A DNA stretch of 64,000 nt from Sipunculus nudus (lineage: Eukaryota > Annelida > Sipuncula > Golfingiida > Sipunculidae). Position 1 is the stretch's first letter, and every line of letters begins with the position of its first letter. The notes below the pieces were generated by a model. That model was not told where the DNA came from, did not search any database, and worked only from the letters and a program-made list of their open reading frames with translations. The stretch covers positions 63,144,370 through 63,208,369 of the forward strand of contig CM049307.1 of the NCBI GenBank assembly GCA_026874595.1, written 5' to 3'. Shown here piece by piece: positions 1-64,000 of this stretch. A program made the translations under genes and the position numbers.

Positions 1-2030
1 TTATATCATTGGTGACACCAGATTATAAAGCAAAGCTTTAATTTTTTTTGGCAATTAAATTGTATTTTTATGTTATAGAAAAAAAGATGTTAGGCCACAA
101 GGATGACATGTGCAGAAAGCACTGAATTAATCTCCTTCCATTTTTGTCCTAGTTCAGAAAGTGACCAAGGAACCTTGACCAGCAACCTTTATTTTCACAA
201 GTCCACCAGTTCATTCAGTATTGAATATCTGCCAAGATTTTTTATTGTTTGATCTATTATTGAAGATGTTTTTTTTTTTTGTTGTGGTGTTTTTATGGTA
301 TACAAGTATTAGTTCTCCTTGCATTGAGCTCTGATGCATATACAGTACATGAGGTCTTATTGTGCCATATTTTGGTTTTGTGTACTATGATCTATAGGGT
401 TTGATTTTTGCTGAACTTTGTGTATTTATGGTGCAGAATGTGGGATCTAACCTTAGTATTCTGATATGTTAACAAGGTGTTGTCCTTTCCATATTTCAGT
501 GTTTGTGTATATTTATGGTATGAAAAGATATGGTTTTGGTGTATTAATGGCATTGATGAATATATTTTGATCATGTATCCTCCTTGTATACTCTTGGTAT
601 ATAAGATGATTTTCAGCCCAGATGATTCTGTCTATTTGTAGTATCTATGTTATACAAATGTGTTGTCATCCATATTTAGTGATATTTTATGATGTGCATG
701 ATCTGGTTTTGTTTTGGAGTATTTCTAGTATCTGTACACAAGGTTTGGAATGATCAATAAAATGAATTCCTGAAGGATATAGGCACAGACTGTAAGGGTG
801 TCCATTGTTTTACCACAAATTTGGTATATGGGAAACACGTTGTTCTCCCCTAGAAATAAAACAGTATTAGCCAAGAATTCTTTCTGCAGCCATTCCTTTT
901 TGTTTATACACAGTAGTGATAAACATGCATCAGGCGTGATCAGTGGTGTGAAAGAAACATAAACATAGCATCCTGCACACAGTAAAAATCAATTTGTGAT
1001 TCAAATCAATTTGTGATTCATGATAGGTACATCTTTCTTGGTTGCGAGTTTTTCACTCATGCATATAGTATCATACCTTTGGCCATTTGGTCTTATTATA
1101 GTTAACAGACACACTAGGTACTTTAGTTCTAAACTTGCATGAAGTTTAGGTGGATTACCAGATATTTGCCTTTTCCTCTGTAAATAGCTTTAACTGCTGC
1201 TGAATAATGCTTACAATAATGCATGGCTCTGGCATGATCTGTCCATATGGTTTATGTGTAATCTTTAATATCTCATGTATGGGATCTGGGTCTCAGGTTT
1301 TTAGCTTTAATTTTATGATTCCATTATGTTTGTATATATGCAGCTTTGTATATCTACTTCACTTTTGAATAGCTGTATTTTGATGATATTGTGTATATTA
1401 ATATTACTAAGGGTTTAGTACTAGATACCACATATCTTAACATTAGAACTATAACACAGTTAATATAGAATCTAATAATTGTTAGACAGCTAGAGGCACC
1501 ATAGGTTAGAGTTATCATTTATGTGTCACTGTAACTACCCATTAATATTGTGCATCAGTATTGTGATATGTGTAGTTATCTTTGGTAAAGTGGAATTATA
1601 GAATAAAGGATAATGTAGGAATTATTTCTGCTAAATGCGTACACACTTTGATGGTTTATATATAAGATACTTTGACCATAGTAATTAATAGAAGGAAAGT
1701 TTTCAGTCCTATATGTTTGTTCTCTTAAAATTAGCTTTTTGATTCTACATGTGTACTCCAATATATATTTACCGGTAGTTTATCCCCCCCCCCCTCCCCC
1801 CCCCCCATTCCACAGCCCGCTTCACTGGCATACTTTCTCCATATGATGTTGAATTTGAAATTCGAATAACAGCTTATTCTCAAAATTGGATCTTATAATT
1901 AAGGCAGGGTATAAAATCATAGGCAGAGAAAGAAAGTTTTAAGTAAATACAGGGAATTACAATTAAAGGCTACACCACTTGCTAAAAAATACCTTAGTTT
2001 TAGTGACATGTTAAATATTGTATGTTTGTT
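1..2030. other. Intron of the left-hand gene; no firm exon
   Basis: AT-rich sequence upstream of the 2393 acceptor, with no recognisable coding exon. An acceptor-like pyrimidine tract ending in CCTAG at about 138-152 is followed by about 32 open codons to a stop near 250, and an AATAAA lies at 756-761, so an alternative terminal exon is conceivable but unsupported by similarity. A 17-bp unit is duplicated in tandem near 990-1020, and there is a C-rich run at about 1787-1806. Otherwise I see nothing here. Confidence 0.4.
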
Positions 2031-2392
2031 AAAATGTACATTTAACATTTGTCACATAATACCCTTTACATGTTACATGTAACATGTACACTATGACAGT
2101 ACTTTATACATTAAATTTTACCTGTAACACTTTACATATTATATTTTTATACCTGTTACAATTTACATGTTACATTTTATGTAACATTTTATATGACACA
2201 CTTTATCTGTTACATTTTACATATAACATGTTATACATTACATGTTACACATGACCCATTACATTTTGCATGTTAACTTTACAAATTGTATTTTACCTGT
2301 TACACTTTTCATGTTACACTTTACCTGACTCATTTTTTGTTACACTTTACACTGTACCTGTTACATTTTACCTATTACACTCTTCCTGACAG
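2031..2392. repeat. Degenerate TTACA/TTTTACATG minisatellite abutting a splice acceptor
   Basis: About 360 bp built from imperfect 9-11-bp units of the type TTACATTTTACATG and TTACACTTTACCTG. The array runs up to the acceptor at 2391-2392. It therefore supplies the T/C-rich tract, and probably the branch region, of the downstream coding exon. Confidence 0.75.
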
Positions 2393-2704
2393 CTATGATT
2401 ACAACCAGCAGAACCAGGGCCGGGACAGAGGTGTGAGGAACCAGGGGTACGCTCAGGAGGGCCGCAGGGCACCGGACCCACATCACATGAGTCCTCCGCG
2501 ATACGACAGCGGGGGCTACATGAACCAGCCAAGCAGAAGCCATCTCCATGACAACACAAGGGATCCTGGGTACAGAGATGGACATAGAGGTCCCATGAAT
2601 GGCGGGCCTCATTCTTACGCTGATTATAACGGGGGTGGCACTGGTGCCTATTTTAGTAGCGCTGGTTACCATGACGGCACCAGCTACCCCCCTCATTATT
2701 ACAA
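2393..2704 (+). CDS. Penultimate coding exon of an unrecognised gene (Tyr/Gly/Arg/Pro-rich C-terminal tail)
   Basis: The exon begins after CTCTTCCTGACAG and ends at a strong donor, ACAA|GTAAGA. Its first base completes a codon, then 103 codons run open. The peptide is low-complexity and rich in Y, G, R, H, P and N (for example YDYNQQNQGRDRGVRNQGYA near the start and GTSYPPHYY at the end), with no hydrophobic segment. GC content is clearly higher than the flanks and the frame stays open over more than 300 bp of otherwise stop-rich DNA, so it is very probably coding. It looks like the disordered tail of a scaffold, channel-auxiliary or RNA-binding protein. I cannot name the gene. If the donor is not used, the frame reads one Lys and then stops in a TAA formed by the donor itself. 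Confidence 0.75.
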
Positions 2705-2764
2705 GTAAGATGCAGTGTCTTCCATACCCTGCCTGGTAGGTTGCTTGTACTAATTTTCCTTTCA

Positions 2765-2770
2765 AATAAA
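2765..2770 (+). promoter_or_regulatory. Candidate intronic polyadenylation signal AATAAA
   Basis: AATAAA lies 57 bp after the in-frame stop created by reading through the 2704 donor. It is followed directly by a GT-rich stretch (TTGCTTTGTCATTGTTTG), the expected downstream element. It could produce a short isoform ending in the retained intron. Confidence 0.4.
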
Positions 2771-5643
2771 TTGCTTTGTCATTGTTTGTAATGTATATAC
2801 ACGTTCACATATCCAGGTATATATACAGCTGAACTCTCACATTCAGAACTGTTATTAAGCATTATATAAAAACTTGCGCATTACCTGTTCTTGCTTTGGG
2901 TAAGGTCAAAGGGACTTCTGCCAGGTTTGTGCAGGACTGGTTTTTCATGGGATGAGTTGACACGGGCCGCGTTTAATGGTGTAGTTTCTGATAGAAGGTG
3001 CTGTGGCAGAGCCATCACAAAACTAGAGTGCTACCACCATTAGTTATAATATAGATGTAACACAAATTGGTTTCAAATTTTTGGTTGTTTGCCAATATCT
3101 GTGTAGTAGTGGTAGGATTTAGTATTAAAATCACATTTGGTGATTGAAAGATAATATATGACTGATGATAGATTATTAATTGATTATTTTATATACCATC
3201 TACATTATAGTGAAATATATAGAATGTATAGAATTATACCTAACAAAGTGCTGAGTAAATTCAGTCTTAACTTGTATATCACGCTGAACAGTCAAGGTAA
3301 TGGCCAGATTGTTGACACGTTCGTTGAACATGGTTAAATTTTAATGCTGGTCGCTGTTTTGTGCCCCGTGTTTCTTATTTTTCTGAGATAATATAATTAT
3401 TTTATCAGGATAATATGACTTCTTTGGATATGCATACATAATCATTTGTAATCGATTCAGCAAAAATGCAATCAGTTTAATCGATATTGAAAGAAAACGA
3501 CCAATCATTAATATGACTGATTAATTGCCACACCTCTACTTTATACACATAACGTACAGAAACATACAAAGGTAAAAAAGTGATCATATTGTACAGACAT
3601 AACAGAAAATGTGTGATAAAATTTCTGACTTAAGAATGCAGTAATAAAAAGAAGTTCAGCTGTGTATGTCCTGACTTGCTATAAACATTCGCCTGTTCCT
3701 GCACGTGTTTTCCCTATAGAAGACCTGCTTAGAGAAATGTATTGAATTAATAGACAGTTCACCTTGTGGGGAACAGAGGGTATGCTGGTCATCTTAACAT
3801 AAATCTTGTAGGGCAAATCAATACACAGTACCAATTGGCTGATGTAACAAATGAACAAAATGGATAAGATTTGACAATTTCAGAAATTCATGGGTTGAAA
3901 TGTACTGTTTTTGTTGTCCCAGGAAGTGTGACATAGGAAATTTGAATACTTCCTTCAGAGTGCAACCACGAAACGAAACATCTAGGGCCGCCTTCCTGCA
4001 GTCTTACAGGAAATATAAACAGCTTATGCCCTTACTTTCCAGAGTATATTTTCCAAAATGCAATGTAAATCCTTTCCATTTCAATCATATTTGAGAGCTG
4101 ATTAGAAAGCTTTAATCTTTGAAAAAAGAAAAATTCAACTAGAAATCTACATTATAAGGAATTAAAGTCTTCCCCATGTAGGGGGGGGGGGGCTATTGTG
4201 GGATGCTCGTAAAACTGTGTTTACATTCACTTATTTGGCCCATATCCCCAGGTTCATTCTTGTGTAAGTGACTATACATTTGTGAATATCCCTTGATGAT
4301 GTTCCTGAGTCCGGATCATGTGCCCGATCCACACAAAAATCTTATGGAATTTCATTGGCAAATTCCTTAATTGCCCTGAACATTTCATGAGATCACATTC
4401 ATGATTTCATAGGTTATGTTGTGAACAAACAAAGACACACACAAATGTACACAAATACAAATGGGGATGAGGGCATATACTCCTGACAGGCGCATTAAGA
4501 AACAATCTTGTTTATCATACACATGCACTGCCATACTAAAAAATTGTACAGACTAAAGATTGAGGAAAAGTTAAAGTTATTTTTCAGAATTTTGGCATCA
4601 GAAAATCCACATCTTTTACCATTTACTAAAGAACAAACCTATAAATTTAATACAATTTAACATTGCATGTACACAAGCCTTGTGTCATTAGGTGATGTCA
4701 TATGTCAATAACATGTGTGACATGAAGTAAATTATGAGGGCTAGACAAGAAGTCTGATCAGTCACAATGATGTTATCAGCAAATCTGGTGTAGCTTAAAA
4801 TAAATGTCCCCTGGAAGTATTACCCTTCATATCATAGTAATCACCACAAGTATTTGGTTTATCCAAGCATTTGAAAATAAAGGTTGTAAGGCAAGATAGA
4901 TCAGAGTTTTGATAAACCTGCATTCAAAACACATATATGACTTCAACAAAGAATTTTTTTTTTCGACTTGTTCACTTTGTGACAAAAGTTGTGCCGCTTT
5001 ATTCACTGTCACATGTGTGTGCTATGATGTTTATTTCACGTTATAGCAGTGTCTCAGAAGTACAGATGGGTTCTACAGGATTAACGCTTAATTTTGTTTA
5101 ACATTGTCGCGAAAAGGCACATAGATAATTTAAAACTATTGACATGATGGTTTCTGGTGTCAGTATTTTTAAATGTTTTTACAGAAGAATATCCATCCAA
5201 GGAATCTTTTTTTTTTCTTTGAAAACTTGGCATAATTGTGTACCTCAGAAAGTTTTTAACATTATTTGAGTACCACATCGTAAAGAAGTTTGGCATTTTT
5301 GAGTAACTCTTAGTAAAGTTCTTGTATAATTTAAGTAATACAGTCCAGATGAGTAATGAAATTGATGAAATGTTTTGTTTTTATATGGCTTTTATAATAT
5401 ACAATACTTGATTATGTATTAATGTGATGTTACTTAAACACACTTCAATTTTTCACTAAATATGGTATATTCTGCTTACAAAAATACAAATCTTTAAAAT
5501 AGGGTGTCTTGCTTAACAAACTTTAAATATTGTTTCCTTGGACATTCAGATTAATAGGTTCTTCAGTTATTATGATAATGAAAGTCTTGAAAATTACTTT
5601 TTCATAAATGGACTTGATTGAATGAATTTTATTATTATTTCAG
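2771..5643 (+). other. Last intron of the left-hand gene
   Basis: Starts at the 2705 GT and ends with TTATTATTATTTCAG at 5641-5643. The sequence is AT-rich with no coding similarity that I can see. A poly-G run lies near 4182-4192. No identifiable mobile element. Confidence 0.55.
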
Positions 5644-5665
5644 CAATCGATATCGTCTGTTTTAA
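5644..5665 (+). CDS. Candidate last coding exon of the left-hand gene (C-terminus ...NNRYRLF)
   Basis: The acceptor ATTATTTCAG precedes CAATCGATATCGTCTGTTTTAA. Joined in phase to the 2704 donor (AA + C), it reads N-N-R-Y-R-L-F-stop, extending the tail to ...PHYYNNRYRLF. A short basic-aromatic end is a plausible terminal exon. The support is phase compatibility and splice-site quality only; the coding part is too short for homology. Confidence 0.5.
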
Positions 5666-8600
5666 GTGGATCCAAATAGCCTGACCCAAAGTTTCTCACA
5701 CCATCTGGTTGCCCAAAGAAGCAATGTTGTCCTCATCATCCACAGATGACAGTGCCTATTTAACATAATGAATATTCATCTCCTGCAAAAAAAATTATCA
5801 ATCATATGCATGAAGAGCTTATAATGTATTAGACTTTGTGTTCATGTTCTTGTCTCAGAAAATCAAGCTTACCATTAGGTGTATGTGATCTGAACCATAG
5901 GTGATTTATTTGTTGAAGAGAACACTGTCTTCAGTACACCTTAATTAACAGAGAACCTGTAGGGAATTTGAAACTCAGGCCACTGGCCAAACAATAAAGG
6001 GAATTTGAAACTCAATTCACTGGCCAAAATAAGTTTAAAACGAGTGTGAAATAACTTAAAATCTTATCTGAAAATGTAATATTTCAAATTAGTGAACCAT
6101 AAAGATAGCTTCGTTATAGGTCTGTTGTATATGTAAAACCTGAACACACGGCTGGTGCTTAGTTTGATTCAATCTTTGATACAGAATATTCCATGTTTCC
6201 TTATACAGCCATGGTTCTTTTATAGTATCTCTTGCCAAATGGTTGTTGATTTTGGTGCATAGATCTCATATCACTTATACTGAGTAAAACCTCAAAATAT
6301 GATCACCAACAGGACAATGATAGAGTGGTTGTTATTTTGAGGTGGTCTTTTAACTGAAGTGGTTGTAAGGCAAGGTTTTACTTTATATCAGTATGATGCA
6401 GGTTGCCTGGCAGCTGACTCTCTGTTTAACTGACAATGAGAATTGACACTAAAATACTGATATGAAAAACACAGGTAGTTACAAATGCATCCCTTCACTC
6501 ATCTGTGGGTGTACAGAACCAGGGAAAAGAAGCTGCAGTAGCTTAATTACACTCATGAGTGAAGTGATGCATTTATAATCGTGTCACCAGCAGTTCAATC
6601 TGCGTTTTTGTGGTTTGAACTTCGGGTTTCATTTCTTCAAATTATAAAATTAGTATTGTCCTTTCTTTCACAGAAAACTGGTTTTAGATGTTACACCAGA
6701 GATGTTATACCTATGTTATACCGATAACAGATATTTCTGTTAAAGAAATTGTTAAATGGGGAATGATATTGTTATTTAGTATAAAAACCTTCAGGTAATA
6801 TAAAAACCTCCACTTTTGTAAGGTGTTTATTCCTGAATATGAGTAGTAAACAAAGTGTTAATTGTATGTTCAATTATAAGTATACATGCTTTGCAAAGAA
6901 AAAACAAGCTGCTTAGCAAAGAGAAAGCAATATTTTAGCTGATATATTGTAGGGCTGGAAAAATTAGAAAAATATTCCTTCTGGGAAATTTTAATGAACA
7001 ATTGTGAATTTGATGGTTGTTCTAGGAATAGTTATACTATAATTATTAGCATATTGATTGTATTTATATCACAGACATGTGCCATGAGGCTCGTGTGTGA
7101 TCTTGTATGAGATCACTTTATAACATATATCATCAGCGTGCCTGTATGTATGACTGTATGACACTTATAAGGTGTGTATAGGTGGATATATGTTTGATTG
7201 TATTTTACTCATGAAGAAAGAGTGTGTTTGAAAGAGGGGAATAAATGTTATGCACCAGTAATATGCCTGCATGTTACCCAAGACAAAGCAGGATTTGAAA
7301 TTGTGATGATATTTACTTATAGTGAAATAAGGAGCCTCAATATCATGAGCTGAAACCTGTGATCGGTAAAGGTTTTCAATATTAAGATAATTAACACTTC
7401 ATGTGTCTTTTCATCAGGTTGGGTGTTTTTTAGTATCTTTTTATCATGTCAAATATAAAGAATTCTATGAAACTTGGGATTTTCCTTGCACTTGTTCATT
7501 TGTTCTTTATTTTGTTTTGGTTATATTTAATTTATCCAGGAATGCATTATGTTTAATAAGGCTTAAACTGAGCATGGTTTTTGTCAGGTATGTAATTCAC
7601 AACATAATAAATTAATGCACAAATTATTTACACAGAGGCTCCTTGCAATTTCAATAAGATAAAAAAAAGGATCCCTGACTGACCCGGTTTATTTGAGGTC
7701 ATGGCAGGCAGGCAAACTTCATATGCAAAATCGTGCAGAATTTGTGCACAGAAAGGTCCTTACAAAAACTAGTTCTAACTGGTTTATTTAGTCAGATTGA
7801 ACCAACCATTTCTCCCACTAGATGAAGCAAGCCTGATTTATGATACGCAAATTGTTGCCATAGCTACACTACAGTCATGAATTCACCAGTATATTTGATA
7901 GATCACACATTCTTTTTGTCATATGCTTTATGCGATGCTCAGCAAATTTTCATCAGTCATTTATGACTACATAATCTTCATACGGCGGTCCTTACTACAC
8001 GGAGGACTTGATATTAATATCTTGGTTGTGTTCCACATTCCATTTGCTAACCCACCTTCCAATGCATGACGTCTCCAGAATTTTAAGGTATTTACCAGTG
8101 TTTTATGTAGAAGCTTCTAAATTTGGTATTTGGTATATTTTAGCACTTTAAACCAGAAACTGCCAAATGTGTGTATCTTTTAATATTGTTAAAAGTATTA
8201 CAAGTATTACAATTTTGTGATTCTTTATGAGATGATTCTGTAAGCAAACAACAGGCTTTCAATTAATGTCTTAGATATGATTGGTATCATGAGAGGAAGC
8301 AATGTTTTAGAAGTTATTTAACACAGTATCAGAAAAACATGTTTTCATGAAGAAAGATGGTTATTGGTAACTGTGCATTACATAGTGTATCAATGGATCA
8401 CTTTACCTGTAATTTCTGTTATGTATGCCAGTTGTATACTGTAGTCGGCTTTATTCTCAAGGGTTTCAAAATTGCAATAATCATGGAAGGAAAATTATCA
8501 TGAAAGTAAAACTTAATAATAAGACACCTTGTCCACAAAGAGGATCTGTCACTTACACTATTGCCTGGTACAGCTGTTGGGTAAAGTATATAATCCATGC

Positions 8601-11235
8601 ATGCCTGTATAGTGTCACAAGTTGTAAGGCATGAGGTTGATATTATAAATTATATCTTTTATATTATGTGCCCTTCATGAACCATAATTTCTGTACTAAC
8701 TATAGATTTAAGCACTATATTTGGGCAGTCTGTTGAAAGATCTCTAAATTATGTGCAATGTTGAATAAAAATCAATGAGCTGCTTTATTTTTTTACCACA
8801 AGAAAGGAAACAGTAGATCTGTCATGTGCAATTCTTTTTAAGGAGAATATTTGACCTTTCAAAGGAGGGCACAACCTTAAGGGTATACAGGGATAATTTT
8901 ATATGAAAGTGTATATTTTTAAGCATAATGAGTTACAAACATGTTATTCTACTGAAATGATGATGTCCCAGTTTGTATTACAAATGATACTGTAAAATTC
9001 AACATATTTATGAGGTCAATTGTGGCTTATATACTTTGGATAAGAATGCATATACATCATGCAAATGTGATCAGAAATAATCGTTATTCCAGATAGAAAA
9101 GGTATAGTTGTATGGTGATGCAGCTCCTTATCATAAAAGGCTACATCCCTGTTTACATTACTTTATCTGGTAATTGAATTTGATGCCAAAATGTGTATTA
9201 AATTGTAACTTGTAATACCAAATGTATCAGAAGAGAAATTTTATTATTTCATTTGCAATCAAATGTAATCAGGCTACATTTATATTTTCAACAATATTAA
9301 CTGCCATATTACCAGCCCTAATAAATCCACCATTAATATTGTACTTTTATCTCATTGAGACTACAATAGTATATGTGCAAGTTCTTATGGTCAATGTTGA
9401 TGGAAGTATTTTCAGTTTTAATATGCATGTAAATGATTGACTCATTGACATACACTATTCAAGACCATCTGATATTAAAAAAAAATGTTTTAATAATGTA
9501 ATTTTGTAAAAATATATGATATTTTGATGTACTTTACTCATGTTGATAGATTCACATAAGGATTTTTATGATGTATAAAAATTATTTCTTTTTAATTGGA
9601 GGCTAAATATCCCTTAAATTCTCAACTTTCTGGAATCCTGTGAATATACAATGTATGAATATGTCACTTTAGAAACTTTTAGCAAGTTTTTATTGGACAA
9701 TAACAAAGAACATAGCATTTTTGGCAGGGTTTTAATTACTTAGGATTAATTAATGTGGGACACAGCAGTTAGTAATCACAAATTAGACACAGGTCTTGAA
9801 TTAAGAAATTCATATTTTATGACTATGGTCAATATTTCTTAAGTACAGACAAGTGTAACCATAGGCTTGGGTATTTAAATGGATCTGGAAATTATGTAAT
9901 ATGTCAGCACCTCACCAATGCTAGGGATGTTAGCATATACAGCTAACATGCACAGCATTTTAAACATTGAGAGATCTAATTCTAAATGGTAGCTGTACCA
10001 AAAATGAACTCTGGAGTAAATTTATAGACTGAATCAGGTGTAGAGTTGTTTAGTTGTTACTTTATGGAAGTTATAAATGACAAAAAAACTAAATCTTTAT
10101 GATATAATTAGATATATCATTCCTATTATACTATTAAACAAGTACAAAATATTAGATCAAGGGACATTAGGAAATTTGTTTAGGGATAATGGGTTGCAAT
10201 TGAAACAACAAGTTGCAAGTGAAACAGTTGGTTGCAATTGATAATTTGTACAGAGGCAGTATTAAATGTTTGTACAATTTTTTTTACCAGAAGCTCAAAT
10301 TTTCTATTCTATCTGCATACCTGATATTTTCATGTCTGTGAAATGGAACACTGTTATATGCAATCCTGTAAACACTGTATATATGTATTTTATATCACTG
10401 TATTACAATTGTAATTGAATATTTGTGATTTGCAGTAAAAACTGTTTTACCACCAAACTTTGTTCGTTATTACTTGAGAATTTTGCAACTGGATACACAC
10501 TAGGAAAAATATACATGGCACACAAGAAAATTTTCCTTTGTTTGATTCTGGCAAAATCTGTTTGTTCATCAGTGTACACATATACATGTCATATTTAAAT
10601 GTCAAAGCAATAGTGAACTTAAACATTTAACATATTCATAAATTAGCCCTTTATTGACAAACTAGCATGATATTTTAGCCTTACATTCACTACAGGAATT
10701 TTATAATCTGAAAGCAAGATTGAGATTAACTTCAGAAGTGATCTTGATCAATGATGAATGAGATTTCAGGACATTAAGCCACAGCTGAGAAACTGACACC
10801 ACTGTTGTAATTTGGCAGTTTAAAAATATAGGTGAAAATGTGTGGAAAAAATTAAAATACAGGTGGTGCAACCAGTTTTTGGGAACTGACAATACTAGCC
10901 ATGATCATCATTCAAGGCAAGATTCATGGCAAGTCGCGTAATAATCATTGTATCAAATATTTAATTATTCTAGAGTACCCAAATAATTACAAAATAATTA
11001 TGCCCCATAACTGAGAATAAAGGTCACGGTGATGTAATTTTAGGTTAACATGGAGATATTTCAAGGACTTCCCTAGATGTCAAATAAGAGATTTCTAGGT
11101 CTTAACGTTTACGCTTTTTGCCTTGTTAACGGACAGACCAACGGACAAAGGGTGATCACCATAGCTCAAACTTTCAGTCTGTGAAGCTATAAAAAATTGA
11201 ATACAAGTTTCAGTAAGCTCCACTCTTGAGCACTT
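5666..11235. other. Probable long 3' UTR and intergenic region, no genes seen
   Basis: No convincing coding sequence on either strand over 5.5 kb. A 47-bp unit containing GGGAATTTGAAACTCA is duplicated in tandem at about 5951-6045, with AATAAA at 5993-5998. A second AATAAA lies at about 8764. A small inverted-repeat element with AGTAAAACCT ends spans about 6283-6383. A decayed dispersed-repeat fragment (CGGACAGACCAACGGACAAA...) lies at about 11040-11185. The region separates two convergent genes. Confidence 0.5.
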
Positions 11236-11241
11236 TTTATT
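11236..11241 (-). promoter_or_regulatory. Candidate polyadenylation signal of PSMD12
   Basis: AATAAA on the minus strand, about 340 bp downstream of the PSMD12 stop codon. It implies a 3' UTR of about 350 nt. Other signals further down are possible. Confidence 0.45.
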
Positions 11242-11577
11242 TTTACATCAAAAGTTGTGATGGAGATTTGATAGTTCATTTTACTTCTTCAAATTCTCTT
11301 GCAGAATTCATATGATGTTTCTAAAACTCGCGTGCCAGGCACCATGAATACAGAAAACCATGGCCCATATACAATAACTTCAGAATTATCGAGTCTTGTT
11401 CCTCCAATGAACTCTGCATCAATGTGGCATTCAACCCACTTTTAACTGCTAAACCTGTGCGCTGACTTTCTTGTGCATTTAGTACTGCAACTACATGCAC
11501 AGTATGGTTCAGAACTTTCACACTATCAGATGTAGTCTTTCACAAGGAATGATTCACTCTATTGGGGCCAGCTGACA

Positions 11578-11787
11578 TCAATGTAGTTTGTGTACCATCT
11601 CTTCTTTAATGATCAGGTTTGTTGTTTTCTTCACTAGAGTCATGAGAGAGTTAATATTGTAAGACCAGTCATTCAGAATGTCGTTAGGATCTTTTTGGGT
11701 GCGGAAGTTAACAATCCCTGCCAGCCGATCAACTTTCGCTGTCACAGTCTTATTTACGACCAGACCAGACAAAAATTCTTCAGTTTC
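11578..11787 (-). CDS. PSMD12: PSMD12 exon 11 (residues 385-453 and stop)
   Basis: Encodes [20 protein letters not shown], then RLAGIVNF and the C-terminal helix ending EEMVHKLH, then TGA. Acceptor TTATTATTTCAG. Confidence 0.95.
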
Positions 11788-14700
11788 CTGAAATAATAAA
11801 AAAATATGAATATTTATTTATTTTAAGATTGGAAAAGCGATGAATATAACCAGAGTTAACAAGTAACCATGGGTAATAATTCTGTCATATTTCAATCAGT
11901 CTGCTGACTAAAAACACTTTAAGGGTAAACCACCAGCTTGTAAAATTACAATTTACTTTCTACAGTTACACTGGTGCTCCACATTCATCATTCATAATAT
12001 TTAAAACTAGATGTGGTCAGACAATGGTCCTCAGAGGGCTCCGCATTTCTGCTAGTGCTAGACTAGTTTACATATGGGTGAAAAATTTAGTTAAATTTGA
12101 AAAATATGACAAACAGAAACAGGTTTTTACATGAGAGAAAAAATCCTACTGGATCAAATTATATTAAAGAAGATTTGTCTTAAATAATGTGCAATGGAAA
12201 ATCACCAAATGTAGTCTGTTAGCCATATTTGATTTTGAGCAAGTCTGTAATTTGAGAGGTCTGGAGCCGTAGGCACCAATGATCCCTGTGAAATTGGGAA
12301 AGCCACAGTAGGTTGTTGAGTTATTGCGTGTGAAAGAAAATCAGGGATTGGGCTGTGGCGGCCATATTGGAATTCCGACAAGTCTGTAATTCAATAGGTC
12401 TTGAGCCGTCATAGGTACCAATCATCCTTGTGGATTAGGGAAAGCTGCAGTATGTTGTAGTTGAGTTATTGCGTGCAAAAGAAAATCAGTGATTGGGCTG
12501 TGGCGGCCATATTGGAATTCAGACATGTCTGTAATTCGATAGGTCTGGAGCCCTCATAGGTACCAATCATCCCTGTGAATTTCGGAATGCTACAGTATGT
12601 TGTTGTTGAGTTATCACGCGCAAAAGAAGTGTCACTGACAGAAGGACGGATGGACGGACTGACACAGTGATCACTATAGGGCACCGCTTGTCAAGTGGGG
12701 CCCTAATTATTAGAAAAAAAACACAAATAACTGCAGTATATTGTGATGTCTTTGCTGGCAAGACGGTCTTGTGCATTTAGAAAATTCAGAATGGTAGCGT
12801 ATCAGTTGCCAGATCATAACCCATGTAGTTTCAGTTTTGCCTGATAGATGGCAGAAGCATACAACCTTCCACTGTTTGCTGGAATGAAGAGACAAGTGGA
12901 ATGGCATTACACAGACCTACAGTGAAGTAATTAAGCACTTACCCCTTCTGTTAGATCCAATAGTTCTGCCATCCTCTTTAGTGTCACCCTGGTGTAATAC
13001 TTGGCCATCACACGGATATTCTGCAACAAATGAATACTGTTTACTGCATTAGAGGAATGTGGATTCAATACCTGTGAAACATGGGGGAGGGGGGAATGAA
13101 TACTGTGTAATGATACAAGGTGCATTGATATATCCAAATCCAAAATCAAATATCCATATCATCAGATGTCCCTGTATCTGTATGTTGATAATTTGATCAG
13201 GCAAATGGAAAGCAGCCTTCTATTTTATCAAAGAGATTCAGCACCATATAAGATGTAAGAAGAATTATCAATGGTCAGAAGCAAGTTGAATGGCACCTGA
13301 TTGGCTAACTGACTGGAAATTATTTACAGTATATGAACAGGGGAGATCACTGGCTTGTAATCTATATTATAAATACACCTAATGTATAACATCTTGTGTA
13401 CTGTGTCCTGAGTGAAGTATAGTGATATGCATTATGTACTGCTAGCTACTAGTGTTGAGAACTGGTTGTAACTTGATCAAAGATTATTACTAACAACAGT
13501 AGATGTCTACTGACTGGTTATCAGAATTGGCATTAAGGAGTATTGAATTCTGAACATATAGTACCTGTACAATGTCTTAACTGTTACACAGTCCTAAAAG
13601 TTATTTAATATCAGTAATAATTCAAGCCTACATGTGTATACTGTAACCAGGTATATACAGTTGCACAGACTTTTCGAACATTTCCTAGCATAAACTGAAA
13701 GCACATATTTCATTATCACAAAGCGTGAGTTATGTACAAAAACCTGAAAGCACACATTTCATTATCACAAAGCCTAAGTTATGTACAAAACTTTGAAATC
13801 AATTATAACCTTGCAAGACAGACTGAATCATTTGTCCCACTGACTGACCAAAATTCCAGGAGTTTTCCAGGTTTTCTCCAGGTCTAATAGGAATTTTTCC
13901 AGTTCACAAATTAACAACAATAATAAATTATCTTACAGAATTAGAGGGAAGGTTTTGGCTATAGACATTCATAAACTTGAGATCTAAACTGGTACATGAT
14001 ATGGAATGCAAATGACGTGTGACTGTTTAGACTGGCAATGAGTAATGACAAAACATAATATGAATATGCAACAAGACCTCATGGTTGGCCGGCAAGCTGA
14101 AATGGTAATCCTTTGCACCTGCAGCCAGTTTCCCCAACAAGTTGGGCAACTGTTATAAACCTCTTGTACTGATCCTCTGGAACAATATCTATAGCAGCAA
14201 ACATGGATCTATGCCAAAATAACAGAATATTCCCAATGTATATTAAAAAAAACACCATTTTTCCAGGTTTTCAAAGACCTGGCAAAGACATTTATAATAT
14301 CAAAGAGTATTCCAGGTTTCCAGGTTGAATACGAACCCAGAAATTATAATCTACCAACAGTCTACCAGTAACTTTTACAGCCCTAATTAAGACGGATACT
14401 GTCCTTCTTCACAGGCACTAGCTGACTTACATGTTCTACAGCCCTGATCTTCAGGTCCTTCCACCTCTTCTGCCCCTCCTCTGTCTTCGGGTTAAACACG
14501 TCTGTTGCTGTCAGACCTGCTGACCCAGTCTTCAGATCATTCTCATACTTCTGACACAGCTCTCTCCAGCGGATGATTTCTGAGGTGGTAAACTCTTCCA
14601 GCAAAGCTCTGGTAGGAAAATCAAAATAATTCTTAGTTTTAAACCTGATTTTGTTTTACTTCTTTTGAATATGATAAAATCAAATTTATTCATTACTGAA

Positions 14701-17700
14701 GTGTGTTTTATTTCTTTTTCTATTATTATTATGATTTTATGATAACACGGGGAAATTTTAACAATTATATTCATGTACTGTTTTCTGTTTTTAATGAAGA
14801 AATAATTTTTATAATTAACCTTGTGTGAAGTGAGGGCTATTGTTAATCTCAACTGTGCAATTGGGCCAGTTTAAATATCAGAAAAATCACTGAATATAAT
14901 TAAATATGACAAAATGGTCAGAAATGTGACATCTGAACAATGACTAAATTTTTGCATAAATCAATGAGATGGGAATTTTTAGTATTTGACAGCACACTTA
15001 ACTAGGGGCCATAACTTGATAAAGCCATGTATGAAGCTTTTTGTTTTAATATATATCTTTGGTAGAGGTAACTGCCATGTAAATTTGTCACTTTTTATGG
15101 TTTGACAAAATGCAAAAGTGCAAAATTCTTATCACAAAGTTTCCCTGGTCCTCCTAAATTATACAAAATGAGCTGTAAGAATAAGTCTTTTCCTAAATAA
15201 ACACAGACAACCTTACTTGTACTTGGGTATATCTTCTAGCGTCTTCTCTCCCTTAATTCTGTGGAGGAGGTCTGACTGCTCATTGTCATAAGGGGCCAGA
15301 ATCACGTACAGCACAGCACACTTCAGAGCCTGTGAATGGAATACAATAAGGACATCAATACAACATGCATATTTTTTTTTTTATATTTATATGAATTTTA
15401 CTTTAAATCTCTAATATTATCTTCTTCAGCTGTATACTATTATACAAATTTTATAGTCATTTAAATGTTAAAATCACAGGTGAAATGTATGCTTGAGTGA
15501 GTGAGCATATGAGAAATACAGAGACGGTGTGTTGCAGACCACTCAAGTCCAATGAATGCTCTATCAGTTTACAGTACATTTGTACTATTTGGTGTTTTAT
15601 TCTTTCCCCAAATTCATTTAATGTCATTTGATACATATGGCTGCATCTCATGTATTGCAAGAATACTATGTTGCTCAATGTGTATCAAATTTTCATACTC
15701 CCCTCTCCCAATAACTTTTTAATGACCTATGACAGCTCAGCACTCTCTGGGTCATAGCACGTCAAAGTAAGCATTCACAGCAAAAAAGACCTCAGAATCT
15801 CTATAGCATGATGACACAGTTGACACTTGACCCCAGGTCTGCAAAGCAGTTATTACGAGTTGATATTTTGAGAACCACCACACACTGTCTGGGATGAAAT
15901 GCCTGTGAGCAGGTAGACTGACCATGTGTTTCTTCTCTTCATCTTCTTGTATTTTCTTGGTGTCGTACACCGCTCGATAATGTTTACAGATGGACAGGTA
16001 CAGGCCTTCCTGCTGGTCCAGCTGGATCATTAGGTTGTAGTACTTCAGTTTTAACTCCTGTCAAGAAAAATATTTACATCAAAATACATTTGACTGAAAA
16101 ATATTTCCTCTCTTATTTAAAGACTAAAAACCATTGGGCATTGTGTATGTAATTTGTGATAGTTTAGCTGTTCATTTCTAAGCACTTTTAAAATCTCATA
16201 AGACAACAATTAGTTATTCTGCATATGGCAATCTCCAAATTAAATCTGATAAAACCATAAAACAAAATTAACTGGGATAAAAAACTCTGAGAACAAAAAA
16301 TGTGGTACCAGTGGGCAATGTTTTTTTCTTTTTCTTTCTTTACAAGATGAGATATAATACTTGGAATTTTTCTACTTGCCTAGAAAATCTGCTTCAGTTC
16401 TTGAAATGGTGTAAATGCTCAACACAGAATTTAGTCCATTTTCCATACCTTTCAGAATTCATTTAGGGAACTGTGCCATTACATAAAATAGCAACATTTT
16501 GAAGGATTTGGTCTTTATTTGCCATACAAATTTTGATCTATAAGAAATGAAAGCAGTGAATCCATGGAACAATGATTTTTTTTATATGGCATTAATATAT
16601 TTGATAACCTGTCATTTTCTAGGTGCGTCTTTACAGTATGACTTCCCTAAAGTGCCTGCACATCTTTACACAAGGTTCCTGCAACTCTTGGCAAAGCAAA
16701 TTTAAGACCTTTTTAAGACTAGCTGACAGAAAATTTAAGACCCTTTTAGACATAAAATTCTTAACTGGCCCTAACATGCTTTAAAACTACTGAAGATCTA
16801 CGAATATCTTTCTTTGACAAATATCCACGGCAACTTCTGCAAAACAAGCTTACCTTCGATCACCGAAATGTTTGTGCAGATTCATTATATCAGGATGGAT
16901 AAAATCAAATTTAAGACCTTTTTAAGACCTTTGTCAGGACTCCTGGCATTTTTAAGACCTTTTCAAGACCTTAAAAAAGCAAAATAAAAAATAAGACTTT
17001 TAAAATTACAATCAAGCTCACATGAGAATCCTCATCCTCAAAGAATTTAGTGTTGATTTTTTTGCTGATGATCTGCGTGCGGATGTAGTCCTTCTTGGCA
17101 AGACAAAGTCGCATCTGTTCCAGGATAAACTCAACCTTCTCCTTCTTCTCCATGGACCCAAATGTCTCCACCTGTTCAAAAGTGGTATATATCACTGATG
17201 ATACCCTGTACTGACCCAAGGCCTGATACTGATATTAAAGCTAAGATACACACATTGACAATGTTAAAAGCATATTGCTAGCATTATTAATTGAAGCAAT
17301 CAAGCAAGCACAAACAAGGGTATGATGATTGAAATTTGTCTGTAACTGTGAGCAATTCCATGCAATGACTGATACTTTCCCAGTACTTAAAAAATTTATA
17401 TTACTACAGAGCTTTTTTTCAGTGTGGTATGAATTCTAGCATTTCTTTTGGTCAACCAGTAAATTGATCTCCTGGTACTACATATATTTTGCAGTGTCAC
17501 ATGTACGAAAAGAAATATTAACCAAATTTCATAGCAATAGCACCAAATATACGTGGATATCCTTTTCTAAAAGCTGACTGAGACAATTAAATGAGTACTA
17601 ATGATTTATGATTTGTGTCCCTTTACTTCAGGTTAACATTATTTATTGTTTAATAAAGAAGAAATAAAACACATTTAATCTGTGCAAAGCAATTTCAGTA

Positions 17701-20700
17701 CCAATTTGACTACCACATTCTACAATAATGATAAGCCAGTCTGGACAATGGACACTGTGAGATATAAGTAATAACAGTTCTATGTTTTACCTGTAATTCT
17801 TGGAGGATGGTCGCAGCCTCAGCAATATTTCCTTGATCTTCTCTGATCATGGCCAAAGTCATAGTTAACCTGGCTCTCTCAATTTCAACATAAATCTGAA
17901 AAAATAAGAACAAAGACCGTTTTACAGCATGTTTTTGTGTGCACTATTTAGATTTTAAAAATCCCTTCAAAGTTATTGGCCAATTTATTTATCTGTTATG
18001 GTGTGCTGATCCTACTGATGCTGAATATAATTTTGGAAAACCATTTTCAAAAAGATACCAGACTCAATCTGCAATTACCAAGTAAAGTTGTTGTACCATA
18101 AAAAGAAAGGATGTGGGGCAAAAATACATGAAACAAGGTCAGCATACACCTCCCATCATGGCCATGATAACAAATTACTTCTTAGGTAGATGTTCCACCA
18201 GATTCTCATAGGAAGCCCCATGATTGTTCATTATTAAATTATTAAGTTTATTATATTAACAACTGAACAGAAGCTTAAATGACAGCCTTCATCAGCGCAC
18301 CTGTGGTGAATGTTCTTAATTATTATCTCAAAGGTAAGTAACACGGCATGGTCAGATGGAAAGATATATGTCAGACACTATGTCATCAGTAGTACATTGA
18401 CATAGTAGTCAACATTTACATTCAATGTATAACATTTACACATACCTTGCCAGCAGTGACAGTGCGCAGTGTGTCAATGAGTTTAAGCTTGGTCTCCAGG
18501 TTTGGTGTTTTCTCTACATAGCTGCAGGCCTCTTGTACCATCTTTGCCACCGCCTGGAGAAAAAAGGCAGTTTGAGTCCACATGAATGCTCAGATACAAT
18601 GAACATGAAAAAAAAAGAAAATCAAGTATGGGAAAATCACAAAATAAAGCAACCATACTCATAAAAGAACAGAATATACTCAAATCCCTGATAATTTATC
18701 AGCCTGATACTAAGCTAATATTTCTTTGCATAATCAACAGAATTGGCCTGTCAGTCCATCCAGGCATCCGCTCTTCCATTTGTATTGTAAATGTCTGTTC
18801 TCTATCAATCCATACAATCATGTATATTAAACTAATTACGACTCATTGAACGGATACAAATTCCGTCTCCACCGGGTCCATTCCATTACAAAAAGAGCAC
18901 CAAAAGCATCCAAGTCTGGTGATGCCTGGCCTAACTAAATATGCACTGATCAAACTTCTTGAAATATTTATTGGTTAATTTTTATAGTGAGTTTCATGAA
19001 AACTTATAAAATCCCTGGTTTTGCAGTGAAACCAAAGGTTAATGGATAGACAAACATATAGCTAAATAAACACACACTGCCCATACCATAATATGACCCA
19101 TCAACAAGACGGACATAGAAAAACTGACAGGAGTGATTTTTGAGGAAACAGTTGCATATAACAGTGCAATAATAATTCTAGATATATGTTCCTTATAATT
19201 GCACAGAGACCCCATGCAAGAGGACCAAATGGACTTATCATTTACTGATAATTCCAACAAGAATAGACTTGATAACTAATGGCTCTGACAAGGACCATTA
19301 TGACTGCTGACAGGATTCAACAAGAATCATTTTATTAAGTAAATAAAATCTTCATGAACTTGCACAACAAAAAGAATTGACAGAAAAAGGTTTGATATTA
19401 TTTGTAAACTGTAACACATTGAAAACATTATATTACAAAATCACACAGGGAGGAATTGATAAGATTATGAATCTGTTGGCTAGGGTTTGTGGGCTTCAAA
19501 ATCTGCTGCCAAAAATGCACCAGGGCTTCTAAATACAGCAGCGGTGCAGGTAAAAATGTTGTGAAGAGGTAATGTAGTCTGTTCATATATGTTAGATGTT
19601 ATTGTTTCAAGGCAAATTACATAAACATGGGTATTTTTGTGGTAAGGACATTTTTGGAAAAAGTAATATTTTGTAAGCATATGCATGTGAAATGTAAACA
19701 GCAGACGTTTCCTTGAAAATTAATAATTTTTTTTATTTTTGAATTTGACAACTGAGACAAGTAGTCCCAGCTATCCCACACTGCCTGACAGGAAGTGGTT
19801 CCTTTTGAGAAGAAACATCATCTGGCAGAAAGGTGATTACAGTATCTATTATGGGAGTCTATCAGGATATTTCAAGGCAAACTGGGTGCAGTAATTCTTT
19901 TTGTTGGCTTCATGAAGACAATAAAGGATTTTTTTATTATTGCTCAATCTGAACTATACTGCTGCATAGGTTCCAAATATTTACACAAATGTTACAGAAT
20001 ATTTTCACAAAATGTTACTGATTTATCAATAGCCATGTTCTAATAATTCATATTAACATTCAGGTAGCCAGCCCTCATTTCACAGAAAATTTCTAGCTGA
20101 ACCCTGACTGACAATCAATAGGCATTACTTTCTAGACAACCAGCCCTGGTAACATATATGATGATCAAGGAACATGCAAGTCTTGCAGATGGACAATACA
20201 GTCTGGTCAGTCAGTGGACTGGCTTATTCTGTTTCAACTCACTTGTTTCATCTGGCCACGCCTCTTGGTCAGCAAAATGATGTTTTCATTAAGAAGATCC
20301 CATCTTTTCTGTTCATAACACATCTTGACTATACACACCAGAATACGCCCTGTGGAATGTGTATCTGCTGCCTGCCAAAAAGCAAAGCTGAGACATTTTA
20401 TACTGCAATCAAACTTTTACTTATGTTTTCCTTTTAATCTGGATATTTTAGAACTTCCATATATGCTGAAATTGGAAAACTGAATTTAAGTGTAACATTT
20501 TAACAATGAGTAAAACCTTGAGGTCATACTGACCAACAGGAAAACTTTCAAACATATTAGACCTTCAATGAAAAAGGGATTCATTTATTCTTAATAAAAC
20601 TTAATTTTACCAGAATAACTATGGCACATGACAGGTATTTGACTTCAGGAAGTCTGCATATTTTAAAGAACTGCAATTACTGCATTGTCAATATAAATGC

Positions 20701-23700
20701 AATAGTATCTGGAAGAAACAATATGGTTTTGCTTGAGTGCTTTTCAAGTTTTAGGTTTTCTATCTAAAGATTTTTTTAATAAAGCATTGTCTCATATCAC
20801 TGGTCAGTAAAATAACCAATTTTACATCACTTACAGTTCTGGTCTGTTTCTCTAGAGCAAGCAGAACATCTATGGCCTCAGTCAACTTCCCTCCCTAAAA
20901 AAGAAACAACAACCATGAAATTATGAACAATAAACACTGGGGTACCCCAGGGATCAATCCTGGGTCCTCTATTGTACTTAATATATATGAATGACATACA
21001 TCAATGCAGCAACTATTTTAATTTCACACTATACGATGACGAAACAACATTATTTAACCCCTTGGCAAGTTACAACAAACTAAAAGACCAACACATCATC
21101 AACAAAGAATTAAATAAAGTACATAACTGGTTAAATGCTAATAAACTCTCATTAAATGTACAAAAAACAAAATTTATGATCTTTCATACTAAACATAAAA
21201 CTCTAAAAGATGGAAGCCCTGATCTCAAAATTGATAAAACACCAATAGAAAGGGTATCAGATTTCAATTTCTTGGGTATAACAACTAGAATACGGGTAGT
21301 CGACAAGCGACTACTTGTATCCGCCTAAATCAGAGTGGAACGGGTGAAGTGTTGCATATTAGCATGGATATTTTATCCCATGGCAGACAAACAGATGGGA
21401 GCTGTGCAAACATGGCTGCAGGTGGCGCCACCAGTTTTGCGTATGATAAAGAGCTATGTGAGATTTATACACATGCAAAATTTTGGCCCAATCGGTCAAA
21501 CGGTTCCCTAGATATGAGCTTGGATGTCGCAGCGTAAACTTGATTGTAGGTGGCGCCACCTGTCATAAAATCAGAAAAGCTATCCAGGATGTATAAGCAT
21601 GCCAAATTTCAGGTGAATTAGTCAAACCACTGCAGAAATATGAGTGATTTTAACCCAAGGCAGACGAACAGATGGACACTGTGCAAACATGGTTGCAGGT
21701 GGTGCCACCATTTTCGGTGTATGTTATAAAGCTCTCCAAGGGCTACATTTGTGCAAAAAAATTTTCCTGATCGGTCAACAGTTCCTGAGATATGAGCTTG
21801 GATGTCTGCAGCGTAAACGTGAATGTAGGTGGCGCCACCTGTCATAAAATCAGAAAAGCTATCCAGGATGTATACGCATGCTAAATTTCAGGTGAATTAG
21901 TCAAGTCACTGCAGAGATATGAGTGATTTTAACCCAAGGCAGACAAACAGATGGACACTGTGCAAACATGGTTGCAGGTAGCGCCACCATTTTTGGTGTA
22001 TGTTATAAAGCTCTCCAAGGGCTACATTTGTGCAAAAGAATTTTCCTGATCGGTCAAACGGTTCCTGAGATATGACTTTTGATGTCTGCAGCGTAAACGT
22101 GAATGTAGGTGGCGCCACCTGTCATAAAATCAGAAAAGCTATCCAGGATGTATACGCATGCCCAATTTCAGGTGAATTAGTCAAGTCACTGCAGAGATAT
22201 GAGTGATTTTAACCCAAGGCAGACGAACAGATGGACACTGTGCAAACATGGTTGCAGGTGGCGCCACCATTTTTGGTGTATGTAATAAAGCTCTCCGAGG
22301 GCTACATTTGTGCAAAAAAATTTTCCTGATCGGTCAAACGGTTCCCGAGATATGTGGGTTTATGTGTGGAAACAGACGCACAAACGGACGCAGAGCGCAA
22401 AGGAAAGGTCAGAGGTCAAAACAAAATCGGGGCGCAGCAGTTCACATGTGACCCGAACATAATCCCGGGTTTCGGAAAATTCCGCCCAGCGGTTACGGAG
22501 GAGTTCTCCGGACACCTACGCGGCGGCGGCGGCGGCGGCGGCGACCAGCTGAAAACATAGTATCCGCAAAACTCTGTTTTGGCGGATACAATAAATGAAC
22601 ACATGAAATGGCAGACACACACAAACAAAATTGCATCAAAAATTTCAAAATACATAGGAGTACTAAATAAATTAAAACAATACCTACCAATACACATACT
22701 TAAAACCATATATGATACACTTATTCTGTCCCAATTAAATTACGGAATCCTAATATGGGGTTCTGACACAAATAGATTAGAAAAATTACAAAAAAAAGCC
22801 TTAAGAATAATTACAAATAACAACTACAATGCACACACAGAACCAATCTTTAAATCATCAAAAACCCTAAAAATCAAGGATATTTTCAAATTAAACATAA
22901 TAAAATTTTATTATAATTATTGTCATGCAGCACTTCCAAAATTCTTCCTAACGTTTAATATATCGACAAGAAACATGACGCACAGACACAACACAAGACA
23001 CAAAGACACCCTAGCTACAAATAAAACAAGAACCAAAATAGCAGACAATAGTCTGAGGAACAAAATACCAAAAGTCATAAATGAAACTGACCATAACATT
23101 GCTGATAAAATCTACACCCACAGCCTCCAAGGATTAATTAATTACACCAAACAACATTTTATAAATACATACAAAGAAAAATGCACACAAACAAACTGCT
23201 ACATCTGTAACAAAAATTAGAATTTTTCGTTGTTTTTCCTTTCCTCCATTAACAAACAAACATATAAATACCCATTAATTCTTTCAATCTCCTTCACTAT
23301 TTTTGTAAACAATTATTATCATCTAATTGTAAATGTATCAAACATGTTCAATCATCCATATTTATATAGTTATATATACTTTCTTATACCAAATGTTTGC
23401 AGGTGGCTGTTGTGTCAGCGGAAAAAAAATCCTTACAACAGTCTCCTGACATAGTAAAAACGAAAATATAAACAATTGAATATACAATATATGGATATGT
23501 ACAATTTTATGTCGAATAAACTTCTTCTTCTTCTTCTACCTGGTAACTAAATTCTACTCTTGTTATAAATGAAGATTATGAGGCATCCATCCAATAAACT
23601 TCTATCATGTATTACACCAGAACCTGCCATGAGGGGACACCAGGATGAGCGAACACCTTCGATGTACGGACACTAAGCCAATGTCCCGACCCATTTCCCT

Positions 23701-26700
23701 TTAAAATTGACCTGTCATGAGCGGACACCTGCTAAATGCGGACAGGGACAGTCCTGTTTGGCCAAAAATCCTGTCATAAACGGACACCTGATTCCGATTT
23801 ATCAACAGCCACCAGTTACGCTGCGTGGGTGTATCCGCTGAGCAGCTCTGCCGAACGCTTCCTGCACGCTGTGAACAGCTCGTATATAGATACATTCATA
23901 GATATTATGTTAATCGCAGGAATTCCGTATCACATGACTGACTCGACCAATGAGCATCAACATTAGTTGACACAAGTCTTTTTCTGTCATATAAGCATGG
24001 CTGACGAGTGGCTTGCGCCAACAAACTTGAGGCACTATTTCAAGGTTGCAAAATAATAACGATAGCATATTTGATGATTGTAACTCTAACTGTTGCAAAA
24101 GACGTCAAAATGTTGATTAACAAGAACAATTTGGCCTGCGCAATAATCCAAATATGATTGCAGGGGCACCTGCAGGTGACAACAACCGAACGCTCCCAAA
24201 TACCCCGCCATAATGAATGTCGCCTCATTTGAGGCCCAGTCATGGCAATGTAAATCTGAGAAAATCGTAGCTGAATTTGATGCATCCAGCCATAATCTCA
24301 ATGTCAGGATAAAAGTTTCATGTTGAAAATTATTTCAATCCAAATATTGAGGTCTAAGTCGATGTATTTGAGTTGATTTCAGCGGACCAAACCACCGTAC
24401 ATAGTTCAAATTTTATTGCGAGTAGCACCGCCTGGCAACAGCTAATGAAGGCCACTGAACGCTCTTGATCAGCCCAGCATTTCTGTCATACTGAATGTCC
24501 GCCTGATGTGAAGACGAGTCACAGCAATGTTAATCTGAATAAATCATTGCTAAATTTGAGGCATCCAGTCATAATTTCAATGTTGGGATAAAATACTGAT
24601 GTGGAAAATTGATATCAATCCAATATTGAGTTCGGGGTGTCTGAATTTGAATGATTTCCAATGGACTGTACATAAAGGACATGAGATATAACTCATTTTG
24701 ACAGACATAAATGTACTCTTCAGCGCCGTGGATAGAACATTGCATAAATTTAATTGTTCATTAGAAATTGAAATTAATGCAATATCTTAATGACACCCTT
24801 ATCTTTCATTCCGAATATTCTCCTGTCATGCAAGTTTGGCTAGACCAGAGGTTTGCGGGATGACTTTTATTTATTTATTCAGAAAAACCATTTATTTATT
24901 CAGAAACAATATGTGATTAAGAAATATATAGATATATTTCATTGAATAAAAATTTGTTTTTTAAAGTTAATTTAATAAAAAGTAATTATTTCTTTAAAAT
25001 TGTACTCATGATCCACCATTATTTAATTTTGTATTAATATACCAGCTCTTGAAAGACTTTTAATTATGACATAAAAAAATCTGCTTTCCTGTGTTAGATG
25101 TCCATATAAATATTTTTCATTTTATTTTTATATATAGGTATTTGATTCTTCTGTTTTAATTTTTGAATGAATCTCCATACAGTTCTGCTGTACTCATGGA
25201 ATTTTTCACTTGTAGGCATATGCAGGAGCTGGGACAACTCAAGAGTGAGTGAAAAGTAAGGGAGAAAAATATGAAGAGAGTAGGTCCCTGTTTGTCTAGA
25301 ACACCCTACACAGTGCGGTGTCCGCCCGGCTATCCGCTTCCCAGTTATCCGCTTCCCAAATATCTGCTCACCAAATATCCGCGTGCCCAGATATCCGTGT
25401 CGGTCGAAAACGGTCGAAAATAACCCAGCACGCTTCATATATGGATAAACATGATGAAGGAAGACATCAAGGAACATTTTAATACAGGAGCTACCGGATT
25501 TTGAAGCATTTTTGACCAGATCGCGACATCGCTTTCGAGGCTGGTGTCCTGAATTGGGTCAACGGATTACCGCACGTGTGCGATCACTGAACCGCGACGC
25601 TCCAAGCGAACTTGTACGTGTGAGCCCACCCCGGCCTTAGTTAAAATTAGTGTTTTAAAATCATTGTTTTATTAAATTATTATTAATATACACGTTTTTG
25701 TGTCAGCTTTATATACATTCTTGCAGGTTTTTTATTAAGTTACCTCGAGCGATTGTTTTTGCATCATTCATGACACATATATGTTGACGGACGGACAAAA
25801 AATCTGATTTTAAATTTGTTGACATAAAGGTGATTATAGGAGATAATACATATTCCTTAACAATATTTTTTTACCTTAGAATGTTAGCTTGCATGTTTTC
25901 ATCACGTTAACCTGGGGAAACCCCGCTTCCTTGATATAATTAAGCAGATTCGTGCATTCGAAAACCGCTCCGCCGCAAAAGGGTTCTCTTTAAGTGTAAT
26001 ACAAACATTGATCATGTAACCTTGATTTAATCATTTAGGCAATCACACACGTAATTATATAAACAAACATTATAACATCTGCATTCTCTCTCTCTCTCTC
26101 TCGTCAAATATATATAATCGGACATAAAGTTATTAAATGAGACAAGTCCGGGGTCCATTATAATTAACTTAACTCTCTTTCCGTCTCTTTCATTCTATTT
26201 CTCATTCTCTCTCCTTCTCTGTTTCATTTATCCATTCATTCATTCATTCATTCTTTCTTTCTCGCTAAATATATCGTTATCATACAAAATAAAGTTATTA
26301 AATGAGACAAGTCTGTGAATCATGTAAATTAAATTATCCCCCCCCCTCTCTCTCTCTCTCCCTCTCATTCTTTCTATTATTCTTTCTTTCTATCTCTCTC
26401 ATTAATTCATTCATTAATTCATTCTTCCAATCTTTCTTTCTGTCATTCATGCTTAATATATCGTTATCATAAAAAATAATGTTATTAAATGAGACAAGTC
26501 TGTGAATCATGTAAATTAAATTATCCCCCCCCCCCTCTCTCTCATTCTTTCTATTATTCTTTCTTTCTCTCTCTCATTAATTCATTCATTTAATTATTCT
26601 TCCAAACTTTCTTTCTGTCTTTCTCGCTAAATACATCGTTATCATACAAAATAAAGTTATTATATGAGACAAGTCTGTGAATCATGAAAATTAAATTATT

Positions 26701-29700
26701 CCCTCTCTCTCTCTCATTCTTTCTATTATTCTTTCTTTCTATCTCTCTCATTAATTCATTCTTCCAATCTTTCTTTCTGTCTTTCTCGCTAAATATATTG
26801 TTATCATAAAAAATAGTTATTTAATGACATTAAATTATCCCCCCCCCTCTCTCTCTCTCTCTCTCATTCTTTTTCCATTATTCTTTCTTTCTCTCTCTCA
26901 TTAATTCATTCATTAATTCACTCCTCCAATCTTTCTTACTGTCTTTCTCGCTAAATACATCGTTATCATACAAAATAAAGTTATTATATGAGACAAGTCT
27001 GTGAATCATGAAAATTAAATTATTCCCTCTCTCTCTCTCATTCTTTCTATTATTCTTTTTTTCTATCTCTCTCATTAATTCATTCTTCCAATCTTTCTTT
27101 CTGTCTTTCTCGCTAAATATATTGTTATCATAAAAAATAAAGTTATTTAATGACATTAAATTATCCCCCCCCCCTCTCTCTCTCTCATTCTTTTTCCATT
27201 ATTCTTTCTTTCTCTCTCTCATTAATTCATTCATTAATTCACTCCTCCAATCTTTCTTACTGTCTTTCTCGCTAAATACATCGTTATCATACAAAATAAA
27301 GTTATTATATGAGACAAGTCTGTGAATCATGAAAATTAAATTATTCCCTCTCTCTCTCTCATTCTTTCTATTATTCTTTCTTTCTATCTCTCTCATTAAT
27401 TCATTCTTCCAATCTTTCTTTCTGTCTTTCTCGCTAAATATATTGTTATCATAAAAAATAAAGTTATTTAATGACATTAAATTATCCCCCCCCCCTCTCT
27501 CTCTCTCTCTCTCATTCTTTTTCCATTATTCTTTCTTTCTCTCTCTCATTAATTCATTCATTAATTCACTCCTCCAATCTTTCTTACTGTCTTTCTCGCT
27601 AAATATATCGTTATCATGCAAAATAAAGTTATTTAATGAGACAAATCTGTTACGTGTTTTATCTCTTTGATATATTTTGATGATCAACCCGTTACTGTAG
27701 CAAAAGGTAACTTTCTGATGATGTTCTTTGATCTGCTAAACAAACTTGCTTTGAACAGGAGAATGGCCCAGGTGTCACTTGGTAAAATCAAAACAAGGAA
27801 ACAAATTAACTTGAACATGAGTACTAATTAACCACCCGAATTATGTATATATAAAGTACTCTCCTGTGATTGTTACCATAATACTATCAGTACTCTGCAT
27901 GCACGAACGTCTTTTTGTCAACTTGACTGGTGGCAGCTTGAGTTTCTTCATCGAGTGACTTTTGTTTAAAACTAAACAACACAGTCGGGAAAGTAAAAGT
28001 AAACAGCTTCCTTCGGGGAATACATGATGGATCAAGACAACATGGATCCGTCCGTCAACATGTGTCATGAATGATGCAAAAACAATCGCTCGAGGTAACT
28101 TAATAAAAAACCTGCAAGAATGTATATAAAGCTGACACAAAAACGTGTTAATTAATAATAATTTAATAAAACAATGATTTTAAAACACTAATATTAACTA
28201 AGGCCGGATGGGCTCACACGTACAAGTTCGCTTGGAGCGTCGCGGTTCAGTGATCGCACTCGTGCGGTAATCCGTTGACCCAATTCAGGACACCAGCCTC
28301 GAAAGTGATGTCGCGATCTGGTCAAAAATGCTTCAAAAACCGGTAGCTCCTGTATTAAAATGTTCCTTAATGTCTTCCTTCATCATCTTTATCCAAGATC
28401 GTTGCATATATTAAGCGTGCAGGTACATTTTCGACCGTTTTCGACCGACACGGATATCTGGGCACGCGGATATTTGGTGAGCAGATATTTGGGAAGCGGA
28501 TAACTGGGAAGCGGATAGCCGGGCCTGAACCCACAGTGCATGAGTGTAAGCGATTCTACAGCAGCTCCCAATTATTATATATTGTGTTGTCATTATGATC
28601 CGTGTAGTATTACTAAAATAGAAACTCTTCTTCTATTATCTATCTGTCTATCTTCTATCTGTATTTGGACAGATCTGTCCAATGATCCATATGGTTAACT
28701 CCTAACACTGTACTGTACTGCTTACTGCTTGATAACCATGTCAACCATGGCCATTGGATACATACTGTAGCAAGATATAAGTAACCATATATTCTGTTTT
28801 TTAATACTACCCCAGGTGTCTCACCTTTTTGGCGCAATTACAGAATCTGGTCTACATATCAATCTGGCCAGGATGGGTCTAAACTGGCTGAAACCGTCTA
28901 ACAAAGGTACATAAGCCATGACGGCTATTCAAGAACTAAAACTGATGTATATTCACCCCTTGTCCTTAATGGACTGTATATACTTGCTGCTTGTTGTTTT
29001 CTCAACCTTAAGCAATATCCAATATATCCGTCCATCACTGTAAATGTCTCGCTGTGTTGTGTCCCCTATAGCACTAACTATGCTTACGTAAGACACAAGA
29101 ATTCAACAGGGATGGAATTGGCCGGGATGTGGGAGCTGTAGATCCAGTTGTGGCTCTGTTTAAAAAAACAGAGCCACAGGTCCCTGCCTTAATTTATCTA
29201 GTGGACAGTAGCGCATGCAGGTGACAAGGCTGTACCCACTTGGGTACATTCAGCCTGTGGTTAAGCTGGGGGTGATTGGCTGGTTATTGTTTCAGGCTAG
29301 CCCCTGTGCATTGCATGTGTTATAATCATCACTTCCAAGGTACTGGCCTATTGGGCTGTGTTACATCATCACTTCCAAGGTACTGGCCTATTGGGCTGCG
29401 CCCAGCTGAAATGTGATACATGGGCCTGGCCAGCAGAAACAGTCCAGTGTGTTACCTTGGTAACAACACTGACTGTAGGCAGTGGTCTGTGTATGGTGTG
29501 TGTGCCCTGGTCCTTACAGGACACTCACACCATGCACAAGTGATGATGTAACACATGCATATACTGCTTGATACAATCACACAGGGGCACTGGGATAGGC
29601 ACCCAACATCAGGTGTAACCATACTCACTGTGCTCTAGATAAATGAAGGCAGGGACCTGTGGCTCTGTGTTTACAACAGAGCTACAACTGGGTGGGAGCA

Positions 29701-30244
29701 GCAGCCCCTGTTTCATTTATTCCTTTTGTGTTTTAGTACACTTTATGTGCTTTATTTTGCTTTAAAATCCTATTTTTGAACATTTCTCAATGCTAGCAGG
29801 GGTTTGGGGACGTTTTCTGAAAATTGCTGCCCATAACTATGGCATAAGAACCAACAAATCAGGATATTATCGCTCAAGTAAAGAGCACTTACCACACAAA
29901 CTTTGATGTTTAAACTGTATTACACGTAAAACTCGCCCATTAATCAGATATAAGAATTCCAATGACAACATTGCATAGTCTTACACTCGATCTGTTGGTC
30001 AGAAGTGAGGTCGGAAGGTTTTATCGAGTGGATTCCACTGTCAAAATCCACATGACGAAGCATTTTGACAGCAAAATCAAACTAAGTAAAATACAGTATA
30101 TACTACTTATTTTCCCGTTAATCGGTGTTTATTATATTTGTTACCAACCTGGGCTAATTTCTCGCACTCAGGAAGTTTCTCGTCGACAGTGGAACTGTAG
30201 TCCACTTCCATTTTTTGAAGGCGTCCATCGCCGGTTCCTTCCAT
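11578..30244 (-). CDS. PSMD12: 26S proteasome non-ATPase regulatory subunit 12 (Rpn5), complete gene, 11 exons
   Basis: Rpn5 is a scaffolding subunit of the 19S lid of the 26S proteasome. It holds lid subunits together through its C-terminal PCI domain and contacts the base and core particle. Joining 30149-30244, 20835-20894, 20243-20371, 18446-18553, 17791-17895, 17022-17171, 15923-16057, 15217-15329, 14431-14608, 12943-13020 and 11578-11787 gives 1362 bp, 453 residues plus stop, close to the ~456 of the human protein. All introns are GT-AG and all junctions keep phase. Residues 1-250 are helical-repeat blocks ([38 protein letters not shown]). The PCI region covers roughly 260-425 ([59 protein letters not shown]). 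The C-terminal helix is present ([15 protein letters not shown]). The start ATG has a good context (AACCATGG). The gene is intact, with no frameshift. The upstream neighbour PITPNC1 is divergent. Confidence 0.97.
12008..12705. repeat. Dispersed element with ~140-bp internal tandem repeats and a hairpin end, in PSMD12 intron 10
   Basis: It runs from AACTAGATGTGGTCAGAC to an end at about 12678-12704 with a long imperfect palindrome (AGGGCACCGCTTG / CAAGTGGGGCCCT). Inside are about three tandem units marked by GTCTGTAATT...AGGTCTGGAGCC at 12243, 12382 and 12527 (spacing 139 and 145). GTTGTTGAGTTATTGCGTG and GGCTGTGGCGGCCATATTGG recur. No coding capacity. The AACTAG end reads CTAGTT on the other strand, as in the CTAG elements below, so it may be a further family of that kind. 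Confidence 0.65.
12943..13020 (-). CDS. PSMD12: PSMD12 exon 10 (residues 359-384)
   Basis: Encodes [20 protein letters not shown] and LDLTEG, the winged-helix core of the PCI domain. Acceptor TTTGTTGCAG, donor GGG|GTAAGT. Confidence 0.94.
13695..13792. repeat. Tandem duplication of a 49-bp unit in PSMD12 intron 9
   Basis: Two near-identical copies starting CTGAAAGCACA at about 13695 and 13744, each running to GTTATGTACAAAA. Confidence 0.75.
13845..14340. repeat. Short non-coding element with TTCCAGG-rich ends, PSMD12 intron 9
   Basis: Repeated TTCCAGGTTTTC motifs at both ends (13853-13890 and 14262-14330) bracket about 370 bp of single-copy-looking sequence. This resembles non-autonomous DNA elements, but the boundaries are not exact and no target duplication is visible. 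Confidence 0.4.
14431..14608 (-). CDS. PSMD12: PSMD12 exon 9 (residues 299-358)
   Basis: The first base completes Lys 299, then [20 protein letters not shown] through to [15 protein letters not shown]. Acceptor TTCCTACCAG, donor CAT|GTAAGT. Confidence 0.94.
15217..15329 (-). CDS. PSMD12: PSMD12 exon 8 (residues 262-298 plus split Lys 299)
   Basis: Encodes [20 protein letters not shown] and on to DIPKY, ending with two bases of a Lys codon. Donor CAA|GTAAGG, acceptor CATTCACAG. Start of the PCI region. Confidence 0.94.
15923..16057 (-). CDS. PSMD12: PSMD12 exon 7 (residues 217-261)
   Basis: Encodes [20 protein letters not shown] and [20 protein letters not shown]. Acceptor TCTTGACAG, donor ATG|GTCAGT. 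Confidence 0.94.
16281..16530 (+). repeat. Dispersed repeat 'I', copy 1, in PSMD12 intron 6/7
   Basis: Shares long stretches with 37115-37340 in the same orientation: CTGAGAACAAAAAATGTGGT, CAGTTCTTGAAATGGTGTA and TCAACACAGAATTTAGTCCA. No coding potential. Confidence 0.65.
16668..16978. repeat. Element with TTTAAGACCTTTTTAAGACC ends, PSMD12 intron 6
   Basis: Repeated AAGACCTTTTTAAGACC blocks at 16700-16755 and 16910-16975 flank a central part (GGTTCCTGCAACTCTTGGCA on the left; CAGGACTCCTGGCA on the right). Looks like a non-autonomous element; family not identified. Confidence 0.45.
17022..17171 (-). CDS. PSMD12: PSMD12 exon 6 (residues 167-216)
   Basis: Encodes [20 protein letters not shown] and [20 protein letters not shown], the most conserved helical block of the subunit. 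Acceptor TTTGAACAG, donor CAT|GTGAGC. Confidence 0.95.
17791..17895 (-). CDS. PSMD12: PSMD12 exon 5 (residues 132-166)
   Basis: Encodes [20 protein letters not shown] through to AATILQELQ. Acceptor TATTTTTTCAG, donor CAG|GTAAAA. Confidence 0.93.
18446..18553 (-). CDS. PSMD12: PSMD12 exon 4 (residues 96-131)
   Basis: Encodes 36 residues beginning [15 protein letters not shown] and ending [12 protein letters not shown]. Acceptor TTTCTCCAG, donor AAG|GTATGT, phase 0. Confidence 0.93.
20243..20371 (-). CDS. PSMD12: PSMD12 exon 3 (residues 53-95)
   Basis: Encodes 43 residues including [20 protein letters not shown] and [11 protein letters not shown]. Acceptor TTTTGGCAG, donor CAA|GTGAGT, phase 0. 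Confidence 0.93.
20835..20894 (-). CDS. PSMD12: PSMD12 exon 2 (residues 33-52)
   Basis: Encodes [20 protein letters not shown] between acceptor TTCTTTTTTTAG and donor ACT|GTAAGT, phase 0 on both sides. A truncated LINE begins only about 35 bp beyond the acceptor. Confidence 0.93.
20939..21284 (+). pseudogene. Reverse transcriptase palm fragment of the LINE
   Basis: Reads [20 protein letters not shown] (RT block with GVPQGS), then [11 protein letters not shown] where YADD is expected, then [18 protein letters not shown] and the start of FLGI. The second catalytic Asp appears as Glu and the preceding position as Asp, so the copy is probably dead even without its truncation and insertion. Confidence 0.85.
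21285..22589 (-). mobile_element. CTAG-1 element copy A (Helentron-associated/HINE-like), nested in the LINE
   Basis: Read on the minus strand it starts GTATCCGCCAAAACAGAG and has a GCC-rich stretch at 22520-22541. A core of ~280-bp tandem units follows. Near the other end is an inverted copy of the start (rc of GTATCCGCCTAAATCAGAG, 21317-21335), a perfect 7-bp hairpin GTAGTCG-loop-CGACTAC (21296-21314), and terminal CTAG (21285-21288). Both flanks are TT on that strand. No protein coding. These traits (sub-terminal inverted repeats, 3' hairpin, insertion at TT, tandem core) are those described for Helentron-associated elements such as DINE-1 and oyster 'pearl'. The family call is inference. 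Confidence 0.8.
21421..22310. repeat. ~280-bp tandem core of CTAG-1 copy A with paired GGTGGCGCCACC palindromes
   Basis: The 12-bp palindrome GGTGGCGCCACC (or one-base variants) occurs at 21421, 21549, 21698, 21828, 21978, 22108 and 22257. Two alternate per unit, about 129 and 150 bp apart, giving a period of 277-280 bp. The units contain CACTGTGCAAACATGGTTGC and GGTCAAACGGTTCCTGAGAT. Confidence 0.9.
22592..23220 (+). pseudogene. LINE ORF C-terminal fragment
   Basis: Open for about 210 codons to TAG at 23218-23220. It contains [39 protein letters not shown] and [14 protein letters not shown], the thumb/connection region typical of LINE polymerases. It ends with a Cys-bearing tail ([12 protein letters not shown]). 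The start codon is absent because the upstream half is separated by the nested element. Confidence 0.85.
23630..23800. repeat. Short repeats of GAGCGGACACCTG type
   Basis: Several imperfect copies of CCTGTCATGAGCGGACACCT lie in this 170-bp stretch, some inverted. Probably a small non-autonomous element; boundaries unclear. Confidence 0.35.
24140..24668. repeat. Two diverged ~285-bp tandem copies of an unknown unit
   Basis: 24140-24400 and 24425-24668 share CGAACGCTC / TGAACGCTC, AATGTCCGCCT, GGCATCCAGTCATAAT and CAATCCAATATTGAG in the same order. No coding potential or match to known elements that I recognise. Confidence 0.55.
25324..25796 (+). repeat. Left inverted arm of the foldback-like element
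   Basis: Begins GCCCGGCTATCCGCTTCCC, with sub-repeats CAGTTATCCGCTTCCC and CACCAAATATCCGCGTGCCC, and ends GTTGACGGACGGAC. Confidence 0.85.
26085..27660. repeat. ~160-bp satellite, about 10 monomers, with a 321-bp higher-order dimer
   Basis: The marker CTCGCTAAAT(A) recurs at 26261, 26451, 26623, 26785, 26947, 27109, 27268, 27430 and 27595, with a variant at about 26099. Early spacings are irregular (162-190 bp) and later ones are 159-165 bp. From 26785 alternate monomers are nearly identical at 321-324 bp spacing. Each monomer carries AATAAAGTTATT(A/T)AATGA, and most add a CT-rich/poly-C tract. Long reading frames on the minus strand here are repeat artefacts. Confidence 0.9.
28047..28524 (-). 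repeat. Right inverted arm of the foldback-like element
   Basis: Reverse complement of the left arm, ending GGGAAGCGGATAGCCGGGC. Small indels distinguish the arms. Confidence 0.85.
29128..29720. repeat. MITE-like element with hairpin-bearing inverted ends
   Basis: About 60 bp at 29141-29201 are inverted at 29634-29695 (shared CACAGGTCCCTGCCTT and ATTTATCTAG). Each end itself folds: the left has a perfect 13-bp stem TGTGGCTCTGTTT with an AAAA loop (29149-29178), the right a weaker one (29658-29686). Inside, a ~40-bp unit (CATCACTTCCAAGGTACTGG) is duplicated at about 29327-29400. No ORF. Confidence 0.7.
30149..30244 (-). CDS. PSMD12: PSMD12 exon 1 (residues 1-32)
   Basis: Begins at the ATG in AACCATGG and encodes [20 protein letters not shown] and on to ...CEKLAQ. 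Donor CAG|GTTGGT, phase 0. KMEVDYS and LPEC match the conserved PSMD12 N-terminus. Confidence 0.93.
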
Positions 30245-30689
30245 GGTTTCTTTCTGTCAAGCAAGTTAAATGATAATGAACAGGAAAGCTTGTAATATAT
30301 CAATAAACCGCAAAGTAGTATCGTTATCGCAGTTTTTAGTTGTTCAACTAAAAAATAATGATCCAAGAATTATATTACATTTTTAATAGTTAATAAAATC
30401 CTACACAAAACTGATACATCATATATTATATTCATGTATTATATTAAATATACTAACTGCTTGGTTGCATATGATCAGAAATGCATGTTTACACTGAAAG
30501 GAAAAATAATTGCATGGGCAATGAATGAAATTACATTGTTTGGCTTATTAATTTAGGACATGCATATGCTTATGGATAACACACATTAAAGATAATTTAC
30601 ATAATGATTTAATTAATTACATAAAATAATTTATTTAATTAAATCTATTAATCAAATTAACCAAATTTATCAAGGGAGAGAGATAATTA

Positions 30690-31250
30690 AAATCTGTCTG
30701 ACCATTAGACTGGTATGTTTAGAACCTATGAATCCAAAAGAAGACAGACGATTACATATATATATATTCCTTAATTCTACTCCCAAACCCAAAACTGGGT
30801 CACCGCATCATCGTTTCATTGAGAAGTTGAGAAAAAATCAATTTCCATAGAAAACCTATTGTTACACTTCAGGTAGGCCTATTATCAAGTCCACTCGTTT
30901 ATTTTATTCATATTTGGTTTAAAGCTTCCTCTATATATTTTCTATGTACCTGCCAGAAATTACGTCAGTATTAAATAATTTGAAGAATTTAAGGACTTGA
31001 ACATGAGGTATCTTATTAAAATGGAAAGAAATATATTTTCTAACTTAACATGATAAATTTTTAAGCTAGAGATTTTTTTTATGGATATAACATTTTTTAA
31101 TCAAGATTTAATTGCATAACAGCTAGATGTTATACAGAATTATGTAAATTTGTAAAATATTGGTATGAATCAATACTTTAAATTTTGCCCAACTTGGCCA
31201 GGCCATGGCACATTTCTTGTGGAGTAAGTATAATGTTGATGTCATTTTCA
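30690..31250 (+). repeat. F-family repeat, decayed internal copy
   Basis: Aligns by eye with 52490-52990: AACCTATGAATCCAAAA, AAAACTGGGTC, CACTTCAGG, TGCCAGAAATTACGTCAGTA, TAACATGATAAATTTT, TTTAAATTTTGCCCAACTTGGCC and CATGGCACATTT. Both ends are missing. Confidence 0.6.
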
Positions 31251-32060
31251 CAGATAGCCGCGGACAGCGACGAACCAGTGCTAAGTTCCACATTGCGTCA
31301 GTCAATATAATGAAAAACAATTTAGGAATCCATTTTAATTGGCTATTCTATTTCACAGCATGAATCAGCATGTATCCACAGCAAGGATATAATCATTAAT
31401 ATATAATATTTAAAATCAATTGTTAAAAAAACTGTAGCTTTTCCCAAGTTTAGAACAGCTAGTCATAGTAATGATACATAAATTAATTGCATATACTTCA
31501 GTTGCAGACATTAATGTAGGCACACCTGGCTAAAAGTATATGCTTCACTCAGGACAGCACATTGCTGAGCTATATAGGCTTCCCTTGGGTGCGTTCTTAC
31601 CATGCACGTGATTTCCCAGGCATATCGAAACCTAGCTCATAAGTATAGACTCCTTAATTGCTTTTTTAGTGCAATATAAATTTTTAGTAAATTTTAGTTA
31701 ATTCTTTGGCGCCATCGGCGGCTAATCGGAACCATACAACTAGTTCTTGAGATCGTTGTCCCTGGGATCGATGACACTACTGGGCGGCATTTCATCCAAT
31801 AAATCGTATTTTTAGCACATTTAAATGAAGGATGAAAAAGGCTTATTCTTAAATTTAATTAATCCAACATTGAAAAACATTTCTCTTAGATTTCAAGAAT
31901 ATATTTTTTTTATCCACATACGAAATAAGTCAGTGGCGTCAATTTATCTTCAAGGATGACTCACATGGTGGGGAGATGACTCACAGGGGGGGGGGGGGGG
32001 AGGGTTGCAGGCGTGGAGGGTAGTCAAATTTGGGATAAAACATACATGTTTATACATGTA

Positions 32061-32098
<38 letters not shown>

Positions 32099-32317
32099 TA
32101 CATTTCATTTTCTGTATGACACATATCAAATATATATCAATTAAATATAAGGATTAAAAAAATAAGGTATATGTTAATTCTGATTAAATCATTTAGATAT
32201 AAATATTTTATAGTAAACTCATAAATGGAACCACAGTCTATAATTCTATTTATTTATATATTTCATTTGAAATATATAAATATTATCCTCTGAATAGTGG
32301 GGGGGGGGGGGGGGATT

Positions 32318-32790
32318 TAGCTCAGCTGACTATAAGTCATCTGATCATGAGCTTTAAAGCTATGGTCCATTATCCGTCGTCCGAGCATCCGTCCGTCGTG
32401 CCTTCCGTCCGTTTAAAACCGTTAGACCTACGAATCCAAATTCGATATACTTTTAGATGTCTCAAGATCTCCTATCAAACCGAAAACTGGGTCACTGCGA
32501 CATAGGTCCTTCGAGAAATAAACGAAAACCCTCAATTTTCCATTGAAAACCTATTATCACACTAAAGGACTACCTAATATCAAAACCACTCATCTGTTTA
32601 AATTCATATTTACCATAAATATTTTCATATATATAGTTAATTCCTTTGTACACGATAGAAGTTAGGTCAGAATTACGTATTTTTTTAAAGTTATGAGCCT
32701 AAACATAATGCACTTGTAAACTATCAGGAAAATTATTTACTCACTTAACATGATAATCATGATTCAGTTGTAACCCCAAAATTAGATCTG

Positions 32791-32794
<4 letters not shown>
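32318..32794 (+). repeat. F-family repeat, 5' half
   Basis: Starts TTTAGCTCAGCTGACTATAA after a poly-G run, includes CCGTCGTCCGAGCATCCGTC, AAAACTGGGTCACTGCGAC and ATCAAAACCACTCATCTG, and stops where the (GA)n tract begins. Confidence 0.75.

Positions 32795-32852
<58 letters not shown>
32795..32852. repeat. (GA)n microsatellite, ~58 bp
   Basis: Uninterrupted GA dinucleotides following the truncated F repeat. Confidence 0.95.
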
Positions 32853-32856
<4 letters not shown>

Positions 32857-33213
32857 ATTATGCTTTAATTAGTTTTAAAAGGAATAATGTAAATTTTGAT
32901 TGTACAAATGTTATTTAAATATTAATATTAGAAACTTTGTAATCGTAACACGAAAACTGTATTGAGGAACTGAACCAGCTCTCGCTAGTGCGGTTAATTC
33001 ACGAGGGAAGTTCTCACTTTACAGCTACATTTTCATCCAATGGACCTGCTTCGTCTGTCAACATAACTAGACTGGTGTGTGCGCTGGGTCAATGAGGGTC
33101 ATGGAGCTGACAGCGAGTGCATGAATGCTAATTGGATTCGCTCCCGCGGTAGCAACAACCTGCCATAATAAGTATCCAGCAATATATCATCAGGGTATTA
33201 GGAATATACAAAC

Positions 33214-33261
33214 ATGTTGCTGAAGGAATACCGAATATGCATGCCCCTAACGGTAGAAGAG
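33214..33261 (+). CDS. PITPNC1: First coding exon of cytoplasmic phosphatidylinositol transfer protein 1 (RdgB-beta)
   Basis: ATG in a good context (AAACATG) opens 16 codons, MLLKEYRICMPLTVEE, then a strong donor GAG|GTGAGT in phase 0. PITPNC1 begins MLLKEYRICMPLTVDEY, so 15 of 16 residues match and the splice position fits before the conserved Tyr. Class I PITPs and the membrane-associated RdgB proteins start differently (KEF/KEYxxxLP variants), so the class II C1 type is favoured. The protein transfers phosphatidylinositol and phosphatidic acid between membranes. Only exon 1 is visible; I found no sequence for the next exon (Y-K-I-G-Q-L-Y-type) before 64000. The track-length ORF continuing past 33261 is intronic read-through. 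Confidence 0.85.
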
Positions 33262-33690
33262 GTGAGTGCAAAGCGTGCAAGTTGTAATGTTTTGATCCAT
33301 GGCCGCGGGCCGTGCGTTGGCGTCTGTAGTGACGTCTGTTGTGATGCATTAGAGCAATGTCAGGCCAACTGTATCTGTACAGTAACACTGGACTAGGCTG
33401 ATAATAAGTGATGGGGTTTGATAGCTGTTGTGCTGATTGAAGTGATTGTGTAATAAAGATTGCAATAAAGTGTAGAGCCCTGCATGAAATGCTGTAGATT
33501 GCAGCATCAGTGTTGGTGATGTATATATTTATCTTTATGACTTTGGTTTAGTAGTATTTAATTGGTAAGGGTAGCTTTAAATAGGGTCTGCTTGAAACTC
33601 AGTGTTAATATACTGGTATTTCATTTAGAGCTTGGGCCAGGCTTTAGCTGTCACGTACAAGCCTAGCCTGATTTAGTCGCATTCTGTATT
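33262..33690. other. Start of PITPNC1 intron 1, nothing recognised
   Basis: Begins GTGAGTGC. GC-richer for the first ~60 bp, then AT-rich. No repeats or exons seen. Confidence 0.5.
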
Positions 33691-33691
33691 A

Positions 33692-34228
33692 TAAGGCGCA
33701 GCCATATTAAATAACTTTTAAGTCCTATGTCCATACAGTGAGAGAGTTTCACCAATATAAGCCACAGTACATGCAACAGATTTTTTGCATGTACTGTTAC
33801 AGCCTGTTTGTCTTACAACAATACAGAGGATAACACCATTTTTACAGCAATAAATATATGTTTCATTGTTTGACAACAGCTGAAATTTAACTTGGATCAT
33901 CATTATACAGCAGTTACTGACCTTTTTATCAGAGGCATATCAACAAGTTTATTGAGGATGTCCAATGAAAAACATCATCACATCAACACATGAATACCTC
34001 AAAGAGAGCCACACTGACCTGAGGGATTTAGAGCAAGAATTTTTTGTTACATTTTGTTTAAACAGGCCAACTTCAAAGATCGACACATGGTAAGGGGTAA
34101 TTGTAGCAACTGTTAACATTGGTTACAAGGACATTGCATATTAAAGAGTGGTGTTTGTCTGAGGGTTATATTGGTGAAACTCTCATGGTATGGATATTGG
34201 ACTTAATATGTGGCACAGCCTAATAATA
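33692..34228. repeat. ~540-bp MITE-like element with ~65-bp imperfect inverted ends
   Basis: The left end (33692-33760: GCAGCCATATTA, AAGTCC, GAGTTTCACCAATATAA) is inverted at 34160-34225 (TTATATTGGTGAAACTCTC, GGACTTAATATGTGGC). A second internal inverted pair around CATGCAACAGATTTTTTGCATG lies at about 33771-33792. No coding potential. Confidence 0.65.
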
Positions 34229-35094
34229 TTGAGGCCAAATAAATTGGGCTATCATAAGCTTAGCAGAACTAAGTATCATAAGCTTAGCAGAACTAAGTCC
34301 CTGTTTAAAAGAAGTGCTGGCATAACTCAGTACATAGTGGTCATATAATGGAGGCTCCTATTGTGTTTTAAACCCTTACAATTCCTGAAAAAAAGATACC
34401 AATATTATGATGCTTAAAATGTATATATGCTAATAGGACAAAAAAAAGAGACCTGTAAGATATGGTCATTATTCCTGGGGTGGTTTGCCAGACCAGCATG
34501 GTCATTAGTTGGGCTTTACTGAAGATTATGCATAAAATTTACAAGTTTACAATAACAAAATAAGGTGAACAAGCTGATGCAAGAGTCAAAGTTAAACTAT
34601 TCCAGACAATACATTTTATCATGAGAAATTATAAGTGCATTCATATCAGAAGAATTCATGTCTAAAGTTGGAAGAAACGCAACTGCATGTATATATGTGG
34701 TGTAGCTATCCAGGATCCTGGTATGTAAAAATCAGAGTAAACACTAGAACTTAAAATCCTTGGGGGAAAAAGAAAGCACATCAAATTAAAATTAAATTTT
34801 GTGTTTATGGGGAAACTTATGTAATCTAAAACAGAAATATTTGAATGACCAAGAAATTTAGCCAAATAAAACAATTTTAACCAACTTTTAAAACTCACTT
34901 TAACTGCAACCCCATTATTTGAAACTGTCTCTGAATCAGAGACAGTGAACTGCATGGCCTTTGCTCAGAGAGCCACATGGTTGGCAGTTGATACATCATA
35001 ACAAGATGTTAAGCTAGTGTGTGCTTGCCCGAAGTGGTTTGGAAAACCCAGAGCAGACTTTTTTTGCTGCTTATCACTGCTTGTGTATAAATAA
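34229..35094. other. PITPNC1 intron sequence with a perfect short palindrome
   Basis: A 17-bp unit (TCATAAGCTTAGCAGAACTAAG) is duplicated near 34253-34297. A perfect 11-bp inverted repeat ACTGTCTCTGA-A-TCAGAGACAGT lies at 34924-34946. Nothing coding. Confidence 0.5.
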
Positions 35095-36451
35095 GAACTC
35101 CGCTGTAACCACTGGGCAGAACTTTACAAAACCCGGGATTATGTTTGGGTCACGTGAACTGCTGCGCCCTGATTTTGTTTTGACCTCTGACCTTTCCTCT
35201 CTGCCCAGCGTCCATTTGTGTGTCTGTTTCCATACATAAACCCACATATCTCGGGAACCGTTAGACCGATTTTGTACAAATGTAGCTCTTGGAAGTTGGA
35301 TAGCTTTATAACCTACACAAAAAATGGTGGCGCCACCTGCAGCCATGTTTGCACAGTGTCCATCTGTTCATCTGCCTTGGGTTAAAATCACTCATATCTC
35401 TGCAGTGGTTTCACTAATTCACCTGAAATTCGGCATGCATATACATCCTGGATAGCTTTCTTGATTTTATGACAGGTGGCGCCACTTACATTCACATTCA
35501 CGCTGCAGACATCCAAGCTTATATCTCAGGAACCGTTTGACCGATTGGGCCTAATTTATGCATGTGTGTAGATCACACATAGCTCTTTATCATACGCAAA
35601 ACTGGTGGTGCCACCTGCAACCATTTTTGCACAGCGTCCTTCAGTTTGTCTGCCATGGGATAATATCACTCATATGTCGGCAGTGGTTTGACATATCTGC
35701 CTAAAATTTTGCAGTTTTAATACATCCTGGACAGCTTTCTTGATTTTATGACAGGTGGCGCCACCTACATTCTAGTTTATGCTGCAGACATCCAAGCTCA
35801 TATCTCAAGAACCTTTTGACCGATTGGGCCAAAATTTTGCATGTGTATAGATCTCACATAGCTCTTTATTATACACAAAACTGGAGGGACCACCTGCAAC
35901 CATTTTTGCACAGTGTCCATCTGTTTGTCTGCCAAGGGCTAAAATCACTCATATACATGTAGTGGTTTGACTTATCTGCCTTAAATTTTGCATATGTAAA
36001 CAACTTTGACAGCTTTCTGGATTTTGTGGTAGGTGGCGCCACCTACATTTATGTTAACGCTGCAGACATTCAGGCTTATATCTCAGGACTGGTTGGACAT
36101 ATCCCCCTGAAATTTTGCATGTGTATAGATCTCACATAACTCGTAATCATACACAAAATTGGTGGCGCCACCTGCCACCATTTTTGCACAAGTCCGTTTG
36201 TTTTTCTGCTATGGGATAAAATCACTCATATACATGTAGTGGTTTGACTTTTCTGCCTAAAATTTTGCATATGTATACAACTTGGACAGCTTTCTGGATT
36301 TGTGGTACACATTTAGGCTGCAGACAGCCATGCTAATATGCAACACACCTCACTCTTTTTCCCCTTGCCACTCAATCCATGCCTCACTTCACCCGTTCCA
36401 CTCTGATTTAGGCGGATACACGTAGTCGCTTGTCGACTACCCATATTCTAG
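35095..36451 (+). mobile_element. CTAG-1 element copy B, 5'-truncated
   Basis: Begins inside the element at GAACTCCGCTGTAACC, lacking the GTATCCGCC start and the GCC-rich part. It carries the tandem core with GGTGGCGCCACC-type palindromes at about 35328, 35475, 35605, 35755, 36031 and 36163. The 3' end is complete: CACTCTGATTTAGGCGGATAC, perfect hairpin GTAGTCG-CTTGT-CGACTAC at 36422-36440, then CTAG (36448-36451) and TT. Confidence 0.85.
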
Positions 36452-37590
36452 TTTTATTTTATGATAACTAAGACACTGAGCAGAAATATCATAATTCTAT
36501 TGTTAAGTGGCTTGTCTCTAGTTTTTAAAAGGAAACTTAAGGATCTCCTATCACTCTGGCACAGCGAAGCATAAGGAGAGACAGGTTGGCAAAATTCTGG
36601 CAAATACTCATGAAGTCAATGTCAGTGGTAAATAGATGGAAATGCCAATATTTTGCTGGCATTTGTTGGTAAATACTGGCAAATTGATTTTTATCACATC
36701 AGGTCATATAAAAATTTCTTTTTTCTTGATTATAATTAAATTTCTTTACTAGAATCTTTTTATTAATTTAATTGCATGGGAGCAAGGGCTCGAAGAAAAT
36801 GAACATCATGTCTGAGTGTTAAGCTTTGTATTGTTATGTGCAGCTGTCCTCAGTAAATAAGTCTAGACTATATACTTGTACAAACAGGTATACATATATA
36901 TATATATATATACATTTGTTCTGAATTTGGGATGCAGCTATTAGTATCAATAGGTGTTGATGGAGAGAATAATGTAATCAATACATGTTACATACATGTG
37001 GGTGTATTATCCATATCCTGCCAGATGAGAGTGGTTGTATATATGTGTAATACTTGTATATGTATGGTTTAGTAAAAAAAGATAATCCTTAGGCCACACA
37101 CAAAAATTTATCTTTCTACAGATTCTGAGAACAAAAAATATGGTCCTGGATCGGCAAATTATTTTTCTTTTTTTTTTAAATGGTAGAGACTCATTACATG
37201 GAATTTACCAGATTGCTTAAAAAAAATTGCTCCAGTTCTTGAAATGGTGTATATGATCAACACAGAATTTAGTCCATTTTCCAGCACAAATTAGCAACAT
37301 AAATTCCAAAGGACCTTGTGTTCATTTGCAAAAAAAATGGGAGCAGCAATTAGGAAAAACTATAAATTTTTTATTGTGTATACATGTAGCCTTACTTTCA
37401 GATTTCTGACAAGTTTTGTATATTGATATATATATATATTTATCTGTATATTGATAAAAATAGTTTTGTGGAGACCATGTTTTCACATGGGTTCTGCTGC
37501 TGCAGGGTTTGCTTCCAGAAAACTCCACTGAGACCCTTGGACCAGTCCATCTAAAACCAAGCCTAATTATTTGGTGACATGTAAATTAGT
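36452..37590. other. PITPNC1 intron sequence with repeat 'I' copy 2
   Basis: 37115-37340 repeats the 16281-16530 sequence in the same orientation. Short (TA)n tracts lie at about 36895-36912 and 37427-37440. Otherwise nothing recognised. Confidence 0.5.
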
Positions 37591-38395
37591 GCCTTACAAA
37601 AACTGGAGGTGCCACCTGCAACCCTTTTAATGCAGATTGATTCTTGGGGTCTTTATGATAACACCCCATATCTCAGGAGTAGTTCAATGTATTAGTCTGA
37701 AATTATACATGTCCATAGATCTTTGACACCTCGATCTTGTACTTAAGACTGGTGGCGTAATCTGTAATCATATTTGCATGGCATCGATCCATGTGTTTGC
37801 ATTGCACCCACCCATGCATTTACCATCTGTTCGTCTTATGGAATGGTTCAATGTATTTGGCTGATATTGTGCATGTCCATAGATCTTTGATATCTCCATC
37901 TCGTACACAAGACTGGTGGTGCAATCTGTAATCAGATTCGTGTGGCATCCATCCAAGCATTTGCTTTGGGTGAAAATCACTCATATCTCAGGAGGGGTTC
38001 AATATGTTGGTGTTTAATTTGGCATGTCCATCCATCTTTGAGAGATTTACCATAATCAGACAGGTGGCTCCACCTACCTTCCCATTTTTGCATAGAATAC
38101 GTCAGTGCCCTCTTCCCAGGAGTGTTTGCTGTATTGGCCTGAAATTATGCATGTCCATAGATCTTGGTTACCTTCATTTCGGACTCAAGACTGGTGGTGG
38201 CAATTGCAATTGCTTTTACATGGTGTCTATCCGTGCATTTTCTGTGGATAAAAATGCTTATATCTTAGGAGTGGTTCATTGTATTGGTCAGAAATTTGGC
38301 ATGTCCATCCATCTTGGAGAGTTTTCTTGTAAACCAGACATGTGGCGCAACCAATAACTAATGGTTTTTGGAAGATAATAAAAGTCTTTGACTCG
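37591..38395 (+). repeat. Diverged tandem core related to CTAG-1 (no ends)
   Basis: Four or five decayed units of ~130-190 bp, each with CATATCTCAGGAGTRGTTCA, ATTGGTC/CTGAAATT, CATGTCCATAGATCTTTG and a degraded GGTGGCGCCACC (GGAGGTGCCACC, GGTGGCGTAATC, GGTGGCTCCACC, GTGGCGCAACC). It lies directly upstream of the CTAG-2 start at 38422. Terminal hairpins are missing. Confidence 0.65.
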
Positions 38396-38589
38396 TGATT
38401 TTCTTGCTTCTTGGAGTAATTGTATCCCTAGACAAAGTCAGGGGGATACTATGTTTTTATGCCGGTCCCCCCTGCCGCCGCCGCATATAAATCTTGTTGG
38501 CGCGATAACTCAAAAAAATATTTCACAGATTTTTACCAAACTTGGTATATGTATAGATATTGGTGAGAGGACGACGCCTATTTAAAATG

Positions 38590-38628
38590 AGGTCATGACC
38601 TCAACCAGGAGAGTGACCTTGACCTTGA
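38590..38628. promoter_or_regulatory. Nuclear-receptor-like half sites inside CTAG-2
   Basis: A perfect AGGTCATGACCT palindrome at 38590-38601 (the form of the palindromic thyroid/retinoid element) is followed at 38614-38628 by TGACCTTGACCTTGA, two AGGTCA-type half sites on the minus strand, each with the TCAAGG extension preferred by monomeric receptors such as ERR. The same pair recurs at 38911-38948, 45943-45980 and, decayed, near 46269-46300. Binding is not shown. Confidence 0.35.
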
Positions 38629-39042
38629 ATAGGTACAGTTTTGGGGAAAATCACACAAATTCTTAAATATCTCAAGAAATCTTGCATGGATTGATCCCAA
38701 AATTAAGTTGATAGAAGATCATGGATGGGGTTGTCATGTTCCAGAAACTGGTGCTGTGACCTATTATTCATTACTTGTTTTCATGCTTTTTGATACCCCC
38801 AAAATTGCCACTTGACAGTACTGTGAGCATTATAAGTCAAAAACTAATAAACAGATTTCTTTAATATTGTGCATATACATGGGTTATGGGATGACGTATA
38901 TATAAATTGGGGTCATGACCTTTCCTATTAGAGTGACCTTGACCTTGAATATTGCCATATATGACGAAAATTATACAAAATCATTAATATCTCAATAAGG
39001 GATGCATGGATTGGTCCAAAAATCAACTTGATCGAAGATGGG

Positions 39043-41012
39043 ATCAACAATATAATTCAAGATAAATGCAAAAACTTTAGGGGTAAACAATCAATGTCTC
39101 AGGCTGCTCTGTTCACTAAACTGCGATCTTCATTAGCCAATCTTGATCAATGTACCCTCCCTGAACCCTCATCTGCGGAACTTTCATCAAGTCAATTAGA
39201 ATGTACTGATGACACCATTCTTAATCTGACATCGCAAATATCTTCCCAGCCGAGCGATATGCTACAGTCTAACTCGAATACTGTTTCACAGAAATCAATC
39301 CCAAATGTAAGCCCCACCATCAACAACGATAATGCCTGGTGTACCCCTGACTGTACACTAAGCGGCTCTGATAAAGAAAATATGCTTCGCTGTTGTCTTT
39401 GCATGTCGTGGTTCCACGAACATTGCATGGGCATTACAAATGACCGGGATATACCCAGCGTATGGAACTGTACTTCCTGTAGAGAACTTCAAACACAGTC
39501 ACACGGTTGTACGCTCGTATAACAAAATTTGACGACATCCTTGTGAAACAATCCTACACAGCTACTGAGTTGAGCAAATCAATTCAAATACTCACTAAGA
39601 CAAACATGGATTTGGTTGAGATGTTAAGAATTAAAACTCTCGCCTTACAAGCAGCGGCTGATGAAATAAAAGCACTAAAGTCTCAAATTACCACCGGCCA
39701 CAAAACATCACCAGCTGAGGATGCACCTTCCCACTTCCCTGACCTGAGTGAAACCACCAGCACTCCAGCAACTCGACATCTCTTGATGGGCGATTCCCTC
39801 TTAAGGGATGTGGTGGCAACCACACCCTCAATGACCATTAACACAAAAAGTGGCGCTAGTCTGCAAGACGCCCTGGACAGGCTGAAAATGAAATCTAGTT
39901 CCTTTAAAACTGTTAGCCTTATGGTGGGTACAAATGACTGTTCCAGTGACTCTTCTGACGATATACTGGAGAAATATAAACTGGTAATCAAAGAAGCCAC
40001 CCGCATTGCGGAATCTGATGTTAAAATATGCAGCATTACTCAACTCAAAAAGTGTAGGGGACGGTGTAAAATCACTTAACGCTAAACTGAAGTCATTAGC
40101 TATGGAAGTCTCCATCGATAATGATTCTAACTTTCTTCTCAGGGACGGGTCAGATGACGATTCGCTCCTCCTTTGTGATGGTCTCTATCTATCTTGATGT
40201 GGAACAGAATGATTGAAGAATCTTGATCTGCACTCCCTTACACGTTATCAGCAACGTACTGTAGCCCCAAGGTTCACGCTATCTTAAGCTGTGTTTCCAT
40301 TCATCCGTAAATCTTGTACGTCTTGTACGCAAAAAATCGGATCCCTCTTTTTGAGATGAACTGTTTCCAAATGTCCGTTTTAACGTGCTCCGCATGCATA
40401 TCCGCAAAAACGGACAACATCAAAACGGATCGGTGAGCGATTCATCCGTTTTACGGATGGCAAAAATGCCTTCATTTCCCAACAGTGCCCCGGTGCCGGG
40501 TGTGATGAGACATATTAACCTTCTTCCTGCCTATCGTCCTTGCAGTTTAAAAAGAGGCACATGAAAGGGCATCCGCAAGAAAAACGTACGTACTTATGGA
40601 AACAGTTTTTGCGGATTGCGCACTATAGAACGTATGTACGTCTTTTGCGGATATGTTTTTTGAGGATACATGGAAACACAGCTTTACTCTGATGTAACAA
40701 AGTCGCATGACACTCGACCCCCACCAGCTCATCTTAACCACAGACGGGTACCTCGTCAATCCATGGACTCCTTGCCATGACCAAACTTCACTTGGTACCG
40801 GGACCGCAGACCACCTCCCTCTGGTATCATCTCAAACCAGAAGCAACGAGCTCCTTTAATTCCTGCAGATAGACGTCGCTGCAGGTTTTGTGGCGAGAAA
40901 GGCCATTTTGAAACCTCTTGTGGGCACGGTGCCCCAATTTTATGTTACAACTGTGGCCAGGCTGGTCATAAATCTAAAAACTGTCCACATAATCTTAGTT
41001 CATTCTTTTAGG
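39043..41012 (+). pseudogene. LINE ORF1: PHD finger, coiled coil, SGNH esterase, CCHC zinc knuckles
   Basis: 39340-39487 reads a PHD-type finger (WCTPDC...MLRCCLCMSWFHEHCMGI...WNCTSC). After a frameshift near 39510 comes a heptad-like helix (LTKTNMDLVEMLRIKTLALQ). Then comes an SGNH hydrolase: block I MGDSLLRD (39785-39808), GASLQDAL, block III MVGTND (39922-39939), and DGLYLS where D-x-x-H is expected, so the catalytic His is Tyr. A second frameshift is near 40040. After the MITE, 40885-40990 encodes two CCHC knuckles (CRFCGEKGHFETSCGHG and CYNCGQAGHKSKNC). This combination is known for CR1-like ORF1 proteins. Confidence 0.8.
40287..40683 (+). mobile_element. 397-bp PIF/Harbinger-type MITE, copy 1, flanked by TTA
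   Basis: Ends AGCTGTGTTTCCATTCATCC and its inverse (...ATGGAAACACAGCT), about 25 bp of imperfect TIR, flanked by TTA at 40284-40286 and 40684-40686. The 3-bp TTA duplication is the hallmark of PIF/Harbinger elements. The interior has CGTACGTAC-type palindromes and AACGGATGAATCGCTCACCG-like blocks; no ORF. It interrupts the LINE ORF1. Confidence 0.88.
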
Positions 41013-41077
41013 AATTTGGCACAATATCTACGGTTAATGTCAATAACGTAGATTCTGCCAGTTGCACTTCTCATTAT

Positions 41078-42100
41078 ATGTCAACAACTTGCACTGATGT
41101 GATAGTTAATCTTGTTCCAGACGATATTCATACCCTAGTTAAGCTGATTCGGTCTAAAGTTACAGCCAACTCTAAACTTGAGTCAAAAGTGACACAATCG
41201 GAAATATCAAGCACGAACTTGTCTCCTACACTAAATGGAGCTTCCAACGATGACCATAATTTGAATGTCTCACCCCCTTGCAGTGAAGTTAAGCTGCCTC
41301 CTCCACAATCTGTTTCTCAGTTAAATGTATTGACCTCACAAAATTCTAAGTTATCACAAGACTCAACCATATATACAACACATTCGAAGTCAAATATTCT
41401 TGTTTTTCATTTGAATGTACGTAGCCTACTCCCCAAATTTGAACAGATCAAAGATCTGTTACATAAAAAGCATATTGACATACTATGCCTCAGTGAAACC
41501 TGGTTAGATGACACAGTATGTGATAACGAGTTATCAATCTCAGGTTTCAATATGTTTAAAAGACATTGTAACAGGCACGTAGGTGGCTTAATAGTGTATA
41601 CAAGGGACCACCTCACCTCAACATTTGTGCCCGAGTTACATATGGATGATATCGAAAACCTATGGATTAATATTAAATGTCCCCGCAAGGGCTCCTTTCT
41701 TATAGGCGCTTTTTACCGCCCTCCCTCCGCTCCAACCAGCTTCTCCGAATCTTTGTCAATAAACATTGAACATTACCTCTCGCTATGCCTAAACATTATT
41801 TAAACGGAGATTTTAACACTGACTACAAGAACGATAATCACTACAACCCACTAAAGTCCCCATGTAACCTCTTTGATTTAGAGCAGCTAATTGATGAACC
41901 TACTCGTGTGACTCAAACCTCTTCTAGTACTTTCGATTTAATTATAACATCCAACCCACAAAATCATAAATTCTCTGGAGTGTATAAAACCTCCCTCAGT
42001 GATCACTATGCAATATTTAATTACCTTCAATTTGAATCTTTGCATACAAAAGATGGGTTACATCACACATACCTTCATACAGGAAATTTAATGGAATAGC
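41078..42100 (+). pseudogene. LINE ORF2 N-terminus: APE-type endonuclease
   Basis: Reads ILVFHLNVRSLLPKFEQIKD, then ILCLSETWLDD (catalytic Glu), GGLIVYTRD, LIGAFYRPPS, a frameshift near 41800, NGDFNTDY, PTRVTQTSSSTFDLIIT and SLSDHYAIF (catalytic Asp-His). These are the ordered motifs of the apurinic-like endonuclease that nicks the target for LINE insertion. The frame is lost after about 42100, with stop codons. Linker sequence (IDNKTREIMRLCDFMH) follows up to the F insertion at 42317. Confidence 0.85.
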
Positions 42101-42317
42101 CTTCCTTGATAACTTAAATAGAATAAAACATTTACTCATCCGCATCATACTCACTGCATCTGATGAAAATGATGCATGGATTCTCTGGAAAGAAGCCTTT
42201 CTCTACATTTGTTATAAGCATGCACCAATCAGACAAGTTAGAGTAAAATCTCAAAAACCTTGTTTTATTGACAACAAAACTCGAGAAATTATGAGGCTAT
42301 GTGACTTCATGCATAAA

Positions 42318-45022
42318 CAAGGGACCCATGGGTCACGGCGCTCAGCTGTATATATGATAAAAAATATGATTTGGGAAAGAGGCACATACTTGTTTTGTGT
42401 GGTAATAAATATAAGCTTTATTATGAGTTGTTGGTGTTTAGCTTATGTATGATTTTGATAGTATCTTTGGAGACAGGGAAGAGGATTGATTTCATTTATT
42501 TTATTAACAAATGGAGCGCTATTGTCACACAGATATTTACTTGGCCATATAACTTATAAGCAACACATATAATAAAAGAGTTTAACTATTTATTAAAATT
42601 TAATAACAAATATTGTGCCAATATAATTTTTATTTAAAAAAATAATAAGAAAATCATATGATTTTTTAAAATAAAATATAACTAAAATGAATATTGAAAT
42701 ATTATTATAGAATATATTCATGGATGCGTTTATGAATACATTTTGAAAGTATCTGCACTGGTATTCAAATACTCTCATTTTTACCAGAAATCCTATTCTT
42801 ATGCAAAAAAATTTTTTAATGCAGTACATATTCATATTCGTATTCAAATACATTTGCAAAGCATTTGCACCATGTCTAGTATTTATTCAGTTTTAGCCAA
42901 ACAATGATGTTGAGAATCCAGAATATACAAAATTCACAAATTTTAATAATGATCATAAGTACCTGGTTTTATGGCTTTTATTTATATTATAAAAAATAAA
43001 TGTAATATATTCACTTTGGACTACTTTCACATCAATCTACACACTAGACACAGTAGGAATCTAGATTAATATTATCAACTGCATCTTTGTCTATCATTAA
43101 TTTCCTTCATATGATCCCTAATGATTAGTAATGAATAATATGATTGATTTTTTTATCATTAAAATTTCACTGAAAAATACCATAGGTGACTGCATGGTGT
43201 TATTTGGAATAACATTAACATTGACATTCTATCCATCCATACAAGATTATTATATCATCAGTAACTGCAAGTTAAGTTTCTGTTACTCATCAACTAACAA
43301 ATTCCTTTTCTATTAATTTTTCTTTAATTTGTTATAAAGAAAAAAACAATACAAAATTATTAATTTATTGTTTATTGTTATGTTGTTTTTCAAAACAACT
43401 ACTAGATGAGTTGGGTTGGGCATCTGGATCAACTGTGGCTGGGCATTAGCTGCCTGGCTGCCCCAGTGTATGCTTAGCTCAAGCATGCATAATCTGATGA
43501 AAGGTCAACAAGGTCAACATACAGGTGACTGAAGAGGGGCTGGATTAAGCCTGGGTCTGACATGGTCTCATAAAAACATTAATAAAAGCTACAATATTTG
43601 GCCAATTTCTTTTAGCTTTCTAAACTACAAAGATGAAATCCTTATGTGTGCATGATATGAAAATTATATCAACAGTGCTCTCAGGAAGCAAACATGCCAT
43701 GGTCAAAATTTGGCAAAATTTAAGGTACTAATTTTATATTTATACCAATAACTTTAAAATAAAAATAAAATTTGAATAATTCAGAACTAATTTTTGGTAT
43801 TCAATTGAATCTTGATTAAATAATGTTACATGCCTGACAAAAAAATCTCTAGCTTCAGCAATCCTCTTGTTAAGGGAGTAAATATATTTCTTGATTTTTT
43901 AAAAAGTGCATTATGTTTGGGCCCGTAACTTAAAACAATTACGCAATACTGACATCATTTCTGGCATGTGCATAGCAAATGTATAGAAAAATATGTATAT
44001 TATATATGATCAAAGTCAGATCAGTGGTTTTGATAAAAGGTAGTCTTACAGTGTAACAATGGGTTTTTAATGGAAAAATGAAGTTTTTCATTAATATTTC
44101 GAAGGAATTAAGTCCTAGTGATCAAATTCTTGGCATGGTAGGGGATTTTGGAGACATCTAACTGTATGCTAAATTTAAGGAACTTAGAGCTGAATCTAGG
44201 GAGCTGAGCTCTAGCAAACTGCATTATAACACTAGCTTGATGTAAACTTGATGTGACATGGTGCTTGAAAACTTGAATGAAATCTACAGTTTTTGATCAA
44301 CTGGTTTCAAATTTTTTATGTTAACAGACAAAATGCTAACAAAAACATGCTGTGAAAATTAAATCCACAGTACTGACAGGAAAAAAACGTGCCATGGTCA
44401 AACTTGGGCAAAATAAGTTATATGGCCAAGTCAAAATCTGTGTGACAATAGTACTCCATTTGTTAATAAAATAAATGAAATCAATCCTCTTCCCTGTCTC
44501 CAAAGGTACTATCAAAATCATACATAAGCTAAACAACAACAACTCATAATACAGCTTATACTTATTACCACACAAAACCAGCATGTGCCTCATTTCTAAA
44601 TAATATTTTTTTATCATATATAACAGCTGAGCGTCGTGACCCATAGGTCCCTAGTTTAAATTAAATAATACTGACTTAATTTCTGGCTTGTACATAGGAA
44701 CTATATAGAGGAATATTTATGGTAAATATGAAGAAAACCAGATGAGTGGTTTTGATATTAGGCAGTCCTGAAGTGTGAAAATAGATTTCTAATAAAAAAT
44801 TGAGGTTTTTCCTTAATATCTGGAAGGGACAAAGTCCTATTGACCCAATTTTCGGCATGGTAGGAGATTTTGGGGACATCTAACTGTATGGCGAATTTCA
44901 GATTCGTATGTCCAATGGTGTCAAAATGTGCCAGTCTTACAGACGGATGGACAGACAGACGGACGGACGACGGACAATGGACCACGACTATAGCTCAGAT
45001 GACTTATAGTCAGCTGAGCTAA
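42318..45022 (-). mobile_element. F-family element copy 3, nested in the LINE linker, with an internal inverted segment
   Basis: Minus-strand 5' end TTTAGCTCAGCTGACTATAA at about 45022; the 3' end (rc of CAAGGGACCCATGGGTCACG) is at 42318. Removing the sequence between CAT and TGG rejoins the LINE frame as ...RLCDFMH-WLKNNIGTDLVI... . Within it, 44401-44660 is an inverted copy of 42318-42559, and a second partial 5' region occurs at about 43650-44200. It is therefore a composite or multi-insertion structure. No intact ORF. Confidence 0.7.
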
Positions 45023-45816
45023 AAATGGCTCAAAAACAACATTGGGACGGACTTAGTTATTTATAAACAACTTCAAAATTTAGCTAACATTAAAATCAAA
45101 CAACATAAACGTAGATTTTATATGACTAAGATAGGCCAAGCTGGTATGAACCAGAAAAAGATATAGAACGTTGTAAACAGCATCTTAAAGAAAGCTCAGA
45201 ATAGCAATGATCTCCAGCACATTAATATTGAAGAAGCGGCCAAACACTTTGCTGATGTCCGCCTTCTACTGTCTGACAAATTTCTTTCATCATGCACGCA
45301 AAGCTTTCACATCCAAACATCATCCAGTAACTTTGAATTTAGTCTCATAACCTCCTCTCTAGTACAGCAGTTTCTAACAAGCCTATCTTTCGAGAGTAAA
45401 ATCAATCTCAAAGAAACTGCTCCTCCTTACAGGTCTTTAAAAAGAATATCATGTAATAAACCTCTGTGCTTTATATGTCATATACTGCATGCTATTTCAA
45501 ATCCTGTTATATTCCATATTTATGTCACACTCATGATTGCCTTGTATATAACGTTGCATGTCAGAGTTTTATATTCATGTTTAATATCACATCTTGCTGT
45601 ATATTATGTTAAATGTCATAGTTATATTTTTCATGTTAAAAATCCCATCTTGCTGCATAATTTTATCTTTTAGTCACTTTAATTAATTCTGATTGCATTT
45701 TACATGTTTTATACATTGAATAAACTGTATATCCAAACAGGGCCCTGTGGCTGATCAGACAATCTCGTCTGAACGGGCTACCCTGTATAAATATGTTTTA
45801 ATAAATAAATAAATAA
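45023..45816 (+). pseudogene. LINE remnant: endonuclease-RT linker, RT deleted, C-terminus and tail
   Basis: Reads WLKNNIGTDLVIYKQLQNLA, KIKQHKRRFYMTKIGQAG, then DLQHINIEEAAKHFADVRLL and FSLITSSLVQQFL. This is the stretch that normally leads into the polymerase. It passes directly to a short Cys-containing C-terminus (TAPPYRSLKRISCNKPLCFI) and the AAAT tail. The palm motifs are absent, so the RT domain has been deleted. Confidence 0.65.
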
Positions 45817-46729
45817 TCTTGGGTAGTATTGTCATGTTCCAGAAACTGGTAGTGCCACCTATTATTGTATCCCCAGACGGGATCTTTACCAAACTTGGTA
45901 TATTTATAGATATGGGTGAGAGGACGACGCTCATTTAAAATGAGGTCATGACCTTGACTAGGAGAGTGTCCTTGACCTTGAATAGGTCCAATTTTGGGGA
46001 AAATCACACAAAATCTTAAATATCTCAAGAAATCTTGCATGGATTGATCCCAAAATCAAGTTGACGGAAGATCATGGGTAGGGTTGTCATGTTCCAGAAA
46101 CTGGTGGCACCACCTATTATTCTTTATTTGTTTTCATGCCTTTTAATACCCCCAAAATTGCTACTTGACAGTACTGTGAGCATTTTAAGTCAAAGACTAA
46201 TGGACAGATTTCTTTGATATTATGCATAAACATAGGCATGGGTTATGGGATGATGTTTATTTAAATTGGGGTCATGACCTTTCCTATGAGAGTGGCCTTA
46301 ACCTTGAATATTGCCATATATGGTGAAAATCACACAAAATCATTAATTTCTCAATAAGGGATGCATGGATTGGTCCAAAAATCAACTTGACCGAAAATCT
46401 TGGATAGTGTTGTTGTCATGTACCAGAAACTGTTAGCGCCACCTGTTATTCTTTACTTGTTTTCATGTTGTTTAATACCCCATCATTGCCACTTAACAGT
46501 ACTGTGAGAATTATAAGTCAAAAACTAATGGACAGATTTCTTTCATATTATGCATATACATAGACATGGGTTAGGGGATGATGTATATTGAAATTGGGGT
46601 CATGACTTTTTCTATGAGAGTGGTCTGATATTAATTGTTGCTGATGATGAGGGGCCTATTCTTAAAGGGGGGGGGGGGGATTAATTGTCTGGGGATACTA
46701 TGGCACTGCAGGTGCCAAGAAATATCTAG

Positions 46730-47518
46730 TTTTTACACTGAATGCATCAATTTGCATGGGTATAGAATGTTTCAGTACTAATACTATTAGGCCTTTGAAT
46801 TGTGAGGAACCTTAAAATGGATCCAATAATTGATTTTTATACCTTCAATTCAATTCTCGATTAAATTATTTCCTTTGTAGTAAATGTAAATTTCCTTTTA
46901 ATTAAAAGCAAACATTTTACACCATGGACGTTAGCTAATTTTAGCAAGTGAAGGGATAATGTAGTCCTCCATTGGTTTATCACCATTTTTTTTCTGTGCG
47001 AGTTGGAAGATCTAAAGATTAGTGTTAAAACTAGATCTAGGTCACAAACACGATAAATAGCCCCAACGATGGCCTGCTCTGTCAAATTTGACAGATCATA
47101 GATGCCTTTGGGGTGGTATATGCAAAAAAGAAATGACAGAACAAATCAATTTGGAGGTTAATATTTGAATACAATTAAAACCCGTAATTACTATAATACT
47201 TTCTGAGAGAATCAGTGTGGAGCTGAGAGTGTTCACTTTCTTTGGTTTGGTGAGGGATGGTCAGAGGAATGATTAATTACTCTCATGTAAATGGTATCCC
47301 ATGTGTTCATTCATGTGCTGAGTCATGTGTTAAGGCATGTGTTGACCCATGTGGGTATATATGTGTGGGTTCCCATTAAAGAGACAAGTATTAAATCTGG
47401 GATTCTATTTAGTGAATATACATTTCAAGAGTGTTGTTATTAAGACTGGTTTATAAGACTGAATCTTAAGTTTAGGCTGGTTTTAGTTTCTAAGATAGTC
47501 TTGAGAATGGTCTTGATA
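46730..47518. other. PITPNC1 intron sequence, nothing recognised
   Basis: AT-rich; a run of ATGTG(T) units near 47290-47365. No coding or mobile features identified. Confidence 0.4.
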
Positions 47519-47523
47519 AAACA

Positions 47524-47945
47524 AGTCTTCTGTGGCTCAGGGGTAGAGTGCAGGACTCAAAGTCAGGAGATCGTGGGTTCGAATCTCAGCCAAGGCAGTG
47601 ATGTTTTTCACAGTCGGGCCCCCACTCAGGGTCATCGCTCTGCAGGCTTAATGGGAAGGCTGTGTCCCACAGCCGTGTATCACTCTCATACGAGTGCGTC
47701 TTTGGGGGGTTCCTCAGTGTTATGACCCAGCAGTGGGGATAATTATACACCCAGGACCTGCAGGTGCAGTAGACACCTGGCCTAGGTGACACCAGGATAC
47801 AAAATAAAAATAATAGGAAGCGCGTGCTACCGCCCTGTCAGGTAGTCCCAAACCGAAATGGAAACCCTGCAGATGTACATGCATACTTAGGTTAAGAATT
47901 AGATAAGTAAGCATTGAAAAATGGAGGCGGTAACCTCCCCCCAAA
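47524..47945 (+). mobile_element. tRNA-derived SINE, copy 1
   Basis: The head has a Pol III A box (TGTGGCTCAGGGGTAGAG) and B box (GTGGGTTCGAATCTC) about 35 bp apart, as in a tRNA. The body contains CAGGCTTAATGGGAAGGCTG, TGTATCACTC and TTTGGGGGGTTCCTCAGTG, and the end is GGCGGTAACCTCC then A-rich. Shared with 61856-62116. Confidence 0.8.
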
Positions 47946-49265
47946 AAATTAAAGAAAAAATTGGTCTTGAAAAACATTTGATTGCTATGGTCACTTTAGA
48001 CAAGTCCCACCTGATGGAGACCGGGGAGAGTAGGATCAGTATATTCAAGTTACATTTTTACAGGTGGATATTAAGGGTTTGCAGGCAAAATAAACCCATG
48101 CAGTACCCATAGAGAGCACACAACATATTATAACATCTCACCTAAATTCAAATCCAAACAAAATTATGCATATTTAATAAGGTCACCAGACCTTGGTGGC
48201 ATCGTGATTACTTGCCAAAAATGTGATGGATTTTCATGAAACTCATTACAAATGTTAACCAATACAGTTTCTCACCTCATTTAAACTTGTGACAAAATGT
48301 ATGCATATTTAATGAGGTCAGAGGTCACAAGACCTACAACAGGCATCTTTGTGGGATACATGTAGAAATTTTTTATCTTTACTATGATAGAAACCTGATA
48401 CACAGGCAGTATAAGAAAGGGATCCTGAATCATAATAAAAAAGATAAAATGGCATCACTTTTTTACCCACTAATGGATGTAAATTAGACGAATGTGGTTA
48501 TGAATAATTCAAGTGTTGAGACTAGAATTGTTTATGTAAAGGTTAACACCTCAAGTGTAACCACCAAGGAAACCACCATTGTTGATTTATACTCTATATT
48601 ATAGGTCATGCTTGGTCGGGATTCCTAATAATACATAATATTCTTAATGACTATGTTATCTTATGATGACTAATGCTAAATCATGTTGCCACATCTGGGT
48701 GCATATAGAGGACAAGTTGCAGTATTAAATCAGTTGTAAGGTGACACAAATGTGCTACCCGCCTAGTGTATGTCAAATAGAATTTCATAAAATAATGAAA
48801 TAAGTTAGGGGAAACATATTTTATGCGGTGCATTAACAGGTCAGTTTATATTATATTGTAATATCAGGTCATAAAGTGTAGTTGGAGAGACGGAGTATTA
48901 TTAGGTAAAGTTGTCAGCTGTTGTTGTTATCCTGTTTGTTTACATCTGTGCCGATGACACTGGTGGATTATTCAATAGTATTTTGTTTATTATGTAGGTA
49001 AATGGACTTACTGTACCATGATTTATTATATTAGAAGACAGAAGGTTCTAGAGAATTCAGGTAATGTGTAATTTCCAATAGGTAAATTAAACTTTATCAA
49101 TAAACAGATTGTTACTTGGATATTTCATAAAGCCTTACAGTGTCTACATAAAGTGTATTTACATTGTTAATAAGTCAAGAAAGAACACCCATGCCAGTAT
49201 TGCTTTTGTGTTACATATATGGAGCATATCCACCATGTTTATAATTATCTCATCAGTATACTCTG
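47946..49265. other. PITPNC1 intron sequence with a fragment of the G-family repeat
   Basis: 48170-48375 resembles 56690-56880 (TATTTAATGAGGTCAGAGGTCAC, ATGAAACTCATTA, CTTGGTGGC). The rest is unremarkable AT-rich DNA. Confidence 0.45.
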
Positions 49266-49266
49266 C

Positions 49267-49268
49267 CA

Positions 49269-49335
<67 letters not shown>
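49267..49335. repeat. (TA)n microsatellite, ~70 bp
   Basis: Uninterrupted TA repeat that runs directly into the element at 49336. Confidence 0.95.
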
Positions 49336-49339
<4 letters not shown>

Positions 49340-50040
49340 GAGGCCCAGATTAGAATCTGGCCCAATTTAAAACTGGTCTGGCCCAGATCAAAATTTTGAT
49401 TTGGACCGGCCCAGATCAAAATTCTAATCTGGGCCAGACCAGTTTTAAACTGGGCCAGCCCAGATTAAAATTTTGATCTGGGCCGGTCCAGATTACAATC
49501 CTGTGGTCAAGACTTCAGGATTCAAATCCAGTCTGGACTGATTTTAAACTGGGCTGGCCCAGATTAGAATTTTGAGCTGGGCTGGTTAAGTTTACAATCC
49601 TGTGGTGGACTGATTTTAAACTGGTCTGGCCCAGATCAGATTCCTAATCTGCTCCTAGGCTGGCTTCAATTACACTATGTTTACCTAGCTGCCCTTTAAT
49701 CAATTCAAGGAGTTTGTAAAACTTTGTAAGTCAACAATAATAAATTTTTTACGAATTTATTATAAATGTATTTATTATGGGGATATGGTACCATGTGATA
49801 CCAAATAAGTTGGTAAAACATCCAATGTTTCACTCCTGTGATAGTAAAAGCACGGATCGCAATATGGGCTGGTCAAGTTTAGGATTGTAATCTAGGCTGG
49901 ACAGATCTAAGATCTGTCCAGCCAAGATTACGATCCTGAAGCAAGAAAGACAGGATCACAATCTGGCCAGACTAAACTGTGATCGCAATCTTGGCTGGAC
50001 AGATCTAAGATCCATCCGAATCAGGATCTGGGCCTTGACA
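49336..50040. mobile_element. 705-bp MITE-like element made of GGCCCAGAT palindromic modules
   Basis: The ends are inverted: TGTCGAGGCCCAGAT (49336) and ATCTGGGCCTTGACA (ending 50040), each flanked by TATA. The interior is a mosaic of direct and inverted modules such as GGCCCAGATCAAAATTTTGA, TCTGGGCCAGACCAG, GACTGATTTTAAACTGG and GGCTGGACAGATCTAAGATC. It could fold into several long hairpins. No ORF. Superfamily not determined. Confidence 0.75.
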
Positions 50041-50307
50041 TATACATTGATCTGCTGGTTGCTTAATGTGTTGTTAATTTTTATGGTGAACTACTGTTGA
50101 TATTGTATTTCTTATCTAATTTCAAGAATTATGTCCCATTTAAAGGTACATAAATATTTGCAATAGTATGTGTATTATCTCACACATTTTGGCTGAATAT
50201 AAAAATACCCCAGAAAAATCATTTTGGCAAACAGACGTCCTATCTCAAATACACCTGTTTTATATTATATTGTTACGGTGTAGTGTGTGAGTTTAAAACA
50301 CAGTCTG

Positions 50308-50389
50308 GAGATAGGGGACTATTCTTAAAGGGGGGGGGGATTAATTGTCTGGGGATACTATGGCACCTGCGGTGCCAAGAAATGTCTAG
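50308..50389 (+). mobile_element. CTAG-2 solo 3' end
   Basis: Matches the last ~80 bp of the 46.7-kb copy: poly-G, ATTGTCTGGGGATAC, hairpin GGCACC-TGC-GGTGCC (50362-50376), AAGAAATGTCTAG, then TT. The upstream part of the element is absent. Confidence 0.8.
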
Positions 50390-52374
50390 TTACTTGCTAT
50401 TTTGCCCATCACCTGTCAATATTGCTCATGTGCAAGATTTATTGTTAAATAGTATTAAATATATTAATAATAATAAAAGTTTATTCACAACAAAATTTTA
50501 CAAACATAGTGTGCAGAAAACAGGAATAACAAAATATAATATTACATGCATTATGGACAAGTCACACCAAACACAAACAAATATTGTGCAATTAGTTGTA
50601 CAATATGTTTTCCTCACTCCAAAATTATTTGTGTTTCCATAAAAGTTTTTTTCTTAGGTTGGCCTTTTAAGTATTGCCACTTTTTCTTCAATTGAATGGT
50701 AGTTCTTTATATAATTAACTATACTGCCTAGAGTTAATAGACATTTCTTGCATTTTGCTTGATATTATTATATGTCACAATCAGAACAATTTTATCTAAT
50801 AAATTTGTTTGAGTTTACAAAAGATAATTGCAGATTTTGAAATTATTGTTCAAAGTTTTGATTTGCCAGCCATTTTGAGGTTTCAGACAAAAGATGCCTC
50901 ACATCACGCTCAAAGAAGACATGTATCAGTGTTTCCCCTCGTGCTTCTTGCTGAAGATGGTGCACCTTTGTGGTAAGGACCTTGGACAGCGATGTTACCT
51001 GAACAGGAGAATAGACTTCATGTCCAGTGGCCTTACCATTGCACCACCACACCTGCTTATACATTGACATTGCCTTCATACACTTAATATTTACATCACA
51101 CCCAGACTCATCACCACAACTGAATCCTTAGGCCAAACCAATAAATAAATTGTTCAAATGTCTCTGATACAAAAAGATATGGAGTGTGCAGGGAAAGTGT
51201 CCAGTCAAGACCAGTTTATGGCAGTTTATAAAAATGGGCGTTAACTCTTGAAAACATATTCTGCATCCTGCACCAGATTTTAAACATGCAACACTTACTC
51301 TCATTTGAAGGTATTCTTATGGCTGAGCCGGAACCATTGTAATCAGACCAATGTGAGTGGTGTCGCATGTTTAAAATTTGGAGCTTGATGCACTATGTGA
51401 TACCTTGCTCTTATTGCTAATTAAAATTCATTTCCCTGTGCCACCTCTGGTGGTGGACCCCAGAGAATCTTGCTGTACAAATCAGAGGTTAAAAAAGGAG
51501 ATCTGGGGACAACTGCAGTGTATAACCACTGTATGAGGAGTGTGTGTTACTTTTCACTCATAAAGACTTCTTTGAAAGATGGAGACATTGTATACCAATT
51601 AGCAACATTAGGAGGGCGTGGTGCTTATTCACAAAAAAGGTAAAAGTTCTGAAAAATATTCCATACACCAAATGCACTTTTTTGGCATGGCCTTAGTCAT
51701 ATTGCTTCCAGGTTGTATTCTTTATTTATATGTCTGAGCCCTCACTCAGGAGTTGATGTTTGTCTTTGTACAATGAAGCCACTTTCAAACAATAATACCC
51801 GCCTAGCTGATGCTTTCCCCTTTGTTCTTCTGCCTTTTCCCGACAGAAGAACATGTTTCTACGCTGTATATTAGAGACAATCTTACACCAGGTACCAGCG
51901 TTGCCAGTTTCTTCCAAACGGTGATATCATCCATTGTTTATTTATTTAGTTACTTTTGAAAGAAAGTGAGATTACATTTGTTACTGGTGAATGCTTGTTG
52001 AATATGTCATTCAACATATCACACAGTATTTGACTTCAACTTAATCTGCCAGCAAAACTTGCTCTCTTTTGATATAGATCAGTTCTGATGCAGTAGTTAA
52101 AGGGGCTATTCCTATACCTGATGTCTATTAACTAGAGATAATCACTTGAACCCTTCATACAAACAGTCAGTAAGTGCCAGTCCCACGGTACACAGGCTGA
52201 TCATTCTGTTTATCCACATGCTTATAACATGTGGGGGGCCACATAATTATTCCAAATACATTCAACAAGGACATCTGGGGGCAAGTCTTATGAACCTGAG
52301 TTTTGGAAATGGCATTTTTGCAACTAGTGACCTTTCACCTTTTAAAAACACATATGCAACCATCAACCTTCAGT
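50390..52374. other. PITPNC1 intron sequence, no gene recognised
   Basis: A minus-strand stretch near 50870-51060 (GGTGGTGCAATGGTAAGGCC) weakly resembles a tRNA A box without a good B box. No exon with PITP similarity. Otherwise ordinary AT-rich sequence. Confidence 0.4.
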
Positions 52375-52377
52375 AAC

Positions 52378-54285
52378 ATTTTTTTAGCTCAGCTGACTAT
52401 AAGTCATCTGAGCTATAGTCGTGGTCCATTGTCCGTCGTCCGTCCGTCTGTCCGTCCGTCCGTAGATGTGGCACGTTTTAAAACCGTAAGACCTAGGAAT
52501 CCAAAATTCAGCATAATGTTAGATGTCCCCAAGATCTCCTACCAAGCCGAAAACTGGGTCTTTGCAACTTCGTTCCTTTGAGAAATTAAGGAAAAACCTC
52601 AATTTTTTATTAAAATCCTTTTTTCACACTTCAGGACTGCCTAATATCAAAACCACTCATCTGTTTTTCCTCATATTTACCATAAATATTCTTCTATATA
52701 GTTCCTTTGTACATGCCAGAAATTAAGTCTGTTAAGTATAAATTCTTTAAGTTATGGGCCCAAACATAATGGACTTTGTAAAAAATCAGGAAAAATATTT
52801 ACTCACTTAACATGAAAAATTTTGAAACTAGAGTCTGTTTTCCCAAGTATATAACTATGTTTAATTAAGATTCAATTGTTTACCCAAAATTAGATCTGAA
52901 TTTTGTAAATTTTGTAAGTAATTAGCATAAAATAAAATCAGTACCTTAAATTTTGCCCAACTTTGACCATGGCACGTATTTTTCCTGTAAGTACCATTGA
53001 TTTAATTTTCACAGCATGTAAACATAAATATTTAATTTGTTTAAATCTGAAATTTGGAAGTAAAAGCTTGAAAATTAAGCTAGTTATTGATTTTTTTCTT
53101 GAGGCTCTATTGTAGTTATTTGCTTTGTTTACAGATTACAGATGCAGGGTCCCACTCCAGGTCACTGGAAGTCAGCTATGCCAGGGTTTCTGTTACAGTC
53201 ACTGGGGGAGATCCCCTGCTGTGACAGGTGTACAGTTGCTCTCATATCACCACCCCAATAACCTCCCCCCCCCCCCCCCCCCCCCCCCCCGCAAACCCAA
53301 CCCACCAAGTGTTATGCAGTATTGTTATTGTTTTCACTGTATCTCCTTAATTGTAATGCTGTTTCCACTCTGATATGCAAAAAATTTCCTTGAAAAGTAA
53401 TTCAAGGTGTAATCCAGAAGATGCAATGTTGTGTAATGTAGCATTTTTAAAGAAATCATTTTTCTTTTAAATGATTTTACCAATCATAATGGAACCCATC
53501 AGTATGCTTAAATTATGATAAAATATGAAGCACATTATGGATAAATAAGAACACAATTAAAAATTGTGAAATCTTAATCAAGTATTTTTTTTAGATATTT
53601 ATTGTTTTGCAGATTTAAAAGATATATTTTTGTGGTAAAAAATAAATAAACATTTGTATGCATGATGTGGTGTTATCTGACAAGATTGAGATTTATGATG
53701 ATGCAATTGAGAATTATGAATAAACTTTTATATTCAGATATATATGTTATATTGAAAATGTATAGAAATATAAACTTAAATTAAAAAAAAATTGATGTGA
53801 TAAAAAAATGAGGATTTATTACAAACATTTGTTCATTATTTTCCTGCATCAGCAGAATTTGAGATCAGGCTTTGTTTGCCATGTTTTATGTTGTTAATTA
53901 GTTATATTTCAACTGTATACATTTCATAAAAAAAAAACATATTTAATAATATATATTATACAAAAAAAAGATTCGATTGAACAAATGTGTAAACTACTGA
54001 AATGTCAACAGTTAATCGAAAAGCCAACTAATGATCATGGTAATTGTACAGATCATTTGTTCACAAACTGCTCACATGCTTCAGTTTCAACATTAGGAAA
54101 CACATGGTCAGGTCACAAAATATTATTTGCAACAATATTTTGCTCATCAATACAAACTAATCATATAAACCAACCATGGCCTTTATTACCTCTTCTTCTT
54201 ACACTTTATCTCCATTAGATATTATATTAGATTTTTACCTTCAAGGTTAACGTCAGCTGAGCACAGTGACCCATAGGTCCCTTGT
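52378..54285 (+). mobile_element. F-family element copy 4, most complete forward copy
   Basis: Starts TTTTAGCTCAGCTGACTATA with a (GTCC)n-rich block (CCGTCGTCCGTCCGTCTG), then the shared body (AAAACTGGGTC, ATCAAAACCACTCATCTG, TTTTGCCCAACTTTGACCAT). It ends CAGCTGAGCACAGTGACCCA and TAGGTCCCTTGTTT at 54285. The two ends share an inverted GCTCAGCTG. A ~30-bp poly-C lies at 53265-53290. The 3' part contains a LINE endonuclease remnant (53985-54218). Confidence 0.7.
53985..54218 (+). pseudogene. LINE endonuclease C-terminal remnant inside F copy 4
   Basis: Reads CQQLIEKPTNDHGNCTDHLF then TNCSHASVS and NTWSGHKILFATIF. This matches the end of APE endonucleases (xLIxxPTR...DHxFTN...SDHxxI). Gly replaces the Asp of the catalytic SDH. 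Distinct from the endonuclease at 41 kb. Confidence 0.6.
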
Positions 54286-54287
54286 TT

Positions 54288-56187
54288 CTGCTTGTCAAAA
54301 TGGGCACATCTGCAGTGTTTACTAACAGCTTGTTTATAAACAATGTCATACATGCATCACAGAGGCGTTATAAGAATCTTTCTTGGCAGAAATAACCTAC
54401 AGTTTATTAATGTATACCCAGAGTAAACTACAAATCACATAAATTCTACAGATCAGGTGGGTTAATAGCCTTCTTTAATAGCACACAAGTCTGCTGCCTT
54501 GTGAACCATCCTGAAATAACATGTTAACATCAACTTTTGCTTTAAATTCCAAGTTTAAGAACAATCTAATTGTCAAACAGAAAAGCCTGAACTTTAAAGT
54601 ATCTTGCTTTGTAACAAGGTGTCTGGATTACTAATCAAGTGATTAATGTCTCAAACATTATACAGAAAAATGTTTCAGGCATAGAGTACAATTTCATCTT
54701 CAGTGCTTATAATTTACTTTGGCTGTACTTCAGTTGTATGCGCAGAAACTTCAGTTGGTATGTATCTCAGTCACATTCATGGTATAATCAATACTTTATA
54801 CATTACAAAAACAAAAAAAAACTGAAACTCATTGAAAGACATATTTCTTAAACAAAGCTTTTGAAAATTACTGACATTTTGAAAATGCCACTTCCAATTA
54901 ATTCCAGTTGAAGAAACACACTTTCAGCCATTGCTTATTGAAAATTTTCTTTCAAAAGAAATTAAGACTGCTGTGTTGATAGAAAAGATAGTTAATATTG
55001 ACTCTTTGATATAGGTAACAGGGAAATTGCAAGAGGCAAAGACAGGTGAGGGGGAGGTAGATGAACATTGATTATTATACTTCCACCAGGAGGCGAGAGT
55101 CATTATTCTTTAGTTACTTTTGGTTTGTCTCTCAGCAAATTAATGTGAACAATTCTTAACAGATTTTGTTGACATTTTGCAGAGGATTAAGAAAACACCT
55201 AAGTAAAATTCTGTAACTTTATGAGGTAACCTTGATGACCATAAAAATTTTAAGGATTCTGTCACATTGTTACAGCTATTTCATAATAATAGAGCTGTTG
55301 ATTTGTAGTAGCAGGTGGCTTTCTACTGGAGTTGGATGGGTTTGCTATACCATGACAGGTGGGTAGACCTACACAGCAGAAAGGATCATTTGGGCGGGGT
55401 TTGATGTCTCTTACAACATCATGTTAATCATTACATTTCAAATGATATAGGTCTAAAATAAACTGAGCAGGGTCCAACATTGTGCATTACAACTCCCACA
55501 CTGTCAAGTGTTTGAAAAATCATATATTATAAAGCTTTATTAGATTTGCTCAATTTTTGGCATTTTTGTTTAACTTTATTTCTAAATTCTGCGGAAGAAC
55601 CATCATTCGTGGCAGCTCGCCAGTATTACAAAAATAAATAATAACTGTTTGTTATTTCACATCACAGTAAGCTGCATAAAAAAAAGTGATACACCCACAT
55701 ACTCAAACCAGTCAGCCAATTGCAATATTAAGTGGGCCATGATTAAAGACTGCATCACTCACAAATGTTTGTTTTTCATTTTTGTCTCATGCAGGTAACA
55801 TAGAGATGTATGAATACCTGGTCATTGCAGGTAACATCTATAACCAGGGATTGTATGAACTTAATTCAAATAAATGATTTAGTTTGGACACAGATATTGA
55901 TTTAACACTTTTATTACAAGTAATTTGTTTTTACTTTCACTTAGATTAAGATTATCTTGTCTTATGATTATCATGGCTTATAATTAATTAGCAGTTTTGT
56001 CTTACATGTTAACATCTGATTAGGTGATCTACTTGACACCAGACAACTTTATCTGTTAGTAACTTTTGTTGTACCATTAATCAGCTGGTAAGTGTAACAT
56101 AACTGGTGATACAGCAAATCTTGTGCATCCATATTTTTTTCACCTGAAGACCTTAATCATGAATATGTATCAGTACAGATATATACA
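54288..56187. other. PITPNC1 intron sequence, no feature recognised
   Basis: AT-rich, no exon with PITP similarity and no clear mobile element. Confidence 0.4.
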
Positions 56188-56366
56188 GTGGAATCTGTCT
56201 TGAAGACCACCTGTCTAATAAGACCACCTGTCTATCAAGACCATCGTTGAGTGAACCAGAAGCATTCATATTGGTTAAACCTGACCTGTCTTATAAGACC
56301 ACCTGTGAATTAAGACCACTTTTGGCAAGTCCCACCAGTGGTCTTGTTTCACAGGTGTCACTGTAT
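56188..56366. repeat. H-family MITE-like element, short copy
   Basis: Ends ACAGTGGAATCTGTCTTGAA and (inverted) CACAGGTGTCACTGTA. The interior is made of AAGACCACCTGTCT units in both orientations. About 180 bp, no ORF. Related ends occur at 57493 and 61290-61313. Confidence 0.65.
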
Positions 56367-56504
56367 TTGAACATGCTTTGATTAATAGATTGTTGATGGT
56401 ATTGTAACTGGAAAAAATACTTATATACCTCAATCTGCATTTTTTATGCCAACTAAACACAGCTTATTCTGGTAAGAAATAACAGTGGTACTTTTAAAAG
56501 CTTT

Positions 56505-56880
56505 TTATATGCCCGTCATATGACGGGAGTATTATGGTATACCCACCGTCTCTCCGTTAGTCTTTATGTCTGTCTGTCTATCTATAAACTTTTTGTGTTG
56601 CTGCGATAAATTACCAAGAAAATGAAGGATTTTGATCAAATTCATCAGAAATATTAATCAATAAAATATCTCGCCTAAGATCGATCTCTAGCAAAATCCA
56701 TGTATATTTAATGAGGTCAGAGATCACCACACATGGGAGGCATCTTGGTGACTTATCAAAAATCCTATGGACTTCCATGAAACTCATTATACATATTGAA
56801 TTACTGTCTCTTCAAAATTCACACGAATTTAATTTAATCAGAGGTCGCTAGATACACGACAGGTGCATTATGCAAGCTTG
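56505..56880 (+). repeat. G-family repeat headed by a 16-bp perfect palindrome
   Basis: CCCGTCATATGACGGG (56512-56527) begins a block with CACCGTCTCTCCGTTAGTC, TTAATGAGGTCAGAGATCAC and ATGAAACTCATTA. The latter part also occurs near 48170-48375. No coding. Confidence 0.6.
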
Positions 56881-57548
56881 CAGTGCTCATGTTAATATTG
56901 TTCTTCATATTTCTGTTAACTGATGCTATTCTAAGTTGCTTGTGTACATAGCATTCCCTGCAGGCCCAAGCCTAGAATTAAAGATAATAATGCAAGTATT
57001 ATGTACATGCATATATAACAGTTTGTATATGTAAGTAATACTGCTCAGATAAAGCTTATATGATGATAATCTTGTATATCTGATGCCCCATGTGTCTGTG
57101 CAAATTTACTGTCCCTAAGGCATGTAGATGAACAAAGTTCTATTACTAGTATTAGGTTTCTTCATTTTAACACCAAACCAAAAGAGGTAAAAAAAATATT
57201 TCATTTGGTATCAACACTTCCTGTGTAACCATATCCAGAAATAAAAAAGAAAGTGAAATTATACAGACTGTACAGTGGAACCTGGGTTGCGACCGCCCAT
57301 CATTGTGATCACCTAGCAATGATGACCACTTTTTTGGTCTCGAATATATGATCCAGGTAACTTAGAATTTCACATATTCAGATCAACAACCCCAAATTAC
57401 AGCCAATTTGGTCAGTCCCAAAGGTGTTCATAATTGTGTGGTTTCATTCTCCATTCTGGACCCAGTGTGTTTGGTCTTAGTATTTACATATACAGTGAAA
57501 CCTGTGTTAGGAGACCACCCATTGGACAGGCCAAAATTAATCTTAATT

Positions 57549-59098
57549 GTATCCGCCAAAAAAGAGTTTTGCGGATACTATGTTTTCAGCCCACCGCCGC
57601 CGCCACCACCGCCGCTGCGTAGGTGTCAGGAGAACTCCTCTGTAACCGCAGGGCGGAATTTTACAAAGCCCGGGATTATGTTTGGATCACGTGTACTGCT
57701 GTGCCCCGATTTTGTTTTGACAAAATTTTTGTGCGTCTGTTTTGACACATCAACCCACATATCTCGGGAACCGTTTGACCGATCTGGAAAAAAAAAATTG
57801 ACAAATGTAGCCCTTGGATAGTTTTATAACATACATAAAAAATGGTGGCACCACCTGCAACCATTTTTGCACAGCGTCCCTCTGTTTGTCTGCCGTGGGA
57901 TAAAATCACTCATATCTCTGCACTGGTTTGACTTATCTGTCTATAATTTTGCTGGTTTATACATCTTGGATAGCTTTCTGGATTTTGTGGCAGGTGGCGC
58001 CACCTACATTCATGTTTATGCTGCAGACATCCAAGCTCATATCTCGGGAACAGTTTGACCCATTGAGCCAAAATGTTGCATGTGTATAGATCTCACATAG
58101 CTCTTTATCAAACCCAAAACTGGTGGCGCCACCTGCAACCATTTTTGCACAGCGCCCATCTGTATGTCTGCCGTGGGATAAAATCAGTCATATCTCTGCA
58201 CTGGTTTGACTTATCTGCCTAAAATGTTGCTGGTTTATACATCTTGGATAGCTTTCTGGATTTTGTGGCAGTTGGCGCCACCTACATTTATGTTTACGTT
58301 GCAGACATCCAGGCTTATATCTTCGAAACTGTTTGACCAATTGGGCCAAAATTTTGCATGTGTATAGATTTCACATAGCTCTTTATCATATGCAAAACTG
58401 GTGGCACCACCTGCAACCATTTTTGCACAGTGTCCATCTGTTTGTCTGCCATGGGATAAAATCACTCATATCAAGGCAGTGGTTTGACTTTTTGCATTTG
58501 TATACAACTTTGATAGCTTTCTGGATTTTGTGGTAGGTGGCACAACCTACATACACATTTCAGCTGCAGACATCCATGCTAATATGCAACACACCTCACT
58601 CTCTTTCCCCTTGTTAAGCTGTTTTTCCATGTATCCGCAAAAAACGTATCTGCAAATGACGTACGTACGTTCCATAGTGCGCTGTCCACAAAAACTGTTT
58701 CCATAAGTACGTACGTTTTTCTAGCGGATACCCTTTTGCGTGCCTCTTTTGAAACTTTAAGGACGACAGGCAGGTAGAAAGTCATAATGTCTCATCACAC
58801 CTGGCGCCGGGGCACTGTTGGGAAATGTAGGCATTTCTGCCATCCGCAAAACGGATGAATCGCTCACCGATCCGTTTTGATGCTGTCCGTTTTTGCGGAT
58901 ACACATGCGGAGCATGTTTAAACCTACACATGGAAACAGTACATCTTAAAAAGCGGGATCCGATTTTTTTGCGTACGAGACGTACGACATTTACGGATGA
59001 ATGGAAACACAGCTTTACTCAAGCCATGCCTCACTTCACCAGTCCCACTCTGATTTTGGCGGATACACATAGTCGCTTGTCTACTACCCGTATTCTAG
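57549..59098 (+). mobile_element. CTAG-1 element copy C, full length, with a nested MITE
   Basis: TT|GTATCCGCCAAAAAAGAG start, hairpin partner TTTTGCGGATAC, GCC-rich patch 57594-57617. The tandem core has GGTGGCGCCACC-type palindromes at about 57844, 57993, 58121, 58270 and 58400. The 3' end is CACTCTGATTTTGGCGGATA, a decayed hairpin (59070-59088), CTAG at 59095-59098 and TT. Without the 398-bp MITE it is about 1.15 kb. No ORF. Confidence 0.85.
58617..59014 (-). mobile_element. 398-bp PIF/Harbinger-type MITE, copy 2, flanked by TTA, nested in CTAG-1 copy C
   Basis: Inverted relative to the copy at 40287. TTA at 58614-58616 and 59015-59017. The unoccupied site is visible in CTAG-1 copy B (CCCCTTGCCACTCAATCCAT at about 36361-36380), against CCCCTTG-TTA-[MITE]-TTA-CTCAAGCCAT here. 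Confidence 0.9.
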
Positions 59099-59189
59099 TT
59101 CACAGGTGGTCTCATTAGACAGGTCAGTATTAACTAATGTGAATGCCTGAGGTCCAATTAAGGGTGGACTTAAAAGACAGGCAGACATG

Positions 59190-59335
59190 GGGTAATAGTA
59201 ATAAGTAATAGTAATAGTAATAGACTATTACAGCTTTTTCCATGTAATAGTAATAGTAATAGACTCAAAAATTTGAGCAGTAATAGTAATAGTAATAGAA
59301 ACAGAAGGCAAAGTAATAGAGTAATACATATTACT
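59190..59335. repeat. (TAATAG)n / (TAATAGTAA)n microsatellite, left block
   Basis: GTAATAGTAATAG units interrupted by unique words, preceded by CAGACATGGGGT. Confidence 0.85.
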
Positions 59336-61115
59336 TTCTATTACTTCCTGTGAGCCCCTTGATCATGAAGCATATCAGCAAATAATGCTGAACAGACTCA
59401 GTTCTTGTCCAGTAACTGCCCAGGATGTGCCTATTGTTGAGGCAAGCATGGGCCAGCTGCCACATTGTTGGTGACCACTGGTGCTAATTACATAAGAGTA
59501 CTGGACAGAGTAGGTCACAGCCAAATAAGTCACCTGGTACAATCTGACCTTTGATTAGTAAACCATGGATAAACAGAGGCATGTTTGATGTTAAGAGACA
59601 GATAAATAGTGTATTATATTATTGTGACATGTACATCTTATCTCACATCCATCAATCATTATGCATATTCTGAAATGTACCTAGATTTGTTTTCACAAGC
59701 CAGTTTGCATTTTAATCATACAGATTGCAATAACACACATTCAAGAAAATATAATATGGAACCAGATACATTGCAGACCCAAAATGTTCATGATAAGCTT
59801 ATGGTGTTTTCACTACCCATAACGTACTGAAGCCTACAATGCTATAAACTCAGACCAGTACTACAATCACTTGGATAAAGTCATACTGCAGGCACATGTA
59901 TTATCTAGTTAATTTATATACATATTCTTTTAAAATATTCTTTTAATACTTGTCTGTTATTTCATAGTACCAATTTTGCAGACCTTCATTCAGTATCTAA
60001 AATTATGTTAATTTATATTTTTAAAATTAAATGAACCATTTTTTTCATGATATTAATTTATTTGATTATATTATATGAGAATATAAGTGACTATTAATAT
60101 ATTATTATTTGATATCTGAAATTTTGATATCGAATAATTAGATCCTGTTATGTACAAAATTTAAAGTACAAGATTGTTTAATACAAAATTTATTGTGAAA
60201 GTGATTTAAATAATATTTTATTTGTTTTGTAAAATTGATGTAAGTTTAAATCAACTCTCCTTATTCCTAAATTATCCTATGCTTGTTTTGCTGCAATGAA
60301 GAAGGGCATGCCTGAAGAATAAAAGCCATGCATGCTACCATTATTGCAAAGTTTACCACCTCTCTGTTCACTCTCAATATGTATTATGTGATGGAATAAA
60401 ACATGGCATCACATCCAAATGAACATGGATGGAGAAGATGGGGTACTTTTGTCTCCAGTTTGGTTCTGTCCAGAATCTTGACGTAAACAGTATTTTTATT
60501 GGATATATTTATAAGGATTGGGAAACAGGACACATCCCTACATAAATTCCTCTCCTGATACATACATAAAGGACTGAATTGTCAGCTTTATTGAATAATA
60601 ATATGCAATAATCATGAATAATTCCTCTGGAGACAATCTTTAGTCACACTTAAAAATCTTTATTTACTGACTATGAGAACGAAGGATTAAATCTAAATGG
60701 AAGTATGTACTACAAAATAAATTTATGTGAAATATATATGAAAATAATATAAAATGTAAAAGTATGCATATAATTATAAATCAATATTTCACATATGCTG
60801 GGGCCTTTACAATGGGTTGCTTTAATTTACATGTGTTCAAGAGTTCATACAATTATCTTATAATTTTGCTTGAAACACCCGAATAACGATCATTGAGGTT
60901 TCAAAATATTAAAACAAAACAGAATTAAAGAAGCAGAAATAATTAAGAACTCCAGTATTATTAGGCTTCTTGTAAATGACAGACACAGCATAAGAAAATT
61001 GGGTAGGTAACTGGATGATATTGTTGCATTAATATTATATAAACATGTGATTGTAGTGCTAGTTCATAGTACTCATGGCTGCGCAAGGTCTAGAATCCTA
61101 CCATCAGTTTAAGTA
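59336..61115. other. Sequence between the two TAATAG blocks, no gene recognised
   Basis: AT-rich single-copy-looking DNA. No transposase or other coding sequence visible; no PITP exon. Confidence 0.4.
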
Positions 61116-61275
61116 CATGTAATAGTAATAGTAATAGTAATAGTAATAGATACCCCAGTAATAGTAATAGTAATAGTAATAGAAGATAAAATGTGGTAAT
61201 AGTAATAGTAATAGTAATATCAGAAATTGAAAGTAATAGTAATAGTAATAGTAATAGAAAAACTGTAATAGACCC
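61116..61275. repeat. (TAATAG)n microsatellite, right block
   Basis: Same unit and strand as the left block, followed by ACCCCATGTCTG, the inverse of the left flank CAGACATGGGGT. Confidence 0.85.
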
Positions 61276-61855
61276 CATGTCTGAAGACAGGAGTCTTATT
61301 AGACAGGTTTCACTGTATTTTCATGATTTTCTGATATTAAGATTACTTTGACAGCCATTTTTTGTTGTATCGTCATGAATGCCCATGTATGTATTCCTAA
61401 TCTAGGGCCTTATCACCAATTGTCAGCAAGTTGGTTCAGAGTAACATGTTTAGAGAACACTTTCTAATCCTGGTTATGTTACAGTGTAATATAAACTCGC
61501 TTCTTCATATCTATTTCAGGCTATATCCTTTGAGAAATATGAACAGTTCTAAGGCTGATATACTGTATTACATTCCATATTGAGATAAAGTTTGTAGGGC
61601 AGAAAATGTTTAACAACTTTATGCAGTCCTAGATTATGCCCTGAGGAACAGAAAGTCAGAAATATGAACAGTTGAAGAAACATGGAAGAATTGAAGAAGG
61701 TTACTTTAAATGTGTACAGGGAAGAGGAAATATTTGTGAGACTGAGACTTGACAATTGGGCAGATAGAAATGGCAGGTTTTATAATAAACAAGGGTTTTT
61801 CTTTTGATTCATACTTAACTTTATGGGCGTACATGTATAGAGACACCTCTCAACA

Positions 61856-62116
61856 GCTTTGGTCTAGTGGTAGAGCACAGGACTTAAAGACAGAGATAGC
61901 AAGTTCAAGTCTTAGTGGAGGAGTGGTGATATACTTTATAGTTGGCTCCCTGCTTTGCAGGCTTAATGGGAAGGCTGTGCCCAATTGCTGTGTATCACTC
62001 ATAAACTTATGCACCTTTGGGGGTTTCTCAGAGTCATGACCCAGATGGATGGTGTAGTACACCGAACCAGGTGTAGTTAAACAATGAGAAAATGTAGGCA
62101 GTTACCTCCACCAGAA
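61856..62116 (+). mobile_element. tRNA-derived SINE, copy 2
   Basis: A box TTGGTCTAGTGGTAGAGC, B box AAGTTCAAGTCTTAG, body CAGGCTTAATGGGAAGGCTG, TGTATCACTCATA and TTTGGGGGTTTCTCAGAG, end GGCAGTTACCTCCACC. Same order as copy 1 but ~150 bp shorter in the 3' body. Confidence 0.75.
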
Positions 62117-64000
62117 ATAGGATCTGAGCCTTTGAAGTAAGAGGTTGGAAAAACAGTATTTCTGTAAGGAAAACTGGTCTTTCCTGTTATTTTACTTGGC
62201 TGTTTGCACCAAGTGCTTTTTAGTGAAGTGGGAAACACCTAGACATCTTATCCATTCTTGGGTATATGGGCTTCTTCTTTATGTCCACAAATATGTTACA
62301 AATAGGCTCAATTAAGACCACAAGACCTTTACTGAGCAATTTTGATTTTATGGTCAACTGCATTTTCAAATAGTTCCTCATGTTTACATGGGGTTTTTCT
62401 AAGTATCCTCCAGCTTAACAATGAACAGATTGTTAAGGTTAGATTGAGAATACCAGGTAGGAATGTTTATGTAACTCTGGTGTTTGGATGGCTGTGAATA
62501 CCATTGCATAGTGTCAGATCAGTCTTTTTATCCTGAAGCTGAGTGGCAATTACAGGAGGATGAGGAGCAGTGCTGTATCTGGAAGGCTGGCATCTTATTT
62601 GACTGTGAGATGCTCAGGTAGAGAGCAGGTGAGGTCAATCGTCCAGGTGATGATTTTTATTCCTTATAAATATATATATCTTTTTAAATCTGACTGTATT
62701 GATTTTAACATCTTGTTCATTCCAGAATTTGTGTGTGATACATGTATTAAACCAGCCACACACTAGGGTTTGTTGTGCAACATGTTGCGTATGTGTGTGG
62801 CAAATGTTTCATGTTTCTTGTGTTTGCAATATGTTTCAAGAAATAGAGCCTGTTAGGCTTGCAGAATTTAAGATCAAGTGCTGCATTTGGGATGCCTAGA
62901 GCCATAAGATTTGGCTTCAAAAGAGGAACACCTTGAATTGACAAAGACCAGACTTTTTCTTTTTTGGCATGTGTGTGTCAGGTTTTGTGTAAGGAAAACT
63001 TGTGAAGCAAAGGTTTCAAGAAATATGTGAAACAACAAGTTGTGCAGCATATTCCCAGTGTGTGGCTGGCTTTAGGCCTTCACTGTTGTTATAGTGAAAA
63101 TTTTAATGATTTAATAAAGGTGTTTAATACTGATTATTTGTTCACAAATGACATACATGCAATTCTTCCTGTCCCTGTCAGAGAGTATGTAATTACTTGT
63201 AAACAGAAATGGCACAACCCTTGAAGCTAAACTTTTAATGTAAGCTCTCTACACCTTTGACCAAGAGCTAAATTCACATGAAATCAATAAAAGATTTTGC
63301 CTTTAATGAGATATCATTAAGCTTTTGGATTCCATTCTTAAAAAAGGGTTACAACTGTTAATGCTGGATGGAACAAAGTTTTCTGTATTGTAACATTAAT
63401 ATTTGATTTACATTATTTTTTTCTGCTTCAGAATCAATAAGGAGATGTGGTCTTAATTTATTAGAATCTTTCTATCTGCAGCTGAATTGAAAGGAAGTAA
63501 TAATAATATAAACAGTAAAATAACAATGTCATTAAAAATGTATATATACTATTGTCATTGTTTTTGTTGTAATTTGATCAAGTATAGCACTATAACCCCA
63601 TATGGCTAAGCAACTAGAGTAACATAATTACTCTCCGTAAGTCTGGAAGCACATCAGCAGTCACAGAGGCTGAGTAAATACCTGCCTGAGTTAGATAATA
63701 ATTATTGGGTTTTCAGGGCAGGACTTTTTGGTGCACAATATGGATCTGATTAGATAAATCAGCGAGGCTGAGTTCCTGGTCTGGTTTATGTATGTTTGGG
63801 TAGATAGGCTTCCGACCAGATTACAGTGTACTCTTAAAACATGAATTGTACTGAGTCAGGGTAACAGTGGTTAGGTAATGGTAGTGCACACTGCCTTGTT
63901 TTAATCACTGCCTACACTTGACTTCCATTAGGACTGCTCCTGTTAGTATCTAGAATCTGGTAATTTCTTTAAGGCTAAAACTACAGGAGATAGTAAGAAG
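62117..64000. other. PITPNC1 intron sequence to the window end, nothing recognised
   Basis: No exon, RNA gene or mobile element identified; short A/T-rich and TGTG-rich stretches only. Confidence 0.4.

Follow-up and report, generated by a model that had tools for sequence, protein, structure and literature searches.

CTAG-1, a high-copy non-coding element of Sipunculus nudus that very probably belongs to the Helitron2/Helentron branch

Three CTAG-1 copies and other repeats in the window

A stretch of 64,000 nucleotides of Sipunculus nudus (GCA_026874595.1, CM049307.1:63,144,370-63,208,369), referred to as the window, was analysed, and all coordinates are positions within it. The window contains three copies, A, B and C, of a repeat family termed CTAG-1 (Table 1), as proposed in an initial annotation. 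A search with the right end GTAGTCGCTTGTCGACTACCCGTATTCTAGTT, which includes CTAGTT, detected three matches with up to three mismatches (0 in A, 1 in B and 2 in C), and the left module TTGTATCCGCCAAAANNNNGTTTTGCGGATAC was matched exactly in A and C only; the chance expectation was 0 in each case. All three right ends have GGCGGATAC, the hairpin and CTAG in common, followed by TT. The limits proposed for A and C were correct, with TT preceding both 5′ ends, and the hairpin of C, described as decayed, was found to carry two changes. No element end was present at position 35095, previously given as the start of B; this copy lacks the left module and begins inside the element. A, B and C are genuine copies of a short, gene-less mobile element carrying a block of tandem repeats.

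Table 1. Positions of CTAG-1 and CTAG-2 features in the window
Feature	Position	Strand	Description
CTAG-1 copy A	21285..22589	-	complete; exact left and right modules
A, left module	22560..22589	-	5′ subTIR GTATCCGCCAAAA and local inverted arm GTTTTGCGGATAC (5′ hairpin)
A, tandem core	21370..22354	-	3.5 units of 280 bp
A, right module	21285..21325	-	3′ subTIR GGCGGATAC (21317-21325), hairpin (21296-21314), CTAG end
CTAG-1 copy B	35093..36451	+	5′-truncated, start approximate; core 35300-36301
B, right module	36411..36451	+	hairpin 36422-36440
CTAG-1 copy C	57549..59098	+	complete, split by a MITE; core 57838-58585
C, left module	57549..57578	+	
C, right module	59058..59098	+	hairpin decayed
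CTAG-2 left part	38422..39039	+	left module (one subTIR change), GC-rich microsatellite, start of core
CTAG-2 copy	45867..46729	+	lacks local arm of left module; left GTATCCCCAGAC; right GTCTGGGGATAC, hairpin and CTAG; flanks TTATT and TT
CTAG-2 right end	50347..50389	+	

The order of parts in CTAG-1 is 5′ subTIR, local inverted copy, microsatellite, tandem core, 3′ subTIR and palindrome. The local inverted copy beside the 5′ subTIR is present in A and C, and a GCC microsatellite lies inward of the left module in copy A. The right inverted repeat is subterminal with the hairpin located 3′ of it, the inverted repeats thus not being both terminal; in A, GGCGGATAC begins 41 bases from the 3′ end and the hairpin stops 11 bases from this end. 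The 5′ hairpin folds far below the level of shuffled sequences (z of −5.8 in A and −5.1 in C), while folding of the 3′ end was mildly better than shuffled in A (z of −1.9) and B (z of −1.5) and no better in C. The asymmetric terminal inverted repeats and hairpins at both ends that typify Helitron2 are, hence, present, with decay of the 3′ hairpin in C. CTAG-1 is non-coding, the longest ATG frames being 75, 84 and 81 amino acids in A, B and C, respectively, and its open frames falling below the 95% level of shuffles.

The core consists of a 278- to 280-bp tandem repeat. Each unit is a dimer of an ∼149-bp half and an ∼129-bp half, both beginning at the palindrome GGTGGCGCCACC. Identity was 77 to 96% among first-type halves (n = 8) and 65 to 92% among second-type halves (n = 7, A3 being the lowest) but only 50 to 65% between the two types, indicating that the dimeric unit is old. 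An array at 37600-38330 has units 60 to 80% like the CTAG-1 core without CTAG-1 ends, and may represent a separate family whose core is related.

Other repeats were also observed. The MITE nested in copy C (398 bp, 58617-59014) has inverted ends of the AGCTGTTTTTCCAT type and TTA on both sides, and a related copy near 40.3 kb (40331-40687, minus strand) is flanked by TAA; the TWA duplication of these two elements is reminiscent of PIF/Harbinger. Frames with a weak match to a PHD finger and with matches to a zinc knuckle and an endonuclease-reverse transcriptase are located at 38965-42099 and look like a decayed LINE. At 25324-28524, long inverted arms (pieces 94 to 97% complementary) flank a tandem array of 321 bp; this arrangement resembles a DNA transposon that carries tandem repeats internally.

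Abundance, recent movement and target site of CTAG-1

The initial annotation had suggested a genome-wide search with the 3′ end. Exact-match scanning of the assembly containing the window (1.43 Gb, 153 contigs), with reversed sequences as controls, detected 5,313 copies of the 19-bp hairpin (2,687 + 2,626) and 5,627 of the left module (2,826 + 2,801), with 0 for each control. Neither a search of viral_contigs for the 19-bp hairpin nor one of genome_contigs for the 30-bp right end gave an exact match. Pairing was analysed for 100 listed left ends and 97 of 100 listed right ends, the remaining three lying beyond the reach of the left list. A left end on the same strand and within 20 kb upstream was present for 55 of the 97 right ends, as compared to 13 for a wrong-side control and 6 for an opposite-strand control; the other 42 had no left end among the exact left ends considered. 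Grouped by eye, the listed left-right distances cluster at ∼908, 1172, 1462, 1735 and 2025 bp, in steps of one core unit (∼280 bp), and the tandem core varies in unit number among copies. The longest distances (∼15 kb and ∼3.7 kb) were considered as candidate long elements, and each was found to consist of a complete HINE plus an extra right end.

Three copies (L003, L004 and L007) were 98.9 to 99.5% identical with differing flanks, and copy A was 99.2% identical to another copy, L006, over 1,072 bases; 

Target sites were examined for the left ends of A, C and 20 further loci (22 in all), of which 7 share flanks in 3 groups, giving 18 distinct groups. As flanks are common to some copies, counts refer to copies rather than to independent insertions. 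All 18 distinct left ends had T at −5 and A or T at −3 (A in 16); 16 had TN(A/T)TT and 14 had TNATT, as compared to a window background in which TNA precedes 10.3% of TT dinucleotides. The 100 listed left ends, obtained with a pattern that excludes C at −6 and including 18 with a single hexamer, ATTTTT, known from repeated flanks, had T at −5 in 98, A or T at −3 in 72 and 28, respectively, T at −2 in 95 and T at −1 in 99. For the 100 listed right ends, whose pattern excludes G at +6, T was present at +1 in 99, +2 in 98 and +3 in 50. Most listed ends have TT on both sides; in one paired copy the left flank is TT but the right flank is TC.

Empty sites were sought within the retrieved loci and the window for nine elements whose two ends both lie in this DNA, and a junction-spanning homologue was available for five. 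Exactly TT was gained in three of these: L005/L054 compared with L046 and L050; L061 compared with a neighbouring, 98%-identical repeat unit (units with 91 to 94% identity give two or three bases); and copy C compared with window positions 56230-56377 (75% identity). The gain was ATT for L044 compared with window positions 53232-53400 (80% identity) and was unreadable for L052, which lies inside a T run. A long target duplication, previously named as evidence against this type of element, was not seen in any of the five comparisons. Insertion at TT, as originally proposed, is in agreement with the TT at most ends and with three of five comparisons, but the target is narrower than TT. It is TN(A/T)TT, close to that of FoHeli1/2, which are described to insert after TNAT and before T or A (PMC5148889). 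The gained TT could be either element bases or a 2-base duplication. Departures from T in the listed copies (5/100 at −2, 1/100 at −1, 1/100 at +1 and 2/100 at +2) only mildly favour an element 5′-T GTATCC...CTAG T-3′ inserted in TN(A/T)T^T.

A sister family, the 5′ hairpin and Rep-encoding elements

A second family, CTAG-2, has TTGTATCC, CTAGTT and TNATT in common with CTAG-1 but differs in the subTIRs, hairpin and core. Exact CTAG-2 right ends numbered 2,893 in the genome (1,472 + 1,421), and there were 1,088 + 1,139 left-module rows, in which palindromic places are counted twice. Pairing was assessed with 89 of 100 listed right ends (11 being beyond the reach of the left list) and 96 of 100 left rows (four rows, from two palindromic places, being dropped): 41 of the 89 had a same-strand left end within 5 kb upstream, as compared to 3 for the wrong-side and 1 for the opposite-strand arrangement. 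Two CTAG-2 right ends are located 97 bp apart on one strand (G000:C1 13197954 and 13198051). The 12-kb span between CTAG-2 features at 38422-50389 was considered as an autonomous element and rejected; LINE-like frames are present inside, and no Rep domain was detected in the 6 frames tested of 24 listed.

Within each family, the 5′ and 3′ subTIRs match each other. CTAG-2 is a sister family of CTAG-1, its subTIRs differing from those of CTAG-1 but altered jointly at both ends, and this joint change allows the role proposed for subTIR pairing to be tested. Each of the two families has thousands of exact ends, and with their young members and empty sites that can be read they form a large natural data set that bears on target choice and end recognition by elements of the Helitron2/Helentron type.

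The local arm of CTAG-1 is one base shorter than the 3′ subTIR, resulting in a bulged C, and the commonest form of CTAG-2 has one mismatch in the local arm. In both families this defect lies directly after an 8-bp stem, and the match between the 5′ and 3′ subTIRs is free of it. CTAG-1 arms without the defect were present at 7 genome places (12 rows) versus 5,627 with it. Using DNA parameters at 25°C and treating subTIR/arm pairs as two strands, pairing of the 5′ subTIR with its own local arm was −13.2 kcal/mol for CTAG-1 and −13.4 kcal/mol for CTAG-2, while pairing of the 5′ with the 3′ subTIR was −18.8 kcal/mol for C-type right ends (13 pairs), −14.5 kcal/mol for A-type right ends (9 pairs) and −17.0 kcal/mol for CTAG-2 (12 pairs). 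The gain is small for the A-type, where the perfect match extends for only 9 bases versus 13 in the C-type. Intramolecular 5′ hairpins had values of −12.4 (CTAG-1) and −10.8 (CTAG-2) kcal/mol. A tentative and rather doubtful interpretation is that the 5′ hairpin acts as a built-in switch, which an arriving 3′ end could displace, marking the stop of rolling-circle copying. Bao and Jurka proposed that, when replication ends, the 5′ hairpin is disrupted by the two ATIRs pairing with each other (PMC3627910), and the defect would fit this proposal. Inheritance of the defect from one founder, with no need for a function, could produce an identical pattern.

The Rep domain PF14214 had at least 143 matches in the genome (150 of 195 candidates scored). 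One group of these genes, group (i), encodes OTU, Rep, a PIF1 helicase and, at the C terminus, an endonuclease-like domain, indicating that Helentron-type genes are present in this genome. One copy pair of group (i) shared 99.3% identity along 6.8 kb that begin close to the gene end, with the likeness stopping at a long hairpin, ...GAAATCGAAGATTTCCGGCAAGCA, without CTAG; in a second group, (ii), one pair of independent sites ends near GACCCATGGGTCCCT. Five loci (L015, L039, L062, L073 and L074) contain autonomous Helentron-type elements with open frames of >2,200 amino acids, followed 3′ of the gene by several kilobases of tandem repeats and then a terminal long hairpin. Within the 191.6 kb of 44 loci that surround Rep matches (L073 and L074 not among them), module matches above the shuffled level were restricted to L070 and L071 and were due to HINE-like copies upstream of the Rep genes. 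The copy in L071 is an insertion, as homology between two Rep loci resumes directly past it. The right module without the usual preceding HINE bases was present at 6 genome places and the left module without the usual following bases at 18, and none of these was within 20 kb of the listed Rep matches when the coordinate lists were read by eye; each pattern would miss ∼44% of arbitrary partners at equal base frequencies. No autonomous partner with CTAG-1 ends was found among the ends of the two Rep groups, the atypical-end patterns and the 44 Rep loci. The anticipated Rep/helicase partner sharing both ends was, therefore, not recovered, groups (i) and (ii), which have resolved 3′ ends, lacking those of CTAG-1.

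Classification and comparison with known systems

It is very probable that CTAG-1 is a high-copy, non-coding element of the rolling-circle type and of the Helitron2/Helentron branch (HINE), with a Rep-helicase putatively acting in trans. Anatomy, core, target and non-coding nature agree with the descriptions of HINE and Helitron2 consulted, and CTAG-2 adds support by having equal constant ends and target with jointly changed subTIRs, as does the presence of Helentron-type genes in this genome. Counted against this reading are the partner not being found, the weak 3′ fold, the three-base and unreadable empty sites and the common flanks. The initial proposal of a HINE-like, rolling-circle family was upheld in its anatomy, exact ends, tandem core and T-T insertion, but mobilisation by Helentrons was not supported by the two Rep groups with resolved 3′ ends, which end otherwise. 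It is well grounded that CTAG-1 is a new family of the type described in oysters and flies, and this exact family may be in Repbase already. A Rep-helicase supplied in trans would nick near the 5′ T ahead of GTATCC and unwind one strand, with the 3′ subTIR and 3′ hairpin signalling a stop near CTAG(T), and this unwound strand would be joined into TN(A/T)T^T with no long target duplication. Core unit number would shift via slippage or unequal exchange.

Assignment to the canonical Helitron1 branch, or to an intermediate proto-Helentron type with 5′-TT...CTAG-3′ inserted between A and T, is unlikely. The terminal CTAG is compatible with a CTRR end, the A that 16 of the 18 distinct left ends have at −3 and the net gain of two T would be accommodated, and proto-Helentron-Pi, as described, has 5′TT and 3′CTAG and inserts between A and T (PMC4067079). 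The 5′ hairpin and paired subTIRs are, however, described as Helitron2 features that Helitron1 lacks (PMC3627910), and 28 of the 100 listed left ends have T rather than A at −3, the one hexamer from repeated flanks accounting for 18 of them. Canonical Helitron1 elements have 5′-TC, CTRR and no 5′ hairpin, while CTAG-1 starts with T(T)GTATCC and has a 5′ hairpin, only CTAG fitting.

Two further explanations are both very improbable. A MITE that moves by cut-and-paste, has unequal inverted ends and duplicates a 2-bp TT target would account for the TT flanking most copies on both sides and for the gain of two T but not for a 3′ inverted repeat that begins 41 bases from the end and is followed by a hairpin, the paired copy with TT and TC flanks or the strong TN(A/T) preference ahead of TT; relative to DDE-type MITEs, the right repeat is subterminal and at most two T are repeated in clear cases. 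Non-mobile tandem satellite DNA spread by recombination could explain the large tandem core and the location of some copies, such as L047 and L048, in locally repeated blocks with equal flanks. Sharp, constant ends in differing flanks, the existence of empty sites and modules in one orientation argue against a satellite origin.

The HINE assignment of CTAG-1 was compared with published descriptions. Cg_HINE of the oyster Crassostrea gigas resembles CTAG-1 in that its left flank has a subTIR, the inverted copy of it and a microsatellite, its centre has tandem repeats and its right flank has a subTIR and palindrome (PMC7492417). The Cg_HINE microsatellites mostly have 4-base units versus GCC in CTAG-1, the likeness being judged from descriptions, and its target is T-rich, with TT suggested and no target duplication, as compared to TN(A/T)TT (PMC7492417). 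No autonomous partner was identified for Cg_HINE either, so that the missing partner of CTAG-1 is a question also left by the oyster study (PMC7492417). HINE and DINE-1 elements similarly have subTIRs, a 3′ palindrome, a TT preference, no coding capacity and, in some copies, tandem repeats, but these are tied to Helentrons with equal ends while no such tie was found for CTAG-1 (PMC4067079). Helitron2 shares with CTAG-1 a 5′-ATIR near the 5′ end as a 5′ hairpin, a 3′-ATIR upstream of a 3′ hairpin and T as the first base (PMC3627910). Its 3′-ATIR lies 20 to 30 bp from the 3′ end, whereas that of CTAG-1 starts 41 bases from the end with ∼32 after it, and in Chlamydomonas it inserts between TTTT and T/C rather than at TN(A/T)TT (PMC3627910). 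Paired ATIRs and hairpins at both ends, as in CTAG-1, are also present in FoHeli1/2 of Fusarium oxysporum (PMC5148889).
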